A stretch of DNA of 41,399 bases from an uncultured Actinomycetes bacterium (GTDB lineage Bacteria > Actinomycetota > Actinomycetes > Actinomycetales > Microbacteriaceae): contig CAIXMB010000080.1 in assembly GCA_903920435.1 (NCBI GenBank), positions 1 through 41,399 of the forward strand, written 5' to 3'. Each line of letters starts with the position of its first letter. Within the stretch, counting starts at the first letter, position 1. Both the position numbers and the translations under genes were made by a program. The notes under the pieces were generated by a model that was not told where the DNA came from, made no database searches, and was given only the letters and a program-made list of their open reading frames with translations. Below, piece by piece: positions 1 through 41,399 of the stretch.

Positions 1-1
1 C

Positions 2-217
2 GAGGTCGAGGGCGGTGCCCTGTTCGTCGGCTCGCCCGAGACGGTCGCGCAGAAGATCGCGAGCAACGCGCGCACGCTCAAGCTCGGCCGCTTCGACCTC
101 AAGTACGACATCATGAATCTGCCGCGCGAGGCGCGGGCACGCTCGATCGAGCTCCTCGGCACCGAGGTGGCTCCGCGCGTGCAGGAGCTCCTGGCGAAGG
201 AACCCGTCGATGCCTAA
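2..217 (+). CDS. Luciferase-like (LLM class) flavin-dependent oxidoreductase, C-terminal fragment
   Basis: Only the last 71 codons lie in the window; the gene begins upstream. The visible part reads through [15 protein letters not shown] and a helix that follows, then [20 protein letters not shown]. This [10 protein letters not shown] segment followed by a final helix ending in [10 protein letters not shown] is the usual C-terminus of bacterial luciferase-like flavin monooxygenases, TIM-barrel enzymes that use FMNH2 or F420H2. Its substrate cannot be told. The stop codon overlaps the start of the next gene by 8 nt, so the two are probably co-translated; the neighbour is a flavin/F420-NADP type oxidoreductase, which fits a reductase-monooxygenase partnership (inference). 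Confidence 0.75.
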
Positions 218-881
218 CCAGACCATCGGGATTCTCGGGGCCGGCAAGGTCGGCACCGTGCTCGCACGGCTCGCCGTGGCATCCGGCTACCGCGTGCTCA
301 TCGCGGGTTCGGGCGACCCGGCGCGCATCGCGCTGATCGTCGAGGTGCTGAGCCCCGGCGCGGTCGCGACCACCAAGGAGGTGGTGGCCGAGCAGGCGGA
401 CATCGTCATCCTCGCGCTGCCGCTCGGCAAGTACCGCTCCATCCCCGTCGGGCCGTTGCGCGGCAAGCTCGTGATCGACGCCATGAACTACTGGTGGGAG
501 ATCGACGGCATCCGCGACGACCTCAACGACCCCAGGTCGTCGTCGAGCGAGCTCGTGCAGAACTACCTGCCCGAGTCGCACGTCGTGAAGGCGTTCAACC
601 ACATGGGCTACCACGACCTCGAGGCCGAGGCGAAGCCCGCAGGTGCTCCCGGCCGCAAGGCGCTCGCGATCGCGGGCGACGGCGATGTGTCAGCCGTCGC
701 GGCCCTGGTCGACGCGCTCGGCTTCGACCCCGTGCTCGCCGGACCGCTCGCCGAGGGCGTGCGCCTCGAGCCCGGCGCCGAGCTGTTCGGCGCCAACGTC
801 GATGCCGCCGAGGTGCGGGCGATGCTCGAGCGGTTCCCGGCGTCGGCGCGCGGGCGCGTGGTGGAGGCGGCCCGCGCCTAG
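210..881 (+). CDS. NADPH-dependent F420 reductase-like oxidoreductase
   Basis: 223 aa. The N-terminus [18 protein letters not shown] is a Rossmann nucleotide-binding fingerprint (GxGxxG at residues 10-15), followed by the VLIAGSGDP turn that in the F420-dependent NADP oxidoreductase family (PF03807) contacts the NADP phosphate. [16 protein letters not shown] and [10 protein letters not shown] match conserved segments of this family, and [13 protein letters not shown] resembles the substrate loop. Members move hydride between NADP(H) and F420, or reduce other small substrates; sequence alone does not decide which. It overlaps the upstream monooxygenase by 8 nt and its stop overlaps the convergent small gene by 4 nt. 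Confidence 0.75.
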
Positions 882-1141
882 TTCTTCAGCAGCTTGCTCA
901 GCGGTACCTTCGCGCCGTCCGCGATCTGCTTGATCGTGGCATCCGGGATGTTCTTCAGCAGCGGCAGGTCGAGGTCTGCAGCCCACTTCGCGATGTTGTC
1001 GATGATGTCGTTGGTCGGCAGGCCCGCGAGCGTGGGGCGCACCTGGTCCCAGATCGGCTCGAGCTGCTTCACGTCGAGGCCCTTGCCGTTCTTGAGTCCG
1101 TCGACGATGCCGCCGAGGTCACCGAGATCGAATCCAGCCAT
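878..1141 (-). CDS. Small acidic protein of unknown function (87 aa)
   Basis: Start chosen at ATG 1141 because a strong Shine-Dalgarno (AGGGGAGG on the minus strand) lies just upstream; a longer reading has no comparable signal. The protein begins [19 protein letters not shown], with no signal peptide, and contains [23 protein letters not shown] and a C-terminal [27 protein letters not shown]. It looks like a compact helical protein. I recognise no catalytic motif and assign no function. Convergent with the F420 reductase-like gene (4 nt stop overlap) and divergent from the cytochrome gene. Confidence 0.65.
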
Positions 1142-1194
1142 GAGTGCCTCCCCTGTTCGTTGACTCGATCGTAGACCGACCCTCTCGTCCATTG

Positions 1195-1246
1195 ATTCGT
1201 CAGTTGTGGTTTCCGGGGCGGCACGAATCCACCACAACTCACGAAT
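1195..1246. repeat. Long imperfect inverted repeat in a divergent promoter region
   Basis: Left arm ATTCGT-c-AGTTGTGGT (1195-1210) is answered by ACCACAACT-c-ACGAAT (1231-1246): 15 of 16 arm positions pair, with one C:C mismatch, around a 20-nt loop. The loop also contains ACGAATC (1223-1229), which could pair with GATTCGT at 1194-1200 as an alternative fold. It lies between two divergent genes, so it could be an operator pair, an RNA structure or a small palindromic repeat. Confidence 0.55.
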
Positions 1247-1284
1247 GAAGAGCAGGAAAGGGAGCCGTCGGCAACCGGTACGGT

Positions 1285-2217
1285 GTGAGTGTGTCAACTC
1301 CACCCGCCCGGCAGCGCAGCCGGTGGCGGCATTTCCTGTGGATCGCACCCGTGGTCGCCGTGCTCGCGGTGGTCGTCGTTCTCGTCGCCCAATGGCTGCG
1401 CGGCCAGGCGGATGTGCAGCAGTTCATCCTCGACTTCCCGGGCCAGTCGGAGTTGCCCGCAGACACTCCGGCGGGCATCCCGGTGTGGCTCGCGTGGCAG
1501 CACGGACTCAATGCGTTCTTCCTGCTGTTCATCATCCGGTCGGGCTTGCAGCTTCGAACCGGTGGTCGGCCGTCGACCTTCTGGAAGCGCAACAACACGG
1601 GCCTCATCCGCACGAAGGGCGAGCCCGTGCGGGTCGGTATCACCGTGTGGCTGCACGTCGCGTTCGACACCCTCTGGATCGTGAACGGGCTCACCTACTT
1701 CGTGCTGCTCTTCGCGACCGGGCAGTGGATGCGCGTGGTGCCGACGAGCTGGGACATCGTGCCCAACGCCGTCTCCGCGGGGCTGCAGTACGTCTCACTC
1801 GACTGGCCGGTGGAGAACGGGTGGGTGAACTACAACGCGCTGCAGCTGCTGTCGTACTTCGTGGTGATCTTCGTCGCAGCGCCCCTCGCCATCGTCACGG
1901 GCATCCGGCTCATGCCCGGGTTCGCTGCGCGCTTCCGTTCGCTCGACAAGGCCTTCCCGCTCTCGGCCGCGCGTACGCTGCACTTCTGGCTCATGCTCTT
2001 CTTCATCGCGTTCATCGCCGTGCACGTCTTCCTCGTGCTCGCGACGGGCGCTCAGCGCAATCTCAACCACATGTACGCGGCTCGTGACGACGGCTCGTGG
2101 CTCGGCGTCATCCTGTTCGCGGCGTCACTCGTCGTCATGGCGGCGACGTGGTTCGCGCTTCATCCGGTCGTGGTGAAGAAGCTCGCGAGCCTCACCGGCA
2201 CCGTCATCTCGCGCTAG
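1285..2217 (+). CDS. Cytochrome b/b6-domain integral membrane protein
   Basis: 310 aa with four to five strongly hydrophobic spans: a signal-anchor near residues 17-38, then helices near 70-90, 120-145, 185-208, 230-255 and 270-290. Histidines H73, H124, H233 and H247 sit inside or at the ends of helices as expected for haem b ligands in the cytochrome b561 / thiosulfate-reductase gamma superfamily (PF01292 type). Such proteins pass electrons between quinones and a periplasmic partner, often a molybdopterin enzyme, but no partner gene is adjacent. The start is uncertain: GTG 1285 is annotated, yet TACGGT (1279-1284) would be a -10 element exactly 6 nt before GTG 1291, suggesting a leaderless start two codons later. 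Confidence 0.75.
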   Translation: MSVSTPPARQRSRWRHFLWIAPVVAVLAVVVVLVAQWLRGQADVQQFILDFPGQSELPADTPAGIPVWLAWQHGLNAFFLLFIIRSGLQLRTGGRPSTFWKRNNTGLIRTKGEPVRVGITVWLHVAFDTLWIVNGLTYFVLLFATGQWMRVVPTSWDIVPNAVSAGLQYVSLDWPVENGWVNYNALQLLSYFVVIFVAAPLAIVTGIRLMPGFAARFRSLDKAFPLSAARTLHFWLMLFFIAFIAVHVFLVLATGAQRNLNHMYAARDDGSWLGVILFAASLVVMAATWFALHPVVVKKLASLTGTVISR

Positions 2218-3410
2218 TCGCTCTCGGGCGGCAGCGCTTCCTTCGGCAGCTTGCGCACCTTGCGCCGCCGGGTGCGGCGCTCTGGGACCATGCCCCGCAT
2301 CTCCTCGAGCTTGCCGAAGCAGAGCAGCCGGTCGCCGGCCTCGAGGATCGTCCCGCGCTTGGGGTTCGGAATCACGGTCGTGCCGCGATGCAGGGTGAGC
2401 ACGGTGATGTCGCGCTCCCGCAGTCCGGTGTCGCCGAGCGGGGTGCCGACCAGGTCGGCGTTCGCATAGACGACGATCTCAGCGACGCCGTACCCGCTCG
2501 AGACGCTCAGGCGCTGGCGCACGTCGATGTCGGGGAAGGCGACGCGGTCGGCGATGTGGTCGATGATCGCGCCGGCGACGTCGAGGTTCGTCGCGCGCTC
2601 GATTCCCTCGAGACCGGGGGAGGAGTTGACCTCCATCACGAGCGGGCCGTCGGCCCCTTCGAGCATGTCGACGCCGGCGACCTTGAGCCCCATGATCTGC
2701 GCGGAGCGCACCGCCGCCTGCTCGTACTCGGGGGTGATCGCCACGGGCTCGACGGACCCGCCGCGGTGCACGTTGGAGCGGAACTCGTCACCGACGGCGG
2801 TCCGCCGCATGGCGGCCACGACGCGGTCGCCCACGACGAGCGCACGGATGTCACGGCCGCGACTCTCGCGCACGAAGTGCTGGATGAGCACGTTCTGGTT
2901 CGTGGACTGGAGCGTCTCGATGATCGCCTCGGCGACCTTCACCTCGGGCGCCAGGATCACACCGATGCCCTGCGTGCCCTCGAGCAGCTTGATGACCACG
3001 GGCGCGCCGCCGACGCGCTCGATCGCGGGCCGCACATCGGCACGGTTGCGCACGAAGGCCGTCGCGGGCATGGCGATGTTGTGGCGGGAGAGGATCTGGG
3101 TGGCCCGGAGTTTGTCGCGGGCGTTAGCGATGCCGTTGGCGGTGTTGGGCGTGTAGACGTCCATCTGCTCGAACTGGCGCACCACGGCAGTGCCGAAGTA
3201 GGTGATCGAGGCGCCGATGCGGGGGATGATCGCGTCGTAGTCGCTCAGGGGCTTGCCGCGGTACTGCAGCTGCGGATCTTCCTGGGAGAGGTCGATCGCG
3301 AAGCGCAGCGTATTGAGCACCCGCACGTCGTGCCCGCGCTGCTCGGCAGCAGCGCGCAGACGCTGGGTGGAATACGCGCGAGGCGCGCGCGACAGTATGG
3401 CGAGTTTCAT
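2214..3410 (-). CDS. rimK: RimK-type ATP-grasp glutamate ligase fused to a C-terminal TrkA_C (RCK_C) domain
   Basis: 398 aa, start ATG 3410 (MKLAILSRAPRAYSTQRL), which matches the family N-terminus. Residues about 1-285 are RimK: a pre-ATP-grasp domain (LSDYDAIIPRIGASITYFG), then the ATP-grasp with VVIKLLEGTQGIGV, RDIRALVVGDRVVAAM and the metal-binding MEVNSSPGLEGIE. RimK adds glutamates to the C-terminus of ribosomal protein S6 in E. coli. The roughly 100 extra residues compared with E. coli RimK (300 aa) contain VVYANADLVGTPLGDTGLRERDITVLTLHRG and ILEAGDRLLCFGKLEEM, the typical TrkA_C ligand-binding fold of K+ channel regulators, then a basic tail. The fusion suggests regulation by a small ligand (inference). 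Divergent from a PF05618 protease, with 26 nt between the starts. Confidence 0.88.
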   Translation of the reverse strand: MKLAILSRAPRAYSTQRLRAAAEQRGHDVRVLNTLRFAIDLSQEDPQLQYRGKPLSDYDAIIPRIGASITYFGTAVVRQFEQMDVYTPNTANGIANARDKLRATQILSRHNIAMPATAFVRNRADVRPAIERVGGAPVVIKLLEGTQGIGVILAPEVKVAEAIIETLQSTNQNVLIQHFVRESRGRDIRALVVGDRVVAAMRRTAVGDEFRSNVHRGGSVEPVAITPEYEQAAVRSAQIMGLKVAGVDMLEGADGPLVMEVNSSPGLEGIERATNLDVAGAIIDHIADRVAFPDIDVRQRLSVSSGYGVAEIVVYANADLVGTPLGDTGLRERDITVLTLHRGTTVIPNPKRGTILEAGDRLLCFGKLEEMRGMVPERRTRRRKVRKLPKEALPPESD

Positions 3411-3436
3411 GGTGGTGGCCCTGACAAAATGGAGCA

Positions 3437-3916
3437 GTGAACGAGCCCTCCCATTCAAGCACCCTCGCCGGGTGGCGCGAGTGGGTGCAGCTGCCCGAGA
3501 TCGGCGTTCCGTGGATCAAGGCCAAGCTCGACACGGGCGCCCAGACCTCGTCGATCCACGCGCACGACACCGAGGTGTTCGAGCGCGACGGGGTCGACTG
3601 GGTGCGGTTCCGGGTGCGCCCCTGGCAGCTCAGCACCGACGACGAGGTGACGGTCGAGTGCCCACTGCACGACCGCCGGCGCGTGCGCAGCTCGTCCGGC
3701 CACGTCGAGGAGCGCTTCGTCGTACGGATGCGCGTGGTCCTGGTGCACCGCGAGGTCGAGGTCGAGGTCACCCTCAGCAACCGCGATCAGATGGGCTTCC
3801 GCATGCTCATCGGGCGCGAGGCCCTGCAGAACGGATTCGACGTCACGTCGAGCCGCTCGTTCCTGGGCGGGCGCGCCCCTCGATCGATGCGCCGCCGCAA
3901 CAAGGGCGAGGTGTAG
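3437..3916 (+). CDS. RimK-associated retropepsin-like protease (PF05618, RimB type)
   Basis: 159 aa. The motif AKLDTGAQTSSIHA (residues about 30-43) contains the DTGA of retropepsin-like aspartic proteases, and MLIGREAL near the C-terminus is the second conserved element. The family is often labelled ATP-dependent zinc protease, but it has no zinc or ATP motif. In Pseudomonas a family member is encoded with RimK and acts in the S6 modification system; the divergent rimK here supports the same pairing. GTG start: an extended -10 TGaCAAAAT ends at 3430, exactly 6 nt before the start, with no usable Shine-Dalgarno, so the mRNA may be leaderless. Confidence 0.8.
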   Translation: MNEPSHSSTLAGWREWVQLPEIGVPWIKAKLDTGAQTSSIHAHDTEVFERDGVDWVRFRVRPWQLSTDDEVTVECPLHDRRRVRSSSGHVEERFVVRMRVVLVHREVEVEVTLSNRDQMGFRMLIGREALQNGFDVTSSRSFLGGRAPRSMRRRNKGEV

Positions 3917-3953
3917 TCACTCTCCTGCTGCTGGTAGGCAACTTCACGGACGA

Positions 3954-3969
3954 GGTATAACATCGTACC
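3954..3969 (+). promoter_or_regulatory. Candidate promoter -10 and small dyad upstream of the nucleoside island
   Basis: TATAAC at 3956-3961 is a good -10 hexamer 38 nt before ATG 4000; no convincing -35 is visible. The -10 sits inside GGTA-taacatcg-TACC, a short dyad that could be an operator, possibly for the GntR-family regulator encoded at the far end of the island. The dyad does not clearly match the usual HutC-type consensus. Confidence 0.35.
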
Positions 3970-3999
3970 GAGAAGTTCCCCCAGAGTTGCGGAGACCCT

Positions 4000-4767
4000 A
4001 TGAACCAGGCTGTTGACAAGAGCTCCGCGGGCGTCGGCGAGCGCCAGTACCACATCGGCATCGCGCCCGGAGAGGTCTCCACGGTCGCGCTCCTGCCCGG
4101 CGACCCGTTCCGCGTCCCCCTCGTGGCCGAGTTCCTCACCGACGTCAGGACCGTCGCCCACAAGCGCGAGCACATGACGATGACGGGCATGTACAAGGGC
4201 CGGATGATCACCGCCACGTCCACGGGCATGGGCTGCCCCTCCACGGCCATCGCCGTCGAAGAGCTCATCCGGGTGGGGGTCACGTCGTTCATCCGGGTCG
4301 GTTCCTCCGCGGGACTGCAGCCCGGGGTCAAGCCCGGCGACCTCCTCGTGAGCGAGGGCGCGCTGCGCAACGACGGGACCACCGCGGCGTACGCGCACCA
4401 CGGGTTCCCGGCCGTGCCCGACCTCGAGATCGCCCTCGAGCTGGGCAAGGTCGCGCGCGAGCTCACTGCGGGCACCGAGACATCCGTGCACTCCGGCATC
4501 AACGCGAGCGACGATGCCTTCTACGCCGAGACCCCCGAGTGGATCGCGGAGCTCAACCGCCTCGGTGTGCTCAACGTCGAGATGGAGAGCGCCGCGCTCT
4601 ACGTCGTCGCCCGGCTGCGCGGGGTGCGCTCGGGCATGATCTGCTCGACCTCGAGCAACCTGTTCGACGGCACGAGCCTCTACTCCGGTGTGGAGAAGGC
4701 GCTCAAGGACGGCTGGATGCGCAGCATCGAGGCCGCCCTCGAGGTCGCGGTGCGACTGGAACTCTGA
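4000..4767 (+). CDS. udp: Uridine phosphorylase-family nucleoside phosphorylase
   Basis: 255 aa, a normal length for NP-I family phosphorylases, which split nucleosides with phosphate into base and ribose (or deoxyribose) 1-phosphate in the cytosol. Visible motifs: LLPGDPFRVPLVAEFL (phosphate loop), TGMGCPSTAIAVEEL, FIRVGSSAGLQPGVKPGDLLV (base and phosphate site) and LNVEMESAALYVV (the ribose-binding MES motif). GDPxR and SSAG are closest to uridine phosphorylases, though the specificity is inferred. Its TGA overlaps the ATG of the deaminase by 1 nt (TGATG). First gene of the nucleoside island, preceded by a TATAAC -10. Confidence 0.85.
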   Translation: MNQAVDKSSAGVGERQYHIGIAPGEVSTVALLPGDPFRVPLVAEFLTDVRTVAHKREHMTMTGMYKGRMITATSTGMGCPSTAIAVEELIRVGVTSFIRVGSSAGLQPGVKPGDLLVSEGALRNDGTTAAYAHHGFPAVPDLEIALELGKVARELTAGTETSVHSGINASDDAFYAETPEWIAELNRLGVLNVEMESAALYVVARLRGVRSGMICSTSSNLFDGTSLYSGVEKALKDGWMRSIEAALEVAVRLEL

Positions 4768-5735
4768 TGCTCATCGACCTGCACAGCCACCTCGAGGGCC
4801 GAGTGCGCCCGCAGACCGCCGCGGAGCTCGCCGCCGGTCTCGGCATCGCGCCGCCCGCGGGGGGCTGGGAGCGGGCGATCAGGCTCGACGGACCGGCCGA
4901 CCTGACGGTCTACCTCGCCAAGGTCGCGGTCACCTACCCGTTCTTCGGCTCGACCGACGCGGCCCGGCGCATCGCACGGGAAGCGGTGGAGGACGGCGCC
5001 GCGGCGGGGCTCGACTACCTCGAACTGCGCTTCGGCCCGGCGACGCACGCATCAGACGAGGCGGGCATCGACGACGTCGTCGCCGCGGTCACCGAGGGAA
5101 TGCGCGAGGGCTCGGCGGCCACGGGGATGCCGAGCGGTGCCGTCGTGGCGGCCCTGCGCCACCACGACCGGGAGACCAACCTCGCGGTGGCGCGCGCCGC
5201 GGCGAGAGCCGCGGGCAACGGTGTCGTGGGGTTCGACCTCGCGGGCGACGAGCTGCTCTACCCCGACCTGCGACCGCACACGGATGCCTTCGCGCTCGCC
5301 CGCGCGGCCGGCCTCGGCATCACGTGCCACGCCGCCGAAGCGGCACCCGGTCCCGCAGCGCGCGAGGCCGTGGAGATGCTCGGAGCAACGCGGATCGGCC
5401 ACGGCGCCCACATCGTCGACGACCCGGACACCCTCCGCTGGGCGGCCGACTCCGGCATCGTCGTCGAGATCTGCCCGACCTCCAACTGGTACACGGGCGC
5501 CATCGCCGACGTCGCGCAACACCCGGCACCGCGCTTCCGCGACGCGGGCGTGAAGCTCGTGCTCGGCGACGACAACCCCCTGCAGACCGGCTCGGGCATG
5601 CGCGAGGAGCGCGACCTGCTCGCCCGCGTACTCGGCTTCGGCCCTGCAGACCTCGCAGCCCTCGACAGCGTGAGCGTCGAGGCCGCGTTCCTCGAACCCG
5701 CGGTGCGCCGCGAGTTGGCGGCGCGGCTCACCTAG
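4767..5735 (+). CDS. Adenosine deaminase-family metal hydrolase
   Basis: 322 aa. Metal- and substrate-binding motifs of the ADA/adenine/aminodeoxyfutalosine deaminase family (PF00962) appear in order: DLHSHLEG at the N-terminus (the HxH zinc ligands), CHAAE at residues 187-191 (catalytic Glu191; classical enzymes have HAGE), RIGHGAHI, EICPTSN and GDDNP (metal Asp). The family deaminates adenosine, deoxyadenosine or adenine. The A for G change in HAGE and the short N-terminus make it a divergent member, so the exact substrate is open. Translationally coupled to the phosphorylase, which points to deamination followed by phosphorolysis of purine nucleosides. Confidence 0.82.
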   Translation: MLIDLHSHLEGRVRPQTAAELAAGLGIAPPAGGWERAIRLDGPADLTVYLAKVAVTYPFFGSTDAARRIAREAVEDGAAAGLDYLELRFGPATHASDEAGIDDVVAAVTEGMREGSAATGMPSGAVVAALRHHDRETNLAVARAAARAAGNGVVGFDLAGDELLYPDLRPHTDAFALARAAGLGITCHAAEAAPGPAAREAVEMLGATRIGHGAHIVDDPDTLRWAADSGIVVEICPTSNWYTGAIADVAQHPAPRFRDAGVKLVLGDDNPLQTGSGMREERDLLARVLGFGPADLAALDSVSVEAAFLEPAVRRELAARLT

Positions 5736-5771
5736 CACCACCCCAGCACCCAAGAGATAACGGAGACAGCA

Positions 5772-6872
5772 ATGCAATCAAGCACCAAGGTCACCTCGCT
5801 GACGGCGATGGGCGCGCTCGCCGCCCTCCTCCTGAGCGGCTGTGCGGCGGCACCAGATCCGGCGGCGACATCCGAGAGCGGCGCGAGCGACTTCGTGCCG
5901 TGCGCGGTCTCCGACCTCACGGGGTTCGACGACAACGACTTCAACGAGCTCACCTACGACGGCGTGAAAGCAGCTGCGGAGACGCTCGGGGTCGAGACCA
6001 AGGCGTCGGAGTCCGCGTCGGAAGACCAGTACTCCGGCAACATCGAGGCGCTCGTCGCCGAGGGCTGCAACCTCGTGGTGACGGTCGGCTTCGCGCTCGC
6101 GACAGCGACGCGCGACGCGGCGAAGGTCGACACCGACGTGAACTTCGCCCTCATCGACAGCGCGGTGACGAACGACGACTTCAGCCCGCTCGTGCTCGAC
6201 AACGTCAAGCCGGTACTCTTCGACACCGCCCAGGCCGCCGTCCTCGCGGGCTACCTCGCGGCAGGCGCGACCAAGACCGGTGTCGTGGGCACGTACGGCG
6301 GAATGCCGTTCCCCTCGGTCACCGTGTTCATGGACGGCTTCGTGGACGGCGTTGCGCACTACAACGAGGTGCACGGGGCATCCGTGAAGGTCGTGGGTTG
6401 GGACAAGGCCGCGCAGAACGGCCTCTTCGTCGGAAGCTTCGACGACCAGAACCAGGCGAAGACCATCACCTCGGGCCTGCTCGACCAGGGCGTCGACGTC
6501 ATCATGCCCGTGGCAGGCACCCTCTTCAAGGCGTCGATCGAGGCCATGAAGGATCGTGACAGCCAGGGTGCCATCATCGGCGTCAACTCGGATGCGTTCG
6601 TGAGCTCGCCGGAGTACAAGGAGTACTACCTGACCTCAGTGCTCAAGAACCTCACCACGGCGGCCAAGGAGGTCACCCTCGCGGCAGGCAAGGGCGAGTT
6701 CGACAACACGGCCTACATCGGTACCCTCGAGAACGACGGCGTCGGCATCGCACCCACCCACGAGTGGGAGTCGAAGCTCGACCCCGCCCTGCTCGCCGAG
6801 GTCGACCAGCTGAAGGCCGACATCATCTCAGGGGCCTTCGTCGTCGATTCGCCGTCGTCGCCGAAGAACTGA
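5772..6872 (+). CDS. BMP-family nucleoside-binding lipoprotein (PnrA/BmpA type)
   Basis: 366 aa. Type II signal peptide with lipobox LLSGC (Cys24), so anchored outside the membrane. Motifs of the basic membrane protein / PnrA family: SDLTGFDDNDFNELTYDGVK, IEALVAEGCNLVVTVGF, VNFALIDSAV, AAVLAGYLAAG, TGVVGTYGGMPFPSV, MDGFVDGVAHYN and GVDVIMPVAGTLFKASIEA. Characterised members bind purine nucleosides and feed an ABC importer. No ABC ATPase or permease of that system is linked here; instead an MFS carrier follows 25 nt downstream. The location beside a phosphorylase and a deaminase supports a nucleoside ligand. Confidence 0.87.
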   Translation: MQSSTKVTSLTAMGALAALLLSGCAAAPDPAATSESGASDFVPCAVSDLTGFDDNDFNELTYDGVKAAAETLGVETKASESASEDQYSGNIEALVAEGCNLVVTVGFALATATRDAAKVDTDVNFALIDSAVTNDDFSPLVLDNVKPVLFDTAQAAVLAGYLAAGATKTGVVGTYGGMPFPSVTVFMDGFVDGVAHYNEVHGASVKVVGWDKAAQNGLFVGSFDDQNQAKTITSGLLDQGVDVIMPVAGTLFKASIEAMKDRDSQGAIIGVNSDAFVSSPEYKEYYLTSVLKNLTTAAKEVTLAAGKGEFDNTAYIGTLENDGVGIAPTHEWESKLDPALLAEVDQLKADIISGAFVVDSPSSPKN

Positions 6873-6897
6873 CCCGGTCACAGGGGAGGTCGGACTG

Positions 6898-8118
6898 ATG
6901 TCGGCCCGATCTCCCCTGCGCCCCGACGTCCGGGCGTTCGCACGCAGCACCGGGTGGGCCTACTTCCCCCTCGCGTTCCTGGGCAGGCTGCCCTTCGCCA
7001 TGATGATCGTGGGAGTGCTCACGCTCGTCACGACCACGCGGGGCTCGGTCGCCGAGGCGGGCCTCGCCGCGGCCTTCACCGGCGTCGGCACGGCGGTGTG
7101 CGGCCCGTTGGCCGGCACGATCGCCGACCGCTCGAGCCAGCGCGCCGTGCTCATCGGCGCGAGTGCCGTGAGCATCCTGGCAGCGGCCGGCCTCCTCGCC
7201 GTTCTCGCGGCCTCGGCGCACCTTGCCGTGGTGTGCGTGCTGGCCTTCCTGTTGGGCGGCGCGACCCCGCAGGTCTCGCCGTTCTCCCGCTCGCGCCTCG
7301 CCGCCCTCGCTCTCCGGGCCGGTTCGCCCGAGCTGCGCTCCCGCGCGACGGCTCTCGTCATGAGCTACGAGTCGGTGGTCGACGAGGCATCGTTCGTGCT
7401 GGGTCCGGTGGTCGTGGGCGTCCTCACCGCGCTCATCGCCCCGTGGGCGCCCCTCGTGCTCGGCGCCGTGCTCTCGGCGACCGTGGTCATCGCGTTCGCC
7501 CTGCACCCCACGGGCAGGGCCGCCACCCACCCGGATGCCCGCCCGCCCGCCGGCCGCGCCATCACGGGCCCGGTGCTCATGCTGGCGGCGGCCATGCTGC
7601 TCGTCGGGGGCATCTTCGGCTCCATCCTGACCGCTCTGACCGGATTCATGGAGGCCCGCGGGCTCGGCGGCCAGTCGGGCATCGTCTACGGCGCGATGAG
7701 CGCGGGCGCGATCCTCGTTGCCGTGGGGGTCGCCGCGCTGCCCGAGCGGTTCACGCTCAACGCCCGCTGGGCGGTGCTCGGCGCGATCGCGGTGCTGGGC
7801 TCCGTCGTGCTCACGACGGCGGCGAGCATCCCGGGTGCGGTGCTCGGGCTGTTCCTCTGCGGTACCGGTGTCGGTGCGGTGCTCGTCTCGCTCTTCAGCC
7901 TGGGGGAGCGGGCTGCTCCGCACGGGCGCACGACCACGGTGCTCACCACGCTGCAGAGCACCCTCGTGGTGGGTCAGGCGCTCGCGCTCGCAGGGTGCGG
8001 TGCACTCGTGCAGGCCCGTGGGGCGGGGGCGGGCTACGCCGTGACGATCGCGCTCGCCGTGGCACTGGTGGCGCTCGCCCTCGTCGCGTGGTGGCGGTCT
8101 AGGACTTCCCGAGGGTGA
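6898..8118 (+). CDS. MFS transporter, probably nucleoside or base related
   Basis: 406 aa with about twelve hydrophobic segments, the size and layout of a major facilitator. The cytoplasmic loop between helices 2 and 3 reads GPLAGTIADRSSQRAVLIG, the MFS loop 2-3 signature (G-x4-D-R-x-R/S-R). The start at ATG 6898 is backed by GGGGAGG 8-14 nt upstream. It follows the nucleoside-binding lipoprotein gene and so probably belongs to the same operon; direction and substrate are not shown by sequence. Its 3' end overlaps the convergent gntR gene by 20 nt. Confidence 0.8.
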   Translation: MSARSPLRPDVRAFARSTGWAYFPLAFLGRLPFAMMIVGVLTLVTTTRGSVAEAGLAAAFTGVGTAVCGPLAGTIADRSSQRAVLIGASAVSILAAAGLLAVLAASAHLAVVCVLAFLLGGATPQVSPFSRSRLAALALRAGSPELRSRATALVMSYESVVDEASFVLGPVVVGVLTALIAPWAPLVLGAVLSATVVIAFALHPTGRAATHPDARPPAGRAITGPVLMLAAAMLLVGGIFGSILTALTGFMEARGLGGQSGIVYGAMSAGAILVAVGVAALPERFTLNARWAVLGAIAVLGSVVLTTAASIPGAVLGLFLCGTGVGAVLVSLFSLGERAAPHGRTTTVLTTLQSTLVVGQALALAGCGALVQARGAGAGYAVTIALAVALVALALVAWWRSRTSRG

Positions 8119-8887
8119 CCGCGAGGTGCCCGAAGGCGGGCGGCAGCGCGCACTTCGACACGTAGGCGGGAACGCCGCCCAGCTCGCCCGACTGGGTGAG
8201 CACGAGGAGGGGGTCGCTCGCCTTGATGCCCAGGTGGGCGGCGCGCGTCTTTCCCGCGACCGTGGCGGCGATGCGGGCGACCCCCGCCGTGAACGGTGCG
8301 CCCCCGAGAGTGGCCAGGGCTTTCAGCAGCGTGGCGGGCTGGCTCGCGGCATCCGTGAGTCCCGACCCGATGGCGGGGTCGAGGGCGCTGAGCCTGGCGG
8401 CATCGGGCACGTACTCCTGCACGAGCGCGACGGGCTGGCCGGCGCGGGAGACGATGCACTCGCGGAACCAGAACGTGCCGCCCACGCCCGTGCCGAGGTA
8501 GTCGGAGACGAAGTCCGTGGTCTCCTGGAGCGTGAACTCGAGAAGCTCGACGGTGAGTTCGACGCCGGGCTCGGCGAGCAGTGATTCGAGCGGCTGGAAC
8601 CCGTCGGCGCCCTCGTGGGGCAGGGCATCGGAGACGAACCGGCCGATGCCGCGCTTGGTCACGATGAGCCCGTCCTCCTCGAGGAGCATGAGCGCCTCGC
8701 GCACGACGGTGCGGCTCACCCCGAGGGCCACGCCGAGCTCGGTCTCCCGCGGGAGGAGCTCGCCCGCGAGCAGGGTTCCGGAGCGTATGCCCTGAGAGAT
8801 GCGGGAGGACACGGCGACCCGCAGGGGCTGGCCCGGCGAGGTGAGGAGCGGCTCGCCGAGGTAGCGTGCCGCTTCCGTCGAGGTCAT
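8099..8887 (-). CDS. GntR-family transcriptional regulator with UTRA domain (HutC subfamily)
   Basis: 262 aa. N-terminal winged helix about residues 20-90: VSSRISQGIRSGTLLAGELLP, ETELGVALGVSRTVVREALMLLEEDGLIV. The C-terminal UTRA-like ligand domain has a conserved start FTLQETTDFVSDYLG and FWFRECIVSRAGQPVALVQEYVP. Encoded convergently with the nucleoside island, so it is the natural candidate for its regulator, with a nucleoside-derived ligand (inference). On the minus strand TATGCT (8894-8899) stands exactly 6 nt before the ATG and no Shine-Dalgarno is present, so the gene is probably transcribed as a leaderless mRNA. Confidence 0.85.
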   Translation of the reverse strand: MTSTEAARYLGEPLLTSPGQPLRVAVSSRISQGIRSGTLLAGELLPRETELGVALGVSRTVVREALMLLEEDGLIVTKRGIGRFVSDALPHEGADGFQPLESLLAEPGVELTVELLEFTLQETTDFVSDYLGTGVGGTFWFRECIVSRAGQPVALVQEYVPDAARLSALDPAIGSGLTDAASQPATLLKALATLGGAPFTAGVARIAATVAGKTRAAHLGIKASDPLLVLTQSGELGGVPAYVSKCALPPAFGHLAVTLGKS

Positions 8888-8915
8888 GAGCCGAGCATAG
8901 TTGCGTGCGCAGCGC

Positions 8916-9500
8916 TCACACCGCTGCGACGACGGCCTTCGCGGTGCGGTCGAGGAAGAGCACGATCTCGTCGGGCGTGAGCTCGTCGCGCAGCGCTCCG
9001 TCGACGAGGGTCTGCTCGGCGAACGACACCCATGAGCGCAGGGCGATGCGCAGCGTCTCGGAGTCGGGGGTGCCCAGTTCGAGGAAGGCGTGCACGAGCC
9101 ATCCGGTCTGCACCGCGCGGGTCTCGTCCACGAGCTCGCGCACCTCCGGGTCGCCGCTGGCAGCACCGCGCACGAGCGAGTGGAACGTCAGCCGGTGGTC
9201 GCGCACGAACCGCACGAGCCGCGTGAGCGTGTCGTGCAGCCGGTCGAGCGGCTCGAGCTGCTCGTCGGGCCGGGTGGCGTGCAGCATGGCGTCGCAGGCC
9301 GTGCGGACGACCGCGCGGTGCAGCCCGTCCTTCGTGTCGAAGTAGTGGATCACGAGCCCGCGCGACACCCCTGCAGCGGCGGCGAGGCTGTCGATGGTGA
9401 GGTCTTCCAGCGGGCCGGATGCCAGTGCGCCCACGCCGAGCGCGATGAGCTGCGCCCTGCGCTCATCGGGGCTCAACCTCGTGCGCCGCATGCCCGCCAT
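8916..9500 (-). CDS. TetR-family transcriptional regulator
   Basis: 194 aa from ATG 9500 (MAGMRRTRLSPDERRAQL); AGGTGGGG lies just upstream. The helix-turn-helix is clear: LTIDSLAAAAGVSRGLVIHYFDTKDGLHRAVV (residues about 33-65). The C-terminal ligand domain contains RLVRFVRDHRLTFHSLVRGAA and is of the TetR_C type seen in many actinobacterial regulators. It is divergent from the DUF6230 cassette and a perfect 20-bp inverted repeat lies between them, so it most likely represses that cassette and perhaps itself. A longer start at 9545 is possible but poorly supported. Confidence 0.88.
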   Translation of the reverse strand: MAGMRRTRLSPDERRAQLIALGVGALASGPLEDLTIDSLAAAAGVSRGLVIHYFDTKDGLHRAVVRTACDAMLHATRPDEQLEPLDRLHDTLTRLVRFVRDHRLTFHSLVRGAASGDPEVRELVDETRAVQTGWLVHAFLELGTPDSETLRIALRSWVSFAEQTLVDGALRDELTPDEIVLFLDRTAKAVVAAV

Positions 9501-9576
9501 GCCCCCACCTAAGCACGCGGAAAAAAGTTCTCCAAACGGCGTCATAACCGCAGGGGAACGCAGTCTCCCTTATTGG

Positions 9577-9596
9577 GACCGTTGTCAATAACGGTC
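9577..9596. promoter_or_regulatory. Candidate TetR operator: perfect 7-6-7 inverted repeat
   Basis: GACCGTTgtcaatAACGGTC is a perfect dyad with 7-bp arms, 28 nt before the DUF6230 start codon. On the minus strand it contains TTGACA, a consensus -35 that could serve the tetR gene, so binding here would control both directions. Size and placement are typical of TetR-family operators. Confidence 0.7.
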
Positions 9597-9623
9597 GTAC
9601 CCGCCCGATCAAGGAGGATCAAG

Positions 9624-10223
9624 ATGCCGAGTTTCAAGAAATTCACTGGCAGTCACGCAGGTCGCATCGTCATCGCGGCCGTGCCCGTCGCGCTGGTCTC
9701 CACGGCGCTGCTCGGCGGCGTGGCCCAAGGCGCTGTCCCGGTCTCGTTCGCGATCTCCGGCAGCCAATTCCAGATCAGCGCCTCCCAGCTCGAGGGCACC
9801 GGCTTCTCGCAGTACGCCGGCGTCGCCAACGACACCGCGGGCAACCCGCACCAGGTGGCGATCGCCAACATCGCGTCGGCGAACCTCAGCGACCTGTGCC
9901 AGTCGGTGGTCACCGAGACCCCGATGGGAACCGTCGGGCTCATGATCACCGCGGGCGGCGGAGGCAACCCCGCCAGCGCGAGCGACCTGCAGATCGGGAT
10001 GACCGACCTCAAGGGCGACTCGACGTTCGGCAACATCCGCATCGGTGTCGACGCCTCCACCGTGAACACCGCGGCGAAGGGCGAGGCCGGCACGTTCGCG
10101 CAGGACTCGGACACGATCTCGATCAGCGGGCTGCAGCAGACCGCGTGGAGCACGCAGGCCTCGGTCTTCACGCTCACCGGCATGCACGTCAAGCTCACCG
10201 ACGGCACTGAGACGTGCTTCTGA
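9624..10223 (+). CDS. DUF6230-family secreted protein
   Basis: 199 aa, start ATG 9624 behind AAGGAGG. A membrane/secretion segment (IVIAAVPVALVSTALLGGVAQGA, residues about 14-36) precedes a beta-rich domain: FAISGSQFQISASQLEGTGFSQYAGVAND, LSDLCQSVVTETPMGTVGLMITAGGG, DLKGDSTFGNIRIGVD and a C-terminal QQTAWSTQASVFTLTGMHVKLTDGTETCF. This pattern, ending in a single Cys-aromatic pair, matches the DUF6230 family that is common in Streptomyces beside DUF6114. Function is unknown; two conserved cysteines (in LCQSVV and at the C-terminus) could form a disulfide. Confidence 0.8.
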   Translation: MPSFKKFTGSHAGRIVIAAVPVALVSTALLGGVAQGAVPVSFAISGSQFQISASQLEGTGFSQYAGVANDTAGNPHQVAIANIASANLSDLCQSVVTETPMGTVGLMITAGGGGNPASASDLQIGMTDLKGDSTFGNIRIGVDASTVNTAAKGEAGTFAQDSDTISISGLQQTAWSTQASVFTLTGMHVKLTDGTETCF

Positions 10224-10669
10224 TGGGCGCCCTCACGAAGGCCCGGGCCATGGCCCGGCAGCTCTCGGCGGGAATCCATGAATCGGGCTTCGGCGCCTGG
10301 GCGCGCCAGCGCCCGTTCGTGGGCGGCGTGCTCGCCGTGCTCGCCGGCATCGAGATGTTCTTCTCGGGGCAGCTCGACATCGGCAACATCCATGTGCAGC
10401 TCGGCATCGAGGGGTTCCAGGCGACCGTGATTCCGGTCGGCATGGTGCTCCTCGGCGTGCTCGCCGTGCTCATGCCGGCTCACCGCATCTTCTACGGGGT
10501 GCTCACGCTCGTGCTGGCGGTCTACTCGATCGTCGGCGTGAACCTGGGTGGATTCTTCGTGGGCATGCTCCTCGGCGCGGTGGGCGGAATCCTCATCGTC
10601 GCGTGGATGCCGAAGCCAGTGCAGACCGCGGAGACCGACGCCCTCCCTTTAGCGCTGAGCCGGTCGTAA
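10223..10669 (+). CDS. DUF6114-family integral membrane protein
   Basis: 148 aa. The ATG overlaps the previous TGA by 1 nt (TGATG). An N-terminal amphipathic stretch ending ARQRPFVGGVLAVLAGIEMFFSGQL opens the first hydrophobic hairpin; further helices are at about residues 72-90, 92-112 and 113-132. The RPFVGG...G.E.. opening is typical of DUF6114, a partner of DUF6230 in actinobacteria. It might be the membrane anchor or exporter for the secreted partner, but no biochemical role is established to my knowledge. Confidence 0.78.
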   Translation: MGALTKARAMARQLSAGIHESGFGAWARQRPFVGGVLAVLAGIEMFFSGQLDIGNIHVQLGIEGFQATVIPVGMVLLGVLAVLMPAHRIFYGVLTLVLAVYSIVGVNLGGFFVGMLLGAVGGILIVAWMPKPVQTAETDALPLALSRS

Positions 10670-11352
10670 CGTCCGGCACAGCCAAGAAGAAGAGGTCCAA
10701 GGGGGTCGTCGCGTCGGTCGCGGTGCTCTCGCTGGGTCTGAGCGCTGTGGGTGCCACGGGCGCGCAGGCTGCGGAGCAGCTGTGCATACCGATCCTCATG
10801 ACGTGCAGCCCGGACGACCCGTCGACACCGCTCACTGACGTCGGCGACACGATCGGCGGCCTCGTGGGGCTCGGCGACGAGACCAACTCGGGGCTCGGCG
10901 CGCCTCTGCTCGTGGCGGCCCCCGACCCGAACGCGCCAGTGATGACGCTGCCGGCCGCGCAGTTGGGCGGGTCATCGCTCACGATCAACGGGCTCAAAGC
11001 GATCTCGCTCGTCACCGTGCCGCTCGCGGATGGCTCGCGCGCGCAGGTGTTCAAGATCGAGGCCGACCAGTTCGTGATAGACGACTTCGTGCTCGACGTG
11101 CGCAATTCGACGAGCCCGTCGCTCGTGTCGACCTCGACCCAGATGCGGCTCACCGGCAACGCGGTCGTGTACGTCGACTCGGTGACCGCGAGCACCATCG
11201 CGGGCCTGGGGATCAGCCTGCTCGCGCCGACGCCCCCTCCGGGCCCGGAGCTCGACCTCCCCTCGCAGCTCGTGGGCGTGCACCTCGGACTCGTCGGATG
11301 CATGGCGGACCTCATCGAGTTCGACGACTCGCACCAGCACCTGTACGAGTAA
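10603..11352 (+). CDS. Secreted protein of unknown function, third gene of the DUF6230 cassette
   Basis: 249 aa from GTG 10603, which overlaps the DUF6114 gene by 67 nt. No other ATG, GTG or TTG exists in frame before the signal peptide, and the GTG has no obvious Shine-Dalgarno, so translation may depend on coupling. The signal region is KKKRSKGVVASVAVLSLGLSAVGATGAQAAEQ. The mature part has cysteines in QLCIPILMTCSPDD and VGCMAD, and a repetitive beta-like middle (SSLTINGLKAISLVTVPLADG; AQVFKIEADQFVIDDFVLDV; TQMRLTGNAVVYVDSVTAST) resembling the DUF6230 style of strands. I do not recognise a named family. A 13-bp-stem terminator follows. Confidence 0.68.
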   Translation: MDAEASADRGDRRPPFSAEPVVTSGTAKKKRSKGVVASVAVLSLGLSAVGATGAQAAEQLCIPILMTCSPDDPSTPLTDVGDTIGGLVGLGDETNSGLGAPLLVAAPDPNAPVMTLPAAQLGGSSLTINGLKAISLVTVPLADGSRAQVFKIEADQFVIDDFVLDVRNSTSPSLVSTSTQMRLTGNAVVYVDSVTASTIAGLGISLLAPTPPPGPELDLPSQLVGVHLGLVGCMADLIEFDDSHQHLYE

Positions 11353-11371
11353 CGGATCCGGCGACGGAGGA

Positions 11372-11403
11372 CCGGGAGCGCTGGACCCCACCAGCGCTCC
11401 CGG
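11372..11403 (+). terminator. Strong hairpin terminator of the DUF6230 cassette
   Basis: CCGGGAGCGCTGG (11372-11384) pairs perfectly with CCAGCGCTCCCGG (11391-11403) around a 6-nt ACCCCA loop: 13 bp without mismatch. There is no U tract, as is common for actinobacterial terminators. It lies 20 nt after the last stop codon and insulates the cassette from the mutarotase gene. Confidence 0.75.
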
Positions 11404-11420
11404 CCGTGCTCACGCGCGGC

Positions 11421-11429
11421 TGATAGATT
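11421..11429 (+). promoter_or_regulatory. Extended -10 promoter giving a leaderless mutarotase mRNA
   Basis: TGaTAGATT is an extended -10 (TGnTAnnnT); its last base is followed by exactly 6 nt (tcccgc) and then ATG 11436. No Shine-Dalgarno is present, so transcription is expected to begin at the A of the start codon. Confidence 0.6.
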
Positions 11430-11435
11430 TCCCGC

Positions 11436-11843
11436 ATGTTGACCGGCGTGCATCCGCTCCTCACGGGAGAACTCCTCTGGCGGCTCGACCAGATGGGGCA
11501 CTCCGACGCGGTGGTCGTCACCGACGCGCACTTCCCCGCTCGGCGCAACGGGCAGCACTCGCTCGTGCTGCCGGCGGTCTCCGCCCCCGATCTGATCGCC
11601 GCGATCCGCACGGTCCTGCCGCTCGACTCGGGCGTCGCGGTCGATCTCATGCGGACTCCCGACGGGCTGACCGCCCTCCAGCACGAGATGCTCGAGGCCG
11701 CGGGGGTCGGAGCGAGCGGTGCCGACCAGCTCGAGCGGGCCGAGTTCTACGCCCGTGCTGACGCGGCGTTCTTGGCGGTGCGCACGGGTGAGACGCGGCC
11801 GTTCGGCAACCTCATCCTGCGCAAGGGACTCGTCTCGAACTGA
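11436..11843 (+). CDS. fucU: RbsD/FucU-family sugar mutarotase
   Basis: 135 aa, standard length. The N-terminus MLTGVHPLLTGELLWRLDQMGHSDAVVVTDAHFPA carries the conserved residues of the FucU/RbsD fold (the GH.D turn and DA.FP loop); RTGETRPFGNLILRKGLV is the conserved C-terminal part with the arginine-rich interface. The family interconverts alpha and beta anomers of sugars such as L-fucose, D-ribose and related pentoses, supplying the right anomer to an isomerase or kinase. The gene precedes the D-arabinan locus, whose isomerase belongs to the fucose/D-arabinose isomerase family, so D-arabinose is a plausible substrate (inference). It has its own leaderless-type promoter. Confidence 0.82.
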   Translation: MLTGVHPLLTGELLWRLDQMGHSDAVVVTDAHFPARRNGQHSLVLPAVSAPDLIAAIRTVLPLDSGVAVDLMRTPDGLTALQHEMLEAAGVGASGADQLERAEFYARADAAFLAVRTGETRPFGNLILRKGLVSN

Positions 11844-11916
11844 GCCGATGCGCGCGGCCCCACGGTGGTCGACGGTTCGTCGTGCGCGGTTCGGGCCACT
11901 GAAATGACTGTTTCTT

Positions 11917-11928
11917 GTAATCGGTTTC
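11917..11928. promoter_or_regulatory. Degenerate LacI operator (site A)
   Basis: GTAATCGGTTTC matches the locus palindrome GAAATCGATTTC at 10 of 12 positions and is followed by CTG/TG sequence like that at site D. It lies 70 bp upstream of site B before the DUF4185 gene, a spacing compatible with looping by a tetrameric LacI-family protein. Confidence 0.45.
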
Positions 11929-11930
11929 TG

Positions 11931-11945
11931 TCAATGATTCATTGA
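11931..11945. promoter_or_regulatory. Perfect 15-bp palindrome, possible second operator
   Basis: TCAATGA-T-TCATTGA is a perfect dyad with 7-bp arms, A+T-rich in a 70% G+C window, placed directly after site A and upstream of the DUF4185 promoter. It has no similarity to the LacI motif, so it may bind another regulator. Confidence 0.5.
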
Positions 11946-11981
11946 AGTTTCAGGTCAATTTCAGGGCCTCTCATGGCCGCC

Positions 11982-12010
11982 TTGACGGAATCGATTTCTT
12001 GATGTCTACT
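11982..12010 (+). promoter_or_regulatory. DUF4185 operon promoter with embedded LacI operator (site B)
   Basis: TTGACG (11982-11987) and TCTACT (12005-12010) are 17 bp apart. GGAATCGATTTC (11987-11998), an 11/12 match to the perfect palindrome and identical to site C, fills most of the spacer, so a bound repressor would exclude RNA polymerase. The start codon follows about 37 nt downstream with GAGGAGGG as ribosome-binding site. Confidence 0.7.
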
Positions 12011-12046
12011 GGTGTCACGAGTTCTTCGATGAGGAGGGAGCCAGGG

Positions 12047-13171
12047 ATGCGTGCGACCCGGGTGCGAGCGACTGCGGCGGCACTGCTGCTGATCGTGACC
12101 GCCCTTGCCGGGTGTGCATCCTCGAGTGCAGTCGTGACCAATCCCGCAGACTCCCCCTTCCTCCTGACCGGCGTCACCGGTGTCGAGCAGCTCGGCCAGG
12201 TGACGGGTGCCGACTCCGCCAGCAAGACGGACCAGTACGCGGTGTACGGCACCGACCTCGGCTCGATGTTCCAGTACGAGGGCAAGACGTGGTTCGTGTT
12301 CGGCGACACGTTCGGCGAGCGCGACGCCGACCAGATCGGCGGCGGCGGATCGTTCTGGCGGTCGAGCACCCTCGGCTACACGACGGACACCGATCCCAGC
12401 GACGGCATCACGCTCGACGGCATGGTCGTCGACGACATCGGCCTCGCAACCGAGCTCCTGCCGTCGAAGAAGATCGACAACGACGAGATGACGGTCATCC
12501 CGACGCACGGGTTCGCCGCGAACGGCGCCATGTACCTGCACTGGATGTCGGTGCGGCACTGGGGCGTGCCCGGCGAGTGGGAGGTCAACGACGCGGGGCT
12601 CGCGAAGTCGACCGACTCGGGCCAGACCTGGACGGTGCTCGACGAACCCCGCTGGGGCGGCGAGAGCAACTTCGTGCAGGTGAGCCCCTTCCACGTCACC
12701 GAGGGCGGCGTCGACTGGCTGTACTTCTGGGGCATCACCCACGGCCGCTTCTCGGGCGTCGCGCTCGCGAAGGTCGAGGCCTCGCAGGTCGAGGACCCCG
12801 CGGCGTGGCAGTACTTCACCCAGACCGACGCGGCCGGGCAGCCGCAGTGGTCGTCATCGCCGGATGACGCGGCCCTCGTGCTCGATGACACCGTGGGCGA
12901 GCTCTCCGTGGTGTGGAACGACTACCTCGGGCGCTGGATCATGACCTACCTGCGCGAGGGCGATGGCGCGGTCATCCGTGAGGGCATCAACCCCTGGGGT
13001 CCGTGGGGCGACCCGATCACACTCGTGGGGGCCACCGACGTTCCGGGGCCGTACGCACCATTCATGGCACCGAACTACACGACGGACGGAGGCAGGACGA
13101 TCTACTTCGGACTGTCGATCTGGGATCCGTACAACGTGTTCTGGTACAAGGCCGAGCTGTCGAAGGACTGA
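12047..13171 (+). CDS. DUF4185 lipoprotein, candidate GH183 endo-D-arabinanase
   Basis: 374 aa from ATG 12047 (GAGGAGGG upstream). Lipobox LAGC with Cys23 places it on the outer face of the membrane. The mature protein shows the DUF4185 beta-propeller pattern: TDLGSMFQYEGKTWFVFGDTFGE (residues about 70-95), SSTLGYTTD, LYFWGITHGRFSGVALAKV, VVWNDYLGRWIMTYL and a last blade with IYFGLSIWDPYNVFWYKAEL. DUF4185 proteins with endo-D-arabinanase activity on mycobacterial arabinogalactan and lipoarabinomannan define family GH183. The FGDTF and DLG acids are candidate catalytic or substrate residues (inference). First gene of the import operon, under the LacI operator. Other carbohydrate specificities of the fold cannot be ruled out. 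Confidence 0.78.
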   Translation: MRATRVRATAAALLLIVTALAGCASSSAVVTNPADSPFLLTGVTGVEQLGQVTGADSASKTDQYAVYGTDLGSMFQYEGKTWFVFGDTFGERDADQIGGGGSFWRSSTLGYTTDTDPSDGITLDGMVVDDIGLATELLPSKKIDNDEMTVIPTHGFAANGAMYLHWMSVRHWGVPGEWEVNDAGLAKSTDSGQTWTVLDEPRWGGESNFVQVSPFHVTEGGVDWLYFWGITHGRFSGVALAKVEASQVEDPAAWQYFTQTDAAGQPQWSSSPDDAALVLDDTVGELSVVWNDYLGRWIMTYLREGDGAVIREGINPWGPWGDPITLVGATDVPGPYAPFMAPNYTTDGGRTIYFGLSIWDPYNVFWYKAELSKD

Positions 13172-13185
13172 TCGGCGCACATACT

Positions 13186-13203
13186 CGGCTCGAGGACGAG
13201 CCG
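13186..13203 (+). other. Short intergenic hairpin before the binding-protein gene
   Basis: CGGCTCG-agga-CGAGCCG is a perfect 7-bp stem with a 4-nt loop in the 50-nt gap between the DUF4185 and binding-protein genes. It could be a processing or stabilising element at the 5' end of a separate binding-protein transcript. Confidence 0.45.
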
Positions 13204-13221
13204 GATCACGAGAGGAAGCAC

Positions 13222-14559
13222 ATGCACAAGAGGCGCAACAGGGCAGCGGCATTCGCTGCCGCCGTCGTGAGCACCGCCCTGGTACTCACCGGCTGTTCCA
13301 CGGGCGGCGGCGGCGATACCGCGAGCGGCACCACCACAGTCACGTTCTGGCAGCAGAAGTTCGAGGACTACCAGGGCGTCTGGTTCAAGAAGTACGTCGA
13401 CGCCTTCAACAAGTCGCAGGACAAGGTGCACGTCGACTACCAGGTCATCCCCGCAGACACCTGGGCCCAGAAGCTCCAGGCCGCGCAGGCCGCGGGCAAG
13501 CAGCCCGACATCGCGACGACCAACTACGGCAACATCGCCGCGGGCGTCGTCAACGGCCAGTTCGCCGCGCTCGACGACTACATGCCGGCCGAGTCGTTCT
13601 CCGACATCAAGGAGAACGTGTCGAGCTTCGTGACCATCGACGGCAAGCACTACGCCTACCCGATGCTCGTCGAGCCCTCGACGGTGCTGTACTACAACAC
13701 CGATCTCGTGACCGCGGCCGGGCTCGACCCGAACTCGCCGCCCACCAGCTGGGCCGACCTCATCGACTGGTCGACGAAGCTCACGAGCGGCGACGTGAAG
13801 GGCATGACCATCGCGTCCACCGCGCCCGACCTCGGCTGGTCGAGCTGGGGCCTGCAGTACAACGCCTGCGGCCACCTGCCGATCAACGACGACTGGTCGA
13901 AGGCAGACGCCACCGACCCGTGCTTCGACAAGCTGCTCGACTTCTACAAGACGCTCTACCAGGGCAACCTCATCCCGCAGCAGCCGAAGGTCGGCTACGC
14001 GGACGGCTCGCCCTACGGCGCCGGCGAGGTCGCGATGATGGCGGGCGGCTCGTGGGTCATCGGCCAGTTGAAGAACGACTACCCCGACATGCTCGCCAAG
14101 ACCATGGTCGCTCCGTTCCCGTCCATCGACGGTGACCAGACCAAGCCCACGGCGACCCTCGGCGGGTGGACGCTCACCCTCGACTCCAAGTCGAAGAACC
14201 CCCAGGCGGCCGCCGACTTCATCCAGTACCTGCTCGCGGGAGACCCGGCCATCATGGCCGACTTCTTCAAGGCCGCCGGGTACTCGAAGTACACGGTGCG
14301 CACGTCGGTCGATGAGGCACTCGCCTCCGACCCCGACGCGAGCGCCGACCCCTTCATGCAGACGATCTCTGAGAAGGTCGTCGCCTACGGCAAGCAGGAG
14401 CCCGGCTACCCCTGGGATGTCGCGCTCGCCTTCGGCACGGCGATCGAGTCGGCGATGAAGGGCACGGATACGGTCGAAGGGTCGCTCGCGACAGCGGATG
14501 CCGCGATCAACGACGTGATCACCAAGCAGGGCCTCGCCGGCACTGCGCCCAAGAAGTAG
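13222..14559 (+). CDS. ABC transporter sugar-binding lipoprotein (extracellular solute-binding protein family 1)
   Basis: 445 aa, AGAGGAAG before ATG 13222. Lipobox VLTGC with Cys25. Family 1 features: TTTVTFWQQKFEDYQGVWFKKYVDAFNKSQ, KQPDIATTNYGNIAAGVVNGQFAALDDYM, YAYPMLVEPSTVLYYNTDLVTAAGLDPNSPPTSWADLIDW and the MMAGGSWVIGQLK hinge element near the middle. Such proteins capture mono- or oligosaccharides for the two permeases encoded next. Context suggests D-arabino-oligosaccharides released by the DUF4185 enzyme. It is separated from the permeases by a very stable hairpin. Confidence 0.9.
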   Translation: MHKRRNRAAAFAAAVVSTALVLTGCSTGGGGDTASGTTTVTFWQQKFEDYQGVWFKKYVDAFNKSQDKVHVDYQVIPADTWAQKLQAAQAAGKQPDIATTNYGNIAAGVVNGQFAALDDYMPAESFSDIKENVSSFVTIDGKHYAYPMLVEPSTVLYYNTDLVTAAGLDPNSPPTSWADLIDWSTKLTSGDVKGMTIASTAPDLGWSSWGLQYNACGHLPINDDWSKADATDPCFDKLLDFYKTLYQGNLIPQQPKVGYADGSPYGAGEVAMMAGGSWVIGQLKNDYPDMLAKTMVAPFPSIDGDQTKPTATLGGWTLTLDSKSKNPQAAADFIQYLLAGDPAIMADFFKAAGYSKYTVRTSVDEALASDPDASADPFMQTISEKVVAYGKQEPGYPWDVALAFGTAIESAMKGTDTVEGSLATADAAINDVITKQGLAGTAPKK

Positions 14560-14572
14560 CCAGTTCGACACC

Positions 14573-14607
14573 GGCGGTGTCCCGGGCCCCGCGCCCGGGA
14601 CACCGCC
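14573..14607 (+). terminator. 15-bp perfect hairpin between binding protein and permease genes
   Basis: GGCGGTGTCCCGGGC (14573-14587) and GCCCGGGACACCGCC (14593-14607) form a 15-bp stem with no mismatch and a 5-nt loop, 13 nt after the binding-protein stop and 19 nt before the permease start. Such hairpins act as partial terminators or 3' RNA stabilisers so that binding protein outnumbers permease. Confidence 0.75.
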
Positions 14608-14626
14608 TCAACCGAGGGAACACAAC

Positions 14627-15601
14627 GTGTCTGCAATCACGCCCACCGAGACCATCACCGGCCAAGTGGCCGGCGTCAGTCCGGGGCTGAGACGGCGTAG
14701 GGCACAGTCCCCTCGCGTGGCCAAGCACCTGCGGAGCAACCGCACCGCGTACCTGATGATCGCCCCGATGGTCATCCTGCTGTCGATCTTCGTGATCTGG
14801 CCGCTGATCTACGCGGTGTACCTGAGCTTCTTCAAGATCAGCTTCTACAAGGGCTCCGAGTTCGTCGGCCTGCAGTACTACATGTTCGTCCTGCAAGACC
14901 CGAAGTTCTGGAACTCGCTCGTCGTCGGCATCGAGTTCGCGGCGATGGTCGTGCCCGCCGGAATGGTCATCTCGCTCCTGCTCGCGAGCTTCATCAAAGT
15001 GCTCAGCAAGCGCATGGCCAGCTTCATGAAGGTCACGGTCTACGTACCCGCAGTGATCTCGACGGTCGTGGCATCCGTGCTGTTCCTCTTCATGTACCAA
15101 GACCAGGGCGTCATCAACTGGTTCCTGTCGCTCCTGAATGCCGGGCCGGTCGCCTGGCTCAACAACCCGGGCACCGCCCTACCGGCCATCGCGGTGCCGG
15201 CGATCTGGCTCGGCCTCGGCATCACGACGCTGATCATGCTCGCGGGGCTGCTCGACATTCCCGACAGCTACTACGAGTCGGCCGAGCTCGACGGCGCCGG
15301 CTTCTTCAAGCGCACGTTCTACATCACCATCCCGCTCCTGAAGAACATCCTGCTGTACCTGTTCGTCACCGGCTTCACGGCGGCGATCCAGATGCTCGAC
15401 CTTCCGCTGGTCATGACGAACGGCGGTCCCGTCAACGCGACGACGACGCCCAACCTCTTCATCTTCAACAACTTCCGCGGGGCGACGCCCTACGCGACGA
15501 GCTTCTCGCTCACCACGGCGCTGCTGCTGTTCGTCGTGCTCGGACTCATCTCGGTGCTGGTCTTCCGGCTCATCAACTCAGACAAGGCGGTGGACGGCTG
15601 A
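14627..15601 (+). CDS. Sugar ABC transporter permease, MalF/MsmF-type
   Basis: 324 aa from GTG 14627 with GAGGGA upstream. A cytosolic N-terminus of about 37 residues is followed by a first helix (AYLMIAPMVILLSIFVIWPLIYAVYLSFF) and about five more. The EAA loop that contacts the ATPase is visible as YYESAELDGAGFFKRTFYITIPLL (about residues 215-238). Ends TGATG-style, overlapping the next permease by 1 nt. It forms the membrane channel with the neighbouring permease. No ATPase gene is linked, so an unlinked shared MsiK-type ATPase is expected (known for many actinobacterial sugar importers). Confidence 0.9.
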   Translation: MSAITPTETITGQVAGVSPGLRRRRAQSPRVAKHLRSNRTAYLMIAPMVILLSIFVIWPLIYAVYLSFFKISFYKGSEFVGLQYYMFVLQDPKFWNSLVVGIEFAAMVVPAGMVISLLLASFIKVLSKRMASFMKVTVYVPAVISTVVASVLFLFMYQDQGVINWFLSLLNAGPVAWLNNPGTALPAIAVPAIWLGLGITTLIMLAGLLDIPDSYYESAELDGAGFFKRTFYITIPLLKNILLYLFVTGFTAAIQMLDLPLVMTNGGPVNATTTPNLFIFNNFRGATPYATSFSLTTALLLFVVLGLISVLVFRLINSDKAVDG

Positions 15602-16464
15602 TGTCGACAGCGACAACACCCGTGAGCGGTTCGAAGGGCACGCTGCGCCGCGGCGACCGCAACCGGCTCATCAAGATCATCGGCGTCGTGCTCATCACCC
15701 TGAGCCTGATGTTCCCCCTCGCGTGGATGGTCATCGCCGGGTTCAAGGGCAAGACAGAGGTCCTGCGATCCCCGTTCCAGTTCTTCCCCGACATGTGGGA
15801 CCCGAAGAACTACATCGCGATCATCCAAGACCCGCAGTTCTCGCGCGCCATGATCATCACGTTCCTCGGCGCCGTGATCTTCACCGTGCTGAGCATCGCG
15901 ATCAACTCGATGGCCGCCTACGCCCTCGCGCGGCTCGACTTCGCGCTCAAGCGCTTCTGGTGGGTGTTCTGCATCATGCCGATGTTCATCCCCGGCATGG
16001 CGATCCTGCTCACCTCGTTCATGGTCGTGTCGCAGCTCGGCATGCTCGACACCCTCGCGGTGCTGATCATCCCCGGCGTGGCATCCGCGGTGCAGATGTT
16101 CTTCCTCCGGCAGTTCTACCTGAACATGCCGGTGGCCGTGGAGGAGGCCGCACTCATCGACGGCGCCAGCCGCTGGCAGATCTTCACCAAGATCTTCGTG
16201 CCCCAGTCCGCCGCGGTCTTCGTTGTCGTCGGGATCGGGTCGTACATGGCCTACTGGAACGCGTACGTGTGGCCGATCCTCACGATCACGAACCCCGACC
16301 TCACGCAGATCATGCAGTTCCTCGGCAACTTCCGCTCCGATCGCGGCAACGAGTGGGGCCTCCTGATGGCCGGCTCCACGCTGGCCGCGCTGCCCACGAT
16401 CATCCTCGTGCTGTTCTTCCAGCGCTACATCGTCAACGGCGTGCGCATCTCCGGCATCAAGTAG
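15601..16464 (+). CDS. Sugar ABC transporter permease, MalG/MsmG-type
   Basis: 287 aa, six hydrophobic helices. The EAA motif VEEAALIDGASRWQIFTKIFVPQ (about residues 181-203) marks the ATPase-docking loop; the C-terminus FFQRYIVNGVRISGIK is typical of MalG-like subunits (F.Q..Y...G...G..K). Starts 1 nt inside the stop of the MalF-like gene, so stoichiometric coupling is likely. The stop codon abuts the TTG of the exporter gene directly, with no spacer, which indicates that exporter and importer share one transcript. Confidence 0.9.
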   Translation: MSTATTPVSGSKGTLRRGDRNRLIKIIGVVLITLSLMFPLAWMVIAGFKGKTEVLRSPFQFFPDMWDPKNYIAIIQDPQFSRAMIITFLGAVIFTVLSIAINSMAAYALARLDFALKRFWWVFCIMPMFIPGMAILLTSFMVVSQLGMLDTLAVLIIPGVASAVQMFFLRQFYLNMPVAVEEAALIDGASRWQIFTKIFVPQSAAVFVVVGIGSYMAYWNAYVWPILTITNPDLTQIMQFLGNFRSDRGNEWGLLMAGSTLAALPTIILVLFFQRYIVNGVRISGIK

Positions 16465-18180
16465 TTGCACCCGCTCCCCGAACCGCTCCCGGCCGGCGCG
16501 CCCCCGCGCCGGCCGCCCGCGTCCTTGGGCTGGCTCGCCCGGCACCAGTGGGTGTCGATTCTCCTCGGCACCCTGCTCGACACCGTATGGCTGTGCACTC
16601 TCGCGTTCGCGCCGTGGGCGATCGGTCGCACGATCGACGAGGGTGTCGCGACGGGCGACCTGAGCCGCCTGCTCGCCTGGGTGGGCATCGTGCTCGCGTT
16701 CGAGACCGTGCACTCCGTGGTCGAGGGGCTGCGCGACCGCGGCGGCATCATCAACTGGACGCGCGCCACCTACCGCTCGATCGGCCTCATCTCGCGGCAC
16801 GCGTCGCGAGCCGGCTACGCGATCGGCAAGAAGGTGTCGACGGGCGAGATCGGCGCGACCGTCACGGGCGACGCGATGTCGATCTCCTACCTCGCGTTCC
16901 TCGTCGGCGCGTTCATCGCGGCCCTGCTCTCGTACGGGATCGTCGGCGCGATCCTCCTCGCGACCTCGGTGCCGCTGGGGTTGCTCGTGCTCGTCGGCGT
17001 GCCCCTGTCGTCAGCCCTGTTCTTCATCGTGGTGAGGCCGTTGCGCACGCGCCAAGCCGAGCAGCGCGCCGCGTCGGGCCGGATGACTTCCCTCGCGGCC
17101 GACACCGTGGCGGGGCTGCGCGTGCTGCGCGGGGCGGGTGGCGAGCGCATGTTCGTCGAGCGGTACCAGGCCGCCTCCGACGAGACCCGGGCGACGGGCA
17201 TCCGGCTCGCGACACCGCTCGGGATCATCGACGGCATTCAGGTGCTCATCCCCGGGAGCTTCATCGTCGCGCTCACCTGGGCGGGTGCGCTGCTCGTGCA
17301 GGCCGGGCACCTCACGCCCGGGCAGCTCGTCTCGTTCTACGGGTACGCGGGCTTTCTCGTCATGCCGATCCGGCTCGCGGCCGAGGCGGTCTCGACGTTC
17401 ACGCGCGGGCAGGTCGGCGCGGGGCGCATCCTCGGGGTGCTCGGGGTGGAGCCGCTCACGACGGCCGAAGGATCGGCGCCCGCGGAGGGCGGCTCCCTCG
17501 CCGACGACACGAGCGGCCTCTCCCTCGTCGCGGGCAGGTTCGTCGCCGTCGTGGGCGACGACGCCGACACGATGACCGCGCTGCTCGACCGGCTCGCGCG
17601 CCTCGACGATTCCGCGGCCGGTGCCGGCGGCGTCCGGCTGGGCGGTATCGGCGTGGGCGGTATCGCGCTCGCGGAGGTGCGTCGGCGGGTGGTCCGCGCC
17701 GACGCCGACCCCTTCCTCTTCCGCGGCACGCTGCGCGACGCCCTGGACCCGCACTCCCACCTGTCGGACGAGCACCTCGCTGCGGCCGTCCGGTCGGCGG
17801 CCGCGAGCGACATCGTCGACGCCCTGCCGCACGGGCTGCAGAGCCAGATCGGCGAGCGTGGCCGGCTCATCTCGGGCGGCCAGCGACAGCGAGTGGGGCT
17901 CGCCCGTGCTCTCGCCCTCGACCCCGAGTGGCTCCTCCTGGAGACCCCGACATCGGCGGTCGACAGCCACACTGAGGCCATCATCGCCGGTCGGCTCCGT
18001 CACGCGCGCGAGGGGCGGTCGACGCTCGTCGCCACGACGAGCCCGATGCTGCTCGCCGAGGCGGACGAGGTCGTGCTGCTGAGTGCGGGGGTGGTGGCGG
18101 CATCCGGGACGCACCGCGAGCTCCTCGAGTCCGAGCCCGCCTACCTCGCGATCGTCCGCAGGGCCGAGGGGGAGTCGTGA
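16465..18180 (+). CDS. ABC exporter half-transporter with degenerate ATP-binding domain (lacks Walker A)
   Basis: 571 aa from TTG 16465, directly after the permease stop. Residues about 25-320 form a six-helix exporter domain. The nucleotide-binding domain is atypical: the P-loop position reads VVGDDADTMTALL (residues 362-374) without GxxGxGKS/T; Walker B reads LLLET (Glu493 in place of Asp, Thr494 in place of the catalytic Glu); the switch His is replaced (ATTSP). The signature ISGGQRQR (470-473 SGGQ) is intact. It therefore cannot hydrolyse ATP alone but can donate a signature motif to a partner. The next gene has the complementary pattern, so the pair is an asymmetric heterodimer with one working site. 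Substrate unknown. Confidence 0.85.
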   Translation: MHPLPEPLPAGAPPRRPPASLGWLARHQWVSILLGTLLDTVWLCTLAFAPWAIGRTIDEGVATGDLSRLLAWVGIVLAFETVHSVVEGLRDRGGIINWTRATYRSIGLISRHASRAGYAIGKKVSTGEIGATVTGDAMSISYLAFLVGAFIAALLSYGIVGAILLATSVPLGLLVLVGVPLSSALFFIVVRPLRTRQAEQRAASGRMTSLAADTVAGLRVLRGAGGERMFVERYQAASDETRATGIRLATPLGIIDGIQVLIPGSFIVALTWAGALLVQAGHLTPGQLVSFYGYAGFLVMPIRLAAEAVSTFTRGQVGAGRILGVLGVEPLTTAEGSAPAEGGSLADDTSGLSLVAGRFVAVVGDDADTMTALLDRLARLDDSAAGAGGVRLGGIGVGGIALAEVRRRVVRADADPFLFRGTLRDALDPHSHLSDEHLAAAVRSAAASDIVDALPHGLQSQIGERGRLISGGQRQRVGLARALALDPEWLLLETPTSAVDSHTEAIIAGRLRHAREGRSTLVATTSPMLLAEADEVVLLSAGVVAASGTHRELLESEPAYLAIVRRAEGES

Positions 18181-19928
18181 GCAGTGACGACACCCAGCTG
18201 CCGGTGGCGAGCGGCGGGCGCGTGCGCCACGTCGTGCTCGGGCTGCTGCGCAGGCATCGGGCCGAGTACGTGGGCGTCGCGACCCTCGCAGCGCTCGCCG
18301 CGGTCGCCGGGCTGGTCGGCCCGTTCGTCGTAGGGCGGCTCGTGCAGAGCCTCACCCTGGGCGGCGACGCCTCGGTGGTGGCCGCTCTGAGCATCGCGAT
18401 GCTCGTGGCCGTGCTGCTGCAGACGGTGTTCACGGGCCTCGGCACGAGGCTCGCGATGGTGCTGGGGGAGAAGATCTTCGCGACCCTGCGCGACGACTTC
18501 ATGCGCGACGTCACTGCGGTGCCGATCTCCGTCGTCGAGAGCGCGGGCACGGGCGACCTGCTCACGCGCACGACTGCCGACATCGACGCGGTAGCCACGA
18601 CGGTGCGGTTCGCCGTTCCGCAGCTCGCGGTATCCCTCGTGGCCGTTCTCCTCACCTTCGTGGCCGCGTTCGTGACGTCGCCGCTCGTCGCACTCGCGCT
18701 GCTCGTCGGCATCCCGGTGATCGTCATCGTGGCGCGGTGGTACCTCGCGCGCGCACCCCGGGCCTACCTCGATCTGAACGCCGAATACTCCGACCTCTTC
18801 GGCACCGTCTCCGAGACCATGGACGGGGCCCGCACCGTCGACACGCTCGCCCTCGGCGAGGTGCGGATCGCGGCCACCGACCTCTCCCTCGCGCAACTCT
18901 GGGAGCGCCGCCTGCGCATCGTGCGCCTCAAGCTCGTGCTGCTGCCGGTGAGCGGGCTCGCGTACACGGTGCCGATCCCGCTCGCGCTGCTGTGGGGCGG
19001 CTTCCTCGTCACACAGGGGCTCGCGACCGTGGGAGCGGTGACGACGGTCACCCTGTACGCCGTGCAGCTCACCGTGCCGATCGTCGCCGTGGTGCAGTGG
19101 CTCGACAAGCTGCAGCTCGGGCTGGCCTCGCTCGCGCGCATCCTCGGGGTGGGCGGCATCGAGCCCGACCGCGTCGAGGGCACCGCTCGGCCGACGGGAT
19201 CGCTCGTGCGCCTCGAGGGCGTGCACTACAGCTACCCGAACGGGCCCGAGGTGCTGCACGGGCTCGACCTCGAGCTCCGGCCGGGCGAGCAGTTCGCGAT
19301 CGTGGGGCCGTCGGGCGCGGGCAAGTCGACGATCGGCCGCATCATCGCGGGCATCGACGCCCCCACGGGCGGCCGCGCGACCGTCGGGGGCGTTCCCCTC
19401 ACCGCGCTTCCCCTCACCGTGCTGCGTCGCGAGGTCGCCCTCGTCACCCAGGAGCACCATGTCTTCGTCGGCACGATCGCCGACAACGTGCGGATGGGGA
19501 GCGACCACTCCACCGATGAGGAGGTGCTGGGTGCGCTCGCCGTGGCGGGGGCGCGAGCCTGGGTGGAGGCGCTGCCGAACGGTCCGCAGACCGTGGTCGG
19601 GTCGGGCGGGCATCCCCTCAATGCCGCCCAGGCGCAGCAGCTGGCACTGGCGCGCCTCGTGCTCATCGACCCCCACACCCTGGTGCTGGACGAGGCGACG
19701 TCGGTCATGGATGCCCGCGCCGCCCGCTCGGTCGAGCGCGCGCTCGGCGCGGTGCTCGAGGGCCGCACGGTGGTCTCGATCGCGCACCGCCTGCACACCG
19801 CCCACGACGCGGACCGTATCGCTGTCGTCGAGCACGGCCGCATCGTCGAGCTGGGCTCCCACGACGAGCTGATCGAGCGCGGCGGCGCATATGCGGCCCT
19901 GTGGGAGCGCTGGAGCACCGACGCCTAG
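18177..19928 (+). CDS. ABC exporter half-transporter with canonical ATPase but degenerate signature
   Basis: 583 aa, GTGA 4-nt overlap with the upstream half-transporter. Six-helix exporter domain (about residues 25-310), then an ATPase domain with Walker A GPSGAGKST (Lys383), Q-loop LVTQEHH, Walker B LVLDEATSVMD (Asp505, Glu506) and switch His537 (IAHRL). The signature is LNAAQ (481-485) in place of LSGGQ. Combined with the partner, which keeps LSGGQ-type signature but lost Walker A, this gives one complete catalytic site (this Walker A/B with the partner signature) and one dead site. Heterodimeric exporters with one degenerate site are known; here the division is extreme. Its stop overlaps the convergent Gfo/Idh stop by 4 nt. 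Confidence 0.87.
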   Translation: MSSDDTQLPVASGGRVRHVVLGLLRRHRAEYVGVATLAALAAVAGLVGPFVVGRLVQSLTLGGDASVVAALSIAMLVAVLLQTVFTGLGTRLAMVLGEKIFATLRDDFMRDVTAVPISVVESAGTGDLLTRTTADIDAVATTVRFAVPQLAVSLVAVLLTFVAAFVTSPLVALALLVGIPVIVIVARWYLARAPRAYLDLNAEYSDLFGTVSETMDGARTVDTLALGEVRIAATDLSLAQLWERRLRIVRLKLVLLPVSGLAYTVPIPLALLWGGFLVTQGLATVGAVTTVTLYAVQLTVPIVAVVQWLDKLQLGLASLARILGVGGIEPDRVEGTARPTGSLVRLEGVHYSYPNGPEVLHGLDLELRPGEQFAIVGPSGAGKSTIGRIIAGIDAPTGGRATVGGVPLTALPLTVLRREVALVTQEHHVFVGTIADNVRMGSDHSTDEEVLGALAVAGARAWVEALPNGPQTVVGSGGHPLNAAQAQQLALARLVLIDPHTLVLDEATSVMDARAARSVERALGAVLEGRTVVSIAHRLHTAHDADRIAVVEHGRIVELGSHDELIERGGAYAALWERWSTDA

Positions 19929-21049
19929 TAGCCGGGCACCTCGAGCATCACCCCGCCGCGCAGCGCGGACTCGTGCGCGACGATTCCCGGCGCCGTGACG
20001 GATGCCGCGACCCGCGCGTCGATCGCCGGCGCGCGTCCGGCGTGCACGGCGGAGACGAACTCGTGCACGAGGTGCGGATGCGACCCGCCGTGCCAGGCCT
20101 CCACCCGCACCGGATCGAGACCGGCGGGCGTCCACATTCCGGGCCGGGTGAAGCCGCGCAGTTCCTCGGGCAGCGTGTCGAGCCGGTCGGGGACCTCGAG
20201 CTCCGTGCGCTCGATGGGCCTTCCGCGCCGCGCGCCGTCCTGCGGTCCGGCCGCGTAGGTGACCGCGGGGCCGCCCTCAACCGAAGGCCACTCGAGCGCC
20301 CCCAGGTCGCCGTAGACGTTGAACCCCTCGGTGTAGCTGCGCGCGTTCTCGAAGAACGACATCGTCACCTGGGCCGCGAGACCGCCGCCCAACCGGAACA
20401 GGGCCGACTCGATGGGGAACGGGTTGCTGCCGTCGCCCGCGTGCGACGGCAGCAGGGTGCCGGAGCCGAGGCACGCCACCGACTCCGCGGCGGCACCGGC
20501 GAGGCCGAGGAGCGGGGCGACGATGTGGGTCGCGTACTGCATCGGTGCGTAGCCCATCCAGTACGGCGGGAATCCGTCGAGGTCCTGCATGTGGGCGCCG
20601 GAGAGGTAGCCGATCCGGCCGAGGGCGCCGGAGTCGCGCAGCGCCAGGGCGTGCAGGTACTCGCGCTGGTAGAGGGCGGTCTCCATCATCATGTAGGTTC
20701 CGCCGGCCGCGGCATCCATGACCTTCGCGATGCCGTCGAGGGTCGTGGCCATCGGCACCGCGCTCGCGCACGCGCGACCCGTCGCGAGTACTGCGAGGGT
20801 CTGCTCCACGTGCAGGTGCACGGGCGTCGCGATGTGCACGGCGTCCCACCGGGTGCTCGCGAGCGCCTCCTCGAACGAGGTGTAGACAGCGTCGAGACCG
20901 TAGGCCGCGCCCAATGTCGCGACGGCGTCGGCGCGCAGGTCGCACAGGCCGACCTCGCCCACGAGCGGGTGCTCGCGGTACAGGTGCAGGAACTCGTGGC
21001 CGAACCCGGCCCCGACGACGAGCACGTCGATGGCGCCGCTATCGCGCAT
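19925..21049 (-). CDS. Gfo/Idh/MocA-family protein lacking the EKP lysine
   Basis: 374 aa from ATG 21049, overlapping the upstream lipoprotein gene by 11 nt. N-terminal Rossmann: IDVLVVGAGFGHEFLHLY, CDLRADAVATLG, WDAVHIATPVHLHVEQTL. At the place of the conserved EKP motif it has CASAVPMATTLDGI (residues 94-107), with Val98 where the catalytic Lys normally stands. The C-terminal beta-sheet domain follows (RIGYLSGAHMQDLDGFPPYW, YATHIVAPLLGL). The family usually oxidises or reduces sugar alcohols with NAD(P); loss of the Lys points to a changed reaction such as lyase, hydrolase-assisting or redox-neutral chemistry (inference). Last gene of the GH172 operon. Confidence 0.82.
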   Translation of the reverse strand: MRDSGAIDVLVVGAGFGHEFLHLYREHPLVGEVGLCDLRADAVATLGAAYGLDAVYTSFEEALASTRWDAVHIATPVHLHVEQTLAVLATGRACASAVPMATTLDGIAKVMDAAAGGTYMMMETALYQREYLHALALRDSGALGRIGYLSGAHMQDLDGFPPYWMGYAPMQYATHIVAPLLGLAGAAAESVACLGSGTLLPSHAGDGSNPFPIESALFRLGGGLAAQVTMSFFENARSYTEGFNVYGDLGALEWPSVEGGPAVTYAAGPQDGARRGRPIERTELEVPDRLDTLPEELRGFTRPGMWTPAGLDPVRVEAWHGGSHPHLVHEFVSAVHAGRAPAIDARVAASVTAPGIVAHESALRGGVMLEVPGY

Positions 21050-22187
21050 CGAGCTGCACCTTCCGCAGGGCGAAGTCGTAGACGGACATGCCGGCGGGCG
21101 CGCACGGGCACACGTTGGACTGCAGCCACAGGGTGGTGCCGTCGGCGCTGATGAACTTCGAGGGCAGCGTTGCGCCGTACCCCCCGTGGGCGTCGTTCGT
21201 CCAGGGGTACGGGCCGAAGTCGCGGGAGAGGAAGAGGCTCCACGGCCCCCACGGCTCCGGCGCCTCGTAGAACTCGAAGCTGAGCTCGGTCCACGACGTG
21301 TACAGGTACCGGTCGAGCGGCTTGTCGTAGACGACGCCGCCCTGCGAGATGACACTCAGGTCGTGGGCGCCGACGGTGCCGCCCTCCGACGTGCCGGGAT
21401 ACAGCCGGCGGTCGTCGTGCAGCACCGGCACGCGGTCGGCGATGTCGGCGCTCCACGTGCCGGCGCCCGTCGAGAACTCCCAGGCCGCCCGATCCTGAAC
21501 GGAGCCCTTGGGCACTCGGGCGAGGTAGAGGTCCTCGGGGTCGGGCACGGAGTCGTCGAACGAGTCGCGCCAGTTGCCGTCGAGTCCGTAGGCGTACACG
21601 TAATCGTCCGGGGCGTTCGCGTAGTCCTTGCCGTAGTCGAGGAACATGATCGTCGTGAAGAGGCCGTCGTCGAACATCGGCGCCGAGGTGTCCCAGCTCC
21701 ACGTCCGACCGCCGTCGTCGGAGCGCGAGATCGAGGCGGCGGGCGCCTCGTTGAAGTCGGTGCGCAGGTCTTGCACGGCGAGGTACAGGCTGCCGTCGAC
21801 GCACGCGATACCCGTGGGCTTGCGAGTGAAGTTGCCGCCCGACCACACCTGGCCCACCTCGTCGCCGAGCGCGGTGGTCTCGCCCTCGAGTGCGTCGGGC
21901 GGGCCCGAGATCACGTCTGCCCCGATGTCGGCGAACTCGTTGCCGAAGCCCATGCCGTCGCCGTGGGCCGTGTAGATGCTGTCATCGGCTCCCCAGCAGT
22001 TCGGCCAGAGGTCGCCGTCGCCGAAGGCGTAGAACTGCGCCGCGTCGGCGACGGATGCCCCGGCGAACGTGTCACCGACGCCGGCCTCGGTCATCGGGGC
22101 ATCCGGTGCGGTGAATCCGGGCGCGGCGGAGCACCCCGCCACGGCGAGGAGGGCCGCCGCGGTCACGAGGACGCGCGGGGTACGCAC
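21039..22187 (-). CDS. Surface lipoprotein with predicted beta-propeller, possible glycan hydrolase or binding protein
   Basis: 382 aa. Lipobox AVAGC with Cys19. The mature region begins with WPNCWGADDSIYTAHGDGMGFG, then KPTGIACVDGSLYLAVQDL, SISRSDDGGRTWSWDTS (an Asp-box, S-x-D-x-G-x-T-W, as in sialidase propellers), YVYAYGLDGNWRD, LYLARVPKGSVQDRAAWEF and RYLYTSWTELSFEFYEAPEPWGPWSLFLS. The last segment and the ...W.F... blades resemble the DUF4185 protein of this locus (INPWGPWGDPITL), so it may be a distant GH183-like relative. It lies 2 nt after the GH172 gene and so is coexpressed with it. Activity is not established. Confidence 0.68.
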   Translation of the reverse strand: MRTPRVLVTAAALLAVAGCSAAPGFTAPDAPMTEAGVGDTFAGASVADAAQFYAFGDGDLWPNCWGADDSIYTAHGDGMGFGNEFADIGADVISGPPDALEGETTALGDEVGQVWSGGNFTRKPTGIACVDGSLYLAVQDLRTDFNEAPAASISRSDDGGRTWSWDTSAPMFDDGLFTTIMFLDYGKDYANAPDDYVYAYGLDGNWRDSFDDSVPDPEDLYLARVPKGSVQDRAAWEFSTGAGTWSADIADRVPVLHDDRRLYPGTSEGGTVGAHDLSVISQGGVVYDKPLDRYLYTSWTELSFEFYEAPEPWGPWSLFLSRDFGPYPWTNDAHGGYGATLPSKFISADGTTLWLQSNVCPCAPAGMSVYDFALRKVQLDAR

Positions 22188-22189
22188 GG

Positions 22190-23317
22190 CTAGTCCGTCG
22201 CGGGCCAGCGTTGGGGGCTCGCGCCCAGGTCGGGAACCGGCGCGCTACCTAGGTGGATCTCCAGGTCGTCGGCCGAGGGGGTCTTCGGCCGGCGCGCGGT
22301 GGGCCGGTCGAGGTAGAAGAGCGAGGTCGAGGCGATGTCGTCGCGCAGGGGCAGGTAGCGCCAGCCGCTGCGCCAGCCGAGGGCCTGGATGTCGACCCGC
22401 AGCTTCTCGGCGAAGTGGATCGGGTCGGCCAGGTGCCAGCGGTACATGCCGAAGCGCTGCTGGCTCACGTACAGGCCGTCGGGCCGGATCACCTGCGGCA
22501 TGCCGAGGTACGGCGTCGAGAACTCCGTGTAGCCCTTGCCCGGGATGTCGAAGTTCCAGGCACCGCCGAAGTAGTCCTCGGTTCCCGTGCCGGCGATGGT
22601 GGGGTACTCCTCGTCGGAGTCGAGGTAGAACTTGATCTCGCCCTCGCCCCACCACCCGTTGCTGTTGACGCCCCAGGCGAGGTAGGTACCGACGTAGTGG
22701 CCCGACCCCTCGATGCCCTCGACGAGAACGTGCGGCTGCGCGTACTCGGTCGGGTTGCTCCGGCGCCACTGCGCGTGCAGGTAGCCCTCGTTGGAGTAGT
22801 CGCCGCCGACCTCGTAGGTGACCTGGTAGTAGATGCGCACGTCGACGGTCGACGTGTTCTCGATGGTGAGCTTGGCGCCCGTCTGGAACGGCATGGGCCA
22901 GTAGGAGTTGAAGCCCCCGTGCGGGTTCGCCGCGATGACCTGCGAGTTGACCTGTGCGAAGACGCCCCACCCGTTGCAGAAGAAGTCGCCGTACGGCACC
23001 TCGATCGCGGGCTCGGCCGCGCCATCCCAGTAGGCGCGGAAGAGCAGGGTGCGCCAATGGTCGGTGTGCGTGGTGATCCAGAAGTGCGTGATCTTCCCGG
23101 CGCCCTCGATGGTGGCGACATCGAAGGTCTCGCCGGGCTTGATGTCGACGCTCGGGCTGATCTTCCAGCCGGGGCCGAGGTCGCGTGCGCAGTCGGCGCC
23201 GGTGCCCTCGGTGGCGCGAGCGCCGCCGCCGACGGAGCCGTCGAAGTTCTCGGGACTGATCGACCTCGTCTGCACGGTGCGCAGCGCCGAGATTCCGCTC
23301 AATTCGGGGGATGTCAT
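22190..23317 (-). CDS. DUF2961 / GH172 glycoside hydrolase, candidate exo-alpha-D-arabinofuranosidase
   Basis: 375 aa, no signal peptide, so predicted cytosolic. DUF2961 motifs: ARDLGPGWKISPSVDIKPGE, THFWITTHTDHWRTLLFRAYWDG, IEVPYGDFFCNGWG, GGFNSYWPMPFQTGAKLTIEN and WWGEGEIKFYLDSDEEYP-TIAGTGTEDYFGGAW. The two conserved acids expected for GH172 catalysis are Glu225/Glu227 in GEGE and Glu247 in GTGTED. GH172 enzymes act on alpha-D-arabinofuranosyl or alpha-D-fructofuranosyl bonds. In this locus, with GH183- and GH116-type genes and a D-arabinose-type isomerase, D-arabinofuranosidase is the more likely activity (inference). First gene of a three-gene operon divergent from lacI; LacI site C lies upstream. 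Confidence 0.85.
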   Translation of the reverse strand: MTSPELSGISALRTVQTRSISPENFDGSVGGGARATEGTGADCARDLGPGWKISPSVDIKPGETFDVATIEGAGKITHFWITTHTDHWRTLLFRAYWDGAAEPAIEVPYGDFFCNGWGVFAQVNSQVIAANPHGGFNSYWPMPFQTGAKLTIENTSTVDVRIYYQVTYEVGGDYSNEGYLHAQWRRSNPTEYAQPHVLVEGIEGSGHYVGTYLAWGVNSNGWWGEGEIKFYLDSDEEYPTIAGTGTEDYFGGAWNFDIPGKGYTEFSTPYLGMPQVIRPDGLYVSQQRFGMYRWHLADPIHFAEKLRVDIQALGWRSGWRYLPLRDDIASTSLFYLDRPTARRPKTPSADDLEIHLGSAPVPDLGASPQRWPATD

Positions 23318-23374
23318 GCCGGATGGACCGCACTTCCTCGTGCGCGCCGTGGCCTCTGCCGACCGGCGCTGGTT

Positions 23375-23386
23375 GGAATCGATTTC
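23375..23386. promoter_or_regulatory. LacI operator (site C) between GH172 operon and lacI
   Basis: GGAATCGATTTC, identical to site B, lies 58 bp before the GH172 start codon and 100 bp before the lacI start. On the plus strand TTGGAA overlaps it and TAGGCT (23394-23399) follows; spacing is short for a standard promoter. One bound repressor could control both directions, including its own gene. Confidence 0.65.
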
Positions 23387-23486
23387 ATCAATGTAGGCTT
23401 ACCCCACGGCGCGTGTCAACACGGTCGGATGCACGGCCCGCTAGGGTCGGTCGGGCACTGAATCAGTCCAGAGCGGGACGGAACGT

Positions 23487-24482
23487 ATGGCAACGATCTA
23501 CGAGGTCGCAGCACTCGCCGGGGTCTCGCCTGCCACAGTGAGCCGGGTGGTGAACGGCCAACGAGTCTCGGAGGAGAAGGCGGCGCTGGTGCGTGCGGCC
23601 GCCGCAGAGCTCAACTTCACGCCCAACCGCACGGCCCGTACGCTGCGCCGCCAGAACTCCGAAGTCATCGCCCTCGTGCTGCCGGACATCGAGAACCCCT
23701 ATTTCACGTCCATGGCGCGCGGCGTCGAGGACGTCGCGCGGGCCGCGGGCTACTCCGTGGTGCTGTGCAATACCGACGAGGATCCGGCCAAGGAGGCCAA
23801 GTACCTCGACATCGCGATCTCGGAGAACATGGCGGGGGTCGTCCTCGCACCGGCCTCCGACCACACCGACCTGCAGCATCTCGTGGCGCGCGGCCGGCCG
23901 ATCGTCGCGGTCGACCGCAGCACCAGGTTCGACATCGACGGCGTGATGATGAACAACCGCCAAGGTGGCCTGTCTGCCGCCCAAACACTGGTCGACGCGG
24001 GGTACCGGCGCATCGCCTGCATCACCGGCCCGCGCGACATCGAGACCGCCGCCGAGCGCAGCAACGGCTGGCGCGAGATCGTCACCAGGGCGGGCATGTT
24101 CGACCGCCCCGACGACTACCTGCGCTACTCGACCTTCCGCGTCGACGGCGGCCGCACGGCGATGCAGGAGCTGCTCGCGATGGAGAACCCGCCCGACGCC
24201 GTGGTCGCCGCCAACAACCTCATGGGGGTCGGCGCGCTCCAGGTGCTCACCGAGACGGGTCTGACGCCGCCGGCCTTCGGGGTTGCCGTGGTGGGCGACC
24301 TGCCCTTCACGACCCTGCCGCCGGCATCCGTGTCGATAGTCAGACTGCCCGCGCGGCACATGGGTGTGACGGCCGCGCGCATGCTCCTCGAGCGCATCGA
24401 CGGCGATACCCAGCCCGCCCGCACGGTGGTACTGCGCAACGAGATCATCCCCGCGACGAGCGTGCCCGCTCCGACCGTCTAG
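23487..24482 (+). CDS. LacI-family repressor of the D-arabinan locus
   Basis: 331 aa. Helix-turn-helix and hinge at the N-terminus: TIYEVAALAGVSPATVSRVVNGQRVSEEKAALV and NRTARTLRRQNSEVIALVLPD. The periplasmic-binding-protein-like ligand domain follows (NPYFTSMARGVEDVARAAGYSVVLCNTDED; GVVLAPASDHTDLQHL; DAVVAANNLMGVGALQVL). Ligand would be a sugar or sugar derivative, presumably D-arabinose, D-ribulose or a short arabino-oligosaccharide (inference). The gene sits in the middle of the locus and four copies of a palindromic motif flank its target genes and itself, arguing for local repressor and autoregulation. A 7-bp GCGCGCG/CGCGCGC hairpin follows the stop. Confidence 0.88.
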   Translation: MATIYEVAALAGVSPATVSRVVNGQRVSEEKAALVRAAAAELNFTPNRTARTLRRQNSEVIALVLPDIENPYFTSMARGVEDVARAAGYSVVLCNTDEDPAKEAKYLDIAISENMAGVVLAPASDHTDLQHLVARGRPIVAVDRSTRFDIDGVMMNNRQGGLSAAQTLVDAGYRRIACITGPRDIETAAERSNGWREIVTRAGMFDRPDDYLRYSTFRVDGGRTAMQELLAMENPPDAVVAANNLMGVGALQVLTETGLTPPAFGVAVVGDLPFTTLPPASVSIVRLPARHMGVTAARMLLERIDGDTQPARTVVLRNEIIPATSVPAPTV

Positions 24483-24486
24483 GGCG

Positions 24487-24503
24487 GCGCGCGTCACGCG
24501 CGC
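24487..24503 (+). terminator. Hairpin after lacI
   Basis: GCGCGCG-tca-CGCGCGC is a perfect 7-bp stem with a 3-nt loop starting 5 nt after the lacI stop. It is G+C only and has no U tract, but its place fits a terminator separating lacI from the GH116 promoter. Confidence 0.5.
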
Positions 24504-24534
24504 GCAGATCGCGGCGCCGGCCGCATTTCGCGAC

Positions 24535-24562
24535 TTGTGCATGAAATCGATTTCTGTAACGA
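24535..24562 (+). promoter_or_regulatory. GH116 operon promoter with perfect LacI operator (site D)
   Basis: TTGTGC (24535-24540) and TAACGA (24557-24562) are separated by 16 bp, and the perfect palindrome GAAATCGATTTC (24543-24554) lies wholly in the spacer, as at the DUF4185 promoter. AAGGAGG (24576-24582) precedes the GTG start. Confidence 0.7.
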
Positions 24563-24586
24563 TGGTGCCGTAATCAAGGAGGATTC

Positions 24587-27082
24587 GTGATCGGCACCCC
24601 GCACCCGGAGTCGCCCCTCGCCACCGGCACCTGGCTCGGGGCCGAGGCGAGCGCGGCGGCCTTCCCGCTCGGCGGTATCGGCACCGGCAATGTCTCCGTC
24701 GGCGCGCGCGGCGAGCTCAGGGACTGGGAGCTGCACAACGCCCCGGCCAAGGGCGCCCGCCTGCCCTTCAGCTTCTTCGCGCTCGACGTGCGCGGTGCTG
24801 ATGCCGAGCCCGTGACGCGCGTGCTTCAGTCGCAGTTCCGCGCGCCGCACGAGGCCGACCAGGGCTACTACGCGGGCGACCTGGGCGGGCTGCCGCGCTT
24901 CGAGAACTCACGGATGCTCGGCGAGTACCCCTTCGTCCGCGTCGACTTCGACGACCCGAAGGTGCCCGTGCAGGTCTCGCTCGAGGCGTTCACACCCTTC
25001 GTGCCCCTCGACGCGGACGCCTCCGGCATCCCCGCCGCCGTGCTCAGGTACCGCGTGACGAATCCGACCGCGTCGCCGCTGACGGTCTCCGTCATCGGGT
25101 CGCTCGCGAACCCCGTGGGCGCCGGCGAGCCCGACGTCTTCCACTTCCCGCGGTTCGACGGGCATCCGGTCAACACCTACCGGGATGCGGACGGCGTGCG
25201 CGGTGTGCACGTCACCTCCGACCTGCCCGCGGATTCGCTCGCGTTCGGCAGCGCGAGCCTCACGACCGCCGACGACAGCACGAGCGCCAAGCCCACCTGG
25301 CTGTGGGGGTTCTGGCAGGACGGCGCGCAGGTCTTCTGGGATGACGTGCGCGACGACGGCCGAATCGACCCCGAGCCCGTGGAGACCCTCGAGACCGGTG
25401 ACCTGCCCGAGTGGATCACGCGGCTGCGGGTCGGCTCGCTCGGCATCCACCACGAGCTCGCGCCGGGCGAGACGCGCGACTTCGAGTTCCGCCTCACCTG
25501 GTACTTCCCCAACCGGCCCCAGGCGTGGCTCGGCAACATCAACCTGCCGAGCCCGCACGCCGGGCAGATCGTGCGCAACCACTACGCCACGCGCTTCGCC
25601 GACGCGTGGGAGGTCGCGACGCACCTGGGCCGCGAGCTCTCCGGGCTCGAGGCGGCGAGCCGGGCCTTCCATGCCGCGCTGCACGGGTCGTCACTGCCGG
25701 CCGAGGTCATCGACGCCGCGGCATCGAACCTGGCGGTCATCCGTAGCACCACTTGCTTCCGGCTGGAGGACGGCACCTTCGCGGCGTGGGAGGGCAGCTT
25801 CGACGCCCACGGCAGTTGCGAGGGTACCTGCACCCACGTGTGGAACTACGCGCAGGGCCTCGCGTACCTCTTCCCCGAGCTCGAGCGCAGCGCCCGCCGC
25901 ACGGAGTTCCTCGGCGAGACGCGCGACGACGGCCGCATGAACTTCCGCGCGAACAGCATCTTCGACTCGCCCGCCTGGGAGTTCCACCCCGCCGTCGACG
26001 GGCAGCTCGGCACCGTCGTGCGGCTCTATCGCGAGTGGCGGTTCAGCGGCGACGACGAGTTCTTGCGCGAGGTGTGGCCCGCGGCGAAGCGCGCCCTCGA
26101 GTTCGCGTTCGTCGAGTGGGACGCCAACGGCGACGACGTGCTCGACAGCAAGCAGCACAACACTTACGACATCGAGTTCTACGGCGAGAACTCCCTCAGC
26201 AACTCCGTGTTCTTCGCGGCCCTGCACGCGGGTGCTCGGCTCGCCGAGCACCTCGGCGAGCCCGCCACCGCCGAGCGCTGGCTCGCGGCCGCCGAGCGAG
26301 GCGCCGCCCACATGGACGAGCTCCTGTTCAACGGCGAGTACTACGAGCAGAAGCTCGACGACGTCGACGCCGTGCGCTACCAGTACGGCACGGGGGTGCT
26401 GAGCGACCAGCTCTTCGGCCAGTACCTCGCGCACGTCACGGGCCTCGGCCACGTGCTGCCCGCCGAGCACGTGCGATCGGCGATCGCCGCGGTGTTCCGC
26501 CACAACTTCCGCCCAGACCTCAGCGAGCACCACAGCGTGCAGCGCACCTACGCGCTCGGCCACGAGGCCGGGCTGGTCCTGTGCTCCTGGCCGCGCGGGG
26601 GGCGCCCGCGCATCCCGTTCGTGTACTCCGACGAGGTGTGGACCGGCATCGAGTACCAGGTTGCCGCCCACCTCGTGTTCGAGGGGCTCGTCGACGAGGG
26701 GCTCACCCTCGTGCGGGCCGTGCGGAGCCGCCACAACGGCACCAACCGCAACCCATGGAACGAGGTGGAGTGCGGCAACCACTACGCGCGCTCCCTCGCG
26801 AGCTGGGCGGTGCTCATCGCCATGACCGGGGCGCAGTACGACGCGCAGGCCCGCTCGCTCGCGTTCGCGCCCGCGCAGGAGGGGTCGCTCAAGACGTTCT
26901 TCAGCACGGGCTCCGGCTGGGGCCGCGCCTCCCTCGACGACTCGGGTGTGACGCTCTCGCTCGACTTCGGCACCCTCGCCCTCGACACCCTCACCGTGGG
27001 CGGCCGCCCGCTCACGACGACCTCCGGCAGCCTCACCGCCGGCGACAGCACGCGCTACACCTATGAAGGAGCACCGGAATGA
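24587..27082 (+). CDS. GH116-family glycoside hydrolase, candidate exo-beta-D-arabinofuranosidase
   Basis: 831 aa from GTG 24587 (AAGGAGG upstream); no signal peptide, so cytosolic. The N-terminal beta domain (GBA2_N type) starts AAFPLGGIGTGNVSVGARGELRDWEL and includes PFVRVDF and RYRVTNPTASPLTVSVIGS; the C-terminal alpha/alpha barrel spans about residues 360-780. By alignment with GBA2-type motifs, the nucleophile is Glu412 in CEGTCTHVWNYA and the acid/base Asp528 in HNTYDIEFYG. GH116 includes beta-glucosidases, beta-xylosidases and, from a Microbacterium, an exo-beta-D-arabinofuranosidase. Locus context favours the last. Its stop overlaps the isomerase start by 4 nt (ATGA), and the promoter carries the perfect LacI operator. 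Confidence 0.86.
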   Translation: MIGTPHPESPLATGTWLGAEASAAAFPLGGIGTGNVSVGARGELRDWELHNAPAKGARLPFSFFALDVRGADAEPVTRVLQSQFRAPHEADQGYYAGDLGGLPRFENSRMLGEYPFVRVDFDDPKVPVQVSLEAFTPFVPLDADASGIPAAVLRYRVTNPTASPLTVSVIGSLANPVGAGEPDVFHFPRFDGHPVNTYRDADGVRGVHVTSDLPADSLAFGSASLTTADDSTSAKPTWLWGFWQDGAQVFWDDVRDDGRIDPEPVETLETGDLPEWITRLRVGSLGIHHELAPGETRDFEFRLTWYFPNRPQAWLGNINLPSPHAGQIVRNHYATRFADAWEVATHLGRELSGLEAASRAFHAALHGSSLPAEVIDAAASNLAVIRSTTCFRLEDGTFAAWEGSFDAHGSCEGTCTHVWNYAQGLAYLFPELERSARRTEFLGETRDDGRMNFRANSIFDSPAWEFHPAVDGQLGTVVRLYREWRFSGDDEFLREVWPAAKRALEFAFVEWDANGDDVLDSKQHNTYDIEFYGENSLSNSVFFAALHAGARLAEHLGEPATAERWLAAAERGAAHMDELLFNGEYYEQKLDDVDAVRYQYGTGVLSDQLFGQYLAHVTGLGHVLPAEHVRSAIAAVFRHNFRPDLSEHHSVQRTYALGHEAGLVLCSWPRGGRPRIPFVYSDEVWTGIEYQVAAHLVFEGLVDEGLTLVRAVRSRHNGTNRNPWNEVECGNHYARSLASWAVLIAMTGAQYDAQARSLAFAPAQEGSLKTFFSTGSGWGRASLDDSGVTLSLDFGTLALDTLTVGGRPLTTTSGSLTAGDSTRYTYEGAPE

Positions 27083-28716
27083 CCAGCTACACCCTCCCCG
27101 CCGAGCGCACCGCGACGGCGGTCGCCCCGAACACCGCATGGCTCATCTCGAGCGGCGACCTGCGGCCCTCGGCGAACGAGGCCGGCTGGCCCACCCAGCA
27201 GCAGCTCGAGGCCGACGTGACGGCCGCGCTCGGCACCCTCGGGTGGTCGGTGGTGCGCGCGAACCCCGTCGATCCGGCGACCGGCCACGGCTTCATCAGC
27301 AGCCAGCGCATGGGCCTCGAGGTCTTCAAGGGCATTCCCACGGATGCCCCACTCATCGTCGCGGAGGCCGTGTGGCAGTACAGCCACCACGTGCTCGCGG
27401 GCCTGCGCACGCACCGCGGACCGATCCTCACCGTGGCCAACTTCGCACCGGACTGGCCGGGGCTCGTCGGCCTGCTCGGGCTCAACGCGGGTCTCACCAA
27501 GATGGGCAAGCCGTACTCGACGATCTGGAGCGTCGACTTCACCGACGAGTGGTTCATGAACGGACTGCGCGAGTGGGTCGAGACTCAGCACATCACGCAC
27601 GACGCATCGCACGTGCATCCGTTGCCGTCGCTCGGTGAGAGCGCGGAGAAGGCGCTCGGCGAGGCGCTCGCCAACCAACTGCTCGAGGAGAAGGCCATCA
27701 TCGGCGTCTTCGACGAGGGCTGCATGGGCATGTACAACGCGATCTTCGACGACGAGCTGCTCAACCCGATCGGCATCTACAAGGAGCGCCTCTCACAGAG
27801 CGCTCTCTACGCCGAGATGCTCACCGTGAGCGACGCCGATGCCGCGGGCGTGGGGGAGTGGCTGAAGAGTGCCGGAATGACCTTCCGCACCGGCACCGAC
27901 GAGAAGACGGAGCTCACCGAGGCGCAGCTCACCTGGCAGTACAAGATGTACATCGCCGCCCTGCGCATCGCCGACGACTTCGGTCTCGACGCGATCGGCA
28001 TCCAGTACCAGCAGGGGCTGAAAGACCTGGTGCCGGCGAGCGACCTCGCCGAGGGCATCCTGAACACGACGGACCGCCCGCCCGTGTTCAGCAGGGACGG
28101 CAAGCGCGAGCTGCACGCGGGCCTCGCGATGCCGCACTTCAACGAGGCAGATGAGGGCGTCGCAGTCGACGCGCTCATCACCGACCGGGTGTGGCGCGCG
28201 ATGGGTCTCGTGCCCGACAACACCCTCCACGACGTGCGGTGGGGCGAGCAGGTCGGAGACGACTTCGTGTGGGTCTACGAGATCTCCGGCTCCGTGCCCG
28301 CGTCGCACCTCGGCGGCTGGCAGAACGCGGAGGGCTGGCGGCAGGGCCCGGTGTTCTTCCCGGCGGGCGGCAGCACCATCAACGGCGTCTCCAAGCCCGG
28401 CGAGATCGTCTGGTCGCGGGTCTACATCGCCGAGGGCGTGCTCAACATCGACCTCGGCCGCGCGAGCGTCGTCGAGCTGCCTGCGGAGGAGACCCAGCGC
28501 CGCAAGGATGCCACGAACCCCGAGTGGCCCATCGCCCACGTCTTCCTGCACGGAGTGACGCGCGACCAGTTCATGGCCCGCCACAAGGCGAACCACGCCC
28601 AGGTCGTCTACGCGCCGGATGCACCGACCGCCGACCGCGCGCTCACCGCCAAGGCGGCGATGTTCGCGAAGCTCGGCGTGCGGGTGCACCTCATCGGCGA
28701 TACCCCGCTCGTCTAG
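27079..28716 (+). CDS. L-fucose/D-arabinose isomerase-family protein
   Basis: 545 aa, slightly shorter than E. coli FucI (591 aa). Recognisable segments: FKGIPTDAPLIVAEAVWQYSHHVLAGL, GPILTVANFAPDWPGLVGLLGLNAGLTKMGKPYSTIW, FDEGCMGMYNAIFDDELL (metal-ligand Glu213), AIGIQYQQGLKDLVP, and the C-terminal KANHAQVVYA with His506, equivalent to the His near the FucI C-terminus. FucI-type enzymes convert L-fucose to L-fuculose and equally D-arabinose to D-ribulose, since the sugars share stereochemistry at C2-C4. With no fucosidase or fuculose-phosphate aldolase nearby but three D-arabinan-type hydrolases, D-arabinose isomerisation is the favoured role. Coupled on both sides: ATGA overlap upstream, TAGTG downstream. 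Confidence 0.83.
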   Translation: MTSYTLPAERTATAVAPNTAWLISSGDLRPSANEAGWPTQQQLEADVTAALGTLGWSVVRANPVDPATGHGFISSQRMGLEVFKGIPTDAPLIVAEAVWQYSHHVLAGLRTHRGPILTVANFAPDWPGLVGLLGLNAGLTKMGKPYSTIWSVDFTDEWFMNGLREWVETQHITHDASHVHPLPSLGESAEKALGEALANQLLEEKAIIGVFDEGCMGMYNAIFDDELLNPIGIYKERLSQSALYAEMLTVSDADAAGVGEWLKSAGMTFRTGTDEKTELTEAQLTWQYKMYIAALRIADDFGLDAIGIQYQQGLKDLVPASDLAEGILNTTDRPPVFSRDGKRELHAGLAMPHFNEADEGVAVDALITDRVWRAMGLVPDNTLHDVRWGEQVGDDFVWVYEISGSVPASHLGGWQNAEGWRQGPVFFPAGGSTINGVSKPGEIVWSRVYIAEGVLNIDLGRASVVELPAEETQRRKDATNPEWPIAHVFLHGVTRDQFMARHKANHAQVVYAPDAPTADRALTAKAAMFAKLGVRVHLIGDTPLV

Positions 28717-30191
28717 TGGGCGTCGTCCTCGGAGTCGACGTCGGCACCTCGAGCACGAAGGGCGTGCTGGTCGACCTGTCGGGCAGGGTGGTCGCGACCG
28801 CGGTGCGGGAGCACGACGTGTCGCGCCCCCGCCCGGGCTGGGTCGAGATGGACGCGGAGGTGTGGTGGGACGAGTTCGTGTCGATCGCGCGCGAGCTCGT
28901 GGCCACCACGCAGGAGAATGTCGTCGCCGTCGGGGTCAGTGGTATGGGTCCGTGTGTCGCCCTCGCCGACGGAGACGGCGTTCCCCTGCGGCCCGCGATC
29001 CTCTACGGGGTCGACACGAGGGCGACGCAGCAGATCGCCCGGCTGACGGCCGAGCTAGGGGCCGACGAGATCCTCGCGCGCGGCGGATCGGCGCTCTCGA
29101 CCCAGGCCGCGGGGCCGAAGATCGCGTGGGTTGCCGAGAACGAGCCGGCGGTCTTCGGGGCGGCCCGCAAGGTGTTCATGCCGGCGTCGTTCCTCGCCTA
29201 CCGGCTCAGCGGCGCCTACGTGCTCGACCACCAGTCCGCGAGTCAGTGCTCGCCGCTCTACGACTCGGTGGCGCAGGAGTGGTACTGGCCGTGGGCCGGC
29301 CCGATCGTGGGCGACATCGAACTGCCGCCGCTCGTGTGGTCCGACTCGATCGTCGGCACCGTGACGTCGACAGCGGCCGCGGCGACGGGCCTGCCTGTGG
29401 GCACTCCCGTCGTCTCCGGCACGATCGATGCCTGGACCGAGGCCGTCAGCGTCGGCGCGCAGCAGCCCGGCGACCTCATGCTCATGTACGGCACCACGAT
29501 GTTCCTCGTCAACACGATCTCCGACCGCATCACCATCCCCGAGCTGTGGGGCACCGTCGGTGCGTTCGAGGGCACGCGCAACCTCGCGGGCGGCATGGCG
29601 ACATCGGGCGCGATCACCGGCTGGCTCCGCGGCCTTGTGGGGTCTCCCGACTACCCCACGCTGCTCGCCGAGGCCGCCGCCTCGGGGCCCGGCGCCCACG
29701 GGCTGCTCATGCTGCCGTACTTCGCGGGCGAACGCACTCCCATCGCCGATCCGGACGCGCGCGGCGTCATCGCCGGCCTCACCATCGAGCACACCCGCGG
29801 CGACCTCTACCGTGCGGCACTCGAGGCGACAGCCCTCGGCGTGCGGCACAACGTCGAGGCGATCCGCGCCGCGGGCGGCAGCATCGAGCGCGTGGTGGCC
29901 GTGGGCGGCGGCACGCAGGGCGACCTCTGGCTTCACGTGGTCTCGGATGTCACCGGCCTCACCCAGGAGGTGCGCTCGGTCACGATCGGGGCGAGCTACG
30001 GCGCCGCGTTCCTCGCGGCGCGCGCCGTGGCCTCCGTGTCCATCGACGAGTGGAACCCCGTGCAGCGCATGGTCGAGCCGGATGCCGCGCTCGCCGCCTC
30101 GTACGACGAGTTGTACGCCCTGTACCGCGACCTCTACCCGTCGACCGCTGCTGTCATGCACGCCCTCGCCGAACGGCAACGGGAGAGCTAG
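28716..30191 (+). CDS. FGGY-family pentulose kinase, probable D-ribulokinase
   Basis: 491 aa from GTG 28716, overlapping the isomerase stop by 1 nt. N-terminal phosphate-binding motif GVDVGTSSTKGVLVD, then RPGWVEMDAEVWWDEF, AVGVSGMGPCVALAD and ILYGVDTRA; the catalytic Asp is expected in GTIDAWTEAVSVG (Asp238); the FGGY C-terminal signature region is GGSIERVVAVGGGTQGDLWLHVVSDVTG. The family phosphorylates ketopentoses, glycerol and related polyols. Following a FucI-type isomerase, the likely reaction is D-ribulose + ATP -> D-ribulose 5-phosphate, an intermediate of the pentose phosphate pathway. L-fuculose or D-xylulose are the alternatives. Confidence 0.85.
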   Translation: MGVVLGVDVGTSSTKGVLVDLSGRVVATAVREHDVSRPRPGWVEMDAEVWWDEFVSIARELVATTQENVVAVGVSGMGPCVALADGDGVPLRPAILYGVDTRATQQIARLTAELGADEILARGGSALSTQAAGPKIAWVAENEPAVFGAARKVFMPASFLAYRLSGAYVLDHQSASQCSPLYDSVAQEWYWPWAGPIVGDIELPPLVWSDSIVGTVTSTAAAATGLPVGTPVVSGTIDAWTEAVSVGAQQPGDLMLMYGTTMFLVNTISDRITIPELWGTVGAFEGTRNLAGGMATSGAITGWLRGLVGSPDYPTLLAEAAASGPGAHGLLMLPYFAGERTPIADPDARGVIAGLTIEHTRGDLYRAALEATALGVRHNVEAIRAAGGSIERVVAVGGGTQGDLWLHVVSDVTGLTQEVRSVTIGASYGAAFLAARAVASVSIDEWNPVQRMVEPDAALAASYDELYALYRDLYPSTAAVMHALAERQRES

Positions 30192-30192
30192 C

Positions 30193-30205
30193 GCGGGCTT
30201 CCCGC
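30193..30205. terminator. Small hairpin between convergent operons
   Basis: GCGGG-ctt-CCCGC forms a 5-bp stem directly after the kinase stop and in front of the convergent isomerase stop at 30213. Short and weak, but it is the only candidate terminator in the 21-nt gap. Confidence 0.3.
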
Positions 30206-30212
30206 CCCGCGG

Positions 30213-31031
30213 TTAGTCCGCGAGATGCGCCTCGACGTGCTCCCGGTATCGCTCTGCGGTCGCCGCCGCCACCGTGGCGTAGTCGGTGTCCCAGATCGCC
30301 TGGTTGAAGATCTCGCACTCGATGTCGCCGTCATAGCCCGCGGCGACCACCGCGCGCGTCAGCGACTCGAAGTCGATGAAGCCGTCGCCCATGTACCCGC
30401 GGCTGAGCAGCGGGTCGGCGGCGATGGGCATGTTCCAGTCGCACACCTGGTAGGTCGCGATGCGGCCGGATGCCCCGGCGCGCGCGATCTGCGCGAGCAC
30501 CGCCGGATCCCAGAAGATGTGGAACGTGTCGACGACGACGCCCACCGCGCGCGCATCGAACTGCTCCGCGATGTCGAGCGCCTGGCCGAGCGTCGAGACC
30601 ACGGCCCGGTCGGTCACGTACATCGGGTGGAGGGCCTCGATCGAGAGGGTGACCCCGGCCGCGAGGGCTGCGGGGGCGAGCTCGCCGATCGCGTCGCGCA
30701 CACGCTCGCGAGCGCCGACCAGGTCGCGCGAGCCCTCGGGCAGTCCGCCCGCAACGAGCACGAGCGTCGGGGCTCCGAGCGCGGCGGTCTCCTCGATCGC
30801 GCGCAGGTTGTCGTCGCGCCAGCCGGGCTTCGTGAAGAAGCCGGCGCGGCACAGACTCGAGACGCGCAGGCCGGCGTCGCGGGCCGCGGCGGCGCTCGCC
30901 TCGAGGCCGAACTCGGCCACCGGCTCGCGCCACAGGCCGATGGCGGGGATGCCCGCGCCGACCGTCGCGGCGATCGCCTCGGGCACCGTGGCGTACTTGA
31001 TCGTCGCCTGGTTGAGCGAGAAGCGGCTCAC
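30213..31031 (-). CDS. Sugar phosphate isomerase/epimerase (AP endonuclease 2-like TIM barrel)
   Basis: 272 aa from GTG 31031, overlapping the DUF993 stop by 4 nt (GTGA). TIM-barrel motifs of PF01261: SLNQATIKYATVPEAIAATVGAGIPAIGLWRE, VSSLCRAGFF, TLSIEALHPMYVTDR (metal Glu), AVGVVVDTFHIFWDP (metal Asp, His), YQVCDWN and DIECEIFNQ (metal Glu). Members are metal-dependent isomerases, epimerases or lyases acting on sugars and inositols. The partner genes are a Gfo/Idh dehydrogenase and a DUF993 protein; this three-gene set is repeatedly seen in actinobacteria with LacI regulators, but its substrate is not settled. Confidence 0.82.
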   Translation of the reverse strand: MSRFSLNQATIKYATVPEAIAATVGAGIPAIGLWREPVAEFGLEASAAAARDAGLRVSSLCRAGFFTKPGWRDDNLRAIEETAALGAPTLVLVAGGLPEGSRDLVGARERVRDAIGELAPAALAAGVTLSIEALHPMYVTDRAVVSTLGQALDIAEQFDARAVGVVVDTFHIFWDPAVLAQIARAGASGRIATYQVCDWNMPIAADPLLSRGYMGDGFIDFESLTRAVVAAGYDGDIECEIFNQAIWDTDYATVAAATAERYREHVEAHLAD

Positions 31032-32131
31032 AGCGAGTTCACCGCCAGCAGGTCGTTCCAGCGCTGCGCGGCCAGCTCGGGCAGCTCGAGCGCGCCCGCC
31101 GCATCGGCGAGGCGCACGATCTCGGCGAGGTGCGGCAGGCTGCGTGCGCAGTGCAGTCCACCCACCATCGTGAACGACGGCTGGTGCCCGTTCAGCCAGG
31201 AGAGGAAGGCGACTCCCGTCTTGTAGTACTGCGTGGGAGCGGCGAACACCTGCCGCGACAGCGCCTCCGTCGGCCCGAGGATCGCCCGGTAGCCCTCGAC
31301 GTCACCCGCGTCGAGGCGCTGGATCGCCGCCGAGGCGTTCGGCGCGACCGCCGCGAAGGCGCCGAGCAGGGCATCCGACCCGCTCTCGATCAGGCCCACG
31401 AAGTTGAAGTCGTCTCCCGTGAACATGCGCACGCCGGCGGGGAGCCGATCCCGCAGCGCGATCTCGGCGTCGGCATCGAGCAGCGACATCTTGATGCCGC
31501 TGACTTTCGCCACGTTGTTCTCGATGATGCGGAGCACGCTGGTCGAGCTTGTCGAGACCAAAGATGAGCCGAAGTAGCCCGCGAGGTTCGCGTCGAAGGC
31601 CTCGCCGAGCCAGTGCAGCACGACCGGTGCTCCGGCACGCGCGAGCACCGCGGCGTACACGCGCTCGTAGTCGGCGGCACTCGTCGCGGCGCGCGCGAGG
31701 TGGCGGCTGGCCATGAGCACCACGCCCGCGCCGGCATCCTCGGCCACCTCGAGCTGCTCGAGGTACGCGTCGATCACGGCGTCGAGGCCGATCACCGGCT
31801 CGGCGATGTGGTCGGTGTTGACGCCCACCACCAGGGCACCGCCCACGGATGCCGCCTCCCGCGCGCTGCGCCGGATGAGCTCAGTGCAGGCGGCCCAATC
31901 GAGGCCCATGTTGCGCTGGGCGGTGTCCATGGCATCGGCGACTCCGAGGCCCCACGACCAGACGTGGTGCCGGAAGGCGAGCGTCGCGTCCCAGTCGATG
32001 TCGGCGGGAGCGCCGGGCACGTTCTCGGCGAGCGTGCGCGGAACGACGTGCGCGGCGGCATAGGCCACGCGACTTGTCAGTGGCGTGGTCGGCTTCGTGA
32101 AGACCGGCGCCGGCGCGGGGTCGAGCCTCAC
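31028..32131 (-). CDS. DUF993-family, dihydrodipicolinate synthase-like (class I aldolase fold)
   Basis: 367 aa from GTG 32131, overlapping the upstream dehydrogenase stop by 4 nt. The barrel shows AFRHHVWSWGLGVADAMDTAQRNMGLDW, ALVVGVNTDHIAEP, GAGVVLMASRHLARAA and APVVLHWLGEAFD. KVSGIKMSLLDAD places Lys214 where DapA/NanA-type aldolases carry the Schiff-base lysine, so pyruvate- or ketoacid-dependent aldol cleavage of a sugar derivative is plausible. The C-terminal part (GVAFLSWLNGHQPSFTMVGGLHCARS) is characteristic of DUF993 (PF06187). The exact reaction is unknown. Confidence 0.82.
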   Translation of the reverse strand: MRLDPAPAPVFTKPTTPLTSRVAYAAAHVVPRTLAENVPGAPADIDWDATLAFRHHVWSWGLGVADAMDTAQRNMGLDWAACTELIRRSAREAASVGGALVVGVNTDHIAEPVIGLDAVIDAYLEQLEVAEDAGAGVVLMASRHLARAATSAADYERVYAAVLARAGAPVVLHWLGEAFDANLAGYFGSSLVSTSSTSVLRIIENNVAKVSGIKMSLLDADAEIALRDRLPAGVRMFTGDDFNFVGLIESGSDALLGAFAAVAPNASAAIQRLDAGDVEGYRAILGPTEALSRQVFAAPTQYYKTGVAFLSWLNGHQPSFTMVGGLHCARSLPHLAEIVRLADAAGALELPELAAQRWNDLLAVNSL

Positions 32132-33294
32132 CGAGACCCTGCTTCCAGAATGACTGGCGGCAGGTCGATGCGGCGGCCCTCGGCCGAGCTGCGCAGCCCC
32201 TCCTCGCTCAGGCGCACACCGCGCGCGCCGGCCAGCAGGTCGAACTCGTAGGGAGCGTCTTCGAGCACGTGCCGCAGGAACTGCTCCCACTGCACCTTGA
32301 ACCCGTTCTCGAATACGTCGTTGTCGGGCACCTCGATCCAGTCGGCGAAGTAGTCGTGCGTCTCGCGCAGGTCGGGGTTCCACACCGGCTTCGGGGTCGC
32401 GTTGCGCGGCTGGATGCGCGCGCCGAACAGTCCGACGACCGCAGAGCCGAGGGTGCCGTCGACCTGGAACTCGACGAGCTCTTTGCGGTTGACGCGCACC
32501 GCCCAGCTCGAGTTCAGCTGCACCACAACGCCGTTCTCCACCTCGAAGATGCCGTAGGCCGCGTCATCCGCCGTCGCCGCGTACGCGGTGTTGTTCTCGT
32601 CCACGCGGGTGGGGATGTGCGTGACCGCGCGAGCGTAGACGCTCTCGATGCGGCCGAACAGGTTCTCGATCACGTAGTTCCAGTGGGCGAACATGTCGCT
32701 CACGATTCCGCCACCGTCTTCGGTGCGGTAGTTCCAGCTCGGGCGCTGGGCGGGCTGCCAGTCGCCCTCGAACACCCAGTAGCCGAACTCGCCGCGCACG
32801 GAGAGGATCGTGCCGAAGAATCCGGAGTCGATGAGGCGCCGCAGCTTGAGGAAGCCGGGCAGGTAGAGCTTGTCGTGCACGACGCCGTTCTTGACCCCCG
32901 CCGCGGTGGCGAGGCGGGCGAGCTCGAGCGCGTCCTCGAAGCTCTCGGCCGTCGGCTTCTCGGTGTAGATGTGCTTGCCCGCGGCGATGGCCTTCGTGAT
33001 CGCCGGCACGCGCGCCTGGGTGACGAGGGCGTCGAAGTAGATCGGGAAGTCGGGGTTGGCCAGCGCCTCGTCGAGGTCGTTCGTGTAGTGCGTGAGGCCG
33101 TGCTTGTCGGCGAGCTCCTTGAGCTTCGACATGCTGCGGCCGACGAGCATCGGCTCGAGCTGCACGCGCGTGCCGTCGGAGAGCAGCACACCGCCCTGCT
33201 CGCGGATCGCGAGGATCGACCGCAGCAGGTGCTGCCGGTAGCCCATGCGCCCCGAGACGCCGTTCATGATGATGCCGATGCTGCTGGGGGCCAC
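32128..33294 (-). CDS. Gfo/Idh/MocA-family NAD(P)-dependent sugar oxidoreductase
   Basis: 388 aa from GTG 33294, with AGAAGGAG just upstream on the minus strand. The Rossmann N-terminus is unusual (IGIIMNGVSGRMGYRQHL), but the catalytic motif is complete: GKHIYTEKPTAESFEDALELA with Glu112-Lys113-Pro114. The second domain includes VVHDKLYLPGFLKLRRLIDSGFFG, VRGEFGYWVFEG, SDMFAHWNYVIENLFG and NTAYAATADDAAYGIFEVENG. Likely oxidises a hydroxyl of a sugar or sugar acid to a ketone. First gene of a translationally coupled three-gene operon whose promoter carries two LacI-type operators. Confidence 0.85.
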   Translation of the reverse strand: MAPSSIGIIMNGVSGRMGYRQHLLRSILAIREQGGVLLSDGTRVQLEPMLVGRSMSKLKELADKHGLTHYTNDLDEALANPDFPIYFDALVTQARVPAITKAIAAGKHIYTEKPTAESFEDALELARLATAAGVKNGVVHDKLYLPGFLKLRRLIDSGFFGTILSVRGEFGYWVFEGDWQPAQRPSWNYRTEDGGGIVSDMFAHWNYVIENLFGRIESVYARAVTHIPTRVDENNTAYAATADDAAYGIFEVENGVVVQLNSSWAVRVNRKELVEFQVDGTLGSAVVGLFGARIQPRNATPKPVWNPDLRETHDYFADWIEVPDNDVFENGFKVQWEQFLRHVLEDAPYEFDLLAGARGVRLSEEGLRSSAEGRRIDLPPVILEAGSR

Positions 33295-33317
33295 GGATGC
33301 TCCTTCTCTCGTCGCGC

Positions 33318-33364
33318 GGAAAGCGCTTACCCGCGAGTGTACGGAAAGTGCTTCCCCGGCGCAA
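33318..33364 (-). promoter_or_regulatory. Promoter with two LacI-type operators upstream of the Gfo/Idh-DUF993 operon
   Basis: On the minus strand TTGCGC (33359-33364) and TACACT (33336-33341) are 17 bp apart. Operator 1, GGAAAGCGCTTACC (33318-33331), lies just downstream of the -10; operator 2, GGAAAGTGCTTCCC (33343-33356), lies in the -35/-10 spacer. Their centres are 25 bp apart. The neighbouring LacI-family gene is the natural regulator. Confidence 0.72.
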
Positions 33365-33386
33365 GCGACGGACGTCCCGAGCCCGC

Positions 33387-33416
33387 CGCCACAGGCCCGC
33401 TCGCCACAGGCCCGCT
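33387..33416. repeat. Two perfect tandem copies of a 15-bp unit
   Basis: CGCCACAGGCCCGCT occurs twice in direct tandem (33387-33401 and 33402-33416), between the Gfo/Idh promoter and the second lacI stop. No function is evident; it may be a slippage duplication. Confidence 0.6.
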
Positions 33417-33481
33417 GAGCTCTCACGAGTATGGGGAAGGGCGGGCCGCTGCCCGCACGAGCGGGGCCGGGGAGCGCCGCG

Positions 33482-34480
33482 CTAGCGCCCGGGCGTGCTC
33501 GCGCGGAGGATCACCTCGGCGGGGATGGACACCGGACCCTCGAGCGACCCGAGCGCGAGCCCCACGGCGGCGGCGCCCGCACTCTCCAGGTCGACCCGCA
33601 CGGTGGTGAGCGCCGGGCTCACGTCGCGCGCCGTGGAGATGTCGTCGTACCCGGCGACGGCGACCCGGCCGGGCGCCTCGATGCCGCGGTCCCGCAGGGC
33701 CGCGAGTGCGCCGATCGCCATGACATCGTTGACGGCGAACACGAGGTCGATGCCGTCGAGTCCGCCGTCGATGAGCTCGAGCATCCCTGCGTAGCCCGCG
33801 TCGCGCGAGAACGCGCCGTGCACGACCGCGACGGGCGGCACGGGCAGCGCCGCCGTGAAGGCCGCGGCGCGGTCCTGCGCCGTGACCAGGTTCGCCGGGC
33901 CCGCGAGGATTGCGAACCCCCGGTAGCCGAGCCCCGCGAGGGATGCCGCGAGCGCGCCGGCCCCGCCCGTGTTGTCGATGGCTACCGTGTCGAACGAGAA
34001 GCTGTGCCTGCTGATGAGCACTACCCGCCCGCCGGTCGCCGCGAAGGAGTCGAGCTCGGCGACGAGCGCGGCGTCGCCCGTGCCGTCGGTGAACCGTGAG
34101 CCGGCGAGCACGAGGACGCGGGGGCGCTGCCCGCGCAGCAGCCGCACGAGCTCCAACTCTCGGTCGGCGTCGCGCTCGGTGACGGCCATCGTGACGTTGA
34201 GTCCCTCGTCGTCCGCGGCACGGATGACCCCCGCGGCGATCGCGGAGAAATAGGGGTCGGTGATGTCGCTCACGAGCAGGGCCACGGTCGCGGAGCTGCC
34301 TCGCGCCACGGCCTGGGCCGACACGTTGGGGGTGTAGCCGAGCTCGCGCGCGGCGGCGAGTACCCGCTGGCGGTACTCCTCGTTGACCTTGCGCGCGCTG
34401 CCGTTGAGCGACCGGGAGGCGGTCGCGAGCGAGACACCCGCGGCCCGGGCGACGTCGTAGAGCGTGGCATTTCCCGTCAC
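33482..34480 (-). CDS. LacI-family transcriptional regulator of the Gfo/Idh-DUF993 module
   Basis: 332 aa from GTG 34480. DNA-binding head TLYDVARAAGVSLATASRSLNGSARKVNEEYRQRVLAAARELGYTPN; ligand domain with SATVALLVSDITDPYFSAIAAGVIRAADDEGLNVTMAV, RVVLISRHSFSFDTVAIDNTGGAGALAASL, DLVFAVNDVMAIGALAALRDRGIEAPGRVAVAGYDD. It stands upstream of and in line with the Gfo/Idh operon. On the minus strand TAGGCT (34487-34492) ends exactly 6 nt before the GTG with no Shine-Dalgarno, indicating a leaderless mRNA. A 187-nt gap containing the paired operators separates it from the target operon. Confidence 0.88.
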   Translation of the reverse strand: MTGNATLYDVARAAGVSLATASRSLNGSARKVNEEYRQRVLAAARELGYTPNVSAQAVARGSSATVALLVSDITDPYFSAIAAGVIRAADDEGLNVTMAVTERDADRELELVRLLRGQRPRVLVLAGSRFTDGTGDAALVAELDSFAATGGRVVLISRHSFSFDTVAIDNTGGAGALAASLAGLGYRGFAILAGPANLVTAQDRAAAFTAALPVPPVAVVHGAFSRDAGYAGMLELIDGGLDGIDLVFAVNDVMAIGALAALRDRGIEAPGRVAVAGYDDISTARDVSPALTTVRVDLESAGAAAVGLALGSLEGPVSIPAEVILRASTPGR

Positions 34481-34554
34481 GGTGCGAGCCTACTCAGGGA
34501 ACGTCCAAGGTTCTGACCTAGGCTCGCTCGCGGCCTTCCGCGCCCGCTACCGTT

Positions 34555-35286
34555 ATGAAACTTCTCTCCAGACTCCCTCGCCTTCGCCGCGAGCCCGCCC
34601 GCCGCCGCCTCGAGGTGACCACCTCCGCGCCGCGCGAGCTCATCGCAGCCGCGCGCCGGCAGCCGCGCCGCGCGCTCATCGGCCTCGGTGTCGGCGCCGT
34701 CGTCATCGCGCTCGTCACCGTCACGGTCGTCGCCGTGCCCAAGGGCCCGAGCAACGCCGAGATGCTCGCCGACTACATCGACACGCACGCCCAGAGCCTC
34801 TCGGTCTCCCCGAAGGCGGCGATCACCGTCGTGCCGCGCGATGCGTACTCGGCCACGCCCGGCATCGACAGCCTCAAGGCGAGTGGCACCAACTACGACT
34901 TCGCGAAGCTCGTGATGCTCTACGCCGGATGGCCCCAGAGCGACAACAACATCACCGTCTTCACCCGGTGGATGCGTCAGGAGAACGGCGTCGACGACTG
35001 GTGGAACCGCAACAACCCGTTGAACAACGGGTGGGGCTCCGGCGGTGGCGGCGGCACCGGTACGTACGACTCGCTCGACATCGCCGCGCAGAACGCCGCG
35101 GAGGCACTCCTGCAGAACGCCGGGTACTCCGAGATCGCCGCGGCCTTCGCCTCGTCGGCCGAGACCTCGGTGACCGAGGCCGCGATCTGGGCGTCGCCGT
35201 GGGCCACGGGCCACTACGCCAACGGCGGCCACTGGTCGTACACCGAGGTTCCTGTCGTGAAATCCCCCGAGGGCACCTGGGGTTAG
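34555..35286 (+). CDS. Membrane-anchored protein with lysozyme-like NNPL motif, hypothetical
   Basis: 243 aa. A basic N-terminus (residues 1-42) precedes one membrane helix (RALIGLGVGAVVIALVTVTVVAV, about 40-62); the rest is outside the cell. The outer domain has FTRWMRQENGVDDWWNRNNPLNNGWGS, a glycine run, then SLDIAAQNAAEALLQNAGYSEIAAAF and ASPWATGHYANGGHWSY. The MRQEN...NNPLN pattern with the following helix recalls lysozyme/glucosaminidase-like folds of phage and actinobacterial proteins, in which Glu of the first motif is catalytic. This is only a fold guess. The ATG lacks a Shine-Dalgarno. Confidence 0.6.
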   Translation: MKLLSRLPRLRREPARRRLEVTTSAPRELIAAARRQPRRALIGLGVGAVVIALVTVTVVAVPKGPSNAEMLADYIDTHAQSLSVSPKAAITVVPRDAYSATPGIDSLKASGTNYDFAKLVMLYAGWPQSDNNITVFTRWMRQENGVDDWWNRNNPLNNGWGSGGGGGTGTYDSLDIAAQNAAEALLQNAGYSEIAAAFASSAETSVTEAAIWASPWATGHYANGGHWSYTEVPVVKSPEGTWG

Positions 35287-35319
35287 GCAAGAATAGGCGG
35301 TGTCGAGAGGACACGGACG

Positions 35320-35574
35320 ATGTCCGAGCTACCCGTCTACCGCACCCGCAAAGACCAGTGGGGCAACATCGTCGCGCTCGGCGGTGAGTTCGGGGTCATC
35401 TCGCACCCCGACGCCATCCTGAGCATCGAGCGCGGCATCGATCTGTACTACGTTCCGCTCGAGGGCGGTTCGGGCTCGGTCATCGAGGTGGCGCGCGGGG
35501 AGTTCGGCCCGTACCTCAGAGCCCACTGGGATGGCACCGGGCGCAACAACCTCGTCGACCTTCCCGACTGCTGA
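35320..35574 (+). CDS. DUF3892-like small protein
   Basis: 84 aa, GAGAGGA before ATG 35320. The sequence VYRTRKDQWGNIVALGGEFGVISHPDAILSIERGIDLYYVPLEGG, then LRAHWDGTGRNNLVDLPDC, fits the DUF3892 pattern (a tryptophan-glycine strand, a helix with AI..IE.G, and a C-terminal D.T..NNL..LP.C). No activity is known for the family. Followed by a palindromic hairpin at 35580-35600. Confidence 0.6.
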   Translation: MSELPVYRTRKDQWGNIVALGGEFGVISHPDAILSIERGIDLYYVPLEGGSGSVIEVARGEFGPYLRAHWDGTGRNNLVDLPDC

Positions 35575-35579
35575 CTCCT

Positions 35580-35600
35580 ACCCGGTGCCCGGCGCCGGGT
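35580..35600 (+). terminator. Palindromic hairpin after the DUF3892-like gene
   Basis: ACCCGG (35580-35585) pairs with CCGGGT (35595-35600); the internal CCCGGCGCCGGG is itself palindromic, so alternative stems exist. It begins 6 nt after the stop codon and is a plausible terminator. Confidence 0.45.
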
Positions 35601-35643
35601 CAAGGCGGTTACGCCGCGGCCCGGGTATCCGTAGCGTCGAGGT

Positions 35644-35973
35644 ATGAAACAGGTCGTGTACGCCGAGAAGGCCCTTCTCATGGGTGACGAGGTCGTCGAG
35701 CTCATGATGGAGTACGCGGTGCTGCTGGCGCGCAAGAGCTCTGCCGACAGCGTCGACATCGAGGCGCTCGACACGGAGGGCAACGTCGTGACCGCGACTT
35801 TCCTCATCGGGCCCGCGACGATTATGGTTGCTGAAACCGCACGCACCACTTTCGCCGAACCTGAGAACGAGACCGCCGTGAGCTACCTCCAGCAGCAGAT
35901 CGGGCTCATCAAGCAGCCCCCGTTCGCCCATGGGCTCAACGACGCCGGCATCTTCGGATACGACGAGCTCTGA
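35644..35973 (+). CDS. Hypothetical protein, 109 aa
   Basis: Not recognised. The protein is acidic with an alpha/beta pattern: a helix VVELMMEYAVLLARKSSADS, two strands VDIEALDTEGNVVTATFLIGPATIMVAET, and a helical tail ending LNDAGIFGYDEL. No signal peptide or membrane helix. TAGCGT (35632-35637) ends exactly 6 nt before the ATG, with only a weak GAGGT as ribosome-binding site, suggesting a leaderless transcript. It is followed 2 nt later by the first DUF7882 gene and probably shares its mRNA. Confidence 0.65.
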   Translation: MKQVVYAEKALLMGDEVVELMMEYAVLLARKSSADSVDIEALDTEGNVVTATFLIGPATIMVAETARTTFAEPENETAVSYLQQQIGLIKQPPFAHGLNDAGIFGYDEL

Positions 35974-35975
35974 TC

Positions 35976-36290
35976 ATGGGTTCGCTCATCTACGGGCACC
36001 CGTCGATCGACATCAAACTCGAGGATCGGGTGCTCGCGCACCTGCAGGTGATCTTCTCCGAGAAGCTGCGCCGCAACGAGGGCTTCCACTTCACGTGGGC
36101 CGACAGTGAGCACACCGGCGGCGGTCGCAGCGTTGCGTGGGTGCATCCGGCCATGCCGCTGTACTTCCGCTATGCGGGCAGCAGGGTGCCGTCACTCAAT
36201 CGCACCTGGCTCCAGGACATGGAGCGGGACATCAACAGCAGGTCGGGGCTCATCCTCCGGGACGAACCGCGCGATGCGGGAGGGCAGTGA
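35976..36290 (+). CDS. DUF7882-family protein (first of a tandem pair)
   Basis: 104 aa. The opening MGSLIYGHPSIDIKLEDRVLAHLQVIFSEKLRRNEGFHFTW and WVHPAMPLYFRYAG are typical of a small Microbacteriaceae family whose members are often labelled ATP-dependent DNA ligase in databases, although at about 100 residues there is no room for a nucleotidyl transferase domain and no KxDG motif. Function is unknown. Its TGA overlaps the ATG of its paralogue by 1 nt. Confidence 0.72.
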   Translation: MGSLIYGHPSIDIKLEDRVLAHLQVIFSEKLRRNEGFHFTWADSEHTGGGRSVAWVHPAMPLYFRYAGSRVPSLNRTWLQDMERDINSRSGLILRDEPRDAGGQ

Positions 36291-36643
36291 TGGGCACGCT
36301 CATTTACGGATCTGGCGCGCTCAAGGTCGAGTTCGACGACCGGGTGCTCGCCCACCTGCAGACCGTCGTCGGAATCAAGGTGCGCCGCAACGAGCGCTTC
36401 TTCCTCAGCTGGTTCGACACGCAGGCGGTCGGCGACGGCCGCAGCGCGGTGTGGATCGCGCCCGAGGTGCCCCTCGCCTTCCAGTTCACGACGGTCTCGC
36501 CCCACAAGCTCAACCGGCCGTGGGTCGAGTCGATGATCGTCGCGGCGGGCAGCAGCGCCGGGCTCGTGCTCACGCAGGAACCCGACACCGGTGAGCCCGT
36601 CGTCTCCGACGACAACACGATCAAGCGCAAGGAGCGCGACTAG
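36290..36643 (+). CDS. DUF7882-family protein (second of a tandem pair)
   Basis: 117 aa from ATG 36290. Clearly paralogous to the preceding gene: shared MG.LIYG, DRVLAHLQ, K.RRNE.F...W, G.GRS..W..P..PL.F, LNR.W and a C-terminal GL.L..EP. It carries an extra charged tail (DTGEPVVSDDNTIKRKERD). No ligase motif. Its stop overlaps the convergent MMPL gene stop by 4 nt. The pair probably arose by tandem duplication. Confidence 0.72.
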   Translation: MGTLIYGSGALKVEFDDRVLAHLQTVVGIKVRRNERFFLSWFDTQAVGDGRSAVWIAPEVPLAFQFTTVSPHKLNRPWVESMIVAAGSSAGLVLTQEPDTGEPVVSDDNTIKRKERD

Positions 36644-38667
36644 CCCTTCGCGACCTTCCCGGGCAGCCAGAACTTCTCGCCCGTGATGAACGCGAGCGAC
36701 GGCACGATCACGGTGCGCACGAGCAGGGTGTCGAGCAGCACACCGATGCACACGATGATGCCGATCTGAGTGAGCGTGATCAGCGGCAGCACGCCCAGTA
36801 CGGCGAAGACCGCCGCGAGCAGGATTCCCGCGCTCGTGATCACCCCGCCCGTGGACGAGAGGGCGCGCACCATGCCCGTCCGCGTGCCGTGCGCTGCAGT
36901 CTCCTCGCGCGCCCGGGTCACCAGGAAGATGTTGTAGTCGACGCCGAGGGCCACGAGGAACAGGAAGCTGAACAGCACGACGTTCGTGTCGATCGCGGGG
37001 AACCCGAACACCGACTGGAACAGCAGCCAGCTCGCGCCCAAGCTCGCGAAGAAGCTGCCGACGACGGTGAGCAGCAGGAGCACGGGCGCGACGAGCGCCC
37101 GCAGCAGGACCACGAGCACGAGGAACACGAGCGCGAGGATGAGCGGGATCACCAGATCCTGGTCGTGGGTCTGCGCGGCCGTCACGTCGAGGCTCTGGGC
37201 ATCCAGGCCGCCGACGAGGGCGTCGGTGCTGTCGCGCATCTCCTGCACGATCGCGAACGACTCCGGCGTCTCCGCGGCGGCGTCGAGCGTGACATTCAGC
37301 TGGGTGACCGTCCCATCGGTCTCGCCCGGCGTCACGGAGACGACGCCGTCGATGCCCTTCAGCGTCGAGGTGACGCTGTCGACCTGCGAGTTCTTCGCCA
37401 TCACGACCGCGGGCGAGCCGCTGCCGGCCGAGAACGCCTCCGCCAGGATGTCCTGGCCGCGCACGGCCTCGGGAACCGACGTGAACTTCTCGCTCTGCGA
37501 TAGACCGATACGGATGCTCGGCACCCCCGCGACCGCGAGGCCGCCGAGCAGCAGCGCACCCACGATGGCGACGGCCACCGGCCGCTTCGCGACGAGCAGG
37601 CCGAGCCGGTGCCACACGCCCTTCTCCATGCTGCCCTCGGAGCCGTAGCGCGGAACGTACGGCCAGAACAGCCCGCGACCGAAGAGCACGAGCGCTGCCG
37701 GCAGCACGAAGAGCGCGAAGATCATGGCGATGACGATGCCCGTGGCGCAGGCGATGCCGAGGGCCCGGTTGCCCTGGAGGGTGGCGAACAGCAAGGTCAG
37801 CAGCGAGAGCACGACCGTGCTGCCGCTCGCGATGATCGCGGGGCCCGCGCCGCGCAGGGCGGTAGCCATGGCCTCGCGCCTGTCCTCGTGCGTGCGCAGC
37901 TCGTCGCGGTACCGCGCGATGAGCAGTAGGGCGTAGTTGGTTCCCGCACCGAAGACGAGCACCGAGAGGATTCCGGTGACCGATGCGTCGAGCGTGATGC
38001 CCGCGAGGGCGGCGACGCGCGTCGCGACGATGCTCGCGAGCCCGTCGGCCAGGCCGACGACCGTGAGCGGCACGAGCCACAGCCACGGGCTGCGGTAGGT
38101 CACCAGCAGCAGCACGGCGACGACGATGACCGTCGTGAGCAGCAGTGTGAAGTCGGCGCCCTTGAACACGGCGGCGACGTCCACCGCGAAGCCCTCGGGC
38201 CCGGTGAGCAGGGCGGTCATGCCGTCGGGCAGGTTCTCGTTCGCGATGGTGCGCAGCTCGGCCGCGCGGTCGGCCTGCGCCTCGACATCCGCGAGCTCGT
38301 CGAGGGGCACGGCGACGAGGGCGGCGGTCTTGTCCTCCGAGACCGTGGGCGGCGGCACGAAGCCGTCGGACGACAGGTCGGTGAGGCCGGATGCCGTCTC
38401 CGCGACCGCGGCGACGTCGCTCTCGCTGAGCGTTCCGCCGTCACGGCTGAAGACGAGCAGCGCGCTCGTGCCGTCGGCTCCCGGCAGCCCGTCCTGCAGT
38501 GCGGCAACCTGGGCGGATTCCGCCGACTCGGGCAGCCCCACACCCGGGGAGCTGTCGCCGCTCGCGCCGGACCCGAGGGCGAAAACCGCCCCGGCAGCCA
38601 GCGCGGCGAGGACCAGGACGATCCACGAGGTGCGGCGGGCGGTGATGAAAGTCGTCAGGCGTCGCAT
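36640..38667 (-). CDS. MMPL-family (RND superfamily) transporter
   Basis: 675 aa from ATG 38667, with AAAGGA upstream. Twelve transmembrane helices in two halves, each preceded by an extracellular domain: LPESAESAQVAALQDGLPGADGTSALLVFSRDGG in the first, GLSQSEKFTSVPEAVRGQDILAEAF in the second. The MMPL motifs FGAGTNYALLLIARYRDELR (first half) and ALGVDYNIFLVTRAREE (second half) contain the proton-relay Asp/Tyr region. The family exports lipids, siderophores or drugs by proton exchange. Divergent from a marR gene with an operator-like dyad between them, as in many drug-responsive efflux loci. Confidence 0.88.
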   Translation of the reverse strand: MRRLTTFITARRTSWIVLVLAALAAGAVFALGSGASGDSSPGVGLPESAESAQVAALQDGLPGADGTSALLVFSRDGGTLSESDVAAVAETASGLTDLSSDGFVPPPTVSEDKTAALVAVPLDELADVEAQADRAAELRTIANENLPDGMTALLTGPEGFAVDVAAVFKGADFTLLLTTVIVVAVLLLVTYRSPWLWLVPLTVVGLADGLASIVATRVAALAGITLDASVTGILSVLVFGAGTNYALLLIARYRDELRTHEDRREAMATALRGAGPAIIASGSTVVLSLLTLLFATLQGNRALGIACATGIVIAMIFALFVLPAALVLFGRGLFWPYVPRYGSEGSMEKGVWHRLGLLVAKRPVAVAIVGALLLGGLAVAGVPSIRIGLSQSEKFTSVPEAVRGQDILAEAFSAGSGSPAVVMAKNSQVDSVTSTLKGIDGVVSVTPGETDGTVTQLNVTLDAAAETPESFAIVQEMRDSTDALVGGLDAQSLDVTAAQTHDQDLVIPLILALVFLVLVVLLRALVAPVLLLLTVVGSFFASLGASWLLFQSVFGFPAIDTNVVLFSFLFLVALGVDYNIFLVTRAREETAAHGTRTGMVRALSSTGGVITSAGILLAAVFAVLGVLPLITLTQIGIIVCIGVLLDTLLVRTVIVPSLAFITGEKFWLPGKVAKG

Positions 38668-38678
38668 GGGTCCTTTAT

Positions 38679-38691
38679 TTCACTGTGTGAA
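38679..38691. promoter_or_regulatory. Candidate MarR operator
   Basis: TTCAC-tgt-GTGAA is a perfect inverted repeat in the 64-nt gap between the divergent MMPL and marR genes, 12 nt before the MMPL start codon. A second palindrome TAGCGCTA (38713-38720) lies beside the marR -10. Confidence 0.55.
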
Positions 38692-38718
38692 CTATTAATG
38701 CCGTGAACAAGCTAGCGC

Positions 38719-38724
38719 TAAAGT
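38719..38724 (+). promoter_or_regulatory. -10 element of leaderless marR
   Basis: TAAAGT stands 7 nt before GTG 38732, and no Shine-Dalgarno is present, so transcription probably starts at or next to the start codon. It overlaps the TAGCGCTA palindrome, which could mediate autoregulation. Confidence 0.5.
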
Positions 38725-38731
38725 AGTACAC

Positions 38732-39166
38732 GTGCAAACCCCCGCCCGCCCGCCGACGTACTCCCTGCAGGAGATCGTGCAGCTCAGCCGCGCCTTCGAG
38801 GCGCACCTCGGCCAGCAGCTCACCGTCAATCTGACAGATCTTGCAGCAATGGAGCACCTCATCTCCAGCGGGCCGCTCGGGCCGGGCGAGCTCGCGCGGC
38901 GGCTGGGGATCACTCCGCCCGCGGTGACCGCAGTGGTCGATCGGCTCGAAGAGCTCGGGCATGCCACCCGGGGGCCGAACCCCGCCGACCGGAGGGCGGT
39001 CGTGGTGACGGCGGCGCCGGCATCCGTGCACAAGGCCATGTCGTACCTGCTGCCGATGATCGGCGACATCGACGCGACCCTCGACGAGTTCGACGCCGAC
39101 GAGCAGGCGACGATCGCCGAGTACCTCGAGCGCGTGGTGGCGGCCTACCGCCACCACATCCCGTGA
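38732..39166 (+). CDS. MarR-family transcriptional regulator
   Basis: 144 aa. Winged helix: LTDLAAMEHLISSGPLGPGELARRLGITPPAVTAVVDRLEELGHATRGPNPADRRAVVVTAAP (about residues 33-97), with the DRR-containing wing typical of MarR. N- and C-terminal helices for dimerisation flank it (LQEIVQLSRAFEAHLGQQL; EQATIAEYLERVVAAYRHHI). Divergent from the MMPL transporter, so likely its ligand-released repressor. Overlaps the next gene by 4 nt (GTGA). Probably leaderless. Confidence 0.87.
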   Translation: MQTPARPPTYSLQEIVQLSRAFEAHLGQQLTVNLTDLAAMEHLISSGPLGPGELARRLGITPPAVTAVVDRLEELGHATRGPNPADRRAVVVTAAPASVHKAMSYLLPMIGDIDATLDEFDADEQATIAEYLERVVAAYRHHIP

Positions 39167-39528
39167 TCTCGCGCCGGGAGGCCGCGCTCCGCCTCGACAT
39201 CCCGCTCGAGATGGCGAACCGCCACGGGCTGCCCGCGCGCATGACCGAGGCCGAGCTCGAGGCGATGCGCGCCGACCCGCCGCCGTGGCTCGCGCAGTCG
39301 TGGGCGAATCGCACGGGTACGAAGCCGGTCTGGGTGCAGCTCACGTGCGACATCTGCGGGTTCACCGAGGCCGCGCGGCCGAAGAAGTGGTGGCCCGCCT
39401 TCACGTGGCTGTCGTGCGAGGAGCACGCGGCAGCGGAATTGCCCGCGCTCGCCACGGGATTCGTGCGCTCGGAGGTCGATGGCATCGGCAGCAGGTTCAT
39501 CGGCATCATCGATGAACCCGCGCTCTGA
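39163..39528 (+). CDS. Small protein with a CxxC...CxxH zinc motif, unknown function
   Basis: 121 aa from GTG 39163, translationally coupled to marR. N-terminal half is helical: REAALRLDIPLEMANRHGLPARMTEAELEAM, which resembles a DNA- or protein-binding helix pair. The C-terminal half has LTCDICGF and LSCEEHAAAEL, i.e. C-x2-C and C-x2-H, consistent with one structural zinc. No signal peptide. No family name recognised; coupling to marR suggests a role linked to that regulator or chance operon neighbours. Confidence 0.62.
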   Translation: MISRREAALRLDIPLEMANRHGLPARMTEAELEAMRADPPPWLAQSWANRTGTKPVWVQLTCDICGFTEAARPKKWWPAFTWLSCEEHAAAELPALATGFVRSEVDGIGSRFIGIIDEPAL

Positions 39529-39587
39529 TACCAACTGCGTTCACTGGGCGACTAACCCGCCCTCGCCGGTCTGGCCAGAGTAGTCGC

Positions 39588-41066
39588 ATGACTGAACCCA
39601 CTACGCGCCGACGCCTGGGCGTCCCCGCCGTCACCTTCATGATCGTCGCGGCATCGGCGCCGCTCACGGTCCTCGCCGGCGGAGTCACGACGACCTTCGC
39701 CGTCACGGGAGTCCTCGGAGTCCCGCTCTCGTTCCTGCTCCTCGGGGCCGCGCTCGCCCTGTTCGCGGTCGGCTATGCCGCAATGAGCAGGTTCATCACC
39801 AACGCCGGCGCGTTCTATTCGTACATCTCGCAGGGGCTCGGTAGGCCGGTCGGCGTCGGGGCCTCGCTTGTCGCCCTCGTCGCCTACAACGCCATGCAGG
39901 TGGGCATCTACGGCATGCTCGGCTACACGGTCTCCGACCTGCTGGCCACGCGCCTGGGGCTCGCCGTGCCGTGGTGGGTTCCCGTGCTCGTGTGCGTCGC
40001 GATCGTCGGCGTGCTGGGCGTCAACCGCGTTGACCTCTCGGCGAAGGTGCTCGGCGTGCTCGTTGGCCTCGAGTTCCTCGTCGTCATCGTCTACGACATC
40101 GCGTCGTTCGCCGTCGCGCCCGAAGGCGCCAACGCCGTGGCCCTGGCGCCCTCGAGCCTGTTCACGACGGGCATCGGGGCCGTGTTCGCCTTCGGCATCG
40201 CCGCCTTCATGGGCTTCGAGTCGGCCGCCATCTACAGCGAGGAGTCGAAGGACCCCAAGCGCACGATCGCCCGCGCCACCTATACCGCCGTCGCGATCAT
40301 CGCCCTGTTCTACGCGATCTCGTCGCTGGCCATGACGATCGGTGTCGGCCCGTCGCAGGTCATCGACGTCTCGCGCGCCCAGGGCCCGTCGCTGATCTTC
40401 CAGTTCCTCGGCAGCAACGTGGGCGTGGTCATCAGCGACCTCGCGCAGCTGCTGTTCGTGACGAGCCTGTTCGCCTCACTGCAGAGCTTCCACAACGCCG
40501 TGGCGCGCTACTTCTTCTCGCTCGGCCGGGAGGGCGTGCTCCCCGCCGCCCTCGCCAAGATCGGCAAGCGCAGCGGTGCGCCGTGGTCGGGCTCGGTCGC
40601 GCAGACGGTCATCGCCGTCGTGGTGATCGTGGCGTTCGCCATCGCGGGCGCGTCGTGGGTTCCGCCGGAGGGGCTGCCCGCCGAGCTGTTCCCCGTGCTC
40701 ACGCTCTTCACGTGGCTGACCAACGCCGGGGCGATGGGACTCGTGCTGCTCATGGCCGTCATCTCGATCGCCGTCATCGGGTTCTTCCGCAGGGATTCCC
40801 GCGGGGTGGGCACCTGGCAGCGCCTCATCGCGCCCGTGATCTCGTTCCTCGCCCTCGGCACCGTCTTCGCGCTCATCATCGCGAACTTCACCGTGCTCCT
40901 CGGCCAGACCGAGCCGGATGCCACGACCTACGTCCTCCCCGCGATCGTGCTCGTCCCGGCGGTCATCGGCATCCTGTGGGGCCTGTGGCTCAAGGCGAAG
41001 CGTCCCGCGACGTACGCCCAGGTCGGCCACGGCGTCGAGGACGAGCCGATCCGGCTCGGGGAGTAG
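39588..41066 (+). CDS. APC-superfamily amino acid permease
   Basis: 492 aa with about twelve transmembrane helices. Typical APC features: VTFMIVAASAPLTVLAGGVTTTFAV (helix 1), ALFAVGYAAMSRFITNAGAFYSYISQGLGRPVG (helix 2-3 region with GAFYSY), FGIAAFMGFESAAIYSEESKDPKRTIARATY (the helix 6 FESA and conserved EESKDP.RTI loop), and SLGREGVLPAALAKIGKRSGAP. Substrate unassigned: amino acid or polyamine. CAGAGT ends 6 nt before the ATG and there is no Shine-Dalgarno, so a leaderless mRNA is possible. Confidence 0.87.
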   Translation: MTEPTTRRRLGVPAVTFMIVAASAPLTVLAGGVTTTFAVTGVLGVPLSFLLLGAALALFAVGYAAMSRFITNAGAFYSYISQGLGRPVGVGASLVALVAYNAMQVGIYGMLGYTVSDLLATRLGLAVPWWVPVLVCVAIVGVLGVNRVDLSAKVLGVLVGLEFLVVIVYDIASFAVAPEGANAVALAPSSLFTTGIGAVFAFGIAAFMGFESAAIYSEESKDPKRTIARATYTAVAIIALFYAISSLAMTIGVGPSQVIDVSRAQGPSLIFQFLGSNVGVVISDLAQLLFVTSLFASLQSFHNAVARYFFSLGREGVLPAALAKIGKRSGAPWSGSVAQTVIAVVVIVAFAIAGASWVPPEGLPAELFPVLTLFTWLTNAGAMGLVLLMAVISIAVIGFFRRDSRGVGTWQRLIAPVISFLALGTVFALIIANFTVLLGQTEPDATTYVLPAIVLVPAVIGILWGLWLKAKRPATYAQVGHGVEDEPIRLGE

Positions 41067-41079
41067 TCGGCGGCGGGGC

Positions 41080-41399
41080 CTATGGCGCGATCGACAGGAA
41101 GATGAACGCGCCGAACAGCACGAGGTGCACGCCGCCCTGCAGCCGGGTTGCGCGCCCGGGTGCGAGCGTGAGGATGCTCACGACCACGGTGAGCACGAGC
41201 AGCACGATCTGAGTGGGGTCGAGCCCGAGCACGAGCGGCCCGGTGAGGAAGATCGACGCGAGCGCGATCGCCGGGATGGTGAGCCCGATGCTCGCCATGG
41301 CCGAGCCGAGGGCGAGGTTGAGGCTCGTCTGGATCCGGTCGGCGCGCGCCGCCCGGATCGCCGCGATGCTCTCGGGCAGCAGCACGAGCAGGGCGATGA
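41080..41399 (-). CDS. chaA: ChaA-type calcium (sodium)/proton antiporter, C-terminal part
   Basis: Runs off the right edge; 105 codons are visible, ending at 41080. The fragment reads IALLVLLPESIAAIRAARADRIQTSLNLALGSAMASIGLTIPAIALASIFLTG, which matches the alpha-2 repeat of the CaCA superfamily ChaA subgroup: LPE..AA.RAA and the ion-binding GSA..SIGLT.P segment. Two more helices follow. It exchanges cytosolic Ca2+ or Na+ for protons. Convergent with the APC permease, 13 nt between stops. Confidence 0.8.
   Translation of the reverse strand, partial: IALLVLLPESIAAIRAARADRIQTSLNLALGSAMASIGLTIPAIALASIFLTGPLVLGLDPTQIVLLVLTVVVSILTLAPGRATRLQGGVHLVLFGAFIFLSIAP

Follow-up and report, generated by a model that had tools for sequence, protein, structure and literature searches.

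Gene content and operators of the locus

The window, that is, the whole stretch of 41,399 nucleotides that was analysed, carries GH183, GH172 and GH116 genes clustered with the genes of an ABC sugar importer, the combination by which a D-arabinan locus is recognised (Table 1). The families named in an earlier note on this DNA (FucU, DUF4185, substrate-binding protein and permeases, DUF2961, LacI, GH116, isomerase and FGGY) are all present in a Pfam scan of 20 ORFs (E of 0.001 or better; three of the 20 without a match). An ATPase for the importer was not found in the locus, and a MalK/UgpC-type ATPase is encoded elsewhere in the genome, which comprises 3.16 Mb in 204 contigs and is 96% complete. 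The pair of exporter-type half-transporters and the Gfo/Idh/MocA oxidoreductase, which the earlier note lacked, lie inside the locus; homologues of the oxidoreductase above 250 bits occur in seven of 80 related loci. No link of the locus to a plasmid was seen, and the five plasmid records with a GH116 relative all show less than 60% identity.

Table 1. Genes and predicted operators of the locus, in window coordinates
Feature	Position	Strand	Basis
FucU/RbsD-type mutarotase	11436..11843	+	Pfam RbsD_FucU, 92.7 bits
Operator 1 (predicted), GTAATCGGTTTC	11917..11928	+	
Operator 2 (predicted), GGAATCGATTTC	11987..11998	+	
GH183A, DUF4185 lipoprotein	12047..13171	+	Pfam, 278 bits
Sugar ABC importer, substrate-binding protein	13222..14559	+	SBP_bac_8, 119 bits
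Sugar ABC importer, permease A	14627..15601	+	BPD_transp_1
Sugar ABC importer, permease B	15601..16464	+	Pfam
Exporter-type ABC half-transporter (signature normal, Walker A unmatched)	16465..18180	+	
Exporter-type ABC half-transporter (Walker A normal, signature altered)	18177..19928	+	
Gfo/Idh/MocA oxidoreductase	19925..21040	-	Pfam, 42 bits
GH183B, divergent DUF4185 lipoprotein	21039..22187	-	Pfam, 43 bits (cut-off 39.5)
GH172 (DUF2961), predicted exo-alpha-D-arabinofuranosidase	22190..23317	-	DUF2961, 289 bits
Operator 3 (predicted), between GH172 and LacI	23375..23386	+	
LacI-family regulator	23487..24482	+	Pfam
Operator 4 (predicted), perfect palindrome GAAATCGATTTC	24543..24554	.	
GH116, predicted exo-beta-D-arabinofuranosidase	24587..27082	+	N-terminal domain 188 bits, catalytic domain 166 bits
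Aldose-ketose isomerase, fucose/arabinose isomerase fold	27079..28716	+	Fucose-isomerase C-domain, 34 bits (cut-off 29.3)
FGGY kinase, XylB-like	28713..30191	+	Pfam

A predicted LacI-type operator, GNAATCGRTTTC, occurs at four sites in the locus. The window contains five matches at these four sites, whereas 100 shuffles average 0.01; elsewhere in the 3.16 Mb genome no match was found, and the reversed-pattern control gives 0. If a core locus is defined by GH172, LacI and GH116 matches each above 300 bits, the three genes occur together in 51 of the 80 related loci, which is above chance. In all 51 core loci LacI is divergent from GH172, and in all 51 the operator is found in both the GH172-LacI and the LacI-GH116 gaps, with a total of 146 sites versus 0 control sites. 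The LacI protein presumably senses D-arabinose or a D-arabinan oligosaccharide.

The hydrolases

The best solved homologues of GH183A, GH172 and GH116 are D-arabinan enzymes, in agreement with the substrate and the hydrolase functions that the earlier note had assigned, and are neither fructofuranosidases nor beta-glucosidases. GH172 matches ExoMA1 (8ic8) with 766 bits. It could be argued that GH172 is a difructose-anhydride or alpha-D-fructofuranosidase and that the locus consumes fructans, because alphaFFase1 belongs to the same family and matches the window protein with 125 bits. However, Asn253 of ExoMA1, which blocks fructofuranose and is replaced by Gly in alphaFFase1, corresponds to Asn255 of the window GH172, and Asn is found there in 52 of 52 aligned relatives (the alignment covers 52 of the 53 loci above 400 bits; the remaining one was left out because a stop interrupts its matched region). 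Together with the 766 bits to ExoMA1, this residue makes a fructan enzyme very improbable.

Characterised GH116 enzymes are mostly beta-glucosidases or glucosylceramidases, so that the window GH116 might be an ordinary beta-glucosidase. It matches ExoMA2 (8ic6) with 908 bits, however, and the best glucosylceramidase or beta-glucosidase with 86 bits only. Moreover, His507 and Asp452 of TxGH116 are replaced in the window protein by the equivalents of Arg483 and His446 of ExoMA2, and the beta-glucosidase reading may practically be dismissed. The ExoMA2 residues E431 (nucleophile), D557 (acid/base), R483 and H446 correspond to E402, D528, R454 and H417, and are retained in 78 of 78 aligned relatives (78 of 80; the other two contain a stop within the match and were left out). 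All five catalytic or specificity residues tested in GH172 and GH116 are thus retained.

GH183A matches EndoMA1 with 162 bits and retains D33, D51, E243 and R198 of that enzyme. It is closest to the transporter-side DUF4185 protein of Microbacterium arabinogalactanolyticum (presumably MIAR_33320), and is 49% identical to the copy in L105. GH183B, a second DUF4185 protein absent from the earlier note, has its counterpart in what is presumably MIAR_33220 (57% identity to the copy in the published locus, L084). Only two DUF4185 matches exist in the whole genome, compared with four DUF4185 genes in M. arabinogalactanolyticum. Neither of the two is nearest to EndoMA1 or EndoMA2; they group with the two types that the 2023 study did not characterise, and no GH183 of the assayed type was found in the genome (96% complete, 204 contigs). 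The locus seems to rely on just these two types, for which expression from M. arabinogalactanolyticum did not succeed.

Members of the GH183B clade score at the margin of the DUF4185 model or under it, and one of them is fused to LGFP wall-anchoring repeats. When GH183B was compared with the PDB as a single sequence and as a profile, no GH183 chain was matched; the profile matches sialidases best, over short Asp-box segments (E 8.6e-5). Comparison with the profile of the GH183A-type rows gives a probability of 98.4% (hhalign). The predicted model (pLDDT 78.7, pTM 0.84) has EndoMA1 (twice) and M. tuberculosis AraH2 as its top three PDB matches, with E from 1.6e-14 to 4.7e-9 and TM (by query) of 0.50-0.58, followed by GH43/GH62 enzymes and sialidases from E 1.9e-7. 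The model thus suggests a GH183 fold.

Equivalents of the nucleophile Asp33 and the acid/base Asp51 are present in 14 of 14 rows of the GH183B clade in the MAFFT alignment, with D59 and D77 as the assigned pair in the window protein; the hhalign alignment covers the Asp51 motif and begins past that of Asp33. The MAFFT alignment suggests that R198 is replaced by Trp, but hhalign aligns R198 with the residue after it, an Arg that is invariant in the 14 rows, and the replacement is put down to misalignment. The position of Glu243 is Gln in 14 of 14 rows by MAFFT; by hhalign its partner is Asp in the window protein and varies between Asp, Asn and Gly among the five rows displayed. The third carboxylate would thus vary across the clade, and the window protein may have an acid there. 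Glu243 is essential in EndoMA1, and the E381A mutant of DgGH4185b was broadly active. That GH183B is a dead pseudo-enzyme is disfavoured by the conserved pair of Asp residues in the alignment, but this reading keeps some standing because E243Q nearly abolished the activity of EndoMA1. A further reading, to which we give somewhat less than even odds, is that GH183B and the 14-row clade are a distinct, as yet unassayed kind of GH183. Such an enzyme would be a D-arabinanase targeted to the wall, its substrate cleft remodelled, and of the type secreted by M. arabinogalactanolyticum as native endo-D-arabinanase.

Isomerase, kinase and mutarotase

The earlier note had proposed that the isomerase and the kinase convert D-arabinose to D-ribulose and D-ribulose 5-phosphate. 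This route is plausible, and the two enzymes presumably catalyse its first and second step, respectively; the assignment is nevertheless weaker than was claimed, since isomerases of this family are spread far beyond D-arabinan loci. Foldseek ranks L-fucose and D-arabinose isomerases first for this protein, with an E of 5e-20, a TM near 0.5 and an rmsd near 23, and the model would place it in the fold of that superfamily; the sequence profile matches 3a9r with an E of only 0.09. The isomerase occurs in 40 of 299 genomes of the family and GH116 in seven, one of which (G028, with GH116 at 39%) is without the isomerase. For this reason the isomerase was rejected as a marker of D-arabinan loci, and, as it is far commoner than GH116, we only infer its sugar specificity and that of the kinase.

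It is conceivable that the isomerase, the kinase and FucU act on a different sugar with the same configuration, L-fucose or one related to it, and merely lie beside arabinan hydrolases. L-fucose isomerases are among the best structural matches, and 34 of the 40 carrier genomes have no GH116. In the neighbourhoods of 12 of these 34 isomerases, the kinase was found in seven, a LacI1-like gene in ten, GH172 in two (L143 and L144) and GH116 in none, and one contains FucU together with enolase-superfamily and amidohydrolase genes, a combination that occurs in oxidative fucose pathways. On the other hand, the kinase is XylB-like rather than FucK-like (311 bits to the XylB model, under its cut-off of 380, versus 102 bits to FucK). 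As the earlier note had stated, neither a fucosidase nor a class II (fuculose-phosphate) aldolase is among the 20 ORFs scanned with Pfam, and the best models of the two Aldolase_II proteins elsewhere in the genome are L-ribulose-5-phosphate 4-epimerase (AraD type) and RhaD-dehydrogenase. Furthermore, the GH116, isomerase and kinase genes follow operator 4 with overlaps of 4 bases between successive genes, and the isomerase is present in 49 of the 51 core loci. Service to a different sugar is therefore considered unlikely, and the D-arabinose route is preferred.

FucU scores 66 bits against the NCBIfam L-fucose mutarotase equivalog and does not reach its cut-off of 141; by sequence it may be placed only in the RbsD/FucU superfamily. 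Leifsonia sp. SCN 70-46 has a copy next to GH183A (L104; 86%), and further copies are found in G280 (L015; 49%) and in L144, L147 and L151 (48-54%). As the gene lies upstream of the first operator, FucU is a locus neighbour outside the operators, and a putative member of the regulon only.

Comparison with known systems and proposed working

The D-arabinan locus of M. arabinogalactanolyticum contains GH183, GH172, GH116, importer, isomerase and kinase genes and is induced by D-arabinose and wall extract, and its route to D-ribulose 5-phosphate has been published (Shimokawa et al. 2023, PMC10509167). A complete route in a single locus, which the earlier note had considered a new description, has thus been known since 2023, and the present locus is a further copy. 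Its counterpart in strain JCM 9171 (L084) shares GH183, GH172 (85%), GH116 (53%), the ABC importer, LacI (68%), the kinase (65%), the isomerase (78%) and the divergent DUF4185 protein with the window, as well as the operator and the divergent arrangement of GH172 and LacI. The kinase follows GH116 in the window and precedes it in L084, and beside the GH172/GH183B pair the window has the Gfo/Idh/MocA gene and L084 an SDR-like gene. The exporter pair and FucU have no match in the 22 kb of L084, beyond which the transporter half of that locus lies.

Leifsonia sp. SCN 70-46 (L038) and Rhodoglobus sp. RYN_70 (L023) show the gene order of the window over the parts compared, with common genes 82-98% identical and the GH183B copies 88-93% identical. 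In Rhodoglobus the exporter and oxidoreductase genes are separated by an additional GH183, which falls with EndoMA1 in the tree. Among cultured relatives, Agromyces subbeticus DSM 16689 (L043) and Leifsonia poae VKM Ac-1401 (L033) carry related loci. The Bacteroidota D-arabinan locus of Dysgonomonas gadei likewise has GH172 and GH183 (Al-Jourani et al. 2023, PMC10115798), but its solved GH172 (8ah3) is distant, with 117 bits to that of the window. Among titles and abstract beginnings on GH183, DUF4185, GH172 and endo-D-arabinanase, no later study of such loci was found, and the literature search gave no paper on DUF993.

The gene content, the catalytic and specificity residues, the operator sites and the closeness of two hydrolases, GH172 and GH116, to enzymes that have been assayed are read directly from the sequence, and the window very probably contains a locus for D-arabinan utilisation like that demonstrated in M. 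arabinogalactanolyticum. In the working scheme, for which enzyme location, import, operon boundaries, effector and the activity of both GH183 proteins are deduced, the two surface-anchored GH183 proteins would cut the alpha-D-arabinan of mycobacterial-type walls, and the ABC importer, with the MalK-type ATPase encoded elsewhere, would take up the oligosaccharides. In the cytoplasm, GH172 would release alpha-linked and GH116 beta-linked D-arabinofuranose, and the isomerase and kinase would convert D-arabinose to D-ribulose 5-phosphate. The LacI repressor, bound at the four operators, would silence three operons until D-arabinose or its oligomers bind.

D-arabinan is an unusual sugar polymer characteristic of the cell walls of mycobacteria and their kin, and enzymes that degrade it are tools to dissect LAM and arabinogalactan. 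The operator provides a sequence signature by which such loci may be found, and makes the D-arabinose sensor readily testable. GH183A and GH183B offer alternative sequences with which to settle whether both types are D-arabinanases, which is useful because neither type could be expressed from M. arabinogalactanolyticum.

Locus layout and published counterpart

The window, with a GC content of 70%, makes up contig 80 of the source genome (3.16 Mb, 204 contigs). Among named organisms, Leifsonia sp. SCN 70-46 (L038) and Rhodoglobus sp. RYN_70 (L023) carry the nearest copies of the locus. The DUF4185 proteins are labelled lipoproteins by their N-terminal lipobox-like sequences.

Genes of the 11.4-30.2 kb stretch and its flanks, in order along the window
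Feature	Coordinates	Strand	Remark
Three ORFs	9573-11352	+	upstream of FucU; no NCBIfam match at E 1e-6
FucU/RbsD			first gene of the stretch
GH183A, DUF4185 lipoprotein	12047-13171	+	
SBP, then two permeases			
Two exporter-type ABC half-transporters	16465-19928		
Gfo/Idh/MocA oxidoreductase	19925-21040	-	
GH183B, second DUF4185 lipoprotein	21039-22187	-	
GH172, DUF2961	22190-23317	-	
LacI	23487-24482	+	
GH116	24587-27082	+	
Isomerase	27079-28716	+	
FGGY kinase	28713-30191	+	
LacI regulator, Gfo/Idh/MocA oxidoreductase, DUF993 protein, sugar-isomerase-like protein	30213-34480	-	separate block adjoining the kinase

According to PMC10509167, the D-arabinan PUL of Microbacterium arabinogalactanolyticum holds four GH183 genes, GH172, GH116, an ABC transporter and downstream enzymes, and is induced by D-arabinose and wall extract; a route to D-ribulose 5-phosphate is proposed there, and related clusters are described in other bacteria. 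PMC10115798 is a parallel study of D. gadei. The published locus was recovered here (L084), and the residue numbers given in PMC10509167 for the assayed enzymes ExoMA1 (GH172) and ExoMA2 (GH116) land on the stated residues in its genes. Identity between the window and L084 is 85% for GH172, 78% for the isomerase, 68% for LacI, 65% for the kinase and 53% for GH116. Because this type of locus is already published, the proposal of the earlier note that a complete single-locus route would be a new description fails.

The assignment of the hydrolases is supported by comparison with characterised sequences. GH172 matches ExoMA1 (8ic8, 766 bits) rather than the fructofuranosidase alphaFFase1 (125 bits), GH116 matches ExoMA2 (8ic6, 908 bits) rather than the best beta-glucosidase/glucosylceramidase (86 bits), and GH183A matches the assayed GH183 enzyme EndoMA1 with 162 bits. 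The 2023 structures assign roles in catalysis or specificity to Asn253 of ExoMA1 and to E431, H446, R483 and D557 of ExoMA2 (PMC10509167); their equivalents are kept in the window and in 52/52 and 78/78 aligned relatives, respectively. GH183A retains D33, D51, E243 and R198 of EndoMA1 (residues as in PMC10509167), with Leu292 replaced by Pro.

The exporter-type ABC pair, which sits within an uptake locus, is heterodimeric with one degenerate site: the first subunit has no Walker A match and the second, which has matches above 300 bits in four of the 80 related loci, shows an altered signature. The oxidoreductase at 19925-21040 may have a modified sugar of the polymer as its substrate; in its place beside GH172, M. 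arabinogalactanolyticum has L084:5357-6268, which by motif is presumably an SDR. In the block beyond the kinase, the DUF993 protein scores 532 bits, while the sugar-isomerase-like protein has weak NCBIfam matches only. Genome G189 has the same block, at 49-65% identity, close to GH116 and the isomerase (L019/L020). A literature search for DUF993 found no paper mentioning it.

The two GH183 proteins

GH183A is closest to the transporter-side gene of M. arabinogalactanolyticum (L105; 49%, 355 bits, against 169 for EndoMA1), while the closest counterpart of GH183B is the divergent gene that separates EndoMA1 from GH172 (L084; 57%, 402 bits). The product of the latter has 366 aa and a pI of 4.34, the figures for comparison in PMC10509167 being 300-400 aa and 4.3-4.6. 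Since gene order, size and pI agree, the divergent gene is probably MIAR_33220 and the transporter-side gene probably MIAR_33320. Both proteins were insoluble in PMC10509167, where MIAR_33220 is put forward as the candidate enzyme of native secretion and its function is called elusive. For the native enzyme, PMC10509167 reports products more like those of EndoMA2 than those of EndoMA1; this finding lends no support to the identification, nor does it exclude it.

A quick tree built from 70 DUF4185 rows places GH183B with the L084 gene in a 14-row clade (SH-aLRT 100), and GH183A with the L105 gene in a 13-row clade (support only 80). MIAR_33220 is described as lacking homologues in putative PULs of other Microbacterium species (PMC10509167); here, homologues above 300 bits occur in 6 of 30 other Microbacterium loci (flanks of up to 10 kb), and also in Agromyces subbeticus, Leifsonia sp. 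and Rhodoglobus sp. Pfam DUF4185 matches number four in M. arabinogalactanolyticum and two each in the window genome and Leifsonia sp. SCN 70-46, counts of model-visible proteins only, because the model can miss the GH183B type (as in genome G203).

GH183B itself scores 43 bits against a DUF4185 cut-off of 39.5. Neither its single sequence (best E 0.21, an unrelated entry) nor its clade profile found a GH183 chain in the PDB; the nine profile matches cover short Asp-box stretches in proteins of the sialidase type, with E 8.6e-5 at best. In the PDB, its AlphaFold model (pLDDT 78.7) is matched best by two entries of EndoMA1 and one of M. tuberculosis AraH2 (15-17% identity, TM 0.50-0.58); other five-bladed propellers and sialidases come next. 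The catalytic Asp pair is present in 14/14 clade rows of a MAFFT alignment. Glu243 is not conserved, its counterpart being Gln in 14/14 by MAFFT and Asp (window), Asn (Agromyces) or Gly (L084) by hhalign. The two studies disagree on how essential this third carboxylate is: E243A/Q nearly abolished the activity of EndoMA1 (PMC10509167), whereas E381A broadly kept that of DgGH4185b (PMC10115798).

In G203, a 52% GH183B homologue is fused to LGFP repeats (L144:11468-13552), of which three stretches are seen at E 0.1 and two at 1e-5; Pfam DUF4185 does not recognise the GH183 portion of this homologue at E 0.1. LGFP repeats are proposed as the wall anchor of a corynebacterial protein, and one mycobacteriophage endolysin has three (PMC3314691). 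The locus of the fusion also has GH172, LacI, isomerase, kinase, FucU and another importer; GH116 was not found in its genome at E 1e-50.

Isomerase, kinase and distribution

A single-sequence search of the PDB gave no match for the isomerase, and its profile gave only a sub-threshold match to Bacillus pallidus D-arabinose isomerase (E 0.09); its predicted model (pLDDT 85) matches L-fucose and D-arabinose isomerases at TM about 0.5. The kinase is XylB-like (TIGR01312, 311 bits, under the model cut-off of 380; L-fuculokinase 102 bits). XylB phosphorylates at O5, not O1, and the score would fit such a reaction.

Among 299 genomes of the family (Microbacteriaceae), including that of the window, GH116 occurs in 7 (E 1e-50 or better), GH172 in 16 (1e-30), GH183B in 3 (1e-15) and the isomerase in 40 (1e-30); the five other genomes of the same genus have none of these four. 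The locus is therefore patchy, as would fit a catabolic island that moves horizontally. The isomerase forms a more widespread module: in the neighbourhoods read for 12 of the 34 genomes with the isomerase but no GH116, a kinase occurs in 7, a LacI1-like gene in 10 and GH172 in 2, the other neighbours being mixed and including one set of FucU, enolase-superfamily and amidohydrolase genes. Such a set flanks isomerase and kinase in L147:3042-11103, a setting as in oxidative fucose or D-arabinose pathways.

A conserved putative operator

The sequence GNAATCGRTTTC occurs at four sites in the locus: a pair precedes GH183A, a third site separates GH172 from LacI and the fourth precedes GH116 (window shuffles: mean 0.01 matches); the rest of the genome holds no further site, and the reversed control pattern gave 0. 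GH172, LacI and GH116, each above 300 bits, occur together in 51 of the 80 related loci, and in all 51 a site is present on either side of LacI, in the gap towards GH172 and in that towards GH116. These loci (1,082,653 bases) contain 146 distinct sites, of which 40 lie elsewhere, and no control sites; the remaining 29 have 6 matches across 532,639 bases. Scanning 11840-30300 for promoters yielded a single promoter-like sequence, which lies in the GH172-LacI gap and faces GH172; as the shuffle mean is 0.7, it carries no weight. The simplest reading is that one LacI would govern three predicted operons through these putative operators. A term search found no mention of LacI, a regulator or an operator in the main text of PMC10509167.

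It is very likely that the organism uses D-arabinan, by a kind of system that is already known. To that system are added the conserved putative operator and an organism that appears to manage with only the two unassayed GH183 types.
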